Positions 1-64,000 of a DNA stretch of 64,000 bases are shown piece by piece. Origin of the DNA: Saprospiraceae bacterium (GTDB lineage: Bacteria > Bacteroidota > Bacteroidia > Chitinophagales > Saprospiraceae); the NCBI GenBank assembly GCA_013214355.1, contig JABSSL010000011.1:1-64000 (forward strand), written 5' to 3'. The translations under genes and the position numbers were made by a program. Each line of letters opens with the position of its first letter. The stretch's first letter is position 1. The notes under the pieces are model-generated. The model did not search any database. It worked only from the letters and a program-made list of their open reading frames with translations, and was not told where the DNA came from.

Positions 1-2610
1 CGCCTTGGAGTAATTGAGCATCCAGGCGGGTTTGCCAAGGCGGCGCATGGCCACGAAGAATTCGATGCCTTGGTACCAGGGAACTGCCCCGTCCTTGTCA
101 TTATGCAGAATGAGTACGGGCGTCTCGATCTTATCCGCGAAGAAAATGGGAGAGTTTTCTATATAGCGCAGTGGATACTCCCAAAGGGTACCACCGATGC
201 GGCTTTGCGTTTGCTCGTACTGGAACATACGACTTAAACCAGATCCCCAGCGAATTCCACCGTAGGCGCTAATCATGTTTACTACGGGAGCACCGGATTC
301 TGCGCATTTGAAGATATTGGTCTTGGTCAGAAGGTAGGCAATTTGATAGCCACCCCAGCTGTGTCCTTGCACCCCAATGCGGTCTTCATCGATGTAGCCT
401 TCGCTGACCAATTGTGTGACGCCGGGAATCACGGCATTGTAAGCACTTTCTCCTGGATAACCAATGCGATAAGGTACATCCGGGTTGAAGATGATATAAC
501 CGCGATTGACGTAGTAAGAGTAGTTAATAGTGGAGCGGTGAGGATAGGGGGCACGGTGTCGATAAAGACCATCACTGCTGCGTTCGTAGAAGTTTACGAT
601 CAAAGGATATTTCTTGTTAGGATCGAAATCATCGGGCTTTACCAATAGTCCTTGCAATTTGTGGCCATCAAGGGAAGTCCATTCTGTCAGTTCCACTGTT
701 CCCCAACGGTAGTCCGCCTGTTGCGGATTAGCGTTGCTTACTCTTTTCACAGTCTTGAAGTCCAATTGGCTATGCAGAAGATCAGGGAAGCGTCTGAAAT
801 CCTCTTTGGTGAAAATGATATCATCCGTATCTTTTGCTTTGATAGGGCGGCGCGATAAACTAGTAGGTTCAGTAAACAATGCCTTTACTTCTCCTGTCTT
901 CAAGTCCAAAGTGCTGTATCCCTGTTCCTTACTCACCTCATTGAAGTGCATGAGTAGCAGCTTAGCATCATTTTCAATAAAGCGCTCTTCAAAATCCAAG
1001 CGCATGTAGCGATAGCGGATACCATTACTGCGTCCATTAGTGAGTCGCTTTGCAGGTCTTGTACCGGCCGGGTCGACATTCCAGATATCATATTTATCAT
1101 ACACCAGCAATGCTTCGTCATTTTCTAACCAACCAGCAGAGCCATGGGGTGAAGGAAGCATCGGGTGATCATCATCTTCGTCGTAAAAGGGTACTTTTCG
1201 GTTGTTGGTGATCTGTATGGAGCGACGCTCAGCCTGTGGGCTTGTGTACCAGGCGGTATCTACAGCATTGTACCATAAGGCGTATTTACCTTTCGGTGAA
1301 AGCTGGGCTCTACCCTTCATTTCTTTTTCGATCAAGGTCTTGGCTCCAGTCTTAACATTAATCCAATATAAGTCGCGGTAACTTGGACCGGCTTCCCAGG
1401 AGGTACTCTTGCGATAAGGCAAATCATTATAGGAAAGCGCATAGGTTGCATTCCCTTCATCTCCCATACTTACACTGGGTGTGAGTTTATCTCCCAACTG
1501 AGCAAATTGACCACTGGCGACATCTAAAACGGTCAAATAGGTACGTCTCTTTTCTCGGTTCAGCTGGACTTTTTGCTGTGTATAGAGGGTTGGGTCTGTA
1601 TAGCTCCATACTTCCACTACTGCTTTTTCTTCCTTCAGTAGAGTCGTATCCTCTTGGGGAGGTTTCGGCGCTGTTCCAAAGAACAACTTGTTGCCGTTCT
1701 CAGAAAAACGCAAAGCACCATTGCTACTGATCATCCAATCCTCTGCTAAAAAAGAAGCTTCTCCATCTGCAATCAGCTGCGCTGAATCTTGACTAGCTTT
1801 CCAGTGAAAAAGTTCGAAGGGTCTGATCTTGGCTTTGGTGGTATCACGATCCCCAAGAAAGGCGACCTGTTTGCCATCTTCAGCGATACTTATCTGGGTA
1901 TACTTACCTTTCTGTGTGATTAGCGCTTGACTGCGGAAGCGGTCAAGGTGATAAAGGTATACGCCATTTTTTAGCGTCGAGTCTTTTCCTGTGGTGTGTA
2001 AGACTAGATTGCGTCCCTCTTTGGCAAATTGGTAATTATTTACATAAGGAATGCTATCCTGTTTTCCAGTCTTGAAGTTATGTAGAATTAAAAGACTGCC
2101 ATTGGTCTTGCTTTCCTTCTTGACTTTCTTTCCCCCTTTCATGCTGCCTGCTTCCTTTTGAAAAGCTAGGTATCCCGCCCATTTTTGTGGAAGTTTAAAA
2201 GAAGCAACAGCTTCGATCTTGGTCAGTGCTCCTGTACTTAGGTTGTAGACTCCGAGACTATCCTTAGTTTGATCGCTCTTCTTGACTTTATTCATCTTCT
2301 GGGCGCGAATGCTATCCACGGCGGGCTTGATCTTGAAGACTAGGAAGCCATTGTCTGCGCTGAATTGTCCCCCCATGCCTCGTGGAAAGGCTTTACGGGC
2401 TTCGGTCCGGGTATTGTAGAGTTCTAGTCGTCCATCTCCATCCTCCTTTGTCAGATCATAAGCAATCCAATCTCCATTGTTAGAGATGCTGCGTTGGCCG
2501 ACGCTAAACCATTCGTTGAAAACCTCCGGGGTCATGATTTTTTTCTGGGCACTTTGGCCGAGTAGGAACGTGCTGGTTAGCAGGAATGCTAGGGCGATTT
2601 GGTATTTCAT
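1..2610 (-). CDS. S9 family prolyl oligopeptidase-like serine peptidase, exported, 3'-truncated by window edge
   Basis: The frame is open from the ATG at 2610 to base 1 (870 residues) without a stop, so the C-terminus lies outside the window. The N-terminus MKYQIALAFLLTSTFLLGQ is a signal peptide, so the enzyme is exported. The nucleophile elbow GHSWGGYQ places the catalytic Ser at about residue 751. NDKDGAVPW near 837-845 carries the likely acid (Asp840). FVAMRRLGKP is the conserved stretch before the catalytic His, which is off the edge. The upstream half fits the beta-propeller of this family. The likely role is periplasmic or outer-surface cleavage of peptides after proline or similar residues. 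The subfamily (DPP4-like or acylaminoacyl) cannot be decided. A perfect palindrome sits just upstream of the start. Confidence 0.9.
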   Translation of the reverse strand, partial: MKYQIALAFLLTSTFLLGQSAQKKIMTPEVFNEWFSVGQRSISNNGDWIAYDLTKEDGDGRLELYNTRTEARKAFPRGMGGQFSADNGFLVFKIKPAVDSIRAQKMNKVKKSDQTKDSLGVYNLSTGALTKIEAVASFKLPQKWAGYLAFQKEAGSMKGGKKVKKESKTNGSLLILHNFKTGKQDSIPYVNNYQFAKEGRNLVLHTTGKDSTLKNGVYLYHLDRFRSQALITQKGKYTQISIAEDGKQVAFLGDRDTTKAKIRPFELFHWKASQDSAQLIADGEASFLAEDWMISSNGALRFSENGNKLFFGTAPKPPQEDTTLLKEEKAVVEVWSYTDPTLYTQQKVQLNREKRRTYLTVLDVASGQFAQLGDKLTPSVSMGDEGNATYALSYNDLPYRKSTSWEAGPSYRDLYWINVKTGAKTLIEKEMKGRAQLSPKGKYALWYNAVDTAWYTSPQAERRSIQITNNRKVPFYDEDDDHPMLPSPHGSAGWLENDEALLVYDKYDIWNVDPAGTRPAKRLTNGRSNGIRYRYMRLDFEERFIENDAKLLLMHFNEVSKEQGYSTLDLKTGEVKALFTEPTSLSRRPIKAKDTDDIIFTKEDFRRFPDLLHSQLDFKTVKRVSNANPQQADYRWGTVELTEWTSLDGHKLQGLLVKPDDFDPNKKYPLIVNFYERSSDGLYRHRAPYPHRSTINYSYYVNRGYIIFNPDVPYRIGYPGESAYNAVIPGVTQLVSEGYIDEDRIGVQGHSWGGYQIAYLLTKTNIFKCAESGAPVVNMISAYGGIRWGSGLSRMFQYEQTQSRIGGTLWEYPLRYIENSPIFFADKIETPVLILHNDKDGAVPWYQGIEFFVAMRRLGKPAWMLNYSKA

Positions 2611-2638
2611 ACTGGTCTGATTTTTATCAATTGAAAAG

Positions 2639-2677
2639 CACAGACTTTCGAAGTCTTTAAGACTTCGAAAGTCTGTG
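2639..2677. repeat. Perfect 39-nt palindrome in the 5' leader of the S9 peptidase
   Basis: Two 19-nt arms (CACAGACTTTCGAAGTCTT and its exact reverse complement) surround one central T. It lies 28 bp upstream of the peptidase ATG. A near-match to the Bacteroidota -7 motif on the minus strand at 2690-2697 would put it at the very 5' end of the transcript. It has no U-tract on either side, so it does not look like a terminator. It could be a dispersed intergenic palindrome, a 5' mRNA-stabilising hairpin or an operator. Confidence 0.8.
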
Positions 2678-2781
2678 CCGCAATGGCTGCTAAAGTACGG
2701 ATTTTTTGCACCAAGCCATGCCCAATTGGCGACTTAGCAGGATATGGCAAATCAATTGAATTTGATCATCAGAAAAGTAAA

Positions 2782-2811
2782 AAAGGGCACTGGTGTCAGC
2801 CAGCGCCCTTT
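2782..2811 (-). terminator. Intrinsic terminator of the second giant secreted protein gene
   Basis: The stem AAAGGGC/GCCCTTT has an inner CTGG/CCAG pair. On the minus strand it is followed by a T-rich stretch (TTTTTTACTTTT). It lies 31 bp past the stop codon. An almost identical hairpin ends the paralogous gene at 13080-13109. Confidence 0.8.
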
Positions 2812-2841
2812 AATAAACCTATTTCTAATAAAATACTTGCC

Positions 2842-5800
2842 TTAGTGTTGATAACTGACTCTCCTGTTGACCACTTCGTCGGCATATCTCAATTGTATAA
2901 GATACATACCGGAGGGCAACTGATTCCCATTGGAGTCATTCCCATTCCATTGCCATTGGTGATCTCCGGCTTCCAGTGGCCCGTTGTAGAGTCCTTTAAT
3001 TTGCCTTCCCTGAAGATCATAAATGCTTAAGCTAATCGCTTGCATCTGCTCTAAGCTAAAATGGATTCTAGTTTCCTCCTGGAAAGGATTTGGGCTGGCA
3101 TGTAGCTCAAGATTGCCTCCAGTTTGGTTATTGGAGGAATGAGATTCCATAGCCACCGGTGGTAAGATTGCCTGACCGTAACTACTGTTTTCGCCCAATA
3201 TTTCTAACTCACTGAATACGGCTGTAGCTGGATTGCGTGAGTTTTTGGAGTAGGTGATCAAGCCTAGCTCGATGCAGCTTTCAAAGATGGGGAAGGTGAT
3301 CGAGTGTGCCAAACGCCAATAGGAGTCATTGGTTGAGGTGTAAGTTTTAAACTTATTGCCTGAGCGCACAATTCTTAACCAAGCTACATCAGATCGGGTT
3401 TTGCTTTTATAAGTAAGGCTACCACCGGTACTATATCGATATTCTGTACGTACTCTCCGCGTTAAATCTTTAACTAAAGAAATTCTTTTCGCTCCTGGAA
3501 CTGTGCTTTCCATCATGACTACTCCTGCTCGCGCATTAGGATTTACAGCATCTACCTGCACCCTAATCTCGCCATCTCCACATAGCGTTTGACCGACGAA
3601 GGCTACCTCCCCGTTTGGGTAGCCGGTGCAATCTTCTGCCGTCAGGGTGAAGGTTTCTTGTTCTGGATCGAAGATGACTGATGTTTCCCCATCACAATCA
3701 ATATTGGTTTCCGTAAGTCCACATGGCAGGCCTGTGATTTCGACTTTTGCAGCACAGCTATTAATGTTACCGTTAGGGTCTATGCCTTTTACCTCTACCG
3801 TTACCGTCTGACCTACCGCATCACAGTCAATAACTGAAAGGCTTTGGCTGAGGAAGGATACCGTTCCGCAGGCATCAAATGAGGCGGCTGCATCAAAGAT
3901 GCTTGAACTGGGAATTGCAAGTTCATCTTCTCCATTGAAAGCAATGGTCACGTCTTTGCAAATGACTTCCGGGGCTTCTTCATCGCTAACTTCCAATCGA
4001 AAACTACAGAAGGCTTTATGGTTGGAATCATCCTTAGCACGCCACTGGATTTCATAAAGCCCCAATTCAAAAAATCCACTTTGATCGCTTGCCCAATCGG
4101 ACCAGCTACCGATTGGCGTTCCATCAGGCATTATTTCTCGAAAGCGAGATTTTAGATTTTTGATGCCACAATTGTCGAGTGGCGCTGCTTTAGGTAAGCT
4201 AATGTAGGCTCCACATTCTCCCTCATCCGTTGTTACTGATATATCCTCTGGGCAGGTTATTGTTGGCGGACTTGAATCTACTACAGTGATAGTTAGCTGG
4301 CAAGTGGCTATGTTACCATGGATATCCACTACCGTTAGCGTTTCTTCTCTTTCGCCCAAATCTGCGCAAGCAAAATCTGTGTTACTAAGACTAAGGTTAG
4401 CAATTCCACAGGCGTCAGTGGAGCCATTGTTGACGGCCTCGACGCTTGTGTTGGCTTGGCCATTTTCGTCCAGTTCCACACTGATGTTTTGACAAAGGGC
4501 TGTTGGGGCGATTTTGTCCTCTATGGTGATAGAGGCTTCGCATGCACTAGGGTTTCCACTGGCATCGATTACCGTTAGTAGCAGGGTTTGTACACCAATA
4601 TCCGTACAATCAAAATGCTCTTTACTTAGACTCAGACTGGCAATCCCACAGTTGTCCGTGGAGCCATTGTTAAGGATGTCGGGGCTTATGCTTGCTTGGC
4701 CATCTTCATTGAGTTGTACACTTACGTTTTGACAAAGGGCTACAGGGATAATCTTGTCCTCTATAGTAACGGTGGCTTCGCATGAGCTACTATTACCACT
4801 GAGATCGGTGACCGTTAATGTTACCGTTTGTGTGCCGGTCTCCGCACAATCGAAGCTTCCTTGATTGAGGCTCAGATTGGCGATACCACAGGCATCGGTG
4901 GAACCCATATTGATGGCTTCAGCCGTTGTACTCGCCAATCCGTTCTCGTCGACTTGTATGCTTACATTTTGACAAAGGGCTATAGGAGCAGTCTTGTCCT
5001 CTACGGTAACAACTGCCTTGCAAGTGCCGGAATTGCCGGATTGGTCTTGAACTGTTAAAGTGAGTAGATTGTCTCCCAGGCTTTCGCAGTTGAAAGCAGT
5101 AATATCCGTGTCAAAGTCTAATGAGCCACAGGTGGCAAATGACTGATCATTGATCGCATCTTCAGAGATATGAGCGATGCCATTTTCATCCAATTGTATA
5201 GTGATATCCTTGCAGCCAACAGTAGGAGGGGTTTCATTCTTGATGGTTAAGGTAATATCACAATAGGCTAGATTACCATTATAGTCCTCCACCATGATGG
5301 GGTAAAATTCTTCCACTCCAACATTCTCACAGTCAAAGGTTCTAGTTAAACGATAATCATCGAAATAAAGATCAAAGATGCCGCAGTGGTCTGTACTGCC
5401 ATTATCTGCGAGACCTGCATCAACTGTCACTTGCCCGTCGGGTCCTAATGATGCCGTTATGTCTTTGCAGAGCGGAGTAGGGGGAATGTTATCTCGCAAC
5501 CTAATTTTAGCCTCACAACTGCTGCTACTGCCATCAGGGTGATTTGCGGTTAAGGTAACTTCACTGAAACCGACATCCTGGCAATCAAATTCAGTTTTTG
5601 ATAAGCTGTATTGATTGTCAAAGCAAGATAAGAAGTCGGCAAGAAGAACTTGTTCTATGGATAGAAGGGCAAGTCCGTCTTCATCTAGCTGGATTTGGAC
5701 AAGATCTGGCGTACATTGAACAGCTTGCATCGCTGGAGCTTCCACCGTGATCGTGGTTTGGCAATTGGACTTTCTTCCAGTTGCATCCGTAACGATTAAG

Positions 5801-8487
5801 CCGATTATGTGGTCTCCGATATCATCGCAATCAAAGCTTAGTTCATTCAATGAATTTTCGGGTTCTACGCAGAACTCGGTGCTTTGTCCATAACCAATTT
5901 CGTCACATTCTCCATAGGCCAGCACATTACCATCCTTGTCTGTTAACCGATAAAACTTTGGTTCGTCAAAGCACCAGAACCCGTCACCATGGGAATCTTT
6001 CCAATTGAATAGATAACAGCCAGGCCCAATGGTGATTTCCTCGTGAAAGGAGGTTTCTGATGAATTGATTCCCGTCGAAGGAGAATTATGTGGATAACTT
6101 GGCCTTTCTGCATAAACAGTATTTCCATCTAAGCTGGTAATGGTCCAACTAAGGTCAGCATTGAAGCCCTCGCTTTCGACCTGTAACTCCAAGAAGCTTT
6201 GGCCAAGCTGGTAGCTCGTAATGTTTCCACAATTACTGTAGGAGCCATTATTTAGGCTGGTAGCAGCTAAGCTTGCGAATCCGTCTGAGTTCAATTGTAC
6301 CGTGCGGGGCCTGCAGATTGCCCGAGGGCCTCCTTCGACAGTAACGATACTCTGACAACTAGAAGTATTCCCACTGAGATCGGTGACTACTAGTGTTGCC
6401 GCATGATCTCCAATATTTTCACAATCCAATACCAATTCATCAAGAAAACTGTCAGCCTCTATACATATCTGGGTGCTTTGTCCATAGCCAATGTCATCAC
6501 ATTCGCCGTAAGCCAGCACATTACCATCCTTGTCTGTCAACCGATAAAACCTTGGTTGTTCAAAGCACCAGAATCCGTCACCATGGGAATCTTTCCAGTT
6601 GAATAGATAACAGCCAGGCGCAATGGTGATTTCTTCCTGGAAGGAGGTTTCTGATGAATTGATCCCTGGCGAGGGAGAATTATGTGGATAACTTGGCCTT
6701 TCCGCAAAAACGGTGTTCCCATCAAGACTAGTAATAGTCCAACTGAGGTCAGCATTAAAACCCTCACTTTCGACTTGTAATTCCAAGTGACTTTGGCCAA
6801 ATTGATAGCTGGAGATAACACCACCGCAAGGGTCGCTAGAGGACAGTTCAACCTGATTCGGATAAACGAGTCCTTGGCCTTGACTATTCAACTGAACAGA
6901 CACGTCTTTACAGGAAACGATGGGGGGTAATTGATCTGCTGCTGAAACCGCAATGCTAATTGTAGCCGTACAGCTTTTGCTATTCCCAGAGTCATCTGTG
7001 GCGGTCACCTTCACATGTTCGGTTATGGTCTGCCCATTGGAAGTACAGTCATAGCTAAAACCATTGTGATCAGCCGTGAGGGAGGCAGGGGTCGGGGAAC
7101 AATTATCTGAATAAGAATCAATCAGGTCGGAGGCACTAAAACTAACGTTACCATTCTCATCTGTAGATATAGTTGGGTTTTTGCAGCTGAGAGCGGGCGA
7201 TACTTCGTCTTTTACGGTAAGATTTGCTGTACAGGTCGTCCCATAGCCCGAAATAGTGCCAATCACTTCTAGAGTGATGGCTTGTGTCCCGATATCCGCG
7301 CAATCTAGTGTGGTCAATATTTCCTGACTTTGTACTTCCTCGACAAGTAGACCCTCTCCGGGGATAGTGGTAGTCGAACCAAAAGCCATGGGGAAATAGG
7401 CAAAAGCTTGGGTACCAGAAGAAGGCAAACTTACCTCTAGATCAATGCATACTGCTTTTGGGGCTGGGATAATCTTATATTTGACTCTTCCGTGCTCTGG
7501 GTTCCGAGTAGTTTCTCTTTCCAGGTACAGTTCCTCATCCTCATCCGTTGAAAAGTCAGGAGAAATATAGCTTCCTCCACCAGAGGTAGAAGTAACGGTA
7601 TATCCGCCGCCGCCGCTGCTTTCTGTAGCAATATTTTTTTTGCCTGGGGCTCCACTTCCAAAACCAAAGCCACCACTGGCCCGATCATCACAATTGCCAT
7701 ACATTCCTCCACCAGTTGGTTTGACTGGATTATCACGGACCTTTTTTCGTTGAGATCCTGGCCAGCCCATTTGCCCCGAACATTCGCATGGGGTCGGATA
7801 ATGGTCAGAACCAGCAAAGTAGGATGCATCGGAATTATCATCCCATAGGGATCCTGCCTGATGACAATGATATCGGTCCTGATAGACAGTTTGGTCATCA
7901 TAGCAATAGGTTTCACTACCATAGGGATTATATGGGAGACCATTGTTATACACACATTGAACGACTTCACCAGGCTTCCCATGGATTTGGATGAGGCAGC
8001 AATCGGCCGCACCGCCGCCACCACCGCCGGCCACGATCAGCAGGTTATACCCACTAGAGGGGTCAGGTTGGAAAAGGATACCTGTTCCTCCTCCTCCTCC
8101 GGCCTGGCTGGCGGTGACCGCCCATTCATCTTGTCCTTTTTCGCCGATAATAAGCAGAAGGGTGGCTCCGGGGGGGATCTGATTCGTGCCATGACCAATT
8201 TCAAACCAGGCACCAATTATGGCTCCTTGCCCTCCTTCAGCTCTCAGGTCTGGCCCTTCGCGATAATTCTTTTTGATCCCACCATCTCCTCCTACTCCCT
8301 CGAGGTAAATACGCCCTCCGGTCATATCATCCGGTATTTTTAATTCTTGGACCTTATCGTTTGGGTTATAATTGATGGTATGGAATTCAGCATCTGGGGT
8401 CAGGAGCGTTTGAGCGTTTCCAGAGAGGAACCCAAAGAAAAAAATAAGGGATGGCCATAGTAGTTTTTTACCAAGTGTCTTTTGCAT
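2842..8487 (-). CDS. Giant secreted multidomain protein (ALK-like Gly-rich, HYR/Ig-like repeats, ConA-like, T9SS sorting domain), copy B
   Basis: The protein has 1,881 residues. A signal peptide (to about residue 25, ending SGNAQ) is followed by a glycine-rich region (~35-345) with LLIVAGGGGGGAADCC and GGGGYTV. This layout resembles the ALK/LTK glycine-rich receptor domain. Next come two nearly identical ~198-residue blocks with the motif GCYLFNWKDSHGDGFWC. They are followed by ~80-residue Cys-containing HYR/Ig-like repeats of the form SGNSSSCEATVTIED, then a clearer HYR domain near 1400-1500. A DUF1349/ConA-like domain (~1590-1765, RAGVVMMES, WLRIVRSG) precedes the T9SS type A sorting domain (~1795-1881, SPNPFQEETRIHF). 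The product is probably a cell-surface or released adhesin or ligand-binding protein. Its function is unknown and no catalytic motif was recognised. It follows its own HTCC regulator gene by 162 bp. It is a paralogue of 13140-18884. Confidence 0.88.
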   Translation of the reverse strand: MQKTLGKKLLWPSLIFFFGFLSGNAQTLLTPDAEFHTINYNPNDKVQELKIPDDMTGGRIYLEGVGGDGGIKKNYREGPDLRAEGGQGAIIGAWFEIGHGTNQIPPGATLLLIIGEKGQDEWAVTASQAGGGGGTGILFQPDPSSGYNLLIVAGGGGGGAADCCLIQIHGKPGEVVQCVYNNGLPYNPYGSETYCYDDQTVYQDRYHCHQAGSLWDDNSDASYFAGSDHYPTPCECSGQMGWPGSQRKKVRDNPVKPTGGGMYGNCDDRASGGFGFGSGAPGKKNIATESSGGGGYTVTSTSGGGSYISPDFSTDEDEELYLERETTRNPEHGRVKYKIIPAPKAVCIDLEVSLPSSGTQAFAYFPMAFGSTTTIPGEGLLVEEVQSQEILTTLDCADIGTQAITLEVIGTISGYGTTCTANLTVKDEVSPALSCKNPTISTDENGNVSFSASDLIDSYSDNCSPTPASLTADHNGFSYDCTSNGQTITEHVKVTATDDSGNSKSCTATISIAVSAADQLPPIVSCKDVSVQLNSQGQGLVYPNQVELSSSDPCGGVISSYQFGQSHLELQVESEGFNADLSWTITSLDGNTVFAERPSYPHNSPSPGINSSETSFQEEITIAPGCYLFNWKDSHGDGFWCFEQPRFYRLTDKDGNVLAYGECDDIGYGQSTQICIEADSFLDELVLDCENIGDHAATLVVTDLSGNTSSCQSIVTVEGGPRAICRPRTVQLNSDGFASLAATSLNNGSYSNCGNITSYQLGQSFLELQVESEGFNADLSWTITSLDGNTVYAERPSYPHNSPSTGINSSETSFHEEITIGPGCYLFNWKDSHGDGFWCFDEPKFYRLTDKDGNVLAYGECDEIGYGQSTEFCVEPENSLNELSFDCDDIGDHIIGLIVTDATGRKSNCQTTITVEAPAMQAVQCTPDLVQIQLDEDGLALLSIEQVLLADFLSCFDNQYSLSKTEFDCQDVGFSEVTLTANHPDGSSSSCEAKIRLRDNIPPTPLCKDITASLGPDGQVTVDAGLADNGSTDHCGIFDLYFDDYRLTRTFDCENVGVEEFYPIMVEDYNGNLAYCDITLTIKNETPPTVGCKDITIQLDENGIAHISEDAINDQSFATCGSLDFDTDITAFNCESLGDNLLTLTVQDQSGNSGTCKAVVTVEDKTAPIALCQNVSIQVDENGLASTTAEAINMGSTDACGIANLSLNQGSFDCAETGTQTVTLTVTDLSGNSSSCEATVTIEDKIIPVALCQNVSVQLNEDGQASISPDILNNGSTDNCGIASLSLSKEHFDCTDIGVQTLLLTVIDASGNPSACEASITIEDKIAPTALCQNISVELDENGQANTSVEAVNNGSTDACGIANLSLSNTDFACADLGEREETLTVVDIHGNIATCQLTITVVDSSPPTITCPEDISVTTDEGECGAYISLPKAAPLDNCGIKNLKSRFREIMPDGTPIGSWSDWASDQSGFFELGLYEIQWRAKDDSNHKAFCSFRLEVSDEEAPEVICKDVTIAFNGEDELAIPSSSIFDAAASFDACGTVSFLSQSLSVIDCDAVGQTVTVEVKGIDPNGNINSCAAKVEITGLPCGLTETNIDCDGETSVIFDPEQETFTLTAEDCTGYPNGEVAFVGQTLCGDGEIRVQVDAVNPNARAGVVMMESTVPGAKRISLVKDLTRRVRTEYRYSTGGSLTYKSKTRSDVAWLRIVRSGNKFKTYTSTNDSYWRLAHSITFPIFESCIELGLITYSKNSRNPATAVFSELEILGENSSYGQAILPPVAMESHSSNNQTGGNLELHASPNPFQEETRIHFSLEQMQAISLSIYDLQGRQIKGLYNGPLEAGDHQWQWNGNDSNGNQLPSGMYLIQLRYADEVVNRRVSYQH
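4261..5460 (-). repeat. Tandem 240-bp coding repeat units in secreted protein copy B
   Basis: The phrase encoding ALCQNVSV (TGACAAAGGGC on the plus strand) recurs with an exact 240-bp period, ending at 4500, 4740 and 4980. More diverged units in register extend to about 5460. Each unit encodes one ~80-residue HYR/Ig-like domain with conserved Cys. The strict spacing suggests unequal crossover or gene conversion. Confidence 0.8.
5875..6824 (-). repeat. Direct repeat with ~594-bp period encoding the GCYLFNWKDS domains
   Basis: The stretch at about 5881-6230 recurs almost unchanged at about 6475-6824; for example AGCACATTACCATCC starts at 5921 and 6515. The encoded segments share long near-identical runs such as ELQVESEGFNADLSWTITS. 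This is an internal duplication of a two-domain block inside the secreted protein gene. Confidence 0.8.
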
Positions 8488-8649
8488 AACGAGAAATTGA
8501 TAAGTAATTCTTGATGTTTTGGATAAGCCGAATAGAATACTTTAGGTATAAATAGATTAGGCGAAGAGAATAGGTGAGTGCGGCTTTGTTTATCGGAAAC
8601 AAAGGTCGATGGAAGGGAGCTAGACTAGATGGAATATATGCGCATCGAC

Positions 8650-11600
8650 TTAAAAATCCCCAGTAATACTGGGGCTTTCGCCAAATTGTTCGGAATAAGA
8701 CTTAGAAAAATAGGAAGGATCTGAAAAGCCGACATCATAGGCGACTTCCTTTACGGAGAGGCTGGAGGTAAGTAATAAGTGCCGTGCTTTTTGCAAGCGC
8801 AAAGACCGTAGAAAGATGGCGGGCGACTGACCGGTGAGTGCTTTTACCTTTCGTCCTAATTGTGATCTACTGAGATGTAGGGCTTGACTTAAGGCATCCA
8901 GGTCAAATTGGGTATCCGTCATCTTTTTATCGAAGATTTCTTTCAAATGTTGTATAAAAGCATCCTCTTTATTAGGCTTGGAAGAAGGGAGAATATCTGT
9001 TTGTTCATTGTAAAGATCTCGGTACCGCAATTGTAGTTTTCGCCGAATTTGTAACAGGTTTTGCATTCGAACCAAGAGCTCTTCTTCATGAAAGGGTTTG
9101 GCTAGGTAATCATCCGCTCCATATTTTAGCCCGGCGATCCTGGATTCAACACCTGCTTTGGCAGTAAGTAAAATGATAGGAATATGACTGGTACGCGCGT
9201 CTTCTTTTAGTGTTTCGCATAACTCAAACCCGTCCTTCTCCGGCATCATAACATCGCTGATGATTATGTCGGGGATTATTTCCAGGGCGACCTCTATCCC
9301 TAATTGGCCGTTCTCTGCTACAGCAAGCTGATATTTGGAACCCAAGCAAATCTGTAAATATTTAGCGATCTCAGGACTGTCTTCAACAACTAAGGCTAAT
9401 GGCAGGTCACCACTTACTGCTCCATTTTCTAGTTTTCGACTTTCAGCCTTCGATGAACTTATTGGCGTACTTCCCTGCTCTACAGCTTTTGTGGTTTTAG
9501 CTCCTGCGGTGATGGGGAGTCTGACATAAAAGCGGGTTCCTTTACCCATCTCACTTTCTACGGTGATGGTACCCGCTAGTATCTTCACCAAGTCATGCGT
9601 TAAGGATAATCCAATTCCGGTACCGATTTCTGACTGTTGAAGATCGTTGTTGGCACGAAAGAAGCGATCGAAGATAAAAGGCAGTTCTTCTTTAGGGATA
9701 CCTGGCCCTGTATCCGTGACGTTTATCTGCAAATGAGATGCCGCTTCTTTATCAACCGCTGACCAGCTAGATATCTCTAAGCGTACTTGTCCTTTTTTGG
9801 GGGTGTATTTAATGGCATTTGCTACAAGGTTAGATACGATTCGAGAGAGCTTTTGTTGGTCAAAATCCATTAAGAGGCTGGACTCATTCGACAAGAATTC
9901 CAACTGCTGCTCCTTGCTATGGGCTAGGGCCTGAAATTGTCCTGTAAGGTTTTCAAGAAAAGGGACCACATCGCCGTATTGGAAATTGAGTTGTAACGCT
10001 CCCGATTCCAGTTTTTGGAGCTCCAGCATTTGATTGATAAGGTCTAAAAGGTCCGAGCCATTTTTCCGGATCATACTTGCTCCCTCGTCCAACCATTTCT
10101 TTGGGTCTTTCTCGACTTGCTCGATCATACCTAAGATGATGGTTAGGGGCGTTCGAAACTCATGCGTAATATTGGCGTAAAGTCTACTTTTTATAGCGTC
10201 CAATGCCTTAATATTCTCGGCTTCCTGCCGCTCAAGTTGTCTGGATAACTGGAAACGATATAGCAGGAAAATAATAGCAGAGAGGGTAGCAATATAGATG
10301 GCATAGGCCCAGCGGCTACGCCACCAGGGAGGGAATACTTTCAATTCAAGGAGGTTTACTGCTTGCGAGCTTAGGTTTTCAGGCGTTTTCACTCTAGCCC
10401 GGAGTAGATAAGTGCGGGGAGAAAGGTTAGTAAAATTGATCTGTAGGTTGTCGTCTACTGGAGTCCACTCATCATTCAAACCTACCAATTGATATTCATA
10501 GCGGTGATTTTGTTGAACCGATCTATTTAAGTCAGAAAGTGAAATGTCGATCGATCGATAAGGGTAATGGAGCTTGATTTCCTTTTTTTCTGGATCGATA
10601 AAGTGATTAGTCATAGCGGACTCAGCTCCCTCTTCGGGATCACTTACCGTAATGGTATGGATGACAATGGATGGGGTAAGACTGTCAAGCAATAATCGAT
10701 CTGGCCTTACAGTTAACAGACCATCGGTGCTACCGAAAAAAAGTCGATCGGAGTCTTTACTCTTCAGATAGGCTTTGGGTAGAAAGGACACGCTTGGCAA
10801 TCCGTCTTGCAATCCCAAGGGTAGAAATGTCGTTTCTGAGCCATCAGGTAGTTGCCGGGCTAGTCCGTTTTCCGTACTGATCCACAATACGCCAGCAGCA
10901 TCTTCCAAGATTCCGTAGATCGTATTATCTGGTAAACCATCTTTTTCATAGTAGCGCTCAAAAGTCTGAGTGTCAGGAAGGAATCGATTGAGCCCTAGGT
11001 TTGTCCCGATCCATAGCACTCCCTTTGAGTCCTCGTAAATCGTCCAAACTAGATCATTTGACAAGGACTTGGGCTTATTCGTGTCATTTTCAAAGTGCTT
11101 AAAGTTATCCTCCAACGGATCAAAAACCCCCAGTCCTCCCTCAGTTCCAATCCAAAGTTTATCTTCCTGATCGAAAAAGAGGAATCTGACATTGTCATTC
11201 CCCAAAGTGTTAGGATTACTGGGATCCTTGCGGTAACGTTTGATATTGCCCGTTCTAGGATTTAATTTATTGAGGCCATCTCGCCAGGTCCCTGCCCAGA
11301 TAAATCCGCTTTTGTCCTGGGTCAAGGCCCAGATGCGATTGGCACTGATGCTATTGGGATCCTCCGGCCGATGTAAGTAGGACTGAAACTGCTTAGCTTG
11401 AGCATCCATCCTGATTAAGCCTCGGTCATTGGAAGCAATCCAAATCGAATTGTCTGAGCCACGGATAAGTTTGATAATCCGGCGGCTGGATAAGCTGTTA
11501 GGTTGAAGTTCAGCAGGCACCACCGATCTTCTCCTAATTAAGCGTCCATCTTCTTGCTTCGTGAACTGTTCAAGTCCATGATTAAGGACACTAACCCAAA

Positions 11601-12795
11601 GGCTTCCTGCTGCATCTTCCAGAAAACTACGAACTTGACCATTGGCAATTGAATAGGGGTTGGCCTGTTCATGTTCCATTAAACTAAAGGCCGCTTGATC
11701 CTGCCGCCCAACGTACAAACCACTTCCTGCCGTACCTACCCAATAGTTCCCATGCTTATCCAGGTAATGTGTATGTATAAAATCTCGGAAGAGATCTCCA
11801 TCCTGTTGCTTTACCCCCTTCAGTACTTCCTGCTTGCCGGTTTTAGAGTCAATTAAGGCCAAATTCTTCAGGGAAGGCACTGAAAGCACTCCATCTGAGT
11901 CCATTTGCAGAGATCTCGTAAAGGGTTTACTTGTGCTTGCCGAGCTACTTTTGATATCTAATACCTTAATCTGAGGAGCATCCGCTTGAGTGTCGAGTGC
12001 GTACAAATTATCCTCTAGTACAGCAAAGATCCTCCCTTCAGCAGTCTTTAGCCCTGGCATCAGGCCATACTCGCCTCTATAGATCTTAACGAAGTCGGGA
12101 AAAGGGAAGAGCTGGGCTGTGTGAGTAGTTTTGTGGAGCTGGATAATCCCCCTAGAAGTAGTAATCCATAGGTCTTCTTTTGTTGAAGCTATCAGGTTGA
12201 AAAGACTAAAGTCTTCCTCATCATCGAACTTAGGGGTGTCAAAATGAAAGGGTCTAGCTTCAGAAGCCGTTTCTGTGATTCGAAATAGACCATTCTTGGT
12301 GCTTACTACCCATATATTTCCGTCCTCATCTTCAATGAAATTTTTGATAACATCGGTGATTTTTTGCCCCCCTTTAACCAGAGGGAATCGTTCTATTTTA
12401 CCGGTCGATCTATTCAGCAGATTAATTCCTAGCTCCGTACCGATCCAAAGTCTTTGGCGACTATCCTCGAAAATTGTTCTGATCCAATTGTCATCAAGTG
12501 TTAGTGAATCTTCGGGACTGTAGCGAAAAGACAAGAACCGTTGCCCATCGAATCGATTGAGGCCATTTTCTGTTCCGATCCAGATGAAACCGAGGTAGTC
12601 TTCACAAATACTTAGAATGTAGTTGCTTGCTAAGCCATCTCTTTGCGTGAAGTTCTGAAAGTGGAGCTGCTTTTGCCCTGAAATAGACAAAGAAATACAG
12701 TTTGAAAAGATAAGGAGATACACCCATAGGCCGAGTTGCCCTCTTCCTGAAAGGGGCGGCCAAAAGCTGTATCTGTTCTGAGCATCTCTTTTCAT
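8650..12795 (-). CDS. Hybrid two-component system sensor kinase/response regulator (HTCC), copy B
   Basis: The protein has 1,381 residues. Its N-terminal hydrophobic export segment ends ISGQ. Two-component-regulator propeller repeats (residues ~45-700, repeated IWIGTENGLNRF-type blades) follow. Next are a Y_Y_Y domain (~760-805), one TM segment near 825-850, a HisKA with YANITHEFRTPL (phospho-acceptor His878) and a HATPase domain (~975-1090, GTGIGLSLTHDLV). A receiver domain has Asp1181 in SDVMMP, and an AraC-type HTH (~1285-1378) ends the protein. The family senses a periplasmic ligand and acts as a DNA-binding regulator at the inner membrane. The next gene downstream, 162 bp away, is the secreted giant protein, the obvious candidate target. 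No SusCD or glycoside hydrolase genes are nearby, unlike the usual polysaccharide-utilisation setting. Confidence 0.93.
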   Translation of the reverse strand: MKRDAQNRYSFWPPLSGRGQLGLWVYLLIFSNCISLSISGQKQLHFQNFTQRDGLASNYILSICEDYLGFIWIGTENGLNRFDGQRFLSFRYSPEDSLTLDDNWIRTIFEDSRQRLWIGTELGINLLNRSTGKIERFPLVKGGQKITDVIKNFIEDEDGNIWVVSTKNGLFRITETASEARPFHFDTPKFDDEEDFSLFNLIASTKEDLWITTSRGIIQLHKTTHTAQLFPFPDFVKIYRGEYGLMPGLKTAEGRIFAVLEDNLYALDTQADAPQIKVLDIKSSSASTSKPFTRSLQMDSDGVLSVPSLKNLALIDSKTGKQEVLKGVKQQDGDLFRDFIHTHYLDKHGNYWVGTAGSGLYVGRQDQAAFSLMEHEQANPYSIANGQVRSFLEDAAGSLWVSVLNHGLEQFTKQEDGRLIRRRSVVPAELQPNSLSSRRIIKLIRGSDNSIWIASNDRGLIRMDAQAKQFQSYLHRPEDPNSISANRIWALTQDKSGFIWAGTWRDGLNKLNPRTGNIKRYRKDPSNPNTLGNDNVRFLFFDQEDKLWIGTEGGLGVFDPLEDNFKHFENDTNKPKSLSNDLVWTIYEDSKGVLWIGTNLGLNRFLPDTQTFERYYEKDGLPDNTIYGILEDAAGVLWISTENGLARQLPDGSETTFLPLGLQDGLPSVSFLPKAYLKSKDSDRLFFGSTDGLLTVRPDRLLLDSLTPSIVIHTITVSDPEEGAESAMTNHFIDPEKKEIKLHYPYRSIDISLSDLNRSVQQNHRYEYQLVGLNDEWTPVDDNLQINFTNLSPRTYLLRARVKTPENLSSQAVNLLELKVFPPWWRSRWAYAIYIATLSAIIFLLYRFQLSRQLERQEAENIKALDAIKSRLYANITHEFRTPLTIILGMIEQVEKDPKKWLDEGASMIRKNGSDLLDLINQMLELQKLESGALQLNFQYGDVVPFLENLTGQFQALAHSKEQQLEFLSNESSLLMDFDQQKLSRIVSNLVANAIKYTPKKGQVRLEISSWSAVDKEAASHLQINVTDTGPGIPKEELPFIFDRFFRANNDLQQSEIGTGIGLSLTHDLVKILAGTITVESEMGKGTRFYVRLPITAGAKTTKAVEQGSTPISSSKAESRKLENGAVSGDLPLALVVEDSPEIAKYLQICLGSKYQLAVAENGQLGIEVALEIIPDIIISDVMMPEKDGFELCETLKEDARTSHIPIILLTAKAGVESRIAGLKYGADDYLAKPFHEEELLVRMQNLLQIRRKLQLRYRDLYNEQTDILPSSKPNKEDAFIQHLKEIFDKKMTDTQFDLDALSQALHLSRSQLGRKVKALTGQSPAIFLRSLRLQKARHLLLTSSLSVKEVAYDVGFSDPSYFSKSYSEQFGESPSITGDF

Positions 12796-12971
12796 CCTAA
12801 AATCTGGTCCTGAATTTGTGGCATTCGTAATTTAGTTGACAAGTATACCTCACGTGCCATAACACATAAATGTATATCATCAATGAGATAAAGGAGAGTG
12901 AGTGTGAGGGTTTTGGTATTATCTATAACAGGGTAAGGCGATTGCTGCAAAAAGTAGGCAATTAGAGGACG

Positions 12972-12979
12972 CAAAGATA
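12972..12979 (-). promoter_or_regulatory. Putative Bacteroidota -7 element for HTCC copy B
   Basis: TATCTTTG on the minus strand matches the TAnnTTTG -7 consensus exactly. It lies about 175 bp upstream of the HTCC start, and no clear -33 TTTG lies at the expected spacing. If used, the leader would be ~170 nt. Confidence 0.4.
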
Positions 12980-13079
12980 TAAAGTTCCAGGTGCATTGTA
13001 GCTCAACTCAGGCTAAAATGTATGATTGAGGGCGGCAAAACATTGTGCATGAGATTAGATCTGACAAGCAAAGCATAAA

Positions 13080-13109
13080 AAAGGGCACCGGTGTCAGCCA
13101 GCGCCCTTT
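13080..13109 (-). terminator. Intrinsic terminator of secreted protein copy A
   Basis: A stem AAAGGGC/GCCCTTT with loop CACCGGTGTCAGCCAG-like sequence is followed by a run of T on the minus strand. Sequence from the hairpin to the stop codon is nearly identical to that downstream of copy B (2782-2844). Confidence 0.8.
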
Positions 13110-13139
13110 AAAAAACCTATTTCTAATAAAATACTTGCC

Positions 13140-16100
13140 TTAGTGTTGATAAATGACTCTCCTGTTGACTACTTCGTCGGCATACCTCAATTGTACAAGG
13201 TACATGCCCGAAGGCAACGAATTACCATTGGAGTCATTCCCATTCCATTGCCACTGGTGGTCTCCGGCTTCCAGTGGCCCGTTGTATAGCCGCTGAATCT
13301 GCCGGCCCTGCAGGTCGTAGATAGCTAAGTGGATCTCTTCCATCATCTTCAAGCTAAAATGGATCCTAGTTTCCTCCTGGAAAGGATTTGGGCTGAGCTT
13401 TAGCTCAAGATTGCCTCCGGTTTGGTTATTGGAGGAATGAGACTCCATAGCCACCGGTGGTAAAATTGCCTGATTATAACTACTGTTTTCACCCGATATT
13501 TCTAACTCACTGAATACGGCTGTAGCTTCTTCGTCAGCATCCTTGGCGTAGGTGATTAGCCCGACCTCAATACAGTCCGCAAAACTGGGGAAGTTGATGG
13601 TGTGGGCCAACCTCCAATAGGAGCCATTGGTAGAGGTGTAAGTTTTAAACTTATTACCAGATCTAACAATCCGTAGCCAGTCCACACCTGAGCGGTTTTT
13701 GCTCTTGTGCCTGAGACTACCTCCTGTGCTGGATCGATACTCCGTACGTACTCTTCGAGTTAGATCCTTGACTATAGCTACCAGTTTAGCTCCAGGATCA
13801 CTACTCTCCATCATCACCACGCCAGCTCTAGCATTTGGGTTGATGGCATCTACATGAACGATGATTTCTCCGTCGCCACACAAAGTGGTTCCCACAAAGG
13901 CAACTTCACCATCTGGATAGCCGGTGCAATCTTCTGCTGTAAGGGTGAAGGATTCTTCTTCTGGATCGTAGGTAATCTCCGTTCCTTCTTCACAATCAAT
14001 TCCTGTCTCCGTAAATCCACAGGGCATACCGATCACCTCTACCTCGGCTGTACAGCTACCGGTATTGCCATTGGGGTCTATTCCGATGATCTCTATCTCT
14101 ACCGTTTCACCCACAGCCTCACAGCCTATGGCTGCCAGACTTTGGCTGACGAAGGAAACTGCTCCGCAAGCATCAAAGGAGGCCTCGGCGTCAAAGATGC
14201 GGGTACTGGGAATGTCAATACTAGCTTCGCCATTGAACGTGACGCTGATGTCCTTACAGACCACCTCCGGTGCTTCCTCATCACGCACTTCTAAGGTATA
14301 GCGGCAGAAGCCTTTGTTATTCGAATCATCCTTGGCACGCCATTGAACCTGATAGAAACCTAGGCTGAAGAAGCCGCTCTGGTCATTCGCCCAGGAAGAC
14401 CAGTCTTCAATCGGCGTTCCATCCGCACTGACGGCCCGGTATCGCGATCTCAAGTTCTTTATTCCGCAATTGTCAAAGGGGGGCGCCTTTGGTAAGCTTA
14501 CGTAAGCCCCACATTCTCCCGGATCGGTATTGACCAGCATATCTTCGGGGCAAGTCAGCGTGGGTTTGATTTCATCTAAGATGTTGACACTGGCCTCACA
14601 GGAGCTGCTATTGCCATTAGCATCATAGACGGTCAAGGAGACGGTTTGACTGCCAACATCGGAGCAGCCGAAGCTTTGTTGGCTGAGGCTGAGGTTGGCA
14701 ATTCCGCAAGCATCGGAAGAGCCATTATTGATGGCATTAGCCGTTATGCTACCTATGCCGCTTTCATCGAGTTGTACCGTTACATTTTGGCAGTTGGCCA
14801 CCGGCGCTATTTTGTCCTCTACGGTCACGGTCGCCTCGCAGGAGCTGCTGTTACCATTGGCATCATAAGCGGTCAAGGAGACGGTTAGACTGCCGACATC
14901 AGGGCAGCCGAAGCTTTGTTGGCTGAGGCTGAGGTTGGCAATTCCGCAAGCATCGGAAGAGCCATTATTGATGGCATTAGCCGTTATGCTACCTATGCCG
15001 CCTTCATCGAGTTGTATCGTTACATTTTGGCAGCGAGCAATGGGGACAGTATTATCTTCTATGTTTACGTTGATCGTACAAGCACTTTCATTGCCCGAAG
15101 CATCTATTGCCGAAAAGGTAAATGGGACAATTCCAACATCACTACAGCTTGCCTTAAAAGGGTTATCGAAGATGGTGAAGGAACAATTATCTGACACCTG
15201 ATCTGCAATTAGTTCTGCTCCAACTCCGACGGTGCCATCATTTTGCAGAGCCACCGTTATATCCACACAGTCTATCTCTGGGGCTATATGATCTTCAACA
15301 GAAACAGATGCAGTACAACTACTAGAATTATTATAAATATCCGTAACAGTTAGATTTACCATAGTGGAAATGCCGACATTTGAGCAACTAAATTCTTTGA
15401 GATCCAGGTCGAATGTAGCAATACCGAAGTTATCGCTGGAGTTCTTATCGATCATGTCGGGTGTAATGTTTGCCTGGCCATTGTGGTCCAACTCAATGCT
15501 GATATCCTGACATTTGGCTGCTGGAGGGGTGTTATCAAGAATCGTGAGTACCACATCACAATAATCTGTTAGGCCAGCATTATCCTCTAAAATCATGTTC
15601 CATAAGTTAATAGTGCCAACCTGATCACAACTGAAAGTGCGTGTAGACTGGTAGTCATCAAAGTAAAGACGGTTAACACTACAATTGTCGATACTCCCAG
15701 CATCGAATTGATTTGCATCTATGGAAACCTGTCCATTTTCATTGAGCTGTACACTTAGATTCTTACAACTGGCTTTCGGAGGAGTATTGTCCCGAACGCT
15801 TATGAAAGCAGTACAAGTACTTTCCTGTTCGTAGACATCACTTACTGTTAGGGCTACAGTTTGAGTGCCTATGTCGCTACAGTCAAACGTAGTAAATGAA
15901 GGTTCTGTGCTAGTAATCTGATATCCATTGCAAGGCAGCGTCGTGTTATTAATATCGTCAATGGAGAAAGTAGCTTGGTTGTTTATGTCCAACTCAACTG
16001 TAATATTCTCGCAAATTGCAACTGGGGCAGGCGGTTTTACTTTAATGACCCGTTTACAATCCATAACTCGCCCCGTGGAAGTGATGGTGCTTACCGTGGC

Positions 16101-18884
16101 ATAGTGATAGCCTGCATCAGAGCAACTAAACACTTTATCAGCCACATGATACCAGGCATTCCCAGGGTTATTGTTATTACTAAGACTAAAGGGGGTATCG
16201 ACCCCGCCGCCGATGCTTTCACATTCACCGTAGGCTAGCACGGCGCCAGTGGAGGTGGTGAGGCGGTAGAAGTAATCAGCATTATCCTCTGCACAAAGGA
16301 AACCATCAACAAAACTGTCTTTCCACTTAAAAATAAAGTTCCCGTGACGAGGGAAAGGAATGTCTACGACGAAATGCCTAATCTGGGCCAGTCTTCTTTG
16401 CTGAACATCAGGTATAGAAGGATCAAGGTTGCTAGGGTACCCCGATCCAGAATCATAGATGGTTTGGCCATCTGCACTAGTAATTTCCCACCAAAAGTCA
16501 TTATTCCACCCATCGGACTGGATTTCTAGCTGGAGGGAGGCCTGTTTAAAACCATAACGCAAGGGCTCTCCACAAGCGTCGGCTGTAGCAGTTCCCAATT
16601 CACGGGCATTAAGGGTCTCGAGCCCCGTTTCCGGCAGCTGTACTTCCACCTCAGCAGTCGGGCAGCTAGGTACTGAGTTGACGATCGTTACTGTCGAGGT
16701 ACAAGTACTTTGCAAACCCTCTTCGTTAGTAACGGTCAAGTTAACCTCCTGTATCCCTTCGTCCTGACAATCAAAGACTAATTCATTGACTAAGGTCGGT
16801 GCATTGCTAACACAAAACTGTGTAGTAGAACCTCCTTTAATTCCTTCGCATTCATCATATGCTATTACATTTCCACTATCGTCAGTTAGTTCATAATAGA
16901 AGGTGCCACCTTCATCAGCACAGAGAAAGCCATCTGAGAATATACCATCATTCCAAACGAATAAATAACAACCGGGATCCAGGGTAATATTATAGGAAAA
17001 GTCGGTTGGTCTTAGCGCTGCATCAGCAGAAATATACGGCAAGCTATAGGGGGCTATCGAAGCATGGACCGTGTTTCCATCCAAACTTGTAATCTGCCAG
17101 CTGGTTTCCCTTACGAACCGGTCTCCTTTAACCTCCAGAAATACATTGGGTTGTTGTAGTTGTGTACTCACGGTGCTGCAATCATCGAAGGAAGCTGCAT
17201 CCAACTGGCCTGACATGATCGATACCTGAGATTGACCATTTAGTGCCATTGTGATGTCCTTACAAAGGGCTTGCGGCGGTGTACGGTCGGCTACCTGAAG
17301 TATAATGGTAACTGTGCTGGTACAACTTGCCTGGTTACCATTGTCGTCCTGAGCGGTCAGCGTGACCGTTTCCGTTTTCGTCTGTCCATTGGCCTCGCAA
17401 TCCTCTGTATAGTTAAAGCTAGTCCTATCCAGGCTAAGACTTGACGGGGAAACGGTACAATTGTCTTGATAACTTTGGAAGATCTGTCCGACGTCAACCA
17501 TCGCTTGACCATTGGTATCGGTGGTGACAGAAATGTTATTACAACTTACACTTGGTGCTCCACCGTCGACCACTGTCACGGTCACAGTACAGGCTTGGTA
17601 GAAAGAGGTGCCGTTTTCTAAGACCAAGAAATTCACAGTTTGAGGCCCCAGATCTGCACAATCAAAAGACACACCCTCCAGTTCGAAATTACTGTTAGAA
17701 TAGAGGAAGGTACTGCCTGAGGGGTTAGAGGTAACTTCGGCTAGCGTATTAAAGGGAATATAAGTAGGGTTTGAGTTAGTCAAAGTTGCCGTTTTATTGT
17801 GGCAGAGGATAACAGGATCAGGAGTGATGGTATAGATGATTTTTCCATGCTGAGGATCGGTAGTTGAACTTCTGCGGATACGTTCTCGTGGGTAATCGGC
17901 CAGCGCCAGTCCTTCATTAAGGTAGCTTCCGCCTCCTCTATCGATATGTGAGGTAAATCCACCTCCGGCACCACCGCCGTTAAATCCGCCTCCAGTAGAC
18001 CCTATGCCACCACCACCAAAGCCGAAGCCTCCTTTTCGATCTAGATCAGTGCAGGCATTGCCATTAGAATTATATCCACCTCCGTATCCGCCCGTTGGCT
18101 TAACAGCATTGGTCGGTATCGAGCTTGCTCCTGGCCACCCCATCTTTCCAACCAGACAAGCATCACAGTTGGAGGAGCTTAAAGGACTCCAGGAAGAAGC
18201 ATTAGCATTGTCCGTGAAGGCCGATCCCCCTGCATTACAAAGCGAAGTAATGAGGGTACCCGTATAGAAGCAATAGTCATTACTTCCTTCTTCACTAGTA
18301 CCGATCAACACACAACCATGGGGTTCTCCTGGCCTGCCGTCTTCCTGTACTAGGCAACAATCAGCTGCTCCTCCACGACCACCACCCGCTACTGCGAGCA
18401 TCGTCCAGTGTCCGTTCGCCTCCTGGAAGAAAACAGCAGACCCACCGCCGCCACCCGCACCATTGGCAAAGGCATTGCTTCGGTTTTGTCCATGCTCTCC
18501 CGGGATAAAGAGTATTCTTGCCCCGGGGGGGATTTTACCAGGTCCTTGCCCAATAGGGAAAGTGGCCTTAATCACAGCACCTTGCCCTCCCTTAGCTCTT
18601 ACTGAGACCTGACTCGGGTAGTTTTTCTTGAATCCACCATCACCTCCATAAGTGTCAAACTGAATCCGACCACTTGTAATAGTATTAGGTAGAGTGAATT
18701 CCTGTACTTTGTTTCCGCTATTATAAGAGATAGTGTGTGGTTGACTATTAGCGGTCAAATTGGGTTGAGCATAATTTGCACCGAAACAAAGGAGGAGGAT
18801 TGGAATGATAATGGGGAAGGCCTTTTTTCTGGTAGTGTCTATTTTTACACTGGGTATCATACTTGATTTTTTCTGATGAAACAT
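13140..18884 (-). CDS. Giant secreted multidomain protein (ALK-like Gly-rich, HYR/Ig-like repeats, ConA-like, T9SS sorting domain), copy A
   Basis: The protein has 1,914 residues and the same architecture as 2842-8487. The signal segment (FPIIIPILLLCFGANYAQ, cleaved near 40) implies export. The start could also be the internal Met in SSMIPSVKI, which leaves a more normal signal-peptide n-region. A Gly-rich ALK/LTK-like domain (~50-355; VAGGGRGGAADCC, GGFGFGGGGIGSTGGGF) is followed by HYR/Ig-like repeats. Two diverged pGCYLF-type domains lie near 640 and 850 (KWKDSFVDGFLC). Two almost identical 80-residue repeats (DACGIANLSLSQQSFGC), a HYR domain, a ConA-like domain (~1625-1800) and a T9SS sorting domain (~1830-1914) complete it. 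It lies 110 bp after HTCC copy A. Its role is probably cell-surface or extracellular; the ligand is unknown. Confidence 0.88.
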   Translation of the reverse strand: MFHQKKSSMIPSVKIDTTRKKAFPIIIPILLLCFGANYAQPNLTANSQPHTISYNSGNKVQEFTLPNTITSGRIQFDTYGGDGGFKKNYPSQVSVRAKGGQGAVIKATFPIGQGPGKIPPGARILFIPGEHGQNRSNAFANGAGGGGGSAVFFQEANGHWTMLAVAGGGRGGAADCCLVQEDGRPGEPHGCVLIGTSEEGSNDYCFYTGTLITSLCNAGGSAFTDNANASSWSPLSSSNCDACLVGKMGWPGASSIPTNAVKPTGGYGGGYNSNGNACTDLDRKGGFGFGGGGIGSTGGGFNGGGAGGGFTSHIDRGGGSYLNEGLALADYPRERIRRSSTTDPQHGKIIYTITPDPVILCHNKTATLTNSNPTYIPFNTLAEVTSNPSGSTFLYSNSNFELEGVSFDCADLGPQTVNFLVLENGTSFYQACTVTVTVVDGGAPSVSCNNISVTTDTNGQAMVDVGQIFQSYQDNCTVSPSSLSLDRTSFNYTEDCEANGQTKTETVTLTAQDDNGNQASCTSTVTIILQVADRTPPQALCKDITMALNGQSQVSIMSGQLDAASFDDCSTVSTQLQQPNVFLEVKGDRFVRETSWQITSLDGNTVHASIAPYSLPYISADAALRPTDFSYNITLDPGCYLFVWNDGIFSDGFLCADEGGTFYYELTDDSGNVIAYDECEGIKGGSTTQFCVSNAPTLVNELVFDCQDEGIQEVNLTVTNEEGLQSTCTSTVTIVNSVPSCPTAEVEVQLPETGLETLNARELGTATADACGEPLRYGFKQASLQLEIQSDGWNNDFWWEITSADGQTIYDSGSGYPSNLDPSIPDVQQRRLAQIRHFVVDIPFPRHGNFIFKWKDSFVDGFLCAEDNADYFYRLTTSTGAVLAYGECESIGGGVDTPFSLSNNNNPGNAWYHVADKVFSCSDAGYHYATVSTITSTGRVMDCKRVIKVKPPAPVAICENITVELDINNQATFSIDDINNTTLPCNGYQITSTEPSFTTFDCSDIGTQTVALTVSDVYEQESTCTAFISVRDNTPPKASCKNLSVQLNENGQVSIDANQFDAGSIDNCSVNRLYFDDYQSTRTFSCDQVGTINLWNMILEDNAGLTDYCDVVLTILDNTPPAAKCQDISIELDHNGQANITPDMIDKNSSDNFGIATFDLDLKEFSCSNVGISTMVNLTVTDIYNNSSSCTASVSVEDHIAPEIDCVDITVALQNDGTVGVGAELIADQVSDNCSFTIFDNPFKASCSDVGIVPFTFSAIDASGNESACTINVNIEDNTVPIARCQNVTIQLDEGGIGSITANAINNGSSDACGIANLSLSQQSFGCPDVGSLTVSLTAYDANGNSSSCEATVTVEDKIAPVANCQNVTVQLDESGIGSITANAINNGSSDACGIANLSLSQQSFGCSDVGSQTVSLTVYDANGNSSSCEASVNILDEIKPTLTCPEDMLVNTDPGECGAYVSLPKAPPFDNCGIKNLRSRYRAVSADGTPIEDWSSWANDQSGFFSLGFYQVQWRAKDDSNNKGFCRYTLEVRDEEAPEVVCKDISVTFNGEASIDIPSTRIFDAEASFDACGAVSFVSQSLAAIGCEAVGETVEIEIIGIDPNGNTGSCTAEVEVIGMPCGFTETGIDCEEGTEITYDPEEESFTLTAEDCTGYPDGEVAFVGTTLCGDGEIIVHVDAINPNARAGVVMMESSDPGAKLVAIVKDLTRRVRTEYRSSTGGSLRHKSKNRSGVDWLRIVRSGNKFKTYTSTNGSYWRLAHTINFPSFADCIEVGLITYAKDADEEATAVFSELEISGENSSYNQAILPPVAMESHSSNNQTGGNLELKLSPNPFQEETRIHFSLKMMEEIHLAIYDLQGRQIQRLYNGPLEAGDHQWQWNGNDSNGNSLPSGMYLVQLRYADEVVNRRVIYQH
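14581..15060 (-). repeat. Two near-identical 240-bp tandem coding repeats in secreted protein copy A
   Basis: Bases 14581-14820 and 14821-15060 match almost base for base; the run GCCGAAGCTTTGTTGGCTGA is identical in both. Each encodes one 80-residue Cys-containing HYR/Ig-like domain. The low divergence implies recent duplication or gene conversion. Confidence 0.85.
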
Positions 18885-18994
18885 ATGGACAAATCCATTT
18901 TCTTTGGAAGCAAGATTTGACCCAGCACAAAGGTGTGGGAAGGCAGAAAAAGATAGGTTTGCTATTTGCGCAAGTAGGTTTGTTATTTGTGCAT

Positions 18995-21900
18995 TTAGCT
19001 AATTTCTCTAGTATCGGTAGGGCTTTCACCGAATTCTTCGGTATAGGAAGTGGTGAAATAGTTTGGCGTGGGGAAGCCTACCTCGTAGGCGATTTCTTTA
19101 ATGGGAAGCTTAGTGGATTGGAGAAGGAATTTAGCTTTTTGCAGCCGTAGAGATCTTAGGTAGATGGATAGGGATCGACCGGTTAGCGCTTTGACTTTTC
19201 GTCCCAATTGCGAACGACTTAAATGCATCTCCTGAGCAAGAGCCTTAGCATTAAAATCCGGATCATCAATCCGAGCTTCAAAAGCTGCTTTCAACTTCAA
19301 TATAAAAGTGTCCTCCTTTATGGTTTCTATTTTCTGGATATCTATCTCCTGAGAAATGGGTTGGTTGTAGAGATCCTGATACCTGGCTTGGAGCTTCTGG
19401 CGAATGGCCAGTAGGTTTTTCATACGTACCAAGAGTTCTTCTTCGTGGAAAGGTTTAGCGAGATAATCATCAGCCCCTTGTTGAAGTCCGGTAATACGAG
19501 ATGCTACATCCACCTTTGCAGTTAGCATGATGATCGGAATATGACTAGTGCGTTGATCCTCTTTTACTAGATTACATAGCTCAAATCCATTTTTTTTCGG
19601 CATCATGACGTCACTGATAATGATATCAGGGATTTGCTCGATGGCCAGATCTATTCCTTGCTGGCCATCACTTGCCAAAAGCAGTTGATAGTGGTTTTGC
19701 AGGCAGATGGAGATATATTCTACTATTTGGGAATTGTCTTCTACAATTAGCGCAATCGGCAAGTCGGAATTAGTAGGTGTTGTGACCGGTTTGGATGGAC
19801 CTTGCTTCCCGATGACCGCTGTTTGCACTTTAGTTGTGCTGGTTGCTGCCTGAGGAGCAGCGTTCCTGCTGACTGGGATGGAAATAGAGAAGGTAGACCC
19901 CTTACCTTCAGTACTCTTTACCTTAATGTCGCCGCCCATGAGCTTGACGAGCTCATGAGTCAGAGAAAGGCCGATGCCGGAGCCAATTCGCGATGCATGT
20001 TCATTATTAGAAGCTTGAAAAAAACGGTCAAAAACGTGAGGGAGTTGATCTGAAGGGATTCCTATGCCCGTGTCTGTAACAGCAAGGTGGAGGGATTCGG
20101 GTGTCTGGGTGGTAGAGATACTTAAGCTGATTTCCCCTTTCTCCGGCGTATACTTAATAGCATTGGATAAGAGGTTAGTCAGAATGCGAGTAATTTTCTC
20201 TTCATCATAATCCATTTCCAGCCTGGCTATCTCCGTATTGAACGTCAATATTTGTTTTCCGCTCTGGGCAAATCCCTCAAATTGTTCATAGATGCTGCGA
20301 AGAAAAGGAATGATATTTGCTCGGCGATAATTGAGGTTAAGGCCACCAGATTCTACTTTTTGAAGTTCCAACATTTGATCGACCAGATTGAGCAAATTGG
20401 CATTGTTGTCGCTAATCATTCGCGTTCCTTTTTCCAACCAGCGATCCGGTTCTTTTCTAATTCGCTCTGCCATTCCACCGATGATGGTCAGCGGGGTGCG
20501 AAATTCATGTGTGATATTAGCATAAAGCCTATTCTTGAAGTTATCCAATCGCCTTAGGGAAGCTGCCTCTTGTTTTTCTAGTTGACGACGAAGCTGCAAA
20601 CGATAAAGGATCAAGAGTATTAGTAGGACAAGGATAACATAAATGCCATATGCCCATCCGCTACGCCACCAAGGGGGATAAACCTGGAGTGTCAACATGC
20701 TTTTCTCCTGCTGTATCTGTCCATAACGGTCAATAGCACGTAGTTTAAGCCTGTAATTTCCAGGATCCAAATTGGCGAAGGTTACTTTCATATTCTCCGC
20801 TAAAGGCATCCATCTCTTGTTAAGCCCAATCAACTGGTAGGTATAGGTGTAGGGCTTATTTTTCTCCCAGCGTAGGTCTGTGAAGGCAAGACTAACTGCT
20901 TGATCGAGGTGAGTCAAGGCGATATCCTTACTTTTTTGCTCGGTAAAATAATCAGTGATCAATCCTCCCTCATTAGAGCGAAGATTGTTCCTTGTAAAGG
21001 AATGCAACCTAAGTCTAGGAATAATTTGTTCCCTTGACAGCTGGAGTGGATCCACTATTACAATGCCTGCCGTGGAACCAAAATATAACAATCCATTAAT
21101 TGAACTCTTAAAGAACGCTTTCGGAACAAAGGACGTACTGGCCAAACCGTCTTTCTGCTTTATGGCTCTGAAGTTGTTTTCGGTATCTGTAGACAAAAGC
21201 AGAGCCAAGCCAGCATCAGTACTAACCCACAGATTTTGTTCATTATCCTGTAAAATCCCATAAATGGTATTGCTTGGCAAGCCATCTTTTTCATAAAAAC
21301 GTTCAAAGGTATTGTTTTTACGATCAAAGCGATTGAGACCTAGGCCTGTGCCGACCCAGAGATTCCCTTGATGATCTTCGTACATACACCAGACAATACC
21401 GTTACTAATGGAAGAGGGGTTGTTGGGGTCATGGGTAAAATGGTAGAAACGCTCTTCCTTTTTGTGAAAGTGGCTTAGGCCAGCATGACTACCAATCCAA
21501 ACCTCACCGTGACTATCGGTGTAGAGTGACTTGATTTGATCATCCAGCAAAGAAGAAGAATCCTTGGGGTCATGTAGGTATCGCTGAATAGCTCCTGTTT
21601 TTGGATCAAGCCGATTTAAGCCTTCTTGAAAAGCCCCAATCCAAACCCACCCTTCTGGATCTTCCGTTATCCCCCAAATGCGATCTTGCGAAATGGAATT
21701 TGGGTTCGACGGCTCATGCCGATAATGCGTCCATTGCCCAGTTTCCATATTGTATTCGTCCAAACCAGAAGAATTCGTGGCGATCCATAGTTGATTCTGC
21801 TTACCCTTGTGTAACTCAATGATGAGATCACCACTTAAGGATGCATCGTTTCGGGGGTTATGACGTAGGTTAGCTTTCTTATTTAGATCCTGGGGGTCAT

Positions 21901-23128
21901 TTATGTCTAGGAGGTCAATGCCATTTCCCAGTAGTCCTACCCACATTTGTCCATCATTAGTTTCTGCGAAGGTCCTTACCACTCCGGGCGATAAGCTAGC
22001 TGGATCTTCCTGATTATGACCGAAAAAAGAGAAAGGACTTGGGGCCAGATTTTCAATGCTTATTCCACCGCCTGCCATTCCAACCCATAATGCACCTTCT
22101 TTATCGATGGTAAGCACATGAATGTCAAAAGGGAAACTAAGCTCTTTCAGATGATTTTGCACAACGGCGGGCTTATTCAAATCGATCTCAAGTACTTTGT
22201 TTTCATAAACAGCCCATAGCTGGTTTTTGGGGTTGATAGTCATATAGTAGAGCCGCCGCGTGTCAAGATCGGGTTGTAACTTAATTATTTGCTCATACGC
22301 TTCTAGAGGTCTGATCTTCGGTTTTTTTTCAGCTGGTGATAGCGTGAAAATGCCACTTTGGTTACCAAATAAAATAATATCCCCAGACTGATCAATTGCC
22401 ATACGCCCCTCTATCATTCCTGACTCAATCGTACCTGTATCGAAGGGGAAAGAAAACTGCTTTATCACTTTAGTGTCTGGGTGCCATCGCACCAGACCAT
22501 TTTGAGTTCTTAACCAGAAATGTCCCGATTGGTCTTGAAGAACTCCACTTATGTATATTTCTCCCGCTAATTGACTGGTGATTTGTTCCTCTTCTTTCAA
22601 TAGATATGCTCCATCAGCCTTTTGAAATACCCGTAGCAATGTATGGTTATTCGCTATTGCCCATATATTCCCCTCTTTATCTTCGAGGATTCCCGAAATT
22701 TCAAGCGCTTGATTTTTTTCAACTGATTCGTGTACAAATATCCTTTCAAAGTATCCGGTCGAGCGATCAAGCCGATTGAGTCCTCTTTGTGTACCTACCC
22801 AGAGATTGTATGAACTATCTTCGTGAAGACTTAGAATCCAATTATTGCTTATTGAGGTAGAGTCATCGGGGTCAAAACGGTAGGTGACAAAATGATTACC
22901 ATCAAAACGATTAAGGCCGTTCTCAGTCCCGATCCACATGAATCCTGCGTGGTCCTGGAAAAGGGTACGAATGTAATTGCTGGAGAGCCCATCAACTTGC
23001 TTATAGGAGAGAAATGGAGGATTGTTTTGCGCCAATGAGTTACTGGATGCTAGCAAAGCCAGCAAGAAGTAAAGATGCACTAAACATCTATTCCAGCAGT
23101 TTATATTGTTTATTTGCTTTCGGCTCAT
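18995..23128 (-). CDS. Hybrid two-component system sensor kinase/response regulator (HTCC), copy A
   Basis: The protein has 1,377 residues. A signal or anchor segment ending SNSLAQ is followed by propeller repeats (~35-700; MWIGTENGLNRFDG). Next are a Y_Y_Y domain (YTYQLIGLNKRWMPL), a TM segment (~825-850) and a HisKA with YANITHEFRTPL (His874). A HATPase domain (GSGIGLSLTHELV), a receiver with Asp1173 in SDVMMP, and a C-terminal AraC HTH follow. It is a full-length paralogue of 8650-12795 with the same domain order. The stop codon lies 110 bp before the start of secreted protein copy A on the same strand, so the two are probably co-transcribed or functionally paired. Confidence 0.93.
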   Translation of the reverse strand: MSRKQINNINCWNRCLVHLYFLLALLASSNSLAQNNPPFLSYKQVDGLSSNYIRTLFQDHAGFMWIGTENGLNRFDGNHFVTYRFDPDDSTSISNNWILSLHEDSSYNLWVGTQRGLNRLDRSTGYFERIFVHESVEKNQALEISGILEDKEGNIWAIANNHTLLRVFQKADGAYLLKEEEQITSQLAGEIYISGVLQDQSGHFWLRTQNGLVRWHPDTKVIKQFSFPFDTGTIESGMIEGRMAIDQSGDIILFGNQSGIFTLSPAEKKPKIRPLEAYEQIIKLQPDLDTRRLYYMTINPKNQLWAVYENKVLEIDLNKPAVVQNHLKELSFPFDIHVLTIDKEGALWVGMAGGGISIENLAPSPFSFFGHNQEDPASLSPGVVRTFAETNDGQMWVGLLGNGIDLLDINDPQDLNKKANLRHNPRNDASLSGDLIIELHKGKQNQLWIATNSSGLDEYNMETGQWTHYRHEPSNPNSISQDRIWGITEDPEGWVWIGAFQEGLNRLDPKTGAIQRYLHDPKDSSSLLDDQIKSLYTDSHGEVWIGSHAGLSHFHKKEERFYHFTHDPNNPSSISNGIVWCMYEDHQGNLWVGTGLGLNRFDRKNNTFERFYEKDGLPSNTIYGILQDNEQNLWVSTDAGLALLLSTDTENNFRAIKQKDGLASTSFVPKAFFKSSINGLLYFGSTAGIVIVDPLQLSREQIIPRLRLHSFTRNNLRSNEGGLITDYFTEQKSKDIALTHLDQAVSLAFTDLRWEKNKPYTYTYQLIGLNKRWMPLAENMKVTFANLDPGNYRLKLRAIDRYGQIQQEKSMLTLQVYPPWWRSGWAYGIYVILVLLILLILYRLQLRRQLEKQEAASLRRLDNFKNRLYANITHEFRTPLTIIGGMAERIRKEPDRWLEKGTRMISDNNANLLNLVDQMLELQKVESGGLNLNYRRANIIPFLRSIYEQFEGFAQSGKQILTFNTEIARLEMDYDEEKITRILTNLLSNAIKYTPEKGEISLSISTTQTPESLHLAVTDTGIGIPSDQLPHVFDRFFQASNNEHASRIGSGIGLSLTHELVKLMGGDIKVKSTEGKGSTFSISIPVSRNAAPQAATSTTKVQTAVIGKQGPSKPVTTPTNSDLPIALIVEDNSQIVEYISICLQNHYQLLLASDGQQGIDLAIEQIPDIIISDVMMPKKNGFELCNLVKEDQRTSHIPIIMLTAKVDVASRITGLQQGADDYLAKPFHEEELLVRMKNLLAIRQKLQARYQDLYNQPISQEIDIQKIETIKEDTFILKLKAAFEARIDDPDFNAKALAQEMHLSRSQLGRKVKALTGRSLSIYLRSLRLQKAKFLLQSTKLPIKEIAYEVGFPTPNYFTTSYTEEFGESPTDTREIS

Positions 23129-23451
23129 TATGCTTCACAAGTCCTATTATAGTACTGCTTGTACCCTGGTTTATATACTACCGTACTTTAATGGTAACCC
23201 TGGAATTGCTGGTTGCCATTTGGTAGAAAGATAAACCTTGAGATGATCAATACAGGGCTGGCAACAATCTCTTTATACGGCTAGTTGCTATGATCATCAA
23301 ACTAGGCTAAAGGTACAAAGTTGCGATTTGGAATAAGAGGATTGGAGAAGTCAATATGAGAAAGAGGTAGAGTTCATAGAGGAGGACGAGAAGCAGCTGC
23401 AATTAAAAAGAGGATTGATTTAGAACCAATCCTCTTTTGATTTTTACAGGC
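23129..23451. other. Intergenic region upstream of HTCC copy A
   Basis: This 323-bp stretch carries the presumed HTCC copy A promoter, although no exact TAnnTTTG was found, only degenerate forms such as CAACTTTG near 23315. It also carries the terminator at 23406-23438. No gene is visible. Confidence 0.5.
23406..23438 (-). terminator. Intrinsic terminator of the 4-TM membrane protein gene
   Basis: A 12-bp perfect stem (AAAAGAGGATTG/CAATCCTCTTTT) with a 9-nt loop lies 13 bp after the stop codon at 23452. The stem's own terminal T run gives the U-tract in both directions. Confidence 0.8.
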
Positions 23452-23898
23452 TTAAGCTTTGTTCGAAGCATTAAAGGAGCCATAAAAACTCAAAATAATT
23501 GCCGTTGCTGAAAAAATAGTCATCACCGTACCCGGCATAAAATTCACATGACCCCCCAAGTCCATGAAGAGGAAGTAACCAACATCTGCCAAGCCACCGG
23601 TGATGGCGGCTAGAATGATGGCATTGCGATTTCCTCGCCAGATGTAGAAGGAACAGATTAAGGTGACTAGGCCAATCCACAAAAGATTGAACCCATGCTG
23701 CCCGAGAATGGCTCCCGCTGCGACTGGATAATCCATTTGCAAGCTGGCCGGGTCGACTTTGTCCGCAATTCCGGCAACGGCGGCTGAAATATCTCCGGTG
23801 AGCGGTCCACGCATGGTCATAACACCAGCGAGCATATGTACGGCGCCCCAGATAAACCAAAGCACTGAAGCTATTTTGAATAGAATGGAGTTGTTCAT
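23452..23898 (-). CDS. Small integral membrane protein, four TM segments, function unknown
   Basis: The protein has 148 residues and four hydrophobic helices: ILFKIASVLWFIWGAVHMLAG, LGQHGFNLLWIGLVTLICSFYIW (split by a short turn), AIILAAITGGLADVGYFLF and VMTIFSATAIILSFYG. I do not recognise a named family; the layout is that of small inner-membrane proteins often linked to Crp-like regulators in Bacteroidota. The regulator gene lies 216 bp upstream on the same strand, with a palindrome between. A degenerate -7 element (CATCTTTG at 23934-23941) precedes the start. Confidence 0.75.
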   Translation of the reverse strand: MNNSILFKIASVLWFIWGAVHMLAGVMTMRGPLTGDISAAVAGIADKVDPASLQMDYPVAAGAILGQHGFNLLWIGLVTLICSFYIWRGNRNAIILAAITGGLADVGYFLFMDLGGHVNFMPGTVMTIFSATAIILSFYGSFNASNKA

Positions 23899-24062
23899 CT
23901 TTGCAATAAGGTTTGTTAGTAAAGATTAGGATGCAAAGATGGGACTAGAGGGAAGGTGGCCGCATTAATCTAGATTAAGAATTTCACTACAGGCACCAAA
24001 CCCGGCTTTGCAGAGCGTGTAATTGATGGTTCGTATTTTGGAAAAGCCTCGATACTCAGTCC

Positions 24063-24086
24063 TCGTTTGGTGTGTTCACCAAACGA
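24063..24086. promoter_or_regulatory. 10-bp-arm inverted repeat between the Crp-like gene and the membrane protein gene
   Basis: Arms TCGTTTGGTG and CACCAAACGA are separated by TGTT. The repeat lies 29 bp past the Crp-like stop and ~165 bp before the membrane protein start. There is no T-run, so an operator, possibly for the adjacent Crp/Fnr-like regulator, is as likely as a terminator. Confidence 0.5.
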
Positions 24087-24114
24087 TATCACCCTAGCTT
24101 CCATCGCCCCCTTT

Positions 24115-24585
24115 TTATTTCCCCCTCGCTTTTTCTCCCTTCACCTTACTTAAAGCTTCGGGCGTGATCCCGAGGTAGGAGGCAATCATGCGCTGAGGGA
24201 CGCGTTGGGTGATATTGGGGTAGGTGTCAATGAAGTGTTCGTAGCGTTCGATGGCGGAGGCGCTCATCAATTGGATGACCCGTTTTTGGAGGACGCCTAG
24301 GCGTTTAATGAGTTTGGGCCGATCATCATTGTTGTGTTCCGTTCCTTTCTCAAATACTTTTAAAGTGGAATCTTCTAAAGCATCAATGAAGAGCTCCCCA
24401 GGTAATTCCGGGGGGGTACTATCTGCAATGAGCCAGCCTTCCGGTGCGAACATGAAGATGTATTCTCTCCCCTTTTGATCTATGACATAGCTCCGCAACA
24501 GGCCTGATTCTACATAGTAGGCTTTGGTTTGCGTTTCCCCTGGTATCTGTACTACTTGTCCTTTCTTGATAAGTAACCTTCTCAA
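24115..24585 (-). CDS. Crp/Fnr-family transcriptional regulator, short N-terminus (TTG start)
   Basis: The protein has 156 residues. The cyclic-nucleotide-binding-type beta-barrel begins abruptly at LLIKKGQVVQIPGETQTKAYYVESGLLR. The dimer helix follows, and the HTH end (QRVPQRMIASYLGITPEALSKVKG) is typical of Bacteroidota Crp-like proteins. Relatives usually carry ~30-36 more N-terminal residues. Here an in-frame TAA at 24598-24600 blocks extension and the first usable codon is TTG. The family binds DNA as a dimer and responds to small ligands or redox state. The 44-bp spacing from the DinB-like gene suggests an operon. The gene is either expressed from TTG with a shortened barrel or is 5'-damaged. 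Confidence 0.75.
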   Translation of the reverse strand: MRRLLIKKGQVVQIPGETQTKAYYVESGLLRSYVIDQKGREYIFMFAPEGWLIADSTPPELPGELFIDALEDSTLKVFEKGTEHNNDDRPKLIKRLGVLQKRVIQLMSASAIERYEHFIDTYPNITQRVPQRMIASYLGITPEALSKVKGEKARGK

Positions 24586-24629
24586 TGGCGTTGGAATTTA
24601 CGGAATTAAGAGATGGGGAAGTAAGACGA

Positions 24630-25082
24630 CTAATCGGTCAGCAAACGCCGATGGTAATTTACCTGTCCTACATGATAAGCCAAATGCGCGCAAAGCCGAA
24701 CCAATTCCTTATTGATGCTATATTCGCCATGGTGCTCGTCGCGCAGCTGTTTGGGATAGCGGGCGCCAAGATTAGGGAGATTCAACAGGACGGTACGAAT
24801 CATGCTTGTTGTTTTGTCTAATTCTGCCAATAGCGTTTCCCGAGGTACATCTTTGATGGCAAATTCCAAGGGGCGATCTCTTACGTATCCAGTATCTCCT
24901 AGCCCATACCCAATAAAATGGTGAAGATTTCCTACCAAGTGGGTGCATAGATTTCCCGCAGAGTTGCTGATTCCCGCTGGACAGAGCCATAGATCAAGCT
25001 CATTTTCGTAGGCTTCAATTTCCCTTTTCAGGTGGTCCAAGTATTGTGTGAAGTACTGTACAAATTCCTCTTGTGATGTCAT
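24630..25082 (-). CDS. DinB-like (DUF1572-type) four-helix metal-binding protein
   Basis: The protein has 150 residues and is all-helical. His are placed as in DinB/YfiT proteins: His48 (CTHLVGNLHH), His133, His137 and His144 (AHLAYHVGQVNYHRR), likely a divalent metal site. Family members act as thiol-dependent transferases or stress-induced proteins; the substrate is unknown here. The start ATG at 25082 gives MTSQEEFVQYF. It is followed on the same strand by the Crp-like gene. Cytoplasmic, as no signal peptide is seen. Confidence 0.8.
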   Translation of the reverse strand: MTSQEEFVQYFTQYLDHLKREIEAYENELDLWLCPAGISNSAGNLCTHLVGNLHHFIGYGLGDTGYVRDRPLEFAIKDVPRETLLAELDKTTSMIRTVLLNLPNLGARYPKQLRDEHHGEYSINKELVRLCAHLAYHVGQVNYHRRLLTD

Positions 25083-25212
25083 GTTGATTCACATTGTAAA
25101 AACAAACAAATGGGCGGTGCAGCAGACATCCGAAGTGCTGTCTAGCTCTGCCTGGCAGAAACTTCTGATATCTAGCATGGGCGCTTAATCAAAGGATCCA
25201 GTTTACAATTAT

Positions 25213-25254
25213 CAACTTTTTGTTTATCTTTTCAACGGCATAAACAAAAAGTTG
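25213..25254. promoter_or_regulatory. Perfect 15-bp inverted repeat upstream of the DUF763 gene
   Basis: Arms CAACTTTTTGTTTAT and ATAAACAAAAAGTTG flank a 12-bp spacer. It ends 20 bp before the -7-like element at 25275-25282, so it would cover the -33 region (GTTG at 25251-25254). This position fits an operator that a repressor could occlude. Confidence 0.6.
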
Positions 25255-25274
25255 TTTTTGTGTCGAACGTGCCT

Positions 25275-25282
25275 TATCTTTG
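25275..25282 (+). promoter_or_regulatory. Putative -7 element for the DUF763 gene
   Basis: TATCTTTG matches TAnnTTTG exactly. GTTG lies 20 bp upstream as a possible -33. The predicted leader is ~90 nt. Confidence 0.5.
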
Positions 25283-25376
25283 TTGAAGAACGATTTTGTA
25301 AGGTAAGACTTTACGAGAAAACACAAACCACCAATCAAATTCCTCATCTGAAGTATTAACTGTTGAACTCCATCTT

Positions 25377-26627
25377 ATGCGTAGTAATGCACATGCTGAT
25401 CTTCCGCTACACCATGGTCGAGTACCTCCCTGGCTAGCCAATCGAATGGCTACCTTGGGTAGGGCAATTGTCGAAGCCATTCTGGTGGAGTATGGAAAAG
25501 GGGAGTTCATGAAACGAATCAGTGACCCGCTTTGGTTCCAGTCCTTTGGGGCAGTGATGGGTATGGATTGGCACTCTTCTGGGGTTACTACCTCTGTGGT
25601 GGGGGCGCTCAAACGGGCCATTAATCCCATTAGTCATGAACTAGGTATTTATGTTTGTGGTGGCAGGGGAAGACATTCCAGGAAGACGCCAACAGAATTG
25701 ATGCAAATCGCTGATCGCACTGGATTAGACGGACAAGAACTGGTGCGCTGTAGCCGACTTACTGCGAAGGTAGATAATACGGCGATTCAAGACGGCTTTC
25801 AAATCTATTTACACTCCTTCATTCTGACGAAGGAGGGGGATTGGGCCGTCGTGCAACAGGGGATGAACGAACAAAATGGCTACGCTCGCCGCTATCATTG
25901 GCATGCTGCTGAATTCGCTTCCTTCATCAACGATCCTCACACCTCCATTCTAGGTCAAAATCAAGGATTGATCCTTAATCTCACTCACCAACAGGCAGGC
26001 GGTACACAAGAGGGGATTCTAGATATTGTCGGTCAACATCCCACTAAAATGGTTCAAGAGATCCGCAAAATCCGCATGCCTGCCCGTCATGATGTAAAGG
26101 CTAGGGATGTAGATTTGCGAAGACTGGGAAGTATTATTGCGCTCGCCAACGAACGGGAGATGCTGGATTTTGAAGACTTATTACTGCTAGAAGGGCTTGG
26201 CCCAAGGACTTTGCAATCCTTGACCCTAGTCAGTGAAGTGATCCATGGCACACGCTCGCGCTTTGAAGATCCGGCCAGATATTCTTTTGCTCATGGCGGC
26301 AAGGACGGTAAACCATTTCCTGTACCCTTAAAAGTGTACGACGAGACGGTGGCTACCCTTAGGAAGGCAGTAGACAAGGCCAAGATCGGTCACTCCGATC
26401 GACAACGCGCCATCAAGAGCTTGCATACTACCGCCAAACGCATAGAAGAGAATTTTGTCCCCAACGATAATTTTGATCAATTGGTAGAGAAGGAATGGCG
26501 GGATTCCCGAAAGTATGGCGGACGAACAGTCATGGACGACCAAAGAGAGGGGAAAAGCTATTTTACTTATACGCCAAGTCGAAAAAGGAAGGCGAAACCT
26601 GATACGGGACAACTAAGTTTGTTTTAA
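25377..26627 (+). CDS. DUF763 domain protein with HhH motif and C-terminal beta-clamp-binding peptide
   Basis: The protein has 416 residues. The N-terminus ADLPLHHGRVPPWLANRM and the later HDVKARDVDLRRL are DUF763 (COG1415) hallmarks. Residues ~270-290 (LLLLEGLGPRTLQSLTLV) read as a helix-hairpin-helix, a DNA-backbone-binding motif. The last five residues, QLSLF (412-416), match the bacterial sliding-clamp (DnaN) binding consensus QL[SD]LF at the usual terminal position after a basic, disordered tail (PSRKRKAKPDTG). The family has no assigned biochemical function that I know. The HhH and clamp motif suggest a DNA repair or replication-linked role, which is inference. A lipoprotein gene follows 19 bp downstream, probably co-transcribed. 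Confidence 0.88.
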   Translation: MRSNAHADLPLHHGRVPPWLANRMATLGRAIVEAILVEYGKGEFMKRISDPLWFQSFGAVMGMDWHSSGVTTSVVGALKRAINPISHELGIYVCGGRGRHSRKTPTELMQIADRTGLDGQELVRCSRLTAKVDNTAIQDGFQIYLHSFILTKEGDWAVVQQGMNEQNGYARRYHWHAAEFASFINDPHTSILGQNQGLILNLTHQQAGGTQEGILDIVGQHPTKMVQEIRKIRMPARHDVKARDVDLRRLGSIIALANEREMLDFEDLLLLEGLGPRTLQSLTLVSEVIHGTRSRFEDPARYSFAHGGKDGKPFPVPLKVYDETVATLRKAVDKAKIGHSDRQRAIKSLHTTAKRIEENFVPNDNFDQLVEKEWRDSRKYGGRTVMDDQREGKSYFTYTPSRKRKAKPDTGQLSLF

Positions 26628-26646
26628 CTTAGAAGTAAAACTTCAT

Positions 26647-27417
26647 ATGAGAAGCCTTCTTCCCCTCTTTATGCTCCTTACGCTTTTAGGTTGTAATAAT
26701 TCGGATCTACAAGAATTAAGCTATGAAGAATATCAGACACTAATCATGACAGGGGCCGTGCCTGAGCTTGATCAGATTACCATTAGAGATGAGCAAGGTG
26801 CCCAAATTAATGTGGATTCCTTTATGAAATTGCAGAAGAGGGGAGATTACTTCGATCGGTTCTTTAAAAATGAAGAAGGAGAGATTGTTGCCTACCAATT
26901 GGACCCCAAACCTCCTTTGAGAGATCTACCCATTGAATGTGAAGAAGTCACAGCATTATTGGATAGTATCTATGTGCTGGATCAAGCTCGTATGGAAAAA
27001 TACGATCCACGACAAGACTATAGTAATCTAGAGATAGTTGTGAATGTTTTGGATAAATGTGGAATGCCTCAGAATCCGAGCGCAGCTAAATCCGTCTTTA
27101 TGGTTGTACAACACAACCATAACCTTTATCAAAAGAGGTATATCGATACCTTTCGTAGCGCGGCGGCGGGCGGCCTACTCGCTAAGTCCTCGCTGGCTAT
27201 GATGGAAGATAGGATATTAAGTAATGAGGACCAGCCACAATTATACGGTACACAAGTGAGAAGGGCCAATGGCGAGGAGCAATGGCAATTGTATCAATTA
27301 GCCGATCCGGAAAGGGTGGATCAGCGGAGAGCCAAGATGGGCCTAGGGCCCTTGAAAGAATATTTGCAGAACTTTAGTGTAGCGTTTGAAGTGGAACAAA
27401 TTCCGGTAGACCAATAA
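26647..27417 (+). CDS. Lipoprotein with DUF6624-like domain
   Basis: The protein has 256 residues. The lipobox LTLLGC puts the lipid-modified Cys at 16. The C-terminal half has the pattern I associate with DUF6624: MVVQHNHNLYQKRYID, MMEDRILSNEDQPQLYGTQ and PERVDQRRAKMGLGPLKEY. These conserved charged and His residues suggest an enzymatic or binding core, but no activity is known to me. It starts 19 bp after the DUF763 gene and ends 6 bp before the convergent feoB stop. Whether the pairing with DUF763 is meaningful is unclear. Confidence 0.75.
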   Translation: MRSLLPLFMLLTLLGCNNSDLQELSYEEYQTLIMTGAVPELDQITIRDEQGAQINVDSFMKLQKRGDYFDRFFKNEEGEIVAYQLDPKPPLRDLPIECEEVTALLDSIYVLDQARMEKYDPRQDYSNLEIVVNVLDKCGMPQNPSAAKSVFMVVQHNHNLYQKRYIDTFRSAAAGGLLAKSSLAMMEDRILSNEDQPQLYGTQVRRANGEEQWQLYQLADPERVDQRRAKMGLGPLKEYLQNFSVAFEVEQIPVDQ

Positions 27418-27423
27418 TGCTGT

Positions 27424-29556
27424 TTAAGTAAGACTCTGAAAGACTACCCAACTGCTCAAATAGGCCATAGCCGTCATAAAAACAAACTGGATAATCGGCC
27501 ATTTCCAACTCTTAGTCTCTCTCTTGACTACGGCTAAGGTACTCATGCACATCATGGCAAAGACGTAAAAAATGAGCAAGGACATAGCGGTGGGCATACT
27601 ATACACTAATTCCCCCGTATCTGCATGTCGCTCGGTCGCCATTTTGTCCCGGACGGAGCTTTCGTCATCTTCACTTCCGATACTGTAGATGGTAGCCATA
27701 GTACCAACAAAAACTTCTCGAGCCGCAAAGGACGTGATCAAGGCAATACCCATTTTCCAATCAAAACCCAATGGCTGAATGACGGGTTCGATGAATTTTC
27801 CGAGATGCCCAGCAAAGGAAGCTTCCAATTTTTTGGAGGCGACTAGGTCAGCCGTTTCTGCTTCCGAAAGATCTTGTTGAATGGCTTGCTCTGTTGCCGT
27901 AAGCTCAGCGTTCTGCATGGCTTTTGAAGGACCATAGGTGGCTAATCCCCAGAGAGCTATGGAAATGATGATGATGACTTTTCCAGCTTCTAATAAGAAG
28001 GTCTTTACTTTTTCCCAGACGTTGAGCCAGACATTGCGCATGACCGGCAGACGATAGGCCGGTAATTCTAGCATGAGAAAACTCTTCTCATCTGTTTTTA
28101 ATATCTTCTTAAAAACCCAGGCCGAAAATAAGGCTGCTACTATACCTAATAGATAAAGCCCCATGAAAGCAAGGCCTTGTTGATTAAAAATACCGATCGT
28201 GCCGACTGGGACTACGAATCCAATCAATACCGTATACACGGGGATTCTCGCCGAACAACTGATCAAGGGCGTAACCATTATCGTGATGAGGCGTTCCCTC
28301 CAGTTGCCAATGTTTCGGGTACTCATCACGGCCGGAATAGCACAAGCACTACTTGAAATAAGCGCTACCATACTCCGCCCGTTCAAACCGAAAAACTGCA
28401 TGACCCGATCAAACATAAAGGCTGCGCGAGCCATATAGCCCACTTCTTCCAGAATAGAAATCAGGAAAAACAGGATGGCAATCTGCGGAACAAAGACGAC
28501 GATACCACCTAGACCAGCAAGTATACCATCTGTTATGAGATCACTCAGCCATCCCTCCGGTAGTACACCCTTTACACCGGTTGCTAACTGTCCAAAAATG
28601 GCTTCAATCCAATCCATAGGGTAGGAGGCCCAAGCAAAAATGGCTTGGAATACCAGTAGCATTAGCCCTAGGAAGATAATCGGACCCAAGACCCGATGGG
28701 TTAATACATTATCTAGCCATAGGCTTCTGGAGGTACGCTCCACTTGCGTACTAACTAAGGCAGATTGCGTGATGGGCGTGAATCTATTGAAACGCTCCAT
28801 CGTCTCGTTCACTTGAAGCTTTAGACTTTCAAATTTATATTTCTCTACAATATCTTCTATACTAGCTTTCTCTTCAATCGACAAGAACGGAAGCCAATTA
28901 TAATGATGGGCATACAGCAGCGCACTGTATTCATCTAGCGCCGGAAACTGCTTTCTGATTCCATCGCTAATGGCTTGTTCTGTAATTGAGAGTTTGCGAA
29001 ACTGTTGTGAGGTCGTTGTTCCCTCTTGCAGCAACTGGGCAATTCCGTCTTTGAGCTTTTCTATTCCATCACCTGTTCTTGCACTCAAAAGGTACACTGG
29101 CGTACGGAGTTCTTTTTTCAGTTTAGCTACATCAATTTTTAAACCATCTTTTTCCGCCTGGTCCGCCATATTCAATACCAAGATGCTAGGCAGTCCTAGA
29201 TCATATAATTGGGTGAATAGCAGGAGGTGTTTTTCGAGATGGGTCACATCCGCCACATAGATGATGGCATCGGGGTAGTCTTCAGCCTCTCGATTAATCA
29301 ACGTTTGGACGGCGATGCGTTCATCCTGGGAGTTCGGGTAGAAGCTGTAGGTGCCGGGGAAGTCGACTAAGCGCACGACTTCATTGGAATCAAGTGAAAG
29401 CTGCCCAATCTTTTTGTCCACTGTAACACCAGGAAAGTTACCTACCTTTTGGCGTAGACCAGTGAGAAGATTGAATAGGGTAGATTTTCCGCAATTTGGA
29501 TTTCCAAACAGGCCGATCGTATAGGCTTTGGAACTGGTTAAGGTCTCTTTTTCCAT
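27424..29556 (-). CDS. feoB: Ferrous iron transporter FeoB
   Basis: The protein has 710 residues, full length for the family. The N-terminal G domain has G1 GNPNCGKST (18-26), G3 DFPG (65-68), G4 NMAD (129-132) and G5 SARTGDG. A helical spacer (to ~280) and a polytopic membrane domain follow, with two Gate-type segments (SSSACAIPAVMSTRN and FAAREVFVGTM) typical of FeoB. It imports Fe2+ across the inner membrane. feoA lies 110 bp upstream on the same strand. The tail meets the lipoprotein gene convergently. Confidence 0.97.
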   Translation of the reverse strand: MEKETLTSSKAYTIGLFGNPNCGKSTLFNLLTGLRQKVGNFPGVTVDKKIGQLSLDSNEVVRLVDFPGTYSFYPNSQDERIAVQTLINREAEDYPDAIIYVADVTHLEKHLLLFTQLYDLGLPSILVLNMADQAEKDGLKIDVAKLKKELRTPVYLLSARTGDGIEKLKDGIAQLLQEGTTTSQQFRKLSITEQAISDGIRKQFPALDEYSALLYAHHYNWLPFLSIEEKASIEDIVEKYKFESLKLQVNETMERFNRFTPITQSALVSTQVERTSRSLWLDNVLTHRVLGPIIFLGLMLLVFQAIFAWASYPMDWIEAIFGQLATGVKGVLPEGWLSDLITDGILAGLGGIVVFVPQIAILFFLISILEEVGYMARAAFMFDRVMQFFGLNGRSMVALISSSACAIPAVMSTRNIGNWRERLITIMVTPLISCSARIPVYTVLIGFVVPVGTIGIFNQQGLAFMGLYLLGIVAALFSAWVFKKILKTDEKSFLMLELPAYRLPVMRNVWLNVWEKVKTFLLEAGKVIIIISIALWGLATYGPSKAMQNAELTATEQAIQQDLSEAETADLVASKKLEASFAGHLGKFIEPVIQPLGFDWKMGIALITSFAAREVFVGTMATIYSIGSEDDESSVRDKMATERHADTGELVYSMPTAMSLLIFYVFAMMCMSTLAVVKRETKSWKWPIIQFVFMTAMAYLSSWVVFQSLT

Positions 29557-29666
29557 CGGGTACAGATGAAGGGATGGGAGTTAACTCCCAGGTTAATACT
29601 TCTTCAAATATGGTTAAAAGGGTAAGGTAAAGGATTTAGGGACTATTTGAGAAGGGATAGATAAGA

Positions 29667-29906
29667 TTAAGCTTGCAGCACAATACTATCGAATTCCTCC
29701 GTTCGCATGGCAATCACTTTATTATCTACTTTGATATACCAACCACCGCCCATTGGTGCTCTTCTGATCATTTCGACTTGACTGCCTGGTAGAATCCCCA
29801 TGGACATCAATTTACTAGCCATTTGATCATTGGTGAAATGAGAAATCCTTTTCGATTCATTGGTACGTAAAGTTCCGCTGTCCTTGTGATCTAGTACTGC
29901 AACCAC
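29667..29906 (-). CDS. feoA: Ferrous iron transport accessory protein FeoA
   Basis: The protein has 79 residues and an SH3-like fold. MASKLMSMGILPGSQVEMIRRAPMGGGWYIKV carries the conserved LMSMGILPG and GGG elements, read here across two pieces. FeoA is a small cytosolic partner needed for FeoB activity. It lies directly upstream of feoB. The 563-bp region before it holds a likely promoter and an inverted repeat (30189-30206). Confidence 0.93.
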   Translation of the reverse strand: MVAVLDHKDSGTLRTNESKRISHFTNDQMASKLMSMGILPGSQVEMIRRAPMGGGWYIKVDNKVIAMRTEEFDSIVLQA

Positions 29907-30188
29907 TGTATTTGATGTTTATGACTTTCCAGTCTTGCGCCTGATATGCCGTAACAAATTCTACTAATGCTCTTTTCTGATAGCACCAGTAAATTAGCTA
30001 CCAGCTGCTAAAGGCAACCTACTGGCATAAAAGTTGACGGAAAGTCTATGGTAAATGTATACGTCCTCTCAATATATTTAAGCCCTAACGCTTTCCTAAA
30101 GTAACTGAATAATCTAAACACTGTTCATCAAGCAACAGTAAAATGCTTGTATTAAGTGAGAAAATCACCAGGATTAGGTACTCTAAAC

Positions 30189-30206
30189 ATACCTACTATT
30201 AGGTAT
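30189..30206. promoter_or_regulatory. Inverted repeat near the feoAB transcription start, candidate metalloregulator site
   Basis: ATACCTA and TAGGTAT are separated by CTAT. It lies about 15-30 bp downstream of the predicted start on the minus strand. The TAGG core recalls DtxR/MntR-type operators more than a Fur box, but the match is loose. Confidence 0.35.
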
Positions 30207-30226
30207 GGGTAGAGCTTCTTGTGCGG

Positions 30227-30234
30227 CAAAGATA
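30227..30234 (-). promoter_or_regulatory. Putative -7 element for feoAB
   Basis: TATCTTTG on the minus strand is an exact TAnnTTTG match. It lies 320 bp upstream of feoA with no strong -33. Confidence 0.35.
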
Positions 30235-30402
30235 CTAGACTGTCCTTATTTAGACTAATTTTAATTAATGTTTTCTGTGTAGCCTTCTGGGCTGCAAATT
30301 AAGGTTAAGAATCACAACTGCCCATGACAAATATCAATATGGGGTAAAATAATTCTACCTCTTCTCAGGAATACTAGCTTTTAAGATCTATCAAAAATAA
30401 AA

Positions 30403-30434
30403 TGCCTCTCTGCTACGAATTCAGCAGAGAGGCA
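30403..30434 (-). terminator. Intrinsic terminator of the repeat/peptidoglycan-binding gene
   Basis: A 12-bp perfect stem (TGCCTCTCTGCT/AGCAGAGAGGCA) is followed on the minus strand by TTTTATTTTTGATAG. It lies 36 bp past the stop codon. Confidence 0.85.
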
Positions 30435-30469
30435 ATACTTATGCTTTTGTCTTTTTGAAGTTGTCTTAC

Positions 30470-31852
30470 TTAGAATTGGATTCCCAATTCTCGTAAAGTC
30501 TCTAAATCTAGGTTTCCGATTGGAAGTCCATTGTCACGCTGGAATTTAGTCAGGGCAGATTTGGTTTGTGCCCCGAGGATATTATCTAGTGGGCCTGGCT
30601 TATACCCTCTGGCTTTTAAGGCTTCTTGTACCTGTCGGATGGTATAGCTAGTGACCTCATTGGGACACAGCACTTCTCTCCATTCCGTAAAACCTCCTTT
30701 GCGTACCAGGTTTTTCTTTGTCACCGTCTCGTATTCTGCTGGGATATCGATCTTGTTTACTTTGGCCGCTTCCTGCACGACTTGCTTGGTATAAGCTTCG
30801 TATTCGGCAGGAATTTCTTCTTCCTCAGAATTGGCTTCCGATTCAATGGCTTGCTTGCTAACGGAAACGAATTTGGCAGGAATTACTTCTTCCCTAGTAG
30901 TTGCTGGTGTTTTGATCTTTCTAACTTTCACCGTGGTATATTCTGCAGGAATTACCTCTTCTTTAGTAGTAGCCGCGGACTTTAGTACTTCCTTTTGCAC
31001 CGTTTTGTATTCCGCTGGGATCACTTCCTCTACTACTCTTGCGGGTTCTTTGATCACCCTTTTTGAACGGGTTTCATATTCTGCAGGAATCTCAATCGTG
31101 CGTGTGCAATCCTCGCCATTGTCGGTCCAGCCTTCATCACACCCCACTCTAACCTGCTTGGTCACGTTGCGGAATTGGGCAGGCACCTCCACCAAACACC
31201 AAACCAAACAATCATTGGGATCAGCAGATAGACAGTTACGGTCTGCCTTTCGCTTCACCCATTTGGTGGAAGCAGGCGAAACCTCTAGCCGTTCGTTTCT
31301 GGTTTCGTATTGGGCAGGCTGGCGTTCAATTCTAGTAGAAGCTTCTTTTACCATGATCCTTTCCGTCGTATTTTCGTATTGGGCAGGAACAACCTTCAAG
31401 CGCTTGGTAGCAGGTTTTACCTCTACTTGCTCGGAGACCGTTTCATAGACTGCTGCTACGGGCACAAAGCGGACGGTAGCTTCTTTAATCATTACCCGTT
31501 CCTCTACAGTTTCGTACACTGCAGGAACATAAATTAGTCGCTTACCTTCCGGCTTGATTTCCATCTGCTCTTTAAGTGGCTGAAATCTGGTTTGAGACAC
31601 AGAGAACTTCTTAGCACCTTCTTTCTTTACGATACGTTCTTCAACAGCTGAAAAAATAGTAGGTACAATTTCGGTTTTGATGGATGCTTCCTTCACGACT
31701 ACTCTTTCGGTAACTTCTTCATAGTCGTCAGCAATCAAACACTTAGCATAGCATTTTCCCGGTTCGCTATTCGGCGGAAAATCTCCGGGTTCTTGGGAGA
31801 ATGCCCCAATCGTTAGAGCTACGAATAGGAGCAATAAACTCGATTTTCTCAT
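30470..31852 (-). CDS. Exported repeat protein with C-terminal peptidoglycan-binding domain
   Basis: The protein has 460 residues. A signal peptide (MRKSSLLLLFVALTIGAFSQ) is followed by about 14 copies of a 22-24-residue unit like IPAEYETVTKRVIKEPA (residues ~45-395). Two units carry Cys-containing insertions (CLSADPNDCLVWC; CDEGWTDNGEDC). The C-terminus (~402-460; IRQVQEALKARGYKPGPLD, LTKFQRDNGLP) is a PG_binding_1 domain. The pattern of alternating beta-strand-like units ending in a wall-binding module suggests a periplasmic fibre or spacer attached to peptidoglycan. The repeat occurs in other Bacteroidota proteins, but its role is unknown to me. It stands alone with its own terminator. Confidence 0.8.
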   Translation of the reverse strand: MRKSSLLLLFVALTIGAFSQEPGDFPPNSEPGKCYAKCLIADDYEEVTERVVVKEASIKTEIVPTIFSAVEERIVKKEGAKKFSVSQTRFQPLKEQMEIKPEGKRLIYVPAVYETVEERVMIKEATVRFVPVAAVYETVSEQVEVKPATKRLKVVPAQYENTTERIMVKEASTRIERQPAQYETRNERLEVSPASTKWVKRKADRNCLSADPNDCLVWCLVEVPAQFRNVTKQVRVGCDEGWTDNGEDCTRTIEIPAEYETRSKRVIKEPARVVEEVIPAEYKTVQKEVLKSAATTKEEVIPAEYTTVKVRKIKTPATTREEVIPAKFVSVSKQAIESEANSEEEEIPAEYEAYTKQVVQEAAKVNKIDIPAEYETVTKKNLVRKGGFTEWREVLCPNEVTSYTIRQVQEALKARGYKPGPLDNILGAQTKSALTKFQRDNGLPIGNLDLETLRELGIQF

Positions 31853-32285
31853 AATGGTGAGTTGATAGTGTTTTAATATAAATGAGTCCAGTATTATGTA
31901 TGGTGGAAAATTAGAAACGCATGGAAGTTATGTCCGTCTAACCGGAAAGGTCAGAAAACTAATGCTGCGTCCTGTGGGAGGAAATTGTACACCAAGTTTC
32001 GTTATTACCTAGGGGATAAAGGGGGAAAGGTGTATTTCTTTTTGGTGATCAGCAGAGGGGAGCTAATTTTTGTCTATTGTACGGGATGAAAAAAAAAATG
32101 ATGCTAGAATCGGCAAATAAATTGCATTTTTTCAAATACAAAGTACTTTTTGTGGGGTTTGGTGTTCCTAAAAAGGAGGGAATTCGCGGTAAATCCGGAG
32201 CTAACTAACTTTTGGTGAATGGTATTTTGCAGCAGATACATAGGCCTCCCCATCACAGAAAGGATAAGGAGACCCTATCTACGGT
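31853..32285. other. Intergenic region, nothing recognised
   Basis: This 433-bp AT-rich stretch lies between the HD-protein stop and the repeat-protein start, both on the minus strand. It must hold the repeat-protein promoter, but no exact TAnnTTTG motif, hairpin terminator or ORF stands out. Confidence 0.4.
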
Positions 32286-33503
32286 TCAAACTACTTTCTT
32301 CGGATAACAGAGGAAGTTTTTAGCTACAATCTTATTTTGGATTTCGTAATCAGAAATCTTGGAAAGGGGTTGTACTTCTTCGTTTTTCAACAGAACCTTA
32401 ATTTCTTCTTTTGCAGTACTATAGGTTCGATTGGTTTCCTTCCCCTTGATTAAGAAGTATTGATCTGCATCCCCAATGCCTGGAAATTGCGCTTGAATAC
32501 CTTTCTGTAGGGCAGATAGTTGTAAGCCCGTTGGCGCTTCTTTTTGAAAAACTAGCTTAAAAAGCTTTCTGTTAATTAGGGAAGTTGCTAAATAGCTCAA
32601 TATTTCGTCCTCGCTATGCTGCCATGCCTTAAGTGCAGCCACCACATCGAAGTCATCCAAACTGGCAAAATGTTGTAGGAGTGTATTTTTCTCCTGGTTC
32701 AGTTCATCCCCCTCAAGATCAAAGTGTAGGAAATAGTGTAAGCTTTTACTCGCTTCTACTGCCTGGCCTGCTCTGGCCAAGGTCTTAGCTCTTTGCAGCG
32801 TACGTACCAACATTTGCTCCGCTGATAGAACCGTTTTGTGCAAGTATACCTGCCAATACATGAGCCTACGCGCGATCAGAAATTTTTCAATTGAATAGAT
32901 ACCTTTCTCCTCCACAACCAGCTCATCATTTTTAACAGAAAGCATCTTGATGATTCGATCATAGCCAATCACCCCCTCGTATACCCCTGTAAAGAAGCTA
33001 TCCCGCGTGAGATAATCCATCCGATCCATATCTAATTGACCTGAAACGAGCTGATGAAGGAAGTGCTTGGGGTACTGGTTTTGGAAAATAGAAATGGCCA
33101 TACTCAGTGCTCCATCAAACTCTCCATTTAATTGTTCCATAAACCAAGTAGAGAGTTCTTCGTGGGTGACATTGATCAATGTATGTTCCAAAGTGTGAGA
33201 AAAGGGACCGTGCCCCACATCATGTAGCAAAATCGCGATTTGAACCGCTTCGGCCTCTTCATCCGTGATTTCTACTCCTTTCTCTTGCAGCGTTCGGATA
33301 GCTTGTCGCATCAAATGTAAAGCCCCCAAGGCGTGATGAAAGCGGGTATGCAAGGCTCCTGGGTACACATAATGCGTTAAACTCAATTGCTTTATCCGGC
33401 GTAAGCGTTGGAAAATTGGATGTTCTACTAACTTAAATAGGATTCCATAGGGTACGCTGATGAACCCGTAAACTGGATCGTTGAATATTTTTTTCTTACT
33501 CAT
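32286..33503 (-). CDS. HD-domain phosphohydrolase (COG1078/YdhJ-like)
   Basis: The protein has 405 residues. DPVYGFISVP opens the protein as in this family. The HD metal-site residues are His56/His57 in TRFHHALG, His94-Asp95 in LLHDVGHGPFSH, and a later Asp in QLDMDRMDYLTRDS. Family members hydrolyse dNTPs or related nucleotides (dGTPase-like); the substrate here is unknown. It is a cytosolic, monocistronic gene, divergent from porX. Confidence 0.9.
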   Translation of the reverse strand: MSKKKIFNDPVYGFISVPYGILFKLVEHPIFQRLRRIKQLSLTHYVYPGALHTRFHHALGALHLMRQAIRTLQEKGVEITDEEAEAVQIAILLHDVGHGPFSHTLEHTLINVTHEELSTWFMEQLNGEFDGALSMAISIFQNQYPKHFLHQLVSGQLDMDRMDYLTRDSFFTGVYEGVIGYDRIIKMLSVKNDELVVEEKGIYSIEKFLIARRLMYWQVYLHKTVLSAEQMLVRTLQRAKTLARAGQAVEASKSLHYFLHFDLEGDELNQEKNTLLQHFASLDDFDVVAALKAWQHSEDEILSYLATSLINRKLFKLVFQKEAPTGLQLSALQKGIQAQFPGIGDADQYFLIKGKETNRTYSTAKEEIKVLLKNEEVQPLSKISDYEIQNKIVAKNFLCYPKKVV

Positions 33504-33843
33504 TTGAGTAATGGTTATATTGCGGTAAATTGAGTGGTATCAGTCCGTTTGACATGGAAAAGCTGCTACATCATTTCACTCCTGACTTTGGTAGAGCCAT
33601 TTTTACCAAATGCGGGCAAAGTAACAGCTTTTAGCGGCATAGCGTGCTCCTACCGAGTTAATTTTCTGTAAAGCTACCATCACAAGTATAAACGGTTTAA
33701 AATACTTTCGGTTGCTACACAATATATTTGTGGATTAATGCCTTTAGTTTTTGTTCTATGGCGGTCAAGTTCCGTGGAAGGACCAAGGCTTCTGAATTCA
33801 CCAACAAACTTCCAGTTTTAATTATCTAGAAACAACAACATAC
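33504..33843. other. Divergent intergenic region between the HD gene and porX
   Basis: These 340 bp hold the porX -7 match at 33723-33730. I see no gene. The promoter of the HD gene was not identified. Confidence 0.5.
33723..33730 (+). promoter_or_regulatory. Putative -7 element for porX
   Basis: TATATTTG matches TAnnTTTG, giving a ~105-nt leader. The -33 is not clear. Confidence 0.4.
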
Positions 33844-35397
33844 ATGGACAAAATCAATATCCTCTGGGCAGATGATGAAATAGATCTCCTAAAACCGCAG
33901 TTACTTTTTTTAGAGAAGAAAGGGTATGAAGTGATTACGGTCACCAATGGATATGATGCCATTGAAGAGATAGAAGAAAATAACTCGATTGATGTTGTCT
34001 TTCTGGATGAAAGTATGCCCGGAATTACCGGATTGGAAACCTTGTCCAAGATCAAAGATCTATTGCCGAACATTCCGGTAGTAATGATCACTAAGAATGA
34101 AGAGGAGAATGTCATGGAGGAAGCCCTCGGGGCCCAAATTAGCGATTACCTGATTAAGCCGGTTAATCCCCATCAGATCCTCCTAACCTTGAGACGGATT
34201 ATCGATAGCAAACGACTGGTGCGGGAAAAAACAGCTTCAGACTATCAGCAAGAATTCCGGACCATCCTGATGGATATCAATAGTGGTCTAGATTATGAAG
34301 AATGGGTAGATATCTATAAGCGGATCATTGGCTGGGAACTAAAGATCGATGAATCTGATACCAGTGAGATGGCCGATATCCTTGCCATGCAGAAGAGCGA
34401 AGCTAATGCAGCCTTTTCCAAATACTTAGTGAAGAACTACGTCTCTTGGATACAGGATGGCGATGGCCCTGTTTTCTCCAATAATCTGTTGCGATCCAAA
34501 GTTTTCCCTCAATTAAAACCTGATGTCCCAACGGTAATGGTTCTACTCGATAATATGCGCTACGATCAATGGCGTATGATCGAACCGATTATCAGTGAGT
34601 TCTTTCGGGTAGAAGAGGAGGATTTCTTTTACAGTATTCTGCCAACCTCCACTCAGTATAGCCGTAATGCCATTTTTGCCGGTATGATGCCTGCGGAAAT
34701 TGAAAAATACCATAAGCAGTGGTGGCTCAATGATAATCAAGAGGGGGGAAAGAATATGTACGAGCATGATCTTTTGGCGGAACAGATTCGCAGAACCTTT
34801 AGAAAAGAGATCAAATTTGACTATACGAAGATCACCAATGTCAATAATGCCAAGCAAATGCAGGATAACATCCTGAATTACTTGAACAATGACTTCTCCG
34901 TGATCGTCTATAACTTCATCGATATGTTATCGCATGCCCGGACAGAGATGGAGGTATTGAAGGAACTGGCCGGTGATGAAAAGGCTTATCGCTCGCTAAC
35001 CCGCTCTTGGTTCGAAAATTCACCATTGTATGCGGCCCTGAAGCGTATATCTGAAAGAGATGTACAACTCTTTATGACCACCGATCATGGCACCATCCGG
35101 GTAAATACGCCATCAAGGGTGGTGGGAGATCGGGAAACAACGACCAACTTGCGCTACAAAGTGGGACGAAACCTGCAGTATGATCGAAGCGATGTCCTGG
35201 AGGTTAGGGATCCGCACAAGGCTGGCCTACCTCGCCCCAATGTGAGCTCTACTTTTATTTTTGCTAAGGAGGATATCTTCTTCCTGTACCCTAATAATTA
35301 CAACTACTACCACAATTATTATCGCAATACCTTCCAGCATGGTGGCATATCACTGGAAGAAGTAATCTGTCCGGTTATTCGACTGAGCAGCAAGTAG
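33844..35397 (+). CDS. porX: PorX-type response regulator with PglZ domain
   Basis: The protein has 517 residues, close to PorX of Porphyromonas. The receiver domain (1-125) has the acidic pair Asp10/Asp11, phospho-acceptor Asp55 (VFLDESMPG), Thr83 and Lys105. A helical linker follows, then a PglZ/alkaline-phosphatase-superfamily domain (~200-517) with DNMRYDQW, NFIDMLSHAR and TTDHGTIRV as metal-site motifs. PorX with the kinase PorY controls the type IX secretion genes; a phosphodiesterase activity on cyclic oligonucleotides has been reported for the family. The porY kinase is not in this window. Its presence fits the T9SS cargo proteins encoded at 2842-18884. Confidence 0.92.
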   Translation: MDKINILWADDEIDLLKPQLLFLEKKGYEVITVTNGYDAIEEIEENNSIDVVFLDESMPGITGLETLSKIKDLLPNIPVVMITKNEEENVMEEALGAQISDYLIKPVNPHQILLTLRRIIDSKRLVREKTASDYQQEFRTILMDINSGLDYEEWVDIYKRIIGWELKIDESDTSEMADILAMQKSEANAAFSKYLVKNYVSWIQDGDGPVFSNNLLRSKVFPQLKPDVPTVMVLLDNMRYDQWRMIEPIISEFFRVEEEDFFYSILPTSTQYSRNAIFAGMMPAEIEKYHKQWWLNDNQEGGKNMYEHDLLAEQIRRTFRKEIKFDYTKITNVNNAKQMQDNILNYLNNDFSVIVYNFIDMLSHARTEMEVLKELAGDEKAYRSLTRSWFENSPLYAALKRISERDVQLFMTTDHGTIRVNTPSRVVGDRETTTNLRYKVGRNLQYDRSDVLEVRDPHKAGLPRPNVSSTFIFAKEDIFFLYPNNYNYYHNYYRNTFQHGGISLEEVICPVIRLSSK

Positions 35398-35532
35398 AGT
35401 AGGGGATCTCCTGAACCTGAAAGCTGATCAACTGTAAACAGAATCGTTTGTGAATATTGGATGGGAAGCCTAAATTAGCGGCTTTCGTTTGTGGCAATAA
35501 AACTACTTATTACTTAGTCAAACCCATTCTGT

Positions 35533-36204
35533 ATGTTCGAGACGAATTCCATATTCAGCATCTCTTCTCCTATTGCTAAGATTCTTTTTCTAGGACTGTT
35601 AGCGGCCATGCACTGGCAGTGCAACCGCATGGTGCCTATTGATGATATTGAGCGCGCTCCACAGGTAACGGAAGCGGATCAAGCCTATGCCGATGTATAT
35701 AAATCCTTAGATGGCCATTGGAAAGGTCAGTTCTTTGTTTTTGAAGCCCAAGAGCAGGGGGAACGGGATGATGCAGTATTGTACAACTTAAAGCGGGAAA
35801 TGATTCAGCAGGATCGTCTCGACATTGTCAACACGGTGGTGGTGGATCAGTTTTATGAATCAGAAAGTCCGTTCTTTCAAAAGGTAAAGATCATGGACTT
35901 TTATGATGATAAAGGAGAGACCGAGGTGAGCTTAGGCGTGAATAAGGTGCAGGATGGTAAAATGTGGTGCGTAGTGAGAAAACCAAATGAAACCGTGATT
36001 CATGAAGGTTCAACAGAAGGGGAGAATACCATTATTTGGCAAAGAACAGAACAAAACCCACAGCGGGTGGAGTATTTTAAGGAAACCGTACGGGCAACTA
36101 CCTACGAGATTATTGGATGGGGCTATTATGAGGGGGATGATCTAAGCAAGATGCCTAAGACCTGGTTTTATGCCCAATATCAAAGAGCTCCTGATGATGA
36201 GTAA
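35533..36204 (+). CDS. Exported protein of unknown function, possible lipoprotein
   Basis: The protein has 223 residues. A hydrophobic segment (IAKILFLGLLAAMHWQC) ends at Cys30, which could be lipidated although HWQC is a poor lipobox. The mature part is rich in aromatic and beta-type sequence (GHWKGQFFVFE, MWCVVRKPNETVIHEGST, YEIIGWGYYEG) and looks like a lipocalin-like or beta-sandwich domain that I do not recognise. It lies 135 bp after porX on the same strand and is convergent with the next gene (27 bp apart). Confidence 0.65.
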   Translation: MFETNSIFSISSPIAKILFLGLLAAMHWQCNRMVPIDDIERAPQVTEADQAYADVYKSLDGHWKGQFFVFEAQEQGERDDAVLYNLKREMIQQDRLDIVNTVVVDQFYESESPFFQKVKIMDFYDDKGETEVSLGVNKVQDGKMWCVVRKPNETVIHEGSTEGENTIIWQRTEQNPQRVEYFKETVRATTYEIIGWGYYEGDDLSKMPKTWFYAQYQRAPDDE

Positions 36205-36231
36205 GGGAGCAGAAAGCTCCCCTAGCTAGAT

Positions 36232-36888
36232 TTATTTATCTTTTTTCTTCTTGAAGTCACCTCTCTTCCAAGCATCGAAGAAATTCTTCCATGCCACAGC
36301 GTTGAAGATATTCATGGGTGGACGCTGTCCGATATAATAGTATTCGCGAGATTGTTGACGAAGATAATAATCTGCATTTTCGTTGCCGTCCACCGTTACG
36401 GTTTTACGTGCTTTACGCAATACCTCATTGGCTAAGTTTTCCGTAGCTCTTTCCTGTAACTCTGGAGTGACATCCATCGCTAAAAACTCTAGCTTGAAAT
36501 GTTCGCGGCTCGGCCAGGGGAAAACGACAGTTTCGGGTAGATTGATGGCATCTTGCGTCATCAATTGGACCAATGAATAACGATCATCATCAAGGTCTTC
36601 AGGTATGGTAAATTCAACAGTTTTATAGCCTACCGCCGAGAACACAATAATGTCTCCTTTCTCAACTACAATCGAGAAAAATCCTTCGAAATCGGAATAG
36701 GTACCTCGTTTCTTACCCTTTACCAAAATGTTGGTGTAAGGTACGGGGAACAACTGCTCGGTAGAACCATCCAGTATCATCCCAGAAAACTGTACTAAAT
36801 TATTCTCCTCTGCATCTTGTGCCTGACCCCAAGCCCAAGAAGTACCAATCATCAAGAAAAAAAGACACAAACACAACCGAACTGTCAT
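36232..36888 (-). CDS. Exported CarboxypepD_reg-like domain protein
   Basis: The protein has 218 residues. A signal peptide ending WAWGQ is followed by a carboxypeptidase-regulatory-like beta-sandwich (~35-110; PVPYTNILVKGKKRGTYSDF, GFFSIVVEKGD, FSAVGYKTVEF). This fold is used as the N-terminal extension of TonB-dependent receptors and in small envelope proteins. The C-terminal half (~120-218) is helical and basic (AWKRGDFKKKKDK). It resembles a conserved Bacteroidota envelope protein of unknown role. Independent gene. Confidence 0.8.
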   Translation of the reverse strand: MTVRLCLCLFFLMIGTSWAWGQAQDAEENNLVQFSGMILDGSTEQLFPVPYTNILVKGKKRGTYSDFEGFFSIVVEKGDIIVFSAVGYKTVEFTIPEDLDDDRYSLVQLMTQDAINLPETVVFPWPSREHFKLEFLAMDVTPELQERATENLANEVLRKARKTVTVDGNENADYYLRQQSREYYYIGQRPPMNIFNAVAWKNFFDAWKRGDFKKKKDK

Positions 36889-37189
36889 ATCTACCAGAGT
36901 TAATTTTCAAAAACTAGCTTTTATAGCCCTCCTAACAACCTCATCCCTCTCATTATCATGCTTCTTACCGTGAGGACTTTGGACAAAGTGCTATTCCTAT
37001 GACCGCAAAAAGCGGGCAAAGGTTGGATAGAAACAGCTAAAATTACAGATTTTAGTTTTTTTATAAGGTTTGCTGGCGGGAATTTGCAGAAATAGGTCGG
37101 GAGATTAACTTCCCCTTAACGAAAATAGCCTGAAAACATTGTTTCAGGCTATTTTCCTTAAGATACATTGATGTCAGGGTTGGTAGTTT
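36889..37189. other. Intergenic region with lon terminator
   Basis: Other than the lon terminator at 37122-37155, nothing is recognised. The promoter of the CarboxypepD_reg gene must be here, on the minus strand. Confidence 0.5.
37122..37155 (-). terminator. Intrinsic terminator of lon
   Basis: A perfect 14-bp stem (AAAATAGCCTGAAA/TTTCAGGCTATTTT) with a 6-nt loop lies 34 bp past the lon stop. Its own terminal T run serves as the U-tract. Confidence 0.8.
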
Positions 37190-39592
37190 CTACCCCAGAG
37201 CAAGCTTCAATACTTCACTCATTTGTTCTACATAGTGGAAGCGCATGCCTTCAATGTAGTTACGCTGTATTTCTAGGACGTGCTTTTCATTTTCATGACA
37301 AAGTATGATATCTTTCATACCTGCGCGTTTGGCGGCTAGGATTTTTTCCTTAATCCCGCCTACAGGTAGTACCTTACCCCTCAGGGTAATCTCCCCAGTC
37401 ATGGCTAAGAAGGGCTTGATAGCTTGCCCGTTAAAGGCCGAAGTCAATGCCGTTAGCATGGTGATACCTGCCGAAGGACCATCCTTAGGAATAGCACCCT
37501 GCGGTACGTGTAGATGTATGTCGAATTTGTCAAAGTCCGCTGCGGAAATGCCAAGGGTTTCGCTTTGAGCTTTCAAGTAACTCAAAGCCGTCGTAGCGGA
37601 CTCCTTCATCACATCGCCCAAGTTACCCGTTAAGGTTAATTTTCCTTTTCCTTTACTCAGACTACATTCAATGAAAAGAATATCACCACCGGTCGGCGTC
37701 CAGGCCAAGCCCACCGCCACACCAGGCGTTTCGATTTTCTGATATAAGTCTGTGGAGAACCTAGTTGGACCAAGCATTCCTTTCAGATCTTTACCCTTAA
37801 TCCTGGTCTGGTACTCCTCCTCCATCGCGACTTTTTTCGCTACACTACGCATCACACCCGCAATCTGTCGATTAAGGGAGCGAACACCTGATTCTCGCGT
37901 ATATTCTTGAATGATTTGCTCAATCACCTTGCCATCTAATTTCAGGTGCTTAGCGACCAAACCATGTTCTTTCCTTTGATCTGGAATGAGGTGGCGCTTC
38001 GCAATCTCCACCTTTTCTTCTGTACTGTATCCACTGATGTCGATAATTTCCATACGGTCCAGCAAAGCGGGTTGAATCGTATTCAAGGAGTTCGCCGTGG
38101 CGATAAATAAGACCTTGGATAGGTCGTACTCCAACTCCAAGTAGTTATCGTGGAAAGTGGTATTCTGCTCCGGATCTAAAACCTCTAGTAGGGCTGAAGA
38201 TGGATCGCCTCTGAAGTCCTTACCAACCTTATCAATTTCATCTAGAATAAAGACGGGATTAGAGGAACCCGCTTTACGCAGGGATTGCAATATCCTACCT
38301 GGCATAGCGCCAATGTACGTCTTTCGGTGGCCTCTGATCTCGGACTCATCATGCAAACCTCCTAGCGACATCCGGATGAACTTCCGCCGTAAGGCTCGAG
38401 CTACAGACCTTCCCAAAGAGGTTTTACCAACTCCTGGAGGGCCTACCAAACATAAGATTGGGGCTTTCATATCGCCTTTCAACTTCAAGACGGCCAAGTG
38501 TTCCAATATCCGCTCTTTCACCTTCTCCAGACCAAAATGATCTTTGTCCAATACTTGCTTAACCTTCTTAAGATTGAAATTATCCTTGGTATATTCTCCC
38601 CAAGGAAGTTCCAAAAGCAATTCAAGGTAGTTGGATTGAACAGAGAATTCAGCCACCTGTGGGTTCATGCGACGAAGCTTGCTCAGTTCCTTTTGGAAAA
38701 CCGCATTGACCTCTTTAGACCACTTCTTTTTCTGCGCTCTTTCCAGCAGGTTTTTGATTTCTTGTTCCTGTGGATTCTGTCCCAATTCTTCTTGAATCGT
38801 CTTGAGTTGTTGATTCAGGAAGTAATCCCTTTGCTGCTTCTCAATATCCACCCGAACTTTATTCTCAATTTGATCCTTAAGCTCAAGGAGTTGCAATTCG
38901 TCATTGAGTTGCATGAGCAGTAAGTTCGCCTTTTCTGTCAGGTCGCTTGTCTCCAGGATTTTTTGCTTGATATGCACTTTGGCACTCAAGTTGGAGGCAA
39001 TGAAGTTGAGTAGGAAAGAGTGGCTAGAAATATTCTTGAGCATGACCATCGCCTCGGAGGGGATATTGGGTGATAACTCAATAATTTGCTTAGCCAGATC
39101 CAAGACGGAGGCGATCAAGGCCTCAAACTCCAGTGTATTCTTGGGATCAATATATTGGATAGGAGAAATCTCTCCCTTCATGAAAGGTTTTTCCTGTAGC
39201 ATCTCTTCCAAATGGAAGCGATTCCGGCCTTGTAAAATAGCGGTAGTCGTGCCATCCGGCATTCTTAGCAGCTTCAAGATTCGGGCTACCGTCCCCACTT
39301 CGTATAAATCATCAGTTTCTGGTTCTTCAACTTCACTGTCCTTCTGAGAAAGTACAGCAACTTTACGATCGGCACCATAAGCCGTGTTAATGGCTTCAAT
39401 GGAGCGATCTCGACCAACCGTAATGGGGATAATAATGCCTGGAAAAAGGACGGTATTTTTTAACGCAAGGATAGGGATTACCTTGGGGAAATCTTCATCA
39501 ATACTGGGTTCTTCCTCCTCTTCGATCGATATCAGTGGTAGATAATCGGTCTCTTCCTCGAACTTCGGGTTAGAAAACAAATCTTCAAACAT
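37190..39592 (-). CDS. lon: ATP-dependent protease Lon
   Basis: The protein has 800 residues, with all three Lon parts. The N-terminal substrate-binding domain (~38-235; ILALKNTVLFPGI) and coiled-coil (240-330) lead to the AAA+ module with Walker A GPPGVGKTS (~383-391) and FILDEIDKVG. The C-terminal serine protease domain has Ser707 in PKDGPSAG and Lys750 in GGIKEK, the catalytic dyad. It degrades misfolded and regulatory cytosolic proteins. Monocistronic, with its own terminator. Confidence 0.97.
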   Translation of the reverse strand: MFEDLFSNPKFEEETDYLPLISIEEEEEPSIDEDFPKVIPILALKNTVLFPGIIIPITVGRDRSIEAINTAYGADRKVAVLSQKDSEVEEPETDDLYEVGTVARILKLLRMPDGTTTAILQGRNRFHLEEMLQEKPFMKGEISPIQYIDPKNTLEFEALIASVLDLAKQIIELSPNIPSEAMVMLKNISSHSFLLNFIASNLSAKVHIKQKILETSDLTEKANLLLMQLNDELQLLELKDQIENKVRVDIEKQQRDYFLNQQLKTIQEELGQNPQEQEIKNLLERAQKKKWSKEVNAVFQKELSKLRRMNPQVAEFSVQSNYLELLLELPWGEYTKDNFNLKKVKQVLDKDHFGLEKVKERILEHLAVLKLKGDMKAPILCLVGPPGVGKTSLGRSVARALRRKFIRMSLGGLHDESEIRGHRKTYIGAMPGRILQSLRKAGSSNPVFILDEIDKVGKDFRGDPSSALLEVLDPEQNTTFHDNYLELEYDLSKVLFIATANSLNTIQPALLDRMEIIDISGYSTEEKVEIAKRHLIPDQRKEHGLVAKHLKLDGKVIEQIIQEYTRESGVRSLNRQIAGVMRSVAKKVAMEEEYQTRIKGKDLKGMLGPTRFSTDLYQKIETPGVAVGLAWTPTGGDILFIECSLSKGKGKLTLTGNLGDVMKESATTALSYLKAQSETLGISAADFDKFDIHLHVPQGAIPKDGPSAGITMLTALTSAFNGQAIKPFLAMTGEITLRGKVLPVGGIKEKILAAKRAGMKDIILCHENEKHVLEIQRNYIEGMRFHYVEQMSEVLKLALG

Positions 39593-40066
39593 ATACTGGT
39601 AAAATCTTAAATGCTAAACCAAATCAACAAAAAGTAACTTAAATCTAAAGGGTACGGGTATGCAGCCGACAATAGTGCCATTGTGACAGTAAGTGCCTGC
39701 TGCGAGCGATTCTTCCTATTGGCAAGTACCGTGCCATACTATGATTTAGTGCATTTCTTCGAATATACGTAAATTCTCGCACAAAGATGCCCGACAAAAA
39801 GACAGCTTTAGCCAATCTGAACTTTAGCTGGAACCACTAGCTAGTTCGCCATCTACCTTCCCGATTCAGCTGCCTGATACCCAGAGTAGACCTGGTCTTT
39901 ACGATACAATAAGAACCGCCATTTGTTCTGTAACGCATTTTTCTGATAGAGATACACAATTCATCAACCCGTATAAATACTTTTTGTAGTTTTGGGTGTT
40001 TAAAAATGGAGCTAGGTTGCACCAAAATAAACTGCAGCTACAGCCTTGACCTAGAAAACGCCTTTT
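39593..40066. other. Divergent intergenic region between lon and the polyprenyl synthase
   Basis: These 474 bp carry two divergent promoters. A near -7 match with one extra T (TACTTTTTG, 39978-39986) lies 80 bp before the prenyl synthase. No heat-shock element or gene was recognised. Confidence 0.4.
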
Positions 40067-41041
40067 ATGGTTAAAACACTGGAGGCGATAAAGGCGCCCA
40101 TAAACGCAGAGCTTAAGGAATTTGAGAAACACTTCAAGGAGGCCATGCGCAGCCCGGTTCCTTTGTTGGATCGCATCACTTATTATATCGTGCGAAGAAA
40201 AGGGAAGCAGGTTCGTCCCATGTTTGTCTTTTTGTCCGCTAAGCTCTGTGGAGAGACCAATCCCGCCACTTTCAATGCAGCCTCTTTCATAGAGCTACTG
40301 CATACCGCCTCATTGGTCCATGATGACGTGGTAGACGATTCCAATGAACGCCGAGGTTTCTTTTCGATTAATGCTTTGTGGAAAAATAAGATTGCCGTGC
40401 TAGTCGGGGATTACTTCTTAGCCAAAGGGATGCTAATTGCCGTGAAGCACAAGCAGTATCGATTGCTAGAGATTATTTCTGACGCCATGCAAGCCATGAG
40501 TGAAGGGGAGCTGCTGCAGATCGAGAAGGCACGGAGATTGGATATTGATGAAGCAGTGTATTACGACATTATCCGGCAAAAAACCGCCTCCCTGATTGCT
40601 TCGGCTTGTGCCGTTGGAGCAGCTTCTGTTACAGAAGATGAAGACCTAATCAACCGCATGCATCAATTCGGAGAAAAGATTGGGATGGCCTTTCAGATCA
40701 GAGATGATCTATTTGACTTTGGGACTGATGATGTGGGAAAACCTTTAGGCATTGATATTAAGGAAAAAAAGATGACCCTTCCCCTGATCTACGCTTTGCA
40801 GAATGCTAGTAGAAAGGAAAAGCGGAGGATCATATACAACATCAAGAAGTACAACGAAAATCCGGAGAAAGTTAGAGAGGTAATCGATTTTGTAAGAGCA
40901 AGTGGTGGATTGAAATATACAGAGGGAGTAATGTACGACTATCGAGACCAGGCTTTCGAATTGCTGCATCAATTTCCAGAGACTCCCGCCCGACAATCCA
41001 TTGAGGAATTGGTGTATTTCGTTACTGACCGCAAAAAGTAA
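40067..41041 (+). CDS. Polyprenyl diphosphate synthase (long-chain trans type)
   Basis: The protein has 324 residues. First Asp-rich motif DDVVDD (86-91), second DDLFD (213-217), and GKQVRP near 46-51 for IPP binding. Residue 81, five positions before the first motif, is Ala rather than aromatic. In this family that favours a long product (hepta/octaprenyl), consistent with making the menaquinone side chain. The enzyme adds IPP units to an allylic diphosphate in the cytosol. It is convergent with the NfeD-like gene (37 bp apart). Confidence 0.93.
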   Translation: MVKTLEAIKAPINAELKEFEKHFKEAMRSPVPLLDRITYYIVRRKGKQVRPMFVFLSAKLCGETNPATFNAASFIELLHTASLVHDDVVDDSNERRGFFSINALWKNKIAVLVGDYFLAKGMLIAVKHKQYRLLEIISDAMQAMSEGELLQIEKARRLDIDEAVYYDIIRQKTASLIASACAVGAASVTEDEDLINRMHQFGEKIGMAFQIRDDLFDFGTDDVGKPLGIDIKEKKMTLPLIYALQNASRKEKRRIIYNIKKYNENPEKVREVIDFVRASGGLKYTEGVMYDYRDQAFELLHQFPETPARQSIEELVYFVTDRKK

Positions 41042-41078
41042 GTGGTGTCCTTTTCCGTGCTCCTTAACCCAAAGTTAC

Positions 41079-41696
41079 TTATCTATCTATGCCCTGACCG
41101 GGGTATTCTTCCTCGATAGGTTCTACTAAGATGATCCGATCATCAATCACGTCAATGACACGAACGTGGGCTCCAGGGCTCAGTTCCTGCCCGGCGGTGA
41201 TGGCTTCAACTTGGAATGGAGCTTCAGGAAGTGCGAGGAATACCTTGCCAAAACCATTGCGGTGGGGAGGAATAGACTGTAATACTTGTCCAGTTTGCTG
41301 CAAAAGGTCGAGTTTACTAACCTCTTCCATGGGAGTGAACCATCTTTTGAGCATATAGCGACTAAAGAAGGCCAAAGGACCAGCAATCAGCACAGCGAAC
41401 AATAGGGAAAGTTTGAGACTGAAGTTGGCGAAATTGAAGGCGACAATTAACCAGCTGCAAACCGTACAAAAGACGAGGATCATGCGCGCATCAAACCATT
41501 GACGCTTGCGCTCTGAAGCCGAGCTATCGGAAGGCTCGCTGTCCTGTTCCAAGCCCATTAGGTGGATAGCGATTAACATCGCTAAGAGCAGCGTCGAAAC
41601 GATCGCCATGCTCAAGAAAGCCTGGGTTGTGCTCCCCATTTCTTTCCACCATTCCATTAATAATAGTATTTGCATATTAATTGCCTTCCAATACAA
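41079..41696 (-). CDS. NfeD-like membrane protein
   Basis: The protein has 205 residues. The Met at residue 8 (MQILLLMEWW) is an alternative start. TM segments lie at ~25-47, ~72-90 and ~95-112, followed by a C-terminal OB-fold-like domain (GQVLQSIPPHRNGFGKVFL, ELSPGAHVRVIDVIDDRIILVEP) typical of NfeD/YqiJ-type proteins. Such proteins usually work with a flotillin-like protein encoded next door; none is adjacent here. It is divergent from prs. Confidence 0.75.
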   Translation of the reverse strand: MYWKAINMQILLLMEWWKEMGSTTQAFLSMAIVSTLLLAMLIAIHLMGLEQDSEPSDSSASERKRQWFDARMILVFCTVCSWLIVAFNFANFSLKLSLLFAVLIAGPLAFFSRYMLKRWFTPMEEVSKLDLLQQTGQVLQSIPPHRNGFGKVFLALPEAPFQVEAITAGQELSPGAHVRVIDVIDDRIILVEPIEEEYPGQGIDR

Positions 41697-41880
41697 TGTC
41701 TAAAATAGAACTCTACAACGATTTGATACAATGGCTTAGACAAAGGAGGGGAGTTTATCGTCAAAAGACACAATTGTTTAGAGTTGTAACGGAAAAAGGG
41801 TGGAAAATTCCCGTTTTGGGAATCCCATGAAATTCTTAAAAAAGGAAGGATTTATCGAAGGTAAACTGTGAACTGCTTAT

Positions 41881-41888
41881 TACCTTTG
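41881..41888 (+). promoter_or_regulatory. Putative -7 element for prs
   Basis: TACCTTTG is an exact TAnnTTTG match 24 bp before the first prs ATG. It implies a leader of ~17 nt to that ATG or ~38 nt to the second. Confidence 0.5.
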
Positions 41889-41911
41889 CGCTGACTTCAG
41901 TAATACAAACT

Positions 41912-42865
41912 ATGCAACCCAGAATTGATAAAATGGTTGAAGTAAAGTTATTCGCTGGCCGCGCTTCCGAGTATCTGGCAGAAAAGATTGCCGATTACTA
42001 CCAGCAACCGCTTGGCAAACTTAAGATCCATCAATTTAGTGATGGAGAAATGCAACCGGTCATTCAGGAATCGGTGAGAGGAGGATACGTATTCTTTATA
42101 CAATCAACCTTCACACCTGCCGAGAACCTGATGGAGTTGCTATTGATGATAGACGCAGCAAAGCGAGCATCCGCTGGCTATATCACGGCAGTAATCCCAT
42201 ATTTCGGTTATGCCAGACAGGATCGAAAGGATAAGCCTCGTGTACCCATATCTGCCAAGATGATCGCAAATTTGCTGCAGGCAGCTGGAGCGGATCGGAT
42301 TATGACCATGGATTTTCACGCAGATCAAATCCAAGGCTTCTTCGATATTCCTGTGGATCACCTGAAAAGTGATGCCATCTATATTCCTTATCTACAACAA
42401 CAAGATCTTTCCAATGTGACCTTTGCCTCACCTGATGTGGGTGGTGTAAAACGGGCTAGAACTTATGCTAAGCATTTTGAAAGACCTTTGGTAATCTGTG
42501 ATAAATACCGAAAGCGAGCTAACGAAATCGCAGGTATGACCGTGATCGGAGATGTAGAAGGAGCAGATGTGATTTTGGTGGATGACTTGGCCGATACAGC
42601 AGGAACCCTTTGTCGTGCCGCCGAAATTCTGGTGAAGAAAGGGGCCAAAAGTGTCAAAGCCATGTGTACTCATCCGGTACTCTCAGGCAAGGCTTATGAC
42701 AACATCAACAACTCGCAACTTTCAGAGCTATTGGTGTGTGATACCATTCCAATGAAACAGGAATCGCCACGAATTAAGGTGTTATCAACCGCTAAGTTGT
42801 TTGCTAGAGCTATTCGTAACACCCACGAACATCGTTCTATCTCTGCACTTTTTATCGGTGGATAA
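41912..42865 (+). CDS. prs: Ribose-phosphate pyrophosphokinase
   Basis: The protein has 317 residues. FSDGEMQPVIQESVRG, the flexible loop YFGYARQDRKDKPRVPISAK (~97-116) and the PRPP-binding loop VDDLADTAGT (223-232) are diagnostic. It makes PRPP from ribose 5-phosphate and ATP for nucleotide, His and Trp synthesis. Met8 (MVEVKLFAG) matches the usual N-terminus better than the first ATG; both are possible. rplY follows ~220 bp downstream with its own promoter. Confidence 0.95.
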   Translation: MQPRIDKMVEVKLFAGRASEYLAEKIADYYQQPLGKLKIHQFSDGEMQPVIQESVRGGYVFFIQSTFTPAENLMELLLMIDAAKRASAGYITAVIPYFGYARQDRKDKPRVPISAKMIANLLQAAGADRIMTMDFHADQIQGFFDIPVDHLKSDAIYIPYLQQQDLSNVTFASPDVGGVKRARTYAKHFERPLVICDKYRKRANEIAGMTVIGDVEGADVILVDDLADTAGTLCRAAEILVKKGAKSVKAMCTHPVLSGKAYDNINNSQLSELLVCDTIPMKQESPRIKVLSTAKLFARAIRNTHEHRSISALFIGG

Positions 42866-42938
42866 GGAGGGATTTCGATTTGTGAAAAGACCTTACCGAA
42901 AAATAAGTTCATTTCTTTAGATAATCATGCAAAATGCT

Positions 42939-42946
42939 TATCTTTG
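42939..42946 (+). promoter_or_regulatory. Putative promoter -7 element for rplY
   Basis: TATCTTTG matches TAnnTTTG. TTTA at 42916-42919 sits 19 bp upstream as a 3-of-4 -33 match. The leader would be ~130 nt. Confidence 0.5.
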
Positions 42947-43084
42947 CGTGCCTTTTCAGAGCCTGCTGCTGAATTGCAGCATATAAAACTGATCAGGAAT
43001 GATATATGAAGGGTTAGCGATCCCTGCTTGTCAGGAGAAAATTGATAGCTCTTCCACTATAGCTAATTGATAAAAAAAACTAAG

Positions 43085-43690
43085 ATGGAAATAGTTGCCG
43101 TTAAAGGACAAGTGCGTACAGATGTGGGGAAGAAAGCTTCTAAGGCTGTTCGCAATGCAGGACGAGTACCTTGCGTAATCTATGGAACTGAAGAGACCTT
43201 GCATTTCTCAATCGATCCTAAGGAGGTAAAACCATTGATTTATACACCTGCCTTTAAGTTGGCTGAGGTTGAAGTTGATGGCACTGCTCATAAATGCATT
43301 GTTAAGGATATTCAATTTCACCCGGTTAGTGACGAGATTGTTCACATCGACTTCTTGGCGTTGACGGATGGTCGTAAGGTGAAGGTAGAAGTACCGGTAG
43401 GTTTTCAAGGTGTTTCTCCAGGGATGAAATTAGGCGGTAAGCTACAGCAAAACCTTCGTCGAGTGAAGATCAAGACAACTCCTGAGCACTTAGTGGATCA
43501 GTTGGTATTGGATGTTTCTCACCTAGAGCTTGGACAATCCGTGCGAGTAAGAGATCTACAAGTTAGTGAAGGTATAGAGATCATGAGCCCTGCGGGTACT
43601 CCGATTGCAACGGTTGAAATTCCACGTGCATTGCGTTCTGCGGCTTCTGCAGCTAGTAAAGAGGAGGGAGCAGAAGGCGATGATGAGTAA
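43085..43690 (+). CDS. rplY: 50S ribosomal protein L25/general stress protein Ctc
   Basis: The protein has 201 residues from the ATG at 43085. An in-frame TTG six codons earlier is less likely because MEIVAVKGQVRTDVGKKASK is the family N-terminus. The L25 5S-rRNA-binding domain (~1-95, NAGRVPCVIYG) is followed by the Ctc-type C-terminal beta domain (~100-190). The acidic tail (EEGAEGDDE) is common in Bacteroidota. Ribosomal, with a role in 5S rRNA binding. Confidence 0.95.
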   Translation: MEIVAVKGQVRTDVGKKASKAVRNAGRVPCVIYGTEETLHFSIDPKEVKPLIYTPAFKLAEVEVDGTAHKCIVKDIQFHPVSDEIVHIDFLALTDGRKVKVEVPVGFQGVSPGMKLGGKLQQNLRRVKIKTTPEHLVDQLVLDVSHLELGQSVRVRDLQVSEGIEIMSPAGTPIATVEIPRALRSAASAASKEEGAEGDDE

Positions 43691-43760
43691 TTAGTGTACA
43701 CAAACTAGTAATGAATAGATGCCCTCTCTTTGGAGGGATTATCTACTGAAGATATTAGAC

Positions 43761-43794
43761 AAAGAGGGGTAAGCCTAAGGCCTTATCCCTCTTT
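43761..43794 (+). terminator. Terminator of rplY
   Basis: A 13-bp stem (AAAGAGGGGTAAG/CTTATCCCTCTTT, one G-U pair) with an 8-nt loop lies 70 bp after the stop and 30 bp before the next start. The T-tail is modest. Confidence 0.65.
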
Positions 43795-43823
43795 CCTGTT
43801 TAATACCCTAAACCATTTATTCT

Positions 43824-44588
43824 ATGAAGGTCAGTCTCATACAAACCGCCTTAAGTTGGGAAGATCGAGCTGCGAACTTGGACCAGATTGGGGCGCAATT
43901 AGCACAACTTCCTACTGCTACGGATCTGGTGGTTTTGCCAGAGATGTTCACTACTGGCTTTACCATGAATCCGGCTCAGGTAGCGGAGCAGACTGATGGG
44001 CCTACCCTGGACTGGCTGCGTAGGCAAGCCGCTCAACTAGATGCGGCCATTACCGGCAGTTTTGTGGTGGAAGAAAATGGTAATTTTTACAATCGATTGG
44101 CATGGGTATTTCCAGATGGTAAATTCAAAACTTATGATAAACGCCATCTTTTCACTTTAGCCGGTGAAGATCAATTCTATACAGCAGGAACAGATCGACT
44201 TATAATAGAATGGAAAGCTTGGAAAATTTGCCCCTTGATCTGCTATGATCTGCGATTCCCGGTATGGAGTAGGAATGATATTGGCTATGATCTATTGATT
44301 TACGTAGCCAATTGGCCAGAACGTAGAAGGCATCATTGGCGAAGCCTGTTGATGGGGAGAGCGATAGAAAACCAAGTATACACCATTGGCTTAAACCGAG
44401 TCGGCGTGGATGGCAAAGATATTCGCTATACGGGTGATTCCTGCGTGATCGATTACAACGGTGAGCTTAGAGCGAGCCTGACCATAGATACCGCTGTGGT
44501 TACTATCGAACTAGATAAAGCCAGCCAGACTGCTTTTCGGGAACGTTATGCATTCCTGGCTGATCAGGATCAGTTTGCTATAGCGTGA
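43824..44588 (+). CDS. Nitrilase-family omega-amidase-like carbon-nitrogen hydrolase (YafV-type)
   Basis: The protein has 254 residues. The catalytic triad is Glu40 (VLPEMF), Lys106 (YDKRHLF) and Cys140 (LICYDLRFP). The FTTGFTMNP motif and short length match YafV/NIT2-like omega-amidases, which hydrolyse alpha-ketoglutaramate and alpha-ketosuccinamate. This fits nitrogen metabolism but is not linked to the adjacent arg cluster, with which it is convergent (17 bp from argH). Cytosolic. Confidence 0.9.
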   Translation: MKVSLIQTALSWEDRAANLDQIGAQLAQLPTATDLVVLPEMFTTGFTMNPAQVAEQTDGPTLDWLRRQAAQLDAAITGSFVVEENGNFYNRLAWVFPDGKFKTYDKRHLFTLAGEDQFYTAGTDRLIIEWKAWKICPLICYDLRFPVWSRNDIGYDLLIYVANWPERRRHHWRSLLMGRAIENQVYTIGLNRVGVDGKDIRYTGDSCVIDYNGELRASLTIDTAVVTIELDKASQTAFRERYAFLADQDQFAIA

Positions 44589-44605
44589 AATTATTCTAGG
44601 TTTCT

Positions 44606-45937
44606 TTATCCTAACAATTGCTCAATTCTTTCATCAATTAAGTCAAACTTAAAGCCCGCTTTCACGCCCTGCCATTTGCTTTGAATGGCATCATTACATA
44701 GGTTGCCAAGACTACCAGCATGTGTATGTGCTACCGTCCGTTCCGGATTAAAGCTTCCATCAGCGATTTGTTGTCCAACTATCTTGTAGGCATCTCTAAA
44801 GGGGGTTCCCTCTAGTACCAGTCGGTTAACTTCCTCTACACTATATAGATACCTGTATTTATCTTCCGCCAGGATATTGTCCTTGATCTGAATGTGTTCG
44901 AGCGCAAAGGCCGCCATCTGTAAGCAATCCTTGAGTTGATGAATGGCTGGGAAAAGCACTTCCTTAAGTAGTTGGAATTCTCTATGGTAGCCGGAGGGTA
45001 AATTGGTGGTCAACATACTCACCTGCGTTGGCAGCGCAATGAGTTGATTACACCGACCTCTAATAATCTCAAAAACATCCGGATTCTTCTTGTGGGGCAT
45101 GATGCTGGAACCCGTGGTCAATTCATCGGGAAAGGCGATAAAGCCAAAATTCTGGTTGATGAAAAGGCAGACATCCATAGCCATCTTGCCTAAGGTATGT
45201 GCGGTAGCTGACAATGAAAAGGCCATGAAGAGTTCGCTTTTCCCTCTACCCATCTGAGCATGGACTACATTGTAGTTTAGATCGGCAAAACCCAATAAAT
45301 CCGTCGTCATTTTCCGATCCAAGGGAAAGGAGGAGCCGTAGCCTGCTGCCGATCCCAATGGGTTCTGATTAATAATCTTGAAAGTGCTCAGCCATTGTTG
45401 TAAATCATCTACCAAACTCTCCGCATACGCCCCAAACCATAGGCCAAAGGAAGACACCATGGCGACTTGTAGGTGGGTATAGCCCGGCAACAGCTGGTCT
45501 TTGTGCTGCTCGGATAAGGAAATTAGCGTTTCAAATAGCTTTTCAATATCCTGAATGACTGCTCTGACTTGTGCCCGGAGGTACAACTTGAGATCCACCA
45601 GAACTTGATCGTTTCGGGAGCGCCCGCTGTGGATTTTCTTCCCAATCTCTCCCACGTTTTGAATTAACCAATGTTCTACCTGTGAGTGCACATCCTCTAT
45701 CCCTTCTTCGATCGTAAAGCGACCCGCCTCCACTTCCTGGTACAAGTTCTGTAAGCCCTTTACTAATGCTTCCAGTTCCGGCTTTTCCAGAAGTCCTACT
45801 TCACACAACATTTTGATATGAGCCAAGGAGCCTTGGATGTCATATGGCGCTAATTCCAAGTCCAGTTCTCTATCTCTTCCTACGGTGAAGCGCTCTATTT
45901 CTTGGTCTACTTGATAGTTTTTTTGCCAAAGTTTCAT
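44606..45937 (-). CDS. argH: Argininosuccinate lyase
   Basis: The protein has 443 residues. The ATG at 45937 (MKLWQKNYQVDQEIERFTVG) is the family start; a longer open frame to 45982 adds 15 unconserved residues. Fumarase-superfamily signature GSSIMPHKKNPDVFE, with the catalytic Ser in GSS, plus SGRSRNDQV and the His-rich TAHTLGK are all present. It converts argininosuccinate to arginine and fumarate, the last step of the pathway. It is separated from argE' by ~297 bp containing palindromes, unlike the tight spacing in the rest of the cluster. Confidence 0.96.
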   Translation of the reverse strand: MKLWQKNYQVDQEIERFTVGRDRELDLELAPYDIQGSLAHIKMLCEVGLLEKPELEALVKGLQNLYQEVEAGRFTIEEGIEDVHSQVEHWLIQNVGEIGKKIHSGRSRNDQVLVDLKLYLRAQVRAVIQDIEKLFETLISLSEQHKDQLLPGYTHLQVAMVSSFGLWFGAYAESLVDDLQQWLSTFKIINQNPLGSAAGYGSSFPLDRKMTTDLLGFADLNYNVVHAQMGRGKSELFMAFSLSATAHTLGKMAMDVCLFINQNFGFIAFPDELTTGSSIMPHKKNPDVFEIIRGRCNQLIALPTQVSMLTTNLPSGYHREFQLLKEVLFPAIHQLKDCLQMAAFALEHIQIKDNILAEDKYRYLYSVEEVNRLVLEGTPFRDAYKIVGQQIADGSFNPERTVAHTHAGSLGNLCNDAIQSKWQGVKAGFKFDLIDERIEQLLG

Positions 45938-46051
45938 GAAAATGATTTGATACTCGGTCTGTTCAACTCTTAACAGAGTCAAAACGCAATATTTTGCTCG
46001 CCTTCAGCAACGGAAAGTCCGATATACAAGCCTTAGGATTGCCGTCGGCGA

Positions 46052-46079
46052 CCTACTTTTACAATCGCCTAAAAGTAGG
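46052..46079. repeat. 10-bp-arm inverted repeat in the argH-argE' gap
   Basis: CCTACTTTTA and TAAAAGTAGG flank CAATCGCC. No U-tract on the transcribed strand makes terminator function doubtful. Confidence 0.6.
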
Positions 46080-46103
46080 CAAAACTTTTTTGGCTTTCGC
46101 TAT

Positions 46104-46120
46104 TTGAGCCACTGGCTCAA
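46104..46120. repeat. Perfect 17-nt palindrome in the argH-argE' gap
   Basis: TTGAGCCA, a central C, and TGGCTCAA. It is one of several hairpin-forming stretches in a gene-free gap inside the arginine cluster. Confidence 0.6.
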
Positions 46121-46234
46121 GCTACCCCAGAAAATAAACTCCTCCGTCAGACAATATTTTGCCGGGCATCCCGCTCTAGGACATCGCAACTATTCACTTT
46201 AGGTAGATCCAATACGAATCCATTCCTACAGCCA

Positions 46235-47311
46235 TCAGAGGTCGCCTTTTTGGATGAGGGAGAGCAATTGAATGTATTTTTCTATGCCTTCTTTAATCTC
46301 ACTATGCCGGATGAATTCGTCAGCGGTGTGAGAGCGGGCGGAATCTCCGGGGCCAAGCTTTAGCGTGGTGAAGGGCATCAGGGCTTGATCGCTCAAGGTT
46401 GGCGAACCAAAATGCGGCCAGCCCAATGATTTTCCGTATCGGACCACGGGATGATCCAAGGGGATTCCCGACGAGTTTAAGCGGAAAGAACGAGCCTTCA
46501 AGATGGATTGTGTATGGGTTTGCAAGTGTTCAAAGACTTCTTCGTTTGAATAGGCCTCATTCGTTCGGACATCGATCACAAAAGAGCAACGATCTGGCAC
46601 CACATTGTGCTGAGATCCTGCCTCAATCTGTGTGACGGTAGCTTTTACAGCCCCTAGTAGAGGACTGACTTTCTGAAATTCATGCCCACGAATCCAAGCA
46701 ATATCTTCCATGGCCTTGTATAAGGCATTAACTCCTTCATTCCTGGCGGCATGCCCCGACTTGCCTTCAGCCGTTCCATCAATGACCATCAAGCCCTTTT
46801 CCGCAATAGCCATTTCCATTTTCGTAGGTTCTCCCACGATACCCAGGCTGATGGTTTCTAAGTGCGGTAACAAGGCAGCAATACCATTTTTGCCTGAGAT
46901 CTCTTCTTCTGCGGTTGCTGCTAGAATGAGATTGAAGGGTAGGTTTGGCTTTCCATAGAAATGCACAAAGGTAGCGATCAGAGAGACCAAGGGACCACCT
47001 GCATCATTGCTGCCTAGGCCATACAGGGTTTCACCTTCGGTGGTAGGTTGGAAGGGAGGCCGTTGCCAACCGGTAGCAGGCTTTACGGTATCATGGTGGG
47101 AGTTCAGCAAAAGAATGGGTTTTCCTTCCTCCCAATGTTGATTTTTAGCCCAAACATTGTGCAGGTGTCGCTCTGCGGGTATGCCTAACTGTGTGAAAAA
47201 GGAAAACAACAGATCGGCGGTATCCCCTTCTTCTCGAGATAGAGAAGGGGTGCCTATCAGTTGTTCTAAGAGTTGAATGGCCTTGTCAGCCAAGTGGTCT
47301 ATATCCATCAT
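46235..47311 (-). CDS. argE: M20 family N-acyl-ornithine deacylase (ArgE-like)
   Basis: The protein has 358 residues. Metal ligands are His72 and Asp74 in SHHDT, Asp103 in GLGSNDAGG and Glu135-137 in AEEEISG (the catalytic/bridging Glu pair). The M20 dimerisation domain lies at about residues 160-265. In Bacteroidota this enzyme removes the N-acyl group (succinyl or acetyl) from citrulline or ornithine. It lies 5 bp downstream of argB on the same strand. Confidence 0.9.
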   Translation of the reverse strand: MMDIDHLADKAIQLLEQLIGTPSLSREEGDTADLLFSFFTQLGIPAERHLHNVWAKNQHWEEGKPILLLNSHHDTVKPATGWQRPPFQPTTEGETLYGLGSNDAGGPLVSLIATFVHFYGKPNLPFNLILAATAEEEISGKNGIAALLPHLETISLGIVGEPTKMEMAIAEKGLMVIDGTAEGKSGHAARNEGVNALYKAMEDIAWIRGHEFQKVSPLLGAVKATVTQIEAGSQHNVVPDRCSFVIDVRTNEAYSNEEVFEHLQTHTQSILKARSFRLNSSGIPLDHPVVRYGKSLGWPHFGSPTLSDQALMPFTTLKLGPGDSARSHTADEFIRHSEIKEGIEKYIQLLSLIQKGDL

Positions 47312-47316
47312 TAGAT

Positions 47317-48099
47317 TTATGCTTGTCGGAGGATCCTGGTTGCTGTTTGATTTTGGAGGGCCTCGATATGTCCAATACTGATTTGGTAAACCCCCGCTTC
47401 AATGGCCGCAAAGGCATTGTCTAATTTCGGGATCATTCCAGCGGAGATCACCCCATCCGTTTTATACTGCTGGTAGCTGTTTGAGGTAAGCTCCGAGATC
47501 ACCGAGTTATCGTCATCGGGATCCGTGAGTACACCTCCTTTTTCAAAGCAGAATTGTAACTCCACTTCATAGCCTTTGGCCATGGCTCTAGCCACGGAAG
47601 AAGCAATGGTATCGGCATTGGTGTTAAGCAATTGGCCTTTTTGGTTATGTGTGATGGCGCAAAAACAGGGGCAAAAACCAAGTTCTAGCAATTGTTGTAG
47701 ACCACTGGCATTGATTTCATCAATATCCCCCGCAAAACCATAGTCGGTGGTCGTCACAATGCGCTTATGGGCACGGATCATGTTCCCGTCTGCTCCACTT
47801 AGGCCCAGGGCATTACAACCTAGACTTTGCAACTCACTGACCACTGTTTTGTTGACCAAACCTGCGTACACCATGGTCACTACCTCTAGGGTGGCAGCAT
47901 CCGTTATGCGTCGACCATTTAGCATTTTAGGCTCAATATCCAAGGCTTTAATGATAACGTTGGCTTGTTTCCCTCCACCATGTACCAAAATTTTTGCTCC
48001 TTCTATGGACACGAAGTATTGGAGCGCTTCGGTCAGCTTTTCAGGTACCTCTAGTACTTTTCCTCCAATCTTTACTACCGTTAGTTTCGGTCTATACAT
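47317..48099 (-). CDS. argB: N-acylglutamate kinase (ArgB)
   Basis: The protein has 260 residues and an amino-acid-kinase fold. VVKIGGK at the start, LVHGGGKQANVIIKALD for the substrate loop, and NADTIASSVARAMAKG and DGVISAGMIPKLDNA at the C-terminus are typical. It phosphorylates N-acetyl- (or N-succinyl-) glutamate. Spacing is 5 bp to argE' and 11 bp from argF', indicating an operon. Confidence 0.95.
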   Translation of the reverse strand: MYRPKLTVVKIGGKVLEVPEKLTEALQYFVSIEGAKILVHGGGKQANVIIKALDIEPKMLNGRRITDAATLEVVTMVYAGLVNKTVVSELQSLGCNALGLSGADGNMIRAHKRIVTTTDYGFAGDIDEINASGLQQLLELGFCPCFCAITHNQKGQLLNTNADTIASSVARAMAKGYEVELQFCFEKGGVLTDPDDDNSVISELTSNSYQQYKTDGVISAGMIPKLDNAFAAIEAGVYQISIGHIEALQNQTATRILRQA

Positions 48100-48110
48100 C
48101 TCTTGATTTC

Positions 48111-49055
48111 TTATAAGGTACTCAATATTTCATGCAGTACAGCTTGAGCAGCATAGGTTCTATTGTTCGCTTGATGGATAACTAAGGAAGCGTCACTGTT
48201 CAACACGCCATCGGCTACCACTACATTACGGCGCACTGGCAAGCAGTGCATAAACTTCCCATTATCCGTCAAAGCCATCTTTTCCGGAGTGATCATCCAA
48301 CTTGGGTCTTGCGACAAAATCTTTCCATATTCATTGAGGGAAGACCAATTCTTGGTATAAATAAAGTCAGCACCATCAAAGGCTTCCTCTTGTTTATGAG
48401 TCACAGGAATACCATGAGTAAACTGAGGAGCCAAGTCGTAGCCTTCGGGGTGAGTGATCACCAATTCTGCATCCGTTCGATTTACCCACTCCAGAAAGGA
48501 GTTGCTGACGGCTTGGGGAAGTGCACGTGGATGTGGTGCCCAGCTCAAAACAACTTTTGGGCGTGCTTTGGTCTTGTGCTCTTCGATAGTGATTAGGTCT
48601 GCCAAAGACTGCAAGGGGTGTCGGATGGCAGATTCTAGGCTGATGATCGGAACGGAGGCGTAGCGCATGAATTGATGCAAGATAAAATCAGAATAGTCAC
48701 GCTCTCGATCCGTTAAGGATGGGAAGGTTCGGATCCCAATGATATCGGCATATTGACTAATGACAGCGGCTGCCTCGCGAATATGCTCTGCCTTATCCAT
48801 ATTCATGACTTTCCCATCTTCGAATTCCAGCTGCCAACCTTGTCCGGCATTCATATTGATGACGGACATACCCAGGTTGATCCCTGCCTTTTCCGTGCTT
48901 AAGCGGGTGCGTAAGGAGGGATTGAAGAACAGCAGGACTAAGGTTTTTCCTTTGCCCAAAGATTCAGCTTGTAAGGGCTTGGCTTTTAAATCCCTCCCTT
49001 TTTGGATCAAGTCTTCTAACTGGCTTACGTCCGCTACGGATTCAAAATTCTTCAT
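48111..49055 (-). CDS. argF': N-acyl-ornithine carbamoyltransferase (ArgF', succinylornithine type)
   Basis: The protein has 314 residues. FFNPSLRTRLSTEKAGINLG (44-63) is the carbamoyl-phosphate loop; ITIEEHKT, SWAPHPRALPQAVSNSF and HCLPVRRN match the Bacteroides succinylornithine enzyme (SOTCase), not ordinary ornithine transferases. The substrate-selecting position (Pro90 in the B. fragilis enzyme and Glu92 in the Xanthomonas acetylornithine enzyme, recalled from the literature) is Ala89 here (DKAEH). The acyl-chain preference is therefore not settled. It makes N-acylcitrulline within the arginine pathway. Operon spacing is 8-11 bp on both sides. Confidence 0.93.
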   Translation of the reverse strand: MKNFESVADVSQLEDLIQKGRDLKAKPLQAESLGKGKTLVLLFFNPSLRTRLSTEKAGINLGMSVINMNAGQGWQLEFEDGKVMNMDKAEHIREAAAVISQYADIIGIRTFPSLTDRERDYSDFILHQFMRYASVPIISLESAIRHPLQSLADLITIEEHKTKARPKVVLSWAPHPRALPQAVSNSFLEWVNRTDAELVITHPEGYDLAPQFTHGIPVTHKQEEAFDGADFIYTKNWSSLNEYGKILSQDPSWMITPEKMALTDNGKFMHCLPVRRNVVVADGVLNSDASLVIHQANNRTYAAQAVLHEILSTL

Positions 49056-49063
49056 GAGGGCGC

Positions 49064-50215
49064 TTAGATTTTTGCGGTTTGTTGATATTGTTGAAGTCCG
49101 GCTTTTAGGCCATCGAGAAACTGCTCTGCCTCTTGTTCCGTGATATTCAGTGGAGGAAGTAATCGAAGGGTATTCGGATCAGCTGAGGAACCCGTGAAAA
49201 CATGTTGTTCAAAGAGCAGTTGCTTCCGCAATGGTTTGATGGGGAAATCCATGCTCATCCCGATCATTAAGCCATGTCCCCTCACCTCCTTCACAGCAGG
49301 GAAACTGGCTAATTCATCCATTAATTGTTGTCCCAATGCTTTGGCATGTGGAATTAATTGCTCTGATTCTAGGACTTCCAGTACCGCTAAGCCCGCTGCG
49401 CAAGCTAGATGGTTGCCACCAAAGGTGGTTCCCAATAAACCATATTTGGCTTCAAAACGTGGATGAATGAGCACCCCTCCGATCGGGAAACCATTACCCA
49501 TCCCTTTGGCTACTGTAATTAGGTCGGGTACTACATCGCTATATTGATAGGCGAAGAAGGAACCACTTCTGCCGTAGCCCGATTGGATTTCATCAAGGAT
49601 CAAAACGGTATCTTGTGCTCGGCATAGGCTAGCTACCTCGGTTAGGAAAGTAGGATCAGGCACGTGAATGCCACCGATACCTTGGATACCTTCGATGATT
49701 ACTGCCGCAACATCACCTTTCGCAAGACTCTTTTTTACCGATTCAAGATCATTCCAAGGATGGAATTCCGCCTCGTAGTTGCGATTAATGGGGGCTTTAA
49801 TTCTTGGATTATCCGTGGCATTGACGGCAGCGGAAGTGCGACCGTGGAAGGCGCCTTTGAAAGTGATCACTTTGGTTCTGCCATTGTGGAAAGAAGCTAG
49901 TTTTAGAGCATTTTCATTAGCTTCTGCCCCAGAATTGCAAAGGAACAACTGATATTCTTCACAGCCGGATAAGGCCCCTAGTTTTTGTGCCAATTGCTGT
50001 TGCAAGGGGTTTTGAACGGAATTGGAGTAAAATACCATCTTTGCGGCCTGTTCTTGCAAGCGCTTTACAAAGTGCGGATGGCTGTGACCAATAGATATTA
50101 CAGCATGCCCACCGTAGAAGTCTAGGTAAGCCTGTCCATTTTTATCATATACATAGCTCCCTTTACCCGAAACGGGTTCTAAGCCGAATAAGGGATATAC
50201 ATCAAAAAGTTGCAT
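49064..50215 (-). CDS. argD: Acylornithine aminotransferase (class III, PLP)
   Basis: The protein has 383 residues. The PLP Lys is Lys237 in VAKGMGNGFPIGG; LILDEIQSGYGRSG (Asp208, Gln211) holds the cofactor ring and FLCNSGAEANENALK is the family signature. It converts N-acylglutamate semialdehyde to N-acylornithine with glutamate. It sits between argC and argF' with 8-11 bp spacing. Confidence 0.94.
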   Translation of the reverse strand: MQLFDVYPLFGLEPVSGKGSYVYDKNGQAYLDFYGGHAVISIGHSHPHFVKRLQEQAAKMVFYSNSVQNPLQQQLAQKLGALSGCEEYQLFLCNSGAEANENALKLASFHNGRTKVITFKGAFHGRTSAAVNATDNPRIKAPINRNYEAEFHPWNDLESVKKSLAKGDVAAVIIEGIQGIGGIHVPDPTFLTEVASLCRAQDTVLILDEIQSGYGRSGSFFAYQYSDVVPDLITVAKGMGNGFPIGGVLIHPRFEAKYGLLGTTFGGNHLACAAGLAVLEVLESEQLIPHAKALGQQLMDELASFPAVKEVRGHGLMIGMSMDFPIKPLRKQLLFEQHVFTGSSADPNTLRLLPPLNITEQEAEQFLDGLKAGLQQYQQTAKI

Positions 50216-50226
50216 GATACAATAGA

Positions 50227-51183
50227 TTAGTACACCACCGACTTCAGGTGTAGTCCTGTAGTTTCAGGAAGGCCAAAAGCCAGGTTCATATTCTGGACGG
50301 CTTGGCCCGAGGCACCTTTTAATAGGTTGTCGATGATGGAAATGATAAGCAGTTTATTGTCGTGTTTTTCCAAATGCAGTAGGCATTTGTTGGTGTTTAC
50401 GACCTGCTTTAGATTAGGGTTTTGTGTAGTGACGTGTGTGAACGGATCATCCGCATAGAAGCTTTCATACAGCGTGTATGCTTCCTCCTCCGACAAAGGA
50501 CAATCCACGTAAGCACTGGCATAGATACCTCTGGCAAAATCACCTCTGACCGGCAAAAAGTTGATAGCGTGATCGAAAGAAGGCTGTAAAAAGGTGAGAC
50601 TTTGCTTGATTTCAGCCAGATGCTGATGATTAAAGGCTTTATAGATGGATAGGTTGTTATTGCGCCAGCTGAAGTGTGTAGTGCTTTTGGGTGATTGTCC
50701 GGCGCCGGTGGACCCCGTAATCGCGTGCACATGTACTTCACTCTGCAATAATTGCTCCTTGGCTAAGGGCAGTAAAGCCAATTGAATGGCTGTAGCAAAA
50801 CACCCACAGTTGGCTACCCTTTTGTGCGTCTGGATGGTTTCCTTGTGTAGTTCGGGTAAACCATAGACAAAATCATCTGCCAGTCGATAATCATTGCTAA
50901 GATCAATAACAGCTATATCAGCTGGGACCTGATGTTCTTCCATGAAGGTTTTAGAACGTCCGTGTCCCATGCAAAGAAATAGTACATCGACATTAAAACT
51001 GACCTCATCGGTGAAATGCAGATGGCATTCCCCGACGAGGTCGTCATGTACATCACTCACTAGTCTACCTGTTTGGCTTTGACTTACTACAAAGCCGATT
51101 TCAACCTCTGGGTGATACAAGAGCACCCGAATCAACTCGCCGGCGGTATATCCTCCTCCTCCAATAATTCCTACCTTGATCAT
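50227..51183 (-). CDS. argC: N-acetyl-gamma-glutamyl-phosphate reductase
   Basis: The protein has 318 residues. The N-terminal GIIGGGGYTAGELIRVL is the NADP-binding and ArgC signature. The catalytic Cys is Cys128 in NCGCFATAIQ. Cys126 replaces the Pro commonly seen in NPGC. The His of GDFARGIYASAY completes the site region. It reduces the acylglutamyl phosphate to the semialdehyde. It starts the tightly packed argCDF'BE' block (spacings 5-11 bp). Confidence 0.94.
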   Translation of the reverse strand: MIKVGIIGGGGYTAGELIRVLLYHPEVEIGFVVSQSQTGRLVSDVHDDLVGECHLHFTDEVSFNVDVLFLCMGHGRSKTFMEEHQVPADIAVIDLSNDYRLADDFVYGLPELHKETIQTHKRVANCGCFATAIQLALLPLAKEQLLQSEVHVHAITGSTGAGQSPKSTTHFSWRNNNLSIYKAFNHQHLAEIKQSLTFLQPSFDHAINFLPVRGDFARGIYASAYVDCPLSEEEAYTLYESFYADDPFTHVTTQNPNLKQVVNTNKCLLHLEKHDNKLLIISIIDNLLKGASGQAVQNMNLAFGLPETTGLHLKSVVY

Positions 51184-51315
51184 ATCCGCTTATCGTTTTT
51201 AAATTTAAATAATTCTATGCTTGAAGTCAATGTAATAGCTGATGAGCTGGACCGTCTTCAAGCATTTGCACTCGCTTGCTGTCAGGCACTTTGGGGTGCC
51301 CGGTTAAGCGGGGAA

Positions 51316-52524
51316 TTAAGAATCTTTAGCCGCTTTTTCATTGACCAAATGATGGATCTTTACTTGGTTAGCCAGTATTTTGGTGAATCCTTTCACATCG
51401 GCACCTGTCCATCCCTTATTCATCTCGCCATAATGCCCAAAATCACTATTCATGAGGTCGTAGTCTGATTCTATGCCTTCCAATTCAAAGCGATAGGGGA
51501 GTAGTTTTACGATAGCCTTGCCCGTAACCGTTCCCTGGGTATCTTCCAGGAAGGACTCGATGTTCCTCATAACAGGATCAAGGTATTGTCCTTCGTGTAG
51601 CAACATGCCGTACCAATTGGCTAACTGTTCCTTCCAGTATTGCTGCCATTTAGTTAAAGTATGCTTTTCGATTAAATGGTGTGCTTTCAGGATAATCACA
51701 GGAGCCGCGGCCTCAAAGCCTACCCGCCCTTTAATACCGATGATGGTGTCACCTACGTGGATGTCTCTACCAATGGCATAGGGCTTAGCCAGGTCATTCA
51801 GATAGGCAATGGCTTCCCACGGTTTTTCAAAATGCTTTTCATTCACCCCTTTTAGCTCTCCTTTTTCGAAATGCAATTCCACTTTACTAGGAGTTGTTTC
51901 GATCAATTGAGAAGGATAGGCTTCTTCTGGGAGGGATTGATGGGAGGTTAGGGTTTCTGCTCCGCCAACGCTAGTTCCCCATAAGCCTTGGTTGATGGAG
52001 TATTTGGCTTTTTCCCAACTCCAATTCACCCCGTGCTTCTGCAGATATTCAATTTCTGCTTGACGTGATAGTTGTAAATCCCTAATTGGCGTAATGACTT
52101 CCAATCCCGGTCCTAGAATGCCAAAAACGAGGTCAAATCGAACCTGATCATTTCCGGCTCCGGTACTACCATGGGCAATGCTATCGGCGTCTAATAGTTT
52201 CGCGTATTCTACCACTTGCAAGGCCTGAAACATTCTTTCTGCACTCACAGAAAGGGGGTAAGTATTATTACGGAGTGTGTTACCATAGATAAGATAACGC
52301 ACGCACTGCTGATAAAAGGTAGGAACGGCGTCAATTACCTTTACGGTTTTTGCCCCCAAGGCAAAGGCTCGTTTTTCAATTTCCGCTAACTCTGCCGCAC
52401 TAAATCCTCCTGTATCCACCGTGAGCGCGTGAACCTCGAAACCTAAATCCTGACTTAAGTATTTGACACAAAACGAAGTATCCAGTCCTCCGCTGTAAGC
52501 TAGCACAACTTTCTTATTGGCCAT
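51316..52524 (-). CDS. argG: Argininosuccinate synthase
   Basis: The protein has 402 residues. The N-type ATP pyrophosphatase loop AYSGGLDTSF lies at 9-18. ITPIRDLQLSRQAEIEYL and SINQGLWG match the family. It joins citrulline and aspartate using ATP. It lies 132 bp before argC on the same strand and 90 bp after the GNAT gene, so probably belongs to the same transcription unit. Length is normal for the family. Confidence 0.96.
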   Translation of the reverse strand: MANKKVVLAYSGGLDTSFCVKYLSQDLGFEVHALTVDTGGFSAAELAEIEKRAFALGAKTVKVIDAVPTFYQQCVRYLIYGNTLRNNTYPLSVSAERMFQALQVVEYAKLLDADSIAHGSTGAGNDQVRFDLVFGILGPGLEVITPIRDLQLSRQAEIEYLQKHGVNWSWEKAKYSINQGLWGTSVGGAETLTSHQSLPEEAYPSQLIETTPSKVELHFEKGELKGVNEKHFEKPWEAIAYLNDLAKPYAIGRDIHVGDTIIGIKGRVGFEAAAPVIILKAHHLIEKHTLTKWQQYWKEQLANWYGMLLHEGQYLDPVMRNIESFLEDTQGTVTGKAIVKLLPYRFELEGIESDYDLMNSDFGHYGEMNKGWTGADVKGFTKILANQVKIHHLVNEKAAKDS

Positions 52525-52614
52525 TATTCTATTTTTGAAGGGTGGGATGGGTACCGCCCTGAAAAGTTATGAAAAAGTAAACTACTGTTCTTCCTTGATA
52601 GGGTGGAAGAACGG

Positions 52615-53208
52615 TTACTGTGGTGTCTTGACCACAATTTGATCACTCAAATCCAAGGCCATCGACTCCTCTTCTGATGGAGCTAGCATAGCGGTACAAA
52701 GGCAAATTTTCCTTTGATTTCGATTGAGGATATCAAAATTCGGGCAGCTCTTACAGCCGTTCCAAAAAGCATCATCCTGAGTTAGCTCTGAAAAGGTCAC
52801 AGGCCTGTACCCCAAATCTGAGTTGATGCGCATGACGGCTAAACTGGTCGTGATACCAAAAACTTTTGCGGAGGGATATTTATCTCGAGATAGCGCAAAA
52901 ACTTTTTGCTTGATTCGGCGAGCTAGTCCTTTTCTCCGATAGGCCGGAGCAATGATTAAGCCTGAATTGGCCACGTATTGGCCGTGACTCCAGGTTTCGA
53001 TATAGCAGAAGCCAGCAATTTGGTCTCCATCCATGGCTACGACGGCATCGCCTTTGTGGATCTTGGCCTTAACGTAGTCGGGTTGTCGTTCGGCTATCCC
53101 AGTTCCCCTTTCCTTTGCTGATTCCGCATACAGCGAACAAATGAATTCAGCGTAGGCCGCATGGGCGGGTGCAGCTATCTGAATGATAATGTTATCTTGC
53201 GATTGCAT
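52615..53208 (-). CDS. GNAT N-acyltransferase, likely the ArgA-like first enzyme of arginine synthesis
   Basis: The protein has 197 residues. The GNAT acyl-CoA loop is RRKGLARR (91-98), preceded by the beta-strand SGLIIAP. The C-terminal part has Cys152, Cys155, Cys169 and Cys171 (GCKSC and CLCT), a possible zinc-binding knuckle that I recall in Bacteroidota homologues. Position at the head of the arg cluster suggests it makes N-acetyl- or N-succinylglutamate. The acyl donor is inference from pathway context. A small ORF overlaps its start. Confidence 0.85.
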   Translation of the reverse strand: MQSQDNIIIQIAAPAHAAYAEFICSLYAESAKERGTGIAERQPDYVKAKIHKGDAVVAMDGDQIAGFCYIETWSHGQYVANSGLIIAPAYRRKGLARRIKQKVFALSRDKYPSAKVFGITTSLAVMRINSDLGYRPVTFSELTQDDAFWNGCKSCPNFDILNRNQRKICLCTAMLAPSEEESMALDLSDQIVVKTPQ

Positions 53209-53326
53209 GGTTTTCCTGTATTAACCATTCTTGAGCCAATGGGAAAAGGTCCATACCTAAGATCCGCATCAACTCAAATACATTTGAAAAAGTAGAATCT
53301 AATTTGGTGGAAATTTGGTAGGGCAT
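53192..53326 (-). CDS. Candidate 44-residue small protein, overlapping the GNAT start
   Basis: ATG at 53326 opens MPYQISTKLDSTFSNVFELM, ending LIQENHAIAR before TAA at 53192. It overlaps the GNAT start codon (53208) by 17 nt in another frame, the geometry of translational coupling. Its composition is protein-like and helical, with few rare residues. It is not an Arg-rich attenuator leader. A -7-like TATCTTTC (minus strand, around 53345-53355) lies upstream. Existence is unproven. Confidence 0.4.
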   Translation of the reverse strand: MPYQISTKLDSTFSNVFELMRILGMDLFPLAQEWLIQENHAIAR

Positions 53327-53336
53327 GATGCCTACC
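53317..53336. promoter_or_regulatory. Inverted repeat overlapping the small ORF start at the head of the arg cluster
   Basis: GGTAGGGCAT and ATGCCTACC form 9-bp arms with one bulged G. It lies at the presumed 5' end of the arginine operon transcript, so it could be an operator or a start-occluding hairpin for the small ORF. Confidence 0.35.
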
Positions 53337-53678
53337 CACGAGGGTAATATGAAAGATATACGCCCCTAGGGGCGACGACGTGCTAGTCTACGACGGCAAG
53401 TAAAAGGAAAAGATATGATATTTAGTTCAGTCATTGCCATTGTGGAAGCAAAAGTAGGTGCAATTATGGTGATTTGCAACTGGTAGGCTCTTTTTTTTGA
53501 AATATTTAATAGAGCTATGCCTTGATTTAAATTTTCTTAAGGATGTAGAGCAAAAGAGGAAAGAAATGTAGAAATCATAAGGCGAATTTTCGCCTAAAGA
53601 AGTTCGGAAGTGCGAAGTCGGAAATGGGAAATCGAAAATAAGTATTCCGACTTCGCATTTCCGAATTCCCATTTTCCA
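53337..53678. other. Intergenic region upstream of the arg cluster
   Basis: The presumed arg promoter and the long imperfect inverted repeat at 53603-53665 lie here. A small hairpin (GGCGAA/TTCGCC, 53581-53594) precedes the repeat. No gene is visible. Confidence 0.5.
53603..53665. repeat. Long inverted repeat (21-bp arms) downstream of the TIM-barrel gene
   Basis: TTCGGAAGTGCGAAGTCGGAA and TTCCGACTTCGCATTTCCGAA (arms split by a 21-nt loop, one mismatch or G-U). It starts 14 bp past the stop codon of 53679. The low-complexity CGGAA/GGGAA motif looks like a dispersed intergenic repeat; no clear T-run follows. Confidence 0.65.
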
Positions 53679-54593
53679 TTAGTCTAAGTCCACAGCCCGG
53701 TAGGCATCAATCACCGCTTGTTCCCCTTCCTTGTCAGGCCGGGAATTACCATGTTCCATACCGAGTATATCGGTAAAGCCTTTTTCGTGGATGAATTTAA
53801 AGACATTCTTATAGTGAATTTCCCCAGTGGTTGGCTCTTTTCTACCCGGATTATCCCCAATTTGGAAGTAGGCAATTTCGTCCCAGGATTTTTCAATATT
53901 TGGAATAATGTTGCCCTCTTGAATCTGCTGATGATAGATGTCAAAAAGAATTTTACAGCTGGGACTTCCAACGGCTTTACAAACCAGATAGGCTTGTGCT
54001 GCTTTGGTCAGGAATAGACCAGGATGGTTCCGGAAGTTCAGCGGTTCTAACACCATAGTAATATTATGAGGTTCCAATATCTCACTGGCTCGCTTCAAGG
54101 TTTCTACCACATTAGCGGTTTGATATCCCATATCTTGCCGAAGATCTAAATGACCCGGTACGACGGTCATCCATTTTGCATTTACGCGCTTGGCTACATC
54201 TACCGCCTTTTTGATGTAATCTAGAAATTCAGCTCTAGAATCCTCTTTGCCTGTGGTTAGGGTAGGCTCTTTCCAATATATTTTATGTGCAACAAAGACG
54301 CCCATGCTTAAACCAAGGTCGGCCATAGTTTTGCCCATTTTCTCTTGCAAAGATACCTCGCGCTGGCGCATACCATTATCTTCAAAAGCTGAGAATCCTT
54401 GGTCTGCCATGAACTTCAATTGGTCAATGGGATCCTCACCAGCATGATGCTTAAACATCCCTAAATGCGGGGCAAATTTCATCTTGAAGGGGGCAGCCTT
54501 GGTCGTTGTAGAATTAGCTTGGCTAGTAGTGGTCGCACCTACGAATGCGGCTGAGGTGGCGACGCTGGATTGTATAAATGTTCTTCGCTTCAT
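53679..54593 (-). CDS. Tat-exported TIM-barrel sugar isomerase/epimerase-like protein (hydroxypyruvate isomerase-like)
   Basis: The protein has 304 residues. The N-terminus KRRTFIQSSVATSAAF is a Tat signal with Arg3-Arg4. The mature part is an AP-endonuclease-2-type TIM barrel: VLEPLNFRNHPG, ILFDIYHQQIQEGN and IGDNPGRKEPTTGEIHY contain Glu, Asp, His metal or catalytic residues as in hydroxypyruvate isomerase-like proteins. It likely acts in the periplasm on a sugar derivative. The Tat-exported oxidoreductase follows upstream in the same direction (193 bp), suggesting a common pathway. Confidence 0.88.
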   Translation of the reverse strand: MKRRTFIQSSVATSAAFVGATTTSQANSTTTKAAPFKMKFAPHLGMFKHHAGEDPIDQLKFMADQGFSAFEDNGMRQREVSLQEKMGKTMADLGLSMGVFVAHKIYWKEPTLTTGKEDSRAEFLDYIKKAVDVAKRVNAKWMTVVPGHLDLRQDMGYQTANVVETLKRASEILEPHNITMVLEPLNFRNHPGLFLTKAAQAYLVCKAVGSPSCKILFDIYHQQIQEGNIIPNIEKSWDEIAYFQIGDNPGRKEPTTGEIHYKNVFKFIHEKGFTDILGMEHGNSRPDKEGEQAVIDAYRAVDLD

Positions 54594-54709
54594 TTTGTGA
54601 TAGATAAATTTCGTGTTGAATGGCTTTTCTATTAATTAAAGCAAGTTGTGATTCATCTTGCAGCGCCAGAGATTTGCGCGCATTCATCGCAACTTGGGGT
54701 AACTACAAG

Positions 54710-54755
54710 AAAGGTTAGGAGTGCGACTGTGTTTTGCCGCTCGTTCCTAACCTTT
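54710..54755 (-). terminator. Hairpin downstream of the Gfo/Idh/MocA gene
   Basis: AAAGGTTAGGA and TCCTAACCTTT form an 11-bp stem around a 24-nt loop, 32 bp past the stop at 54787. The T-tail (TTTCTTGT) is weak, so this is a probable terminator. Confidence 0.55.
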
Positions 54756-54786
54756 CAAAAGTGGGTATATAATAGATACCTCTTAT

Positions 54787-56118
54787 TTACATTACCTCGG
54801 TTATGCCTGGTACAATGGTAGGATAATTACCATGCTCGTCTGGCATCACCTGCGGATTGGCATCCCAAGCGTATTTGCTAGGAGATAGGTCTAGGCTAGA
54901 CGCCATAGCATCATCCCATTTCACTAGCTGTCCAGAGTAGGTAGCCATACGCCCTAGAATGGAGGTCATGGTACTCTTGGCCGCATTTTCTGCATCTGCA
55001 AACTTATAATCCCCCTTGGCGATAGCAGCAAAGAGAACATCGTGCTCTACTTGGTAAGGGTTAGGATCTCCTTTGCCCTTCTTCTCCATGATAGCATGTC
55101 CGCTCTTAGTCAAAATCACGCCAGGCTTAGGGGCCGAACCATTGGTACCTTGAAAGGCTTCCGTCACTTTATTCTCACAGCCTTTCCAGTGTCGGCATTG
55201 ACTCATCATTTTACTGCCATCTGCGTATTCAAATTCTACAAAGTGATGGTCGAAGATCTCTCCGTGATCCTTGCCGGTTCTCATGCGGCGTCCGCCCATA
55301 CCTCGAGCAGATACCGGATAGGCTTTTTTCACCCAATTCCCCACATCCAAATTGTGAATATGCTGTTCGGTAATATGATCTCCACACAACCAGTTAAAGT
55401 AGTACCAATTGAGCATCTGGTACTGCATTTCGGTCATGCCCTCTTTTCTTTCTCTAACCCAAACCCCACCACTATTCCAGTAAACATGGGAAGTCGTAAT
55501 ATCTCCAATCACACCTTCATGCAACATATCTACCCAATTGGTGTAGATTTTTTGATAATGGCGTTGTAAGCCAACCACAACGTTCAGCTTCTTCTTCTTG
55601 GCTAGTTTTGCGGTTTCTAAAACCTTGCGCACACCTGGAGCATCAACGGCAACAGGCTTCTCCATAAAGACATGCTTGTCGGCTTTGATAGCAGCATCAA
55701 AATGGATGGGACGGAAACCTGGAGGAGTAGCAATGATTACTACATCAGACAATGCGATAACCTTTTTGTACCCATCGAAGCCATCGAACTGATTTTCGGC
55801 TGGAACATCAAATCTCTTACTATCAATATCATTATTGGCCAATGCATCCTGGATACGTTTCACACTGGCGTCAAGCCGATTACGGAAAGCATCAGCCATG
55901 GCTACTAGACGAACATTTTGCTCAGTGGATAGGGCTTGTACAGCGGCTCCGGAGCCTCTACCTCCGCATCCGATTAAACCTACCTTTATGGCATCTTCTC
56001 CATCAATATGTGCTTTGGCTGAAAGCATAGAAGGGCTAAGAATGAGTGCGCCCGTTGCTAAACCAGAGGACTTGACAAAAGTGCGGCGACCCATTTTGTT
56101 TTGGTCTTTCTTTTTCAT
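54787..56118 (-). CDS. Tat-exported Gfo/Idh/MocA family oxidoreductase
   Basis: The protein has 443 residues. A Tat signal (GRRTFVKSSGLATGALIL) carries Arg11-Arg12. The Rossmann fold has GCGGRGSG (50-57) and the conserved EKP (153-155). HWHE-like GDHITEQHIHNLDVGNW in the C-terminal domain carries the His typical of the active site. It is an NAD(P)-dependent sugar or inositol-type dehydrogenase, acting outside the cytosol; the substrate is unknown. The next gene downstream is the Tat-exported isomerase at 53679. Confidence 0.9.
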   Translation of the reverse strand: MKKKDQNKMGRRTFVKSSGLATGALILSPSMLSAKAHIDGEDAIKVGLIGCGGRGSGAAVQALSTEQNVRLVAMADAFRNRLDASVKRIQDALANNDIDSKRFDVPAENQFDGFDGYKKVIALSDVVIIATPPGFRPIHFDAAIKADKHVFMEKPVAVDAPGVRKVLETAKLAKKKKLNVVVGLQRHYQKIYTNWVDMLHEGVIGDITTSHVYWNSGGVWVRERKEGMTEMQYQMLNWYYFNWLCGDHITEQHIHNLDVGNWVKKAYPVSARGMGGRRMRTGKDHGEIFDHHFVEFEYADGSKMMSQCRHWKGCENKVTEAFQGTNGSAPKPGVILTKSGHAIMEKKGKGDPNPYQVEHDVLFAAIAKGDYKFADAENAAKSTMTSILGRMATYSGQLVKWDDAMASSLDLSPSKYAWDANPQVMPDEHGNYPTIVPGITEVM

Positions 56119-56466
56119 GATAAGGTTAATTGTATACTTGAATAAAGTTTTATCCTTGTTGTGTTGCTAGGCCAAAAAGGTGAAACGATTTTGGAAGACT
56201 CAGGTAGCGATTGTCACTGGTCCGTTATAGGCTGTCTGTATCAGTAAAATCCCAGATTTACCGTTTCACTTTGATCTTCAACTTGTAATATCAAAAAAAA
56301 CCGAGGGAAAATTGAGAAAATAGCAGGGTTTTAACGAATAGAGCTAGAATATTGCATCGAGTGGATATAGGGTCTAATTTCCGACAATTGATGGGATAGA
56401 TGGATCGGAGTTTCATTTTACGAAATTCCTGGGCTACATTTAATAAACAAAAAGCATTACTGATCC
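56119..56466. other. Divergent intergenic region, nothing recognised
   Basis: These 348 bp separate the oxidoreductase gene from the small plus-strand gene. No -7 match, hairpin or gene is evident. Confidence 0.4.
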
Positions 56467-56769
56467 ATGTCTATTGCCCATCACTTCATGGTAGACTTTT
56501 CTGTACCCAAAGAGCCTCCAACCTCATTCTTGGAATTGGTGCCTTTTCAGGAGGCCGTGATCAGCGATTACTTGTCGCAAGGTAAGTTGATTAACTACGC
56601 CATATCACTAGAAAAGTCCAAAATTTGGGCGGTTTTCGCTGCCACCTCTGAGGTCGAAGTACTCGAAATGCTAATAGATTTTCCCCTGACAAAATTTATG
56701 AAGGTAGAGATTAGTCTTTTACAACAGTACAATTGTAATGTTCACGCTCCTAGCTTTTCTCTAAACTAG
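56467..56769 (+). CDS. Small muconolactone-isomerase/YciI-like protein, function unknown
   Basis: The protein has 100 residues. MVDFSVPKEP, FLELVPFQEAVISDYLSQGKLINYAISLEKSKIWAVF (read in segments), then VLEMLIDFPLTKFM give the beta-alpha-beta pattern of dimeric alpha/beta-barrel proteins such as muconolactone isomerase. No catalytic residue is clear and no catabolic genes surround it. Orphan gene with no recognisable operon partner. Confidence 0.65.
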   Translation: MSIAHHFMVDFSVPKEPPTSFLELVPFQEAVISDYLSQGKLINYAISLEKSKIWAVFAATSEVEVLEMLIDFPLTKFMKVEISLLQQYNCNVHAPSFSLN

Positions 56770-57043
56770 GCCACCAAAGGTAGAGTTATGGCTACCTTCC
56801 AACTCACCTCTAACCTACTGCTGGATTCTTTTGCAGTATAAGTATCCTTTCTTGAATTATTTCGTTGATAATAGGCAAAAAAAAACCGATAAAGCGGATG
56901 CCAATCGGTTGGGAGCAGAGAAAGCTTACGAATTAGAGGCTTAGCCATCTAATTTTGGAATTGTTGGGGTATAGTTTTATCTCATGATGTTTACTTACTC
57001 CCGCAGGAGCAAAAGGTGTGTTTCTAGTGTGAAAATCGAATAA

Positions 57044-57083
57044 AACGGAGCACCTGGCGTATTCGGCTGATTGGTGCTCCGTT
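57044..57083 (-). terminator. Terminator-like hairpin without an upstream CDS
   Basis: AACGGAGCACC/GGTGCTCCGTT is an 11-bp perfect stem. On the minus strand it is followed by TTATTCGATTTTC, a U-rich tail. No minus-strand CDS of more than 60 codons lies upstream (57084-57676), so it may end a small RNA. Confidence 0.55.
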
Positions 57084-57646
57084 GCTTGGTTTGGGGTTGT
57101 GTTAATTAGTTCTCAAAGTGATCTTGGGGATCGCTTCCCGGCCCTTCAACCGGGATTTGGTTTGAGTTATACAGGGATGAATAGGGATTACACAAGAGTA
57201 CGATTTGGGGATTGTTTGGATTAATTTTTGGTTTATGGGGTTTGTAGTCTTAATTCGTTTTTGCTAGTTTTCATTATAAGGAGACGATTTGGCACAGAAT
57301 TCCACAAAAAAAGAATAACTTTTTTTCTTAGTTCGGTTCTTTTTTCTGTTAATTTGCTGATTATTAACTAGTTGCTTTTGGATTTTTTTTGATCATTTTT
57401 AATGTTTCTACTTGATGAACCTAACTATTTGACCGCTTTTGTGTGCTTAGATCAGCAAAAATAGCTCCTCACTGAGCTCATGCTTACCTGATTGGGTAAG
57501 CGTGTCTCGACAACTCATACGATCTCCTACCCGCCCCGGAAGAAATTTATTAGCTATCTACATCTGTGCCGAAGGCAAGAAACAAGCAAATTACCTAGCA
57601 GATAACAAAATTGTATCTGCTAAAGGCTTTGTCTCGTAAGGTTTTT

Positions 57647-57654
57647 TATTTTTG
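57647..57654 (+). promoter_or_regulatory. Putative -7 element for the DUF6427-like gene
   Basis: TATTTTTG matches TAnnTTTG. TTTG lies 15 bp upstream (57628-57631), shorter than the usual spacer. The leader would be ~15 nt to the GTG at 57677 or ~45 nt to the ATG at 57707. Confidence 0.35.
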
Positions 57655-57676
57655 AAATTAACTAGAAATAAGCATA

Positions 57677-58663
57677 GTGTTATCCATATTTAGAACCAAC
57701 CAATTAATGGCCAGTTTCCTACTGGTCTTTTATGCTGCGGCTCTTCGATTTTGGGGCTTAGTATATACAGAGCCATGGGAGCCTGCCGCTTCTGGAATCC
57801 TATCGGATTGGGTATATGATCAAGTCGGATATGCTGGGATCATACCAGCGATTATAGCCACCTTGTTGGTTTTTGTTGAAGGATGGATGTTGAATGCTTT
57901 GGTGTTGCGGGATCGATTAGGCAGAGATGCAAACCTGTTTCCCGGGCTTTTCTTCATCTTGATCTGTAGTGTACTTCCACCCTTTTTGCAGCTTTCGCCC
58001 TTACACATGGCTAACTTCTTCTATATTTTGGCTTTGTTTGAGTTGTTTGGTATTTATAAGAAGTCAGATTGTGCCACTAACTTGTTCAATAGTGGCTTGT
58101 GGATAGCGATTGGTAGTCTTTTTTATCCTTCCTATTTGGCACTATTTGTATTAATTATAGTGGCAATCAATACGCTACGTTCCTTGAAGTTCAGGGACAT
58201 ATTGATTGTTTTGAGCGGTATTTTGGTACCTTATATTTATGCTTTGGTGTATTTCTATTGGACAGATCGTTTGTCTGTCTTTATGGGTCAACAATTTCCC
58301 ATTCAAGTGGGAATCCCAGAGATGAACTTCCCAGACCCGACTTTGTACTATATCAGTGTAGTCTTTAGTGGGTTGCTGTTGTTAGTAGTACTATTTAGTT
58401 GGGGTGGTTTTTTGGCGAAGAATGTGATCCAGGTGCAGAAGAAGATCAATATTTTATATGCAGCACTTTTATTTTCGGTTTTTGCTCCCTTCTTCGTGGA
58501 CATAGTATCGCTTGATTTCCTATTATATCTTGCCGTACCCTTGGGGGTGTTGACCTCCTTTAGTTTCACTAATATGCCCAATCAACGTGCAGAGGTCATT
58601 CACCTGATCTGGGTAGTTGGTTTACTCTATTTCCATTATTTGGTCTTTAGTGGAGCGCTTTGA
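57677..58663 (+). CDS. DUF6427-like polytopic membrane protein
   Basis: The protein has 328 residues from GTG at 57677; Met11 at 57707 is an alternative. About nine hydrophobic helices are seen (for example MASFLLVFYAAAL, AIIATLLVFVEGWML, LWIAIGSLFYPSYLALF). There is no enzymatic motif. Length and spacing resemble Bacteroidota DUF6427 membrane proteins, whose function I do not know. It is followed by a 215-bp gap before the Dsb-like genes. Confidence 0.7.
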   Translation: MLSIFRTNQLMASFLLVFYAAALRFWGLVYTEPWEPAASGILSDWVYDQVGYAGIIPAIIATLLVFVEGWMLNALVLRDRLGRDANLFPGLFFILICSVLPPFLQLSPLHMANFFYILALFELFGIYKKSDCATNLFNSGLWIAIGSLFYPSYLALFVLIIVAINTLRSLKFRDILIVLSGILVPYIYALVYFYWTDRLSVFMGQQFPIQVGIPEMNFPDPTLYYISVVFSGLLLLVVLFSWGGFLAKNVIQVQKKINILYAALLFSVFAPFFVDIVSLDFLLYLAVPLGVLTSFSFTNMPNQRAEVIHLIWVVGLLYFHYLVFSGAL

Positions 58664-58850
58664 TTTACCCCTCTTTAGACTATCAAACCAGCAAGGATTG
58701 GCGCTAAAAATTACCGGTCTCCCTTTAGGAGGGTTATGGCCGAAGGGGCAGATTTTGTTAAAGTGTAGTCCAAAATGACCATTGATGTTAAATACTGTTA
58801 ATGTTTGGTCTTGTTCCAACTTCTTAACTAATAGTCCCCTTTCTATTGTA

Positions 58851-58858
58851 TATTTTTG
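58851..58858 (+). promoter_or_regulatory. Putative -7 element for the DsbD-alpha-like gene
   Basis: TATTTTTG is an exact TAnnTTTG match. It supports the ATG at 58879 over an upstream in-frame start at 58846, which would precede it. Confidence 0.45.
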
Positions 58859-58878
58859 CTGCAAACGGATATGAAAAT

Positions 58879-59331
58879 ATGAAGATATTAGGATTAGTGG
58901 TGAGCCTGCTCTTTTCTTTCAGCTTGCTCCAAGCCCAACCGATGGCACCAGTGGAATGGACTTTCTCAGCTGAAAAGGTCGCAGACAAAGAATACGACTT
59001 GGTATTTACGGCTGATATTGATCCAGGCTGGTACATCTACTCCCAAAAAGCCAATGAAGATGGTCCTATCCCTACTTCCTTCTACTACAATGCTGATCCA
59101 GGATTTCAGCCGGTAGGTATTCCTACGGAAGAAGGCGATAAAAAGGAAGGGATGGATGATATGTTTGGTATTCATTTGATTAAGTATGGTAAAAAAGCTG
59201 TTTTTAAGCAGCGTGTTATGCTTACAGATGAAATCAAGGAAATATCAGGCTACTTGGAATTTATGTGCTGTAATGACAAGCAGTGTCTGCCACCCAAGTC
59301 CGTTGATTTTGCCTTCAACTTTAAGCAATAA
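58879..59331 (+). CDS. Free-standing DsbD-alpha-like exported domain protein
   Basis: The protein has 150 residues from ATG at 58879. A signal peptide (MKILGLVVSLLFSFSLLQAQ) precedes a single DsbD-N-like immunoglobulin domain with VEWTFSAEKVADKEYDLVF, DPGWYIYSQ and the Cys pair in CCNDKQCLPP. In DsbD the alpha domain shuttles electrons from the membrane core to periplasmic partners. It lies 109 bp upstream of dsbD and is nearly the same as the first domain of that protein, so it may be a detached alpha domain. Confidence 0.8.
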   Translation: MKILGLVVSLLFSFSLLQAQPMAPVEWTFSAEKVADKEYDLVFTADIDPGWYIYSQKANEDGPIPTSFYYNADPGFQPVGIPTEEGDKKEGMDDMFGIHLIKYGKKAVFKQRVMLTDEIKEISGYLEFMCCNDKQCLPPKSVDFAFNFKQ

Positions 59332-59440
59332 GGAGCGGATTAATCTCCAGAGGAAGGTAGATCAATTGTGAACAGATCCCTCCTCTTTTTCTGATCGCCT
59401 ACATATTGAATGCTTTTTTCTGAATTAGGAATCATTTAAC

Positions 59441-62071
59441 ATGAGACTTCTATTACTACTTTTTAGTGCCCTTTTTCTGACGGTCGGACTTTCGGCTCAA
59501 ATGGTGGATCCCGTAAAATGGGATACGCATATTGATAAAATTTCGAAGGAAGAATACCAATTGGTTTTTACCGCCGATATGGATCCAGGATGGATGCTGT
59601 ATTCTCAGCATACCGAAGATGGTGGCCCGATACCAACTACCTTCTATTTTAACAAAGGGGCTCATTACAGTTTAGTAGGTGAGGTTGACGAAAAGGGCAA
59701 AAAGAAAGAAGGTCGTGATCCTCTATTTGACAATATCGTAGTAATTAAGTATCCCAAAGGGCCGGTGGTCTTTACGCAAATAGTGAAGGTCGCGGATCCT
59801 AGTCAAGCCATTACGGTAGAAGTGGAATACATGTCTTGTAATGATCAGACTTGTACACCTCCGATGTTGAAGGATTTTTCATTTGATGTCAGTGCGGTAT
59901 CAGGTGGGGATCTGACAGCTTCTGCAGATGAGGCAGCGGAGCTACAGGTGACGGCCAAGGAAGCACAACAGGAGGCAAGCGTTTCGGAAATAGCACCAAC
60001 GAATGTTATCACGGATGCTGCAAAAGAATCGGAGACTTCGGGTCTACTAGAAGAGACTGCTACATCCTTATTAGATAATGCCGGAGGAGCGGAACAGAGT
60101 GGAGTACTGGAACCGGTTAAGTGGTCATTCACTAGTAAAAAAACGGGAGAGGGAGAGTATACCTTCATTGCCACAGCAAAGGTTGAGGCGGGATGGAGCA
60201 TGCCGTCCTACAAATCACATATAGATGGTCCTCCACCGCTAGAAATATACTGGGAACACGATTCGACGGCCGTGGTCGCTACGGGTGAGATTCAGGAGCT
60301 AACGAAGATCAAGACGGCCATGGACGAGATGTTTGGGGTTGAGGTAAGCAAATATGTAGGTAACCCGGTAGTCATTCAGCAAACTTTCAAAAGTAAGGAG
60401 CCTAATCCGGTGGTAAAGGGATTTATGGTGTTCACAGTTTGTGATGATGAAAAGTGCTTGCCACCCACAGAAGCGCCATTCTCGATTGACTTGAGTACAG
60501 GACAAGCAGCTAGCAATATTGCGGTGGTACAACCCCAAGGGGAGTCACTGGACCAACGCAGAGCCAGTTTAGCAGCTACTTATAAAGAACCACTTGGTAA
60601 CTGCGGAGAGGAAGTGGTATCAAGTGATTCGCTGTTTTGGACTTTTATCTTGGGTTTTCTTGGTGGATTAGTAGCCTTGCTGACACCCTGTGTCTTTCCA
60701 ATGATTCCCTTGACCGTGAGCTTCTTCACCAAGACGAGTAAGGATCGTGCCTCAAGTCTACGGAATGCTTTGATTTATGGTATTTCCATCATCTTAATCT
60801 ACGTTTCCATTGGATTGATCATCACTGGGGCTCTAGGGCCTGGGGCATTGAATGCCTTGTCAACCAACTGGATCGCCAACATGCTCTTCTTCGCGATCTT
60901 TGTTGCTTTTGCCTTTTCTTTCTTTGGATATTATGAGATTACGCTTCCAAGTTCATGGTCTACCAAGAGTGATGCCATGGCGGATAAAGGAGGCTTGATT
61001 GGCATCTTCTTCATGGCCTTTACCCTGGCTTTGGTTTCCTTCTCTTGTACTGGGCCTATCATTGGTTCAGCGCTGGTAGAATCAGCGACCAACAAGATGG
61101 GACCCATGGTGGTCATGCTCGGATTCTCATCAGCTTTGGCTTTACCATTTGGCTTGTTCGCGGCTTTCCCAGGCTGGTTGAATTCCTTGCCACGATCAGG
61201 GAGCTGGATGACTTCCGTAAAGGTTGTTTTGGGTTTTCTAGAATTAGCCTTAGCGCTTAAGTTCTTATCTGTGGCAGATATGACGATGCACTGGGGCATC
61301 TTACCCTACGAAGTATTCATGGGACTGTGGGTATTGATTTTTGCTGGGATGGCTCTTTATCTATTAGGCTATATTCGCTTTCCTCATGATAGTAAGTTGA
61401 AAAAGATTTCACCTACCCGTTGGGGATTCATAATTGCCTCATTGGCAGCGGTCGTATACCTTGCTACTGGCTTTGGATATAACCAGAAGACGCAGGCTTA
61501 CCAGTCTTTGAAGATTATGAGTGGTCTAGCACCTCCTGCACATTACAATATCCTTTTGCCAGAGCCGGATCTTGACCCAGCATTGAAGGCTCGTTTTCCT
61601 TCTTATTCAAAGTGTGCTAATAATTTAGAATGCTTTAAGGATTACTATGAAGGGGTGACTTACGCCAAGGAAATTAATAAACCGGTATTGCTGGACTTCA
61701 CCGGACATGGCTGTGTTAACTGTCGTAAAACGGAGGAGCATATCTGGACGGCCGAATCCATCTGGGAACGGATTACCGAAGACTATGTACTGATCTCTCT
61801 GTATGTGGATGATAGGAATCCTTTAGACAAACCTTTGGTGTCTAAATTGAGCAATAAAAAGCTACGGAACGTGGGGCATATGTGGACGGATTTCCAAGTG
61901 ACCAATTTCCAGCAAAATACTCAACCATTGTATGTGCTGATGTCACCTGGCGAGAAAGTGCTAGCGGCGCCCAGAGGATACAAGGAAGGAGTGAGAGATT
62001 ACAGTGATTTCCTTGATTGTGGACTGAATACCTTCATGAGAACTAACCAAGGAGCATTGGGTAGTCGATAG
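59441..62071 (+). CDS. dsbD: Thiol:disulfide interchange protein DsbD with two N-terminal alpha domains
   Basis: The protein has 876 residues. Signal peptide LTVGLSAQ; alpha-like domain 1 (~20-150, CNDQTCTPP); an acidic/Ala linker; alpha-like domain 2 (~225-350, CDDEKCLPP). An ~8-TM CcdA/DsbD core (~400-690) has Cys417 (TPCVFPMIPLTV) and Cys536 (FSCTGPIIG). A thioredoxin-like C-terminal domain has Cys758-Cys761 in GHGCVNCRK. It moves reducing equivalents from cytosolic thioredoxin to the periplasm for disulfide isomerisation and cytochrome maturation. The duplicated alpha domain is unusual compared with E. coli DsbD. Confidence 0.94.
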   Translation: MRLLLLLFSALFLTVGLSAQMVDPVKWDTHIDKISKEEYQLVFTADMDPGWMLYSQHTEDGGPIPTTFYFNKGAHYSLVGEVDEKGKKKEGRDPLFDNIVVIKYPKGPVVFTQIVKVADPSQAITVEVEYMSCNDQTCTPPMLKDFSFDVSAVSGGDLTASADEAAELQVTAKEAQQEASVSEIAPTNVITDAAKESETSGLLEETATSLLDNAGGAEQSGVLEPVKWSFTSKKTGEGEYTFIATAKVEAGWSMPSYKSHIDGPPPLEIYWEHDSTAVVATGEIQELTKIKTAMDEMFGVEVSKYVGNPVVIQQTFKSKEPNPVVKGFMVFTVCDDEKCLPPTEAPFSIDLSTGQAASNIAVVQPQGESLDQRRASLAATYKEPLGNCGEEVVSSDSLFWTFILGFLGGLVALLTPCVFPMIPLTVSFFTKTSKDRASSLRNALIYGISIILIYVSIGLIITGALGPGALNALSTNWIANMLFFAIFVAFAFSFFGYYEITLPSSWSTKSDAMADKGGLIGIFFMAFTLALVSFSCTGPIIGSALVESATNKMGPMVVMLGFSSALALPFGLFAAFPGWLNSLPRSGSWMTSVKVVLGFLELALALKFLSVADMTMHWGILPYEVFMGLWVLIFAGMALYLLGYIRFPHDSKLKKISPTRWGFIIASLAAVVYLATGFGYNQKTQAYQSLKIMSGLAPPAHYNILLPEPDLDPALKARFPSYSKCANNLECFKDYYEGVTYAKEINKPVLLDFTGHGCVNCRKTEEHIWTAESIWERITEDYVLISLYVDDRNPLDKPLVSKLSNKKLRNVGHMWTDFQVTNFQQNTQPLYVLMSPGEKVLAAPRGYKEGVRDYSDFLDCGLNTFMRTNQGALGSR

Positions 62072-62095
62072 AGGCAATTAGTATAGTACAACAAG

Positions 62096-62132
62096 AAAGC
62101 CCTCAGTAGAAGTAGTATCTGCTGAGGGCTTT
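62096..62132 (+). terminator. Intrinsic terminator of dsbD
   Basis: A 15-bp stem (AAAGCCCTCAGTAGA/TCTGCTGAGGGCTTT, one G-U) is followed by TT and GG. It lies 24 bp after the stop codon. Confidence 0.85.
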
Positions 62133-62265
62133 TTGGTATGCTGATATGCCAGCTGCGATTCATTCTCCAATGCCCCAATGCGTCAGATTTTTGCGGTAAA
62201 ACCTAGCTCTTGGCGGTTTTTTTTCCCAAATCTTCCTTTTTCGCGCTCATGCATTGCAACTTGGA

Positions 62266-62745
62266 TTATTCTAATCCAACGAGGAGCTGACCTTTGTCTA
62301 CGGCAGCCCCTTTCTGGACTGGAACTTCCTTGATCACCCCATCTCCTGGCGCTTTAATCACATTCTCCATTTTCATCGCCTCGAGGATCAGCAAGGGATC
62401 ACCTGTACTAACTGCTTGTCCTGCCTCTACCATGATATCCAGCACAAGCCCAGGCATTGGCGCTTTAATATCCTTTAATTGCTGTCCGGCTTTCACCTGC
62501 AAGCCCATCTTTTGGATGAGCCGATCATATTTATCTTGTAACTTAACCTGGTAAGTAGAACCATTTATTTTGAGCGTGACCGCCTTCTGTAGAGGATTAA
62601 GTTGGATAAGTTCAGCTTGGTAAGATTTTCCATCCTTGAGCAGATGAAAGTGCTTTGCATCTATGGAAATCACATCAAGGCCCGAAGTAGATAAATCGTC
62701 AAATTGAAAATCATCATTGACCCGGGCGGAGTACTTCTTTGGCAT
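62266..62745 (-). CDS. Biotin carboxyl carrier protein (acyl-CoA carboxylase type)
   Basis: The protein has 159 residues. The biotin-attachment domain (~90-159) has EAMKMEN with the biotinyl Lys125, and [10 protein letters not shown] with the paired hairpin. The N-terminal half is a Bacteroidota-type extension ([10 protein letters not shown]). It carries CO2 on biotin for an acetyl- or propionyl-CoA carboxylase. No carboxylase or carboxyltransferase subunit is in the window. It lies 18 bp after the membrane-protein gene, so it may share its mRNA. Confidence 0.9.
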
Positions 62746-62763
62746 AAATTGTAGGGCGTTCAG

Positions 62764-63147
62764 TTAGTTGGTCATTCTTCCCAACCGCATTAAGAAATAG
62801 GTCTCAAAGATAGTATAAAGAACATAAATCAGGAGGAACGGAATGACAAACCAACGATCAGTCGGTTCAGCCACCGATTGATAGATGAAAACCAAGGCTA
62901 CGGATAGCATCATCTTGAAGCCCGTAAAGCCTAGCACTAATCGGGAGAAGTCGTTCTTGTTCCGACTTTTGATCATTCGAAGGCCAAGATGGAAAACAAT
63001 AATGCTAAGTAAGGTGAAAAAAATGAGGCTGACGGTCGAAATGTCGATATAGGAAGAATACTGTGCTTGTTGCCCCAGTGTTAGGACCACAGCCAGAATA
63101 CCGAGGCTCAGAAGAATAAGTTGTTGGTAGAAAGTCTTTATGCTCAC
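62764..63147 (-). CDS. Small membrane protein, four TM segments, near AtpZ
   Basis: The protein has 127 residues. Four hydrophobic helices (LILLSLGILAVVLTLG, VSLIFFTLLSIIVFHLGL, FKMMLSVALVFIY, FVIPFLLIYVLYTIFETYFLM). No signature. Its place after AtpZ, where AtpI or similar ATP-synthase accessory genes sit in Bacteroidota, suggests an F-type ATPase accessory role by context only. It is followed 18 bp later by the biotin carrier gene. Confidence 0.65.
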   Translation of the reverse strand: MSIKTFYQQLILLSLGILAVVLTLGQQAQYSSYIDISTVSLIFFTLLSIIVFHLGLRMIKSRNKNDFSRLVLGFTGFKMMLSVALVFIYQSVAEPTDRWFVIPFLLIYVLYTIFETYFLMRLGRMTN

Positions 63148-63228
63148 CGTCTCTAGCTATTGTTGCTTGGGAATAGCGTAAAGATACAGGTAAAACACAT
63201 AGGAGAGAAGGAAAGAGGTGGATAAGTA

Positions 63229-63264
63229 AATGAGTAATGAGGTACGATAACCTCACTACTCATT
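63229..63264 (-). terminator. Possible terminator between atpZ and the membrane protein gene
   Basis: AATGAGTAATGAGGT and ACCTCACTACTCATT form 15-bp arms (one mismatch, a G-U on the minus strand) around a 6-nt loop, 90 bp past the atpZ stop. The U-tract is weak. Confidence 0.45.
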
Positions 63265-63352
63265 ATAAGTTTGAAGACAATCAAAAATGAAATTCAACGC
63301 TTTGCTGACTGTGATCATTTACTGACGGCTATCGTCAGTGTCACTTTTCATT

Positions 63353-63646
63353 TTATGTTTTGTCCACGTGATCTGTCGAAGAAGGTTCATCTTTACCCTG
63401 AGCGGAAGGGGCGAAGATGAAGTCTTTTAAGGTCAGGTAAAAAGCACCGATGATCGCAAAGATCACAAGGATCAAGGTGAAATAGGGACGCTCTGTTTGA
63501 TAACGTTCATCGAGTTCTCTACCTGCCAAAGCTCCTACAATGAGGATGGCAGCCATCTGGAAGGCCATGCCCGAATATTTCAGATAACTCTGGGCATTTT
63601 TAACGACCTTCTTCGAACTAGGCTCCTGCTTTGGCTGCTTTGCCAA
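63353..63646 (-). CDS. atpZ: AtpZ/AtpI family protein
   Basis: The protein has 97 residues. Two TM helices (23-42 YSGMAFQMAAILIVGALAG; 55-74 ILVIFAIIGAFYLTL) with GRELDER between, the AtpZ signature. These proteins assist assembly or ion supply of F-type ATP synthase. Here the atpB-led structural genes are not nearby. Its start overlaps the 3' end of the bactofilin gene by 29 bp, so the two are probably translated together. Confidence 0.88.
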   Translation of the reverse strand: MAKQPKQEPSSKKVVKNAQSYLKYSGMAFQMAAILIVGALAGRELDERYQTERPYFTLILVIFAIIGAFYLTLKDFIFAPSAQGKDEPSSTDHVDKT

Positions 63647-64000
63647 CTTGGCTACCTTTATTTGCTAGAGGATTATTGTTTCTCTTTATACCGGCATCGC
63701 CCATAGTACAAGTTACATTAAACTCTGCACCGGAGTTGACGATCAGTTTTCCAGTAGTAACGTCGCCGCTGATTTTGGCGCTTTCGCGAACATTTAGTAG
63801 TTCGCTTACTTTGATTGTCCCTTCAAATTTCCCTTCAATCACTGCGTTTTTGCAACGAATTTCCCCATCAACAAAGCCAGTTGGCCCAATGATCACCTTA
63901 GCGTCACAGTAGAGCTTTCCTTGGATGGTTCCATCTACGCGGAAGTCACTAGCAGATTGCACTGAACCTTCAACAACGGTTCCCTTTACAACGCTATTTA
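63618..64000 (-). CDS. Bactofilin (polymer-forming cytoskeletal protein), 5' end cut by window edge
   Basis: The frame is open to the right edge (about 127 residues seen). NSVVKGTVVEGSV, DFRVDGTIQGKLYC, KVIIGPTGFVDGEIRC and AVIEGKFEGTIKV are the repeated turns of the bactofilin beta-helix. A GTG at 63962 falls inside the conserved part and is not the real start. Bactofilins form membrane-associated fibres for cell shape or envelope scaffolding. The adjacent, overlapping atpZ is the common Bacteroidota arrangement. Confidence 0.9.
   Translation of the reverse strand, partial: NSVVKGTVVEGSVQSASDFRVDGTIQGKLYCDAKVIIGPTGFVDGEIRCKNAVIEGKFEGTIKVSELLNVRESAKISGDVTTGKLIVNSGAEFNVTCTMGDAGIKRNNNPLANKGSQVGKAAKAGA

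Follow-up and report, generated by a model that had tools for sequence, protein, structure and literature searches.

Hybrid two-component regulators of the HTCC (or HTCS) type are customarily read as regulators of glycan use. Those of the polysaccharide utilisation loci (PULs) of Bacteroides, such as BT4663, are close to the two HTCCs described here in having the same domain order, in including the nearest solved sensors, and in the presence of 21-bp direct repeats beside the target. The predicted HTCS operators of B. thetaiotaomicron have a mean spacing of 21 bp (PMC3878776). Unlike the PUL regulators, which adjoin SusCD and enzymes, each of our HTCCs adjoins a single giant surface protein, the predicted operator lies right behind the regulator's own stop, and some giants have regulators with TPR sensors. 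The giants resemble the adhesins SprB and RemA and the ixotrophy hook protein, which are likewise large surface proteins exported by the type IX secretion system (T9SS), and for which the accessible part of PMC11205867 describes no dedicated adjacent HTCC. The fold predicted for the N-terminal tip of giant-B matches that of the glycine-rich domain of the ALK/LTK receptors, but the two share only ~21% identity, and the tip stands at the front of a T9SS cargo of bacterial origin in which no kinase domain was found. Glycine-rich phage fibre tips belong to the same fold class; that of Pam3, in the accessible part of its description, has a glycine-rich stem and, at its distal end, a variable tip for which receptor recognition has been proposed (PMC9608196). 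Yet the phage fibre is trimeric and has a chaperone, whereas the tip discussed here belongs to a bacterial surface protein, in which HYR repeats form the stalk. In the open-licence literature we came across neither HTCCs paired with adhesins nor T9SS proteins that bear ALK-type domains.

Two tandem modules and their counterparts in congeners

The window (the whole stretch of 64,000 nucleotides analysed) comes from a marine bacterium and carries HTCC-B and giant-B, then HTCC-A and giant-A, in tandem on the minus strand (Table 1). A preliminary description had reported the order HTCC-giant twice in one orientation, and coordinates, order and orientation were all borne out. Both regulators contain Reg_prop, Y_Y_Y, HisKA, HATPase_c, Response_reg and HTH_18 over the Pfam cut-offs, which places them among the HTCC/HTCS regulators by domain content, and both have a hydrophobic stretch N-terminal to HisKA, as judged by eye. 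They are about 43-44% identical (the 43% figure over 1395 columns); the giants are 48% identical over 1910 columns, and 70% identical in their C-terminal 640 residues.

The modules had also been called tandemly duplicated. An old duplication agrees with these values (tips 44%, C-termini 70%), but a recent in-place event is disfavoured: HTCC-B is closer to its homologues in G334 (67% identity) and on contig C167 of G058 (47%) than to HTCC-A (44%), and the congener G398 has module A alone at the syntenic site. Among the congeners, all draft genomes, this site may hold just module A, just module B, or a regulator that lacks a giant. A tract almost identical to its G334 counterpart covers the operator, signal peptide, glycine-rich domain, middle and part of the HYR region of giant-B; compared with G334, the glycine-rich domain is 98% identical and the HTCC-B propeller 57%.

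This tract, and others common to congeners at 92-97%, might reflect chimaeric metagenome assemblies rather than gene exchange, since G334 and G398 are drafts with 6% and 8% contamination and HTCC-A of G398 is split over two contigs. We take this possibility seriously but find it doubtful, as such tracts are seen at several loci (module A, the front of module B, and the C124 module at 94%), one tract edge coincides with the end of HTCC-B, and the structure of the site varies among four genomes. In our reading, the repertoire changes as modules are gained and lost and, probably, swapped, either entire or as tip halves.

Table 1. Features of the two modules, in window coordinates.
Feature	Position	Strand	Remarks
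HTCC-B, hybrid two-component regulator	18995..23128	-	1377 aa; propeller, Y_Y_Y, HisKA, HATPase, receiver, AraC HTH
Giant-B, T9SS-type surface protein	13140..18884	-	1914 aa
HTCC-A, hybrid two-component regulator	8650..12795	-	1381 aa
Giant-A, T9SS-type surface protein	2842..8487	-	1881 aa
Module B interval, missing from syntenic site in G398	12988..23478	.	10.5 kb in window vs 376 bp there
Putative exchanged cassette	15005..18990	.	~98% identical to G334:C440 vs 65-82% around
Predicted operator B, two 18-bp direct repeats (TGCACAAATAACAAACCT / TGCGCAAATAGCAAACCT)	18955..18993	-	16/18 match, 21-bp spacing
CACCTTTG, -7-like box	18928..18935	-	~20 bp beyond operator B; consensus match only
Predicted half-operator A, single ATGCGCATATATTCCA	8630..8645	-	one copy, 11/18; fails threshold
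GACCTTTG, -7-like box	8600..8607	-	consensus match only
T9SS type A sorting domain, giant-B	13161..13391	-	Por_Secre_tail 28.1 bits, cut-off 27
T9SS type A sorting domain, giant-A	2878..3093	-	28.8 bits, cut-off 27
ALK/LTK-type glycine-rich (TNF-like + Gly-rich) domain, giant-B	17814..18767	-	alignment, predicted fold
ALK/LTK-type glycine-rich domain, giant-A	7456..8409	-	43-44% identical to giant-B domain

Stalk, sorting domain and glycine-rich tip of the giants

HYR and Por_Secre_tail lie above the Pfam cut-offs in both giants, and a signal peptide was recognised by eye. Their sorting domains also pass the cut-off of TIGR04183 (33.2 bits in giant-B and 32.5 bits in giant-A, cut-off 23), and the genome encodes the machinery marker SprA (SprA_N, 497 bits). 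Both can thus be classed as T9SS type A cargo on curated sorting-domain cut-offs, the machinery being judged by SprA. From the domain list of the preliminary description, HYR and the sorting domain stand; the ConA-like domain shrinks to a DUF1349 match below the Pfam threshold (E 0.011 and 0.0034 in the two giants). Pfam detected no kinase domain in the window giants, which sets them apart from the ALK/LTK receptor family as defined by its tyrosine kinase domain.

At the sequence level the tip is barely recognisable: giant-B gave 0 matches at 0.001 against solved structures, and ALK_LTK_GRD (PF12810) was not called by Pfam on either window giant (0 families for the giant-B domain alone), while 3 of 17 aligned glycine-rich domains (GRDs) match it, at best with 6.4e-6. 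When the predicted fold of the giant-B domain was compared with the PDB, ALK/LTK alone reached E 0.001 (7ls0: VIA Z 18.6, 232 residues, 3.6 A), far ahead of other matches; the phage tips Pam3 gp24 and Bxb1 tail tip gave VIA Z 10.0 and 10.2. Judged by this model, the tip of giant-B is an ALK-type ligand-binding fold, and the ALK-like N-terminal domain proposed earlier is upheld at fold level by the prediction run on giant-B. Among the 17 aligned domains, tips A and B are mutual nearest neighbours at 44% identity, with 26-38% to the other 15. Outside glycine columns, identity falls to its minimum in residues 141-240 (0.04-0.12), in keeping with the variable distal tip described for Pam3. In a relative's giant, a ricin-B lectin domain follows the glycine-rich tip.

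Predicted operators and the pairing of regulators with giants

Direct repeats spaced by about 21 bp beside the target, the hallmark of an HTCS-type operator, are present in module B, where they begin directly past the HTCC-B stop. The window's module A has a single copy, and its G398 orthologue two copies 21 bp apart. The boxes CACCTTTG and GACCTTTG are -7-like by consensus match; the full Bacteroidota -33/-7 consensus is unmatched in the regulator-to-giant gaps and has one match upstream of HTCC-A. Across genomes, a direct repeat with a period of 20-21 bp occurs in 22 of 25 regulator-to-giant gaps versus 0 of 324 ordinary upstream regions (gaps of 108-400 bp including 60 bp of the regulator end, against 220-bp controls), at a threshold of ≥14/18 matches that was fixed after the results had been seen, with each p ≤0.010 against 200 resampled sequences; the window's operator A and two others fall below it. 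Comparable repeats accompany 4 of 55 genes adjoining other HTCCs, which makes the repeat a mark of HTCCs and not one specific to giants.

Operator similarity tracks the neighbouring HTH domain (21 pairs, from 21 of the 25 gaps; Mantel r 0.683, 0/5000). When operators and adjacent spacers were compared over 15 pairs (17 of the 21 were given, and those with a spacer of ≥54 bp used), r was 0.705 for operators (0/2000) versus 0.287 for spacers (77/2000), so the correlation is partly confounded by ancestry. One giant start, G023:C237, was placed by eye. With up to two mismatches, operator B and half-operator A occur only in their own giant's promoter, within 0.90 Mb of the 11.19-Mb genome.

The pairing itself can be counted. 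Of the 5 GRD genes of this genome, 4 have a hybrid HK-AraC regulator no farther than 3 kb away, against 0 of 38 other T9SS giants examined (Fisher 4e-5; 9e-6 once the contig-broken fifth GRD gene is dropped), the control being a sample (150 of 322 T9SS candidates and 150 of 228 regulator candidates scored) that includes genes near contig ends. HYR/T9SS giants in general can thus be rejected as HTCC partners; six non-GRD loci, three of them contig-cut, likewise yielded none. In genomes of the family, many of the compared genomes being metagenome drafts, 13 of 21 GRD clusters adjoin an HTCC or sit one gene away. The cultured relative Flavilitoribacter nigricans DSM 23189 carries an HTCC-GRD locus (L145). 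Farther out this holds for 1 of 20 GRD regions among the matches listed; two of the other 19 adjoin another histidine kinase. Searches used E 1e-6 (family sample), E 1e-8 and E 1e-15 (class level), and the counts exclude the weak-hit order-level genomes G129 and G312 and weak class-level hits except G660. The adjacency recurs within the family, solitary GRD genes are common outside this lineage, and a universal GRD-HTCC pairing is rejected. Secreted homologues without an HTCC, which the preliminary description had named as evidence against its proposal, do exist (19 of 20 distant regions, 8 of 21 family clusters, and one gene here).

Seen from the regulators, the 20 best HTCC-B homologues (≥829 bits, three per genome scored) have a GRD gene adjoining or one gene on in 10 cases and giants with other fronts, in arrays, in 2; 7 have no visible giant, and 1 is not assessable. 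SusC and sorting domains were tagged in the relatives' neighbourhoods by rough home-made motifs. None of five lower-scoring control regulators has a GRD gene nearby. Behind one of these controls (G016, L249) lies a contig-cut ORF that looks secreted and spans ≥587 aa, and in G237 (L190) the HTCC is immediately followed by an ORF of 1511 aa whose end is type-B-like; non-GRD surface partners may hence be commoner than counted. The same HTCC subfamily also sits beside giants whose fronts are LRR or carry no Pfam name, and arrays of regulator-giant modules extend to another family. On a tree, GRD-linked regulators group together (7 changes versus a shuffled mean of 16.2; 0/500 as low), with the bias that regulators of other genomes were mostly gathered for their nearness to GRD genes; it comprises 50 of 69 regulators, after the split C124 regulator and seven rows that were duplicates or incomplete had been dropped by name, others being short of the HTH.

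These data have to be weighed against a disguised glycan-use system, in which the giant captures glycan, the HTCC senses an oligosaccharide, and the transporters and enzymes of the regulon are encoded elsewhere in the genome. The HTCC sensors are nearest to the solved sensors 4a2l (which we take to be BT4663), 3v9f and 3ott, all presumably from PULs (an origin that for BT4663 also has literature support), and the relative's ricin-B domain and the weak DUF1349/ConA-like match would fit as well. We nonetheless regard this explanation as unlikely. As described previously, SusC, SusD and glycoside hydrolase families are absent from the 32 window ORFs scanned (a set without shorter ORFs, the Lon-like 37190-39592, 41912-42865 and 43067-43690), so that the locus does not qualify as a PUL; each operator is confined to its giant in the sequence searched; the array of G697 consists, by eye, chiefly of regulators and secreted-looking ORFs; and some GRD-linked regulators have TPR sensors and no propeller.

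The adjacency, the private operators, and a partner type that stays constant while the sensor type differs (propeller or TPR) could also be explained if the HTCC were a feedback regulator that responds to the envelope, or to whether the giant is exported or bound, and not to an external small molecule. This seems improbable to us, as the giant's front has apparently been exchanged without the sensor and one HTCC subfamily occurs beside differing fronts. That the adjacency is incidental, with the HTCC controlling something else, is hardly credible: both gene types are plentiful in large Saprospirales genomes (here many T9SS genes and at least 36 frames of ≥650 aa for hybrid HK-AraC proteins, among them the split C124 regulator) and GRD genes are often solitary elsewhere, but the 4 of 5 versus 0 of 38 and the gap repeats that follow the regulator speak against it.

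A putative sensor-to-adhesin circuit

The giants are best read as surface adhesins or receptors that lie outside polysaccharide loci and are each regulated on their own, and we consider it likely, with some reserve, that every module forms a sensor-to-adhesin circuit complete in itself. The sequences suggest that each sensor turns on its own adhesin. By analogy with its family, the HTCC would reside in the inner membrane with a periplasmic propeller, and a cue would make it phosphorylate itself and pass the phosphate on to its own receiver. The AraC-type domain would then bind the private 21-bp-spaced repeats and switch on the adjoining giant, which would leave the cell through Sec and the T9SS and be held at the surface by its C-terminal sorting domain. 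The chain of HYR repeats would hold the ALK-type glycine-rich tip off the cell, where it may attach to particles, algae, prey or other cells through a ligand that they carry, as the role of the fold in ALK and phage fibres and the lectin domain of the relative lead us to infer.

The preliminary description had spoken of a dedicated sensor with its own ligand-binding protein. What survives is a recurrent non-PUL pair with a predicted HTCS-type operator; a strict coupling of sensor and tip is disfavoured, since the mismatch between tip and propeller identities in the G334 mosaic, together with other-front giants beside the same regulator subfamily, makes the two look uncoupled. More tentatively, and with somewhat more doubt than conviction, we propose a recognition system apart from polysaccharide utilisation, with an expandable set of giant receptors, swappable tips (ALK-type, LRR, lectin-bearing and others), private sensor wiring, and trade of modules or tip halves between species.

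Here HTCCs stand beside single giant surface proteins, with predicted operators that can be found from sequence alone, which makes regulator-target pairs predictable in large Saprospirales genomes. The tip also opens the function of an ALK-type ligand-binding fold in bacteria to experiment, and the exchange of tip halves, if true, would point to strong pressure to alter cell-surface recognition.

Module composition and predicted fold of the giant tip

The minus strand of the window carries, in order, HTCC-B, giant-B, HTCC-A and giant-A, followed by a peptidase gene (its copy in G014, a congener, has an S9 peptidase domain), bearing out the preliminary description of a hybrid two-component regulator (HTCC) and a giant T9SS-type surface protein occurring twice in the same orientation. 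At the level of sequence the domain sets are clear: each regulator has the full HTCC set in a profile scan, and both giants score over the cut-off for HYR repeats and for the T9SS sorting domain, as had been described. Likewise, a scan of 32 window ORFs returned neither SusC or SusD nor any glycoside hydrolase, in agreement with the claim that such genes are missing nearby. The two giants are 48% identical (70% in the last 640 residues, ∼40% in front), and the two regulators 43%. SprA was found in the same genome, an 11.19-Mb draft, and a T9SS is therefore likely.

We modeled the ALK/LTK-type Gly-rich domain (GRD) of giant-B from 21 sequences of the window and related loci (pLDDT 74.2, pTM 0.81; low-confidence residues 152-180, 187-206, 238-242, 256-275). 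Foldseek against the PDB returned six chains at E ≤0.001, ALK or LTK in every case, and VIA gave Z scores of 18.6 for ALK, 10.2 for a Bxb1 tail-tip protein and 10.0 for the Pam3 fibre, the next being 3.8; a virus structure library yielded 80 matches at E ≤0.001, with tail-fibre and giant-virus proteins among the matches listed. The ALK-like domain proposed earlier is thus upheld by structure prediction, and the giant-B tip is predicted to adopt an ALK/LTK-type fold. The Pfam ALK_LTK_GRD model matches 3 of 17 aligned domains, and has no match on the domains of the window giants. With glycine columns excluded, identity in the GRD alignment is lowest at positions 141-240 (0.04-0.12), which recalls the Pam3 fibre, where, according to PMC9608196, a conserved Gly-rich stem bears a variable distal tip with a proposed role in receptor recognition.

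Putative operators between regulator and giant

The gaps between regulator and giant hold tandem direct repeats. We tested 26 gaps, 25 leading to a giant (two without a GRD) and one following an HTCC with no giant behind it (G014). With a threshold chosen after the scores were seen, and some gaps being mutually orthologous, 22 of the 25 giant gaps display at least 14/18 matches at a 20-21 bp period (each p ≤0.010 versus 200 resampled sequences). Three giant gaps fall below it (window giant-A, 11; L142a, 13; G058:C302, 11), and the repeat is absent from the G014 gap. Among control 220-bp upstream regions, drawn from the window and 40 stretches of the same genome, the threshold was reached by 0/324 ordinary genes, 0/32 HTCC genes and 4/55 HTCC-neighbour genes. 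The period resembles that of the B. thetaiotaomicron HTCS, whose predicted operators are, according to PMC3878776, direct repeats at an average distance of 21 bp. Repeats beside the regulator are plain from the sequence, as putative operators.

The more alike two operators are, the more alike are the HTH domains encoded beside them (21 pairs, r 0.683, 0/5000 permutations); over 15 pairs, r was 0.705 for the operator (0/2000) versus 0.287 for the spacer from operator to start codon (77/2000). A non-GRD giant (G361:C98) and a GRD giant (G361:C92) have a common operator type (16/18; HTH 81%), and the operator therefore follows the regulator, not the tip, in this case. Operator B and half-operator A, present as a single copy in the window, each occur only at their own giant, at up to 2 mismatches, in 0.90 Mb of DNA from this genome (some overlapping). 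The single repeat may weaken control of module A.

Location of operators and of other features noted in the window and elsewhere (L numbers are loci)
Feature	Location	Observation
Operator B	begins just past HTCC-B stop (18995)	upstream of CACCTTTG
Giant-A promoter	window 8600-8650	one repeat copy; two in G398 orthologue, exact unit difference
Peptidoglycan-binding-domain protein	window 30470-31852	one copy; two similar tandem ORFs in G398 (L251 8474-11621)
Second HTCC of contig C124	L040 356-4701	two overlapping frames; G398 orthologue (L236) a single 1448-aa frame
Orphan Gly-rich giant	L041 6560-7382, L047 4597-6816; L087	front beside a divergent gene, as in G014
HTCC in G237	L190 1-7049	1511-aa ORF with type-B-like end directly behind
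HTCC	L104 13995-14828	beside long secreted-looking ORF; 16/18 21-bp repeat precedes next gene
Histidine kinase beside some GRD genes that lack an HTCC	L182 8282-9701	HATPase_c 81 bits; others at L199, L151

Regulator pairing in the genome and among relatives

Contig C124 of the same genome carries a second HTCC-giant-HTCC-giant array, in which one regulator falls into two frames. The genome also has an orphan Gly-rich giant, seemingly broken over two contig ends; the gene divergent from its front is one that we take to be patatin-like. At several contig ends of the draft G014 (L086-L089) the same adapter-like peptides recur, which points to untrimmed sequence. A hybrid HK-AraC regulator within 3 kb marks exactly the four GRD giants among the 42 T9SS genes of at least 1000 aa that were compared (39 listed and three giants added by hand; the T9SS set covers 150 of 322 candidates, the regulator set 150 of 228). 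Counting the orphan, a regulator lies near 4/5 GRD giants versus 0/38 other T9SS giants among the matches listed (Fisher 4e-5).

Within the family sample, where the domain occurs in 9/100 genomes, an HTCC adjoins or lies one gene off in 13/21 GRD gene clusters (our tally; some divergent), with none in 8/21. The order sample has a GRD match in 21/248 genomes; 20 further regions from 16 of its genomes include one adjacent HTCC, one beyond two genes and two with another histidine kinase beside the GRD gene (L182, L199), the rest having none. Across 15 named loci, several being contigs already in other samples, an HTCC was seen in 9, another two-component sensor with response regulator in 2 (one by eye) and none in 4 (2 cut by a contig end). 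In the class sample (GRD match in 16/395 genomes), arrays were found in two genomes, both from one genus of another family; that of G697 combines six GRD ORFs with six hybrid regulators, one in pieces, over ∼80 kb. Its T9SS-like giants (L285-L289, G697:C9) have near-alike C-terminal ends, by eye, and varying fronts. At L146, L082 and L139, Gly-rich-domain proteins stand in tandem and resemble one another at their C-terminal ends, which Pfam identifies in one of them as ricin-type lectin domains; HTCCs lie beside them at L146 and L082. The conserved adjacency proposed as a check in the preliminary description thus holds for most family clusters and the G697 array, and fails in most order-level regions, where GRD genes stand without an HTCC. 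The HTCC-GRD pairing is real but lineage-bound.

Seen from the regulator, with the three best candidates per genome scored, the best 20 HTCC-B homologues (at least 829 bits, HTCC-B included) divide as follows: 10 adjoin a GRD gene or lie one gene away from it, 2 lie in arrays with other-fronted giants (LRR in G361:C107, a Pfam-unnamed N-terminus in G361:C98), 7 show no giant (one orthologue accounts for three of them, and two lie near contig ends) and 1 is not judgeable. A GRD gene accompanies 0/5 lower-scoring homologues, one of which precedes a secreted-looking, contig-cut ORF. L104 and L190 are perhaps further HTCC-surface-protein units. When 50 cores were placed on a tree, linkage to a GRD gene took 7 changes versus a shuffled mean of 16.2 (0/500 as low), a clustering favoured by sampling because other genomes entered mostly through their GRD genes. 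HTCC-A and HTCC-B have propeller sensors; seven linked regulators scanned comprise one with a propeller and six with TPR repeats, all with HK-receiver-AraC output.

A variable site and the proposed role of the modules

Four congeneric genomes differ in what lies between the peptidase gene and the 148-aa/150-aa/DUF763 genes. The window has both modules there; G398 has only module A, with 376 bp in place of module B's 10.5 kb; G334, so far as its contigs reach, has HTCC-B with a giant; and in G014 an HTCC-B-like regulator is followed directly by the peptidase. Module A matches G398 at 97% identity over 4.5 kb, 96% over 2.0 kb and 92% over 3.5 kb. Other matches >1 kb lie at 69-87%, and a non-GRD HTCC locus has 82.7% (single 300-bp windows up to 93%). 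The front 4 kb of giant-B is ∼98% identical to G334, against 65-79% for HTCC-B and 71-82% for other matches >1 kb (single windows 59-89%), and one edge of this tract falls at the end of HTCC-B. The simple reading of these identities is exchange by recombination; they may also stem from chimaeric assembly, since G334 and G398 are both drafts with 6-8% contamination.

Each of the three components (HTCC, T9SS adhesin, Gly-rich tip) is known singly, and we found no description in the open-licence literature of their combination as repeated modules outside polysaccharide loci. The HTCC would sense a cue, relay it by internal phosphotransfer and bind DNA, and the giant would be displayed at the cell surface, its tip binding a ligand. 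The modules are most likely individually regulated surface adhesins or receptors, whose cue and ligand need not coincide, because fronts seem to vary with sensor and operator unchanged.
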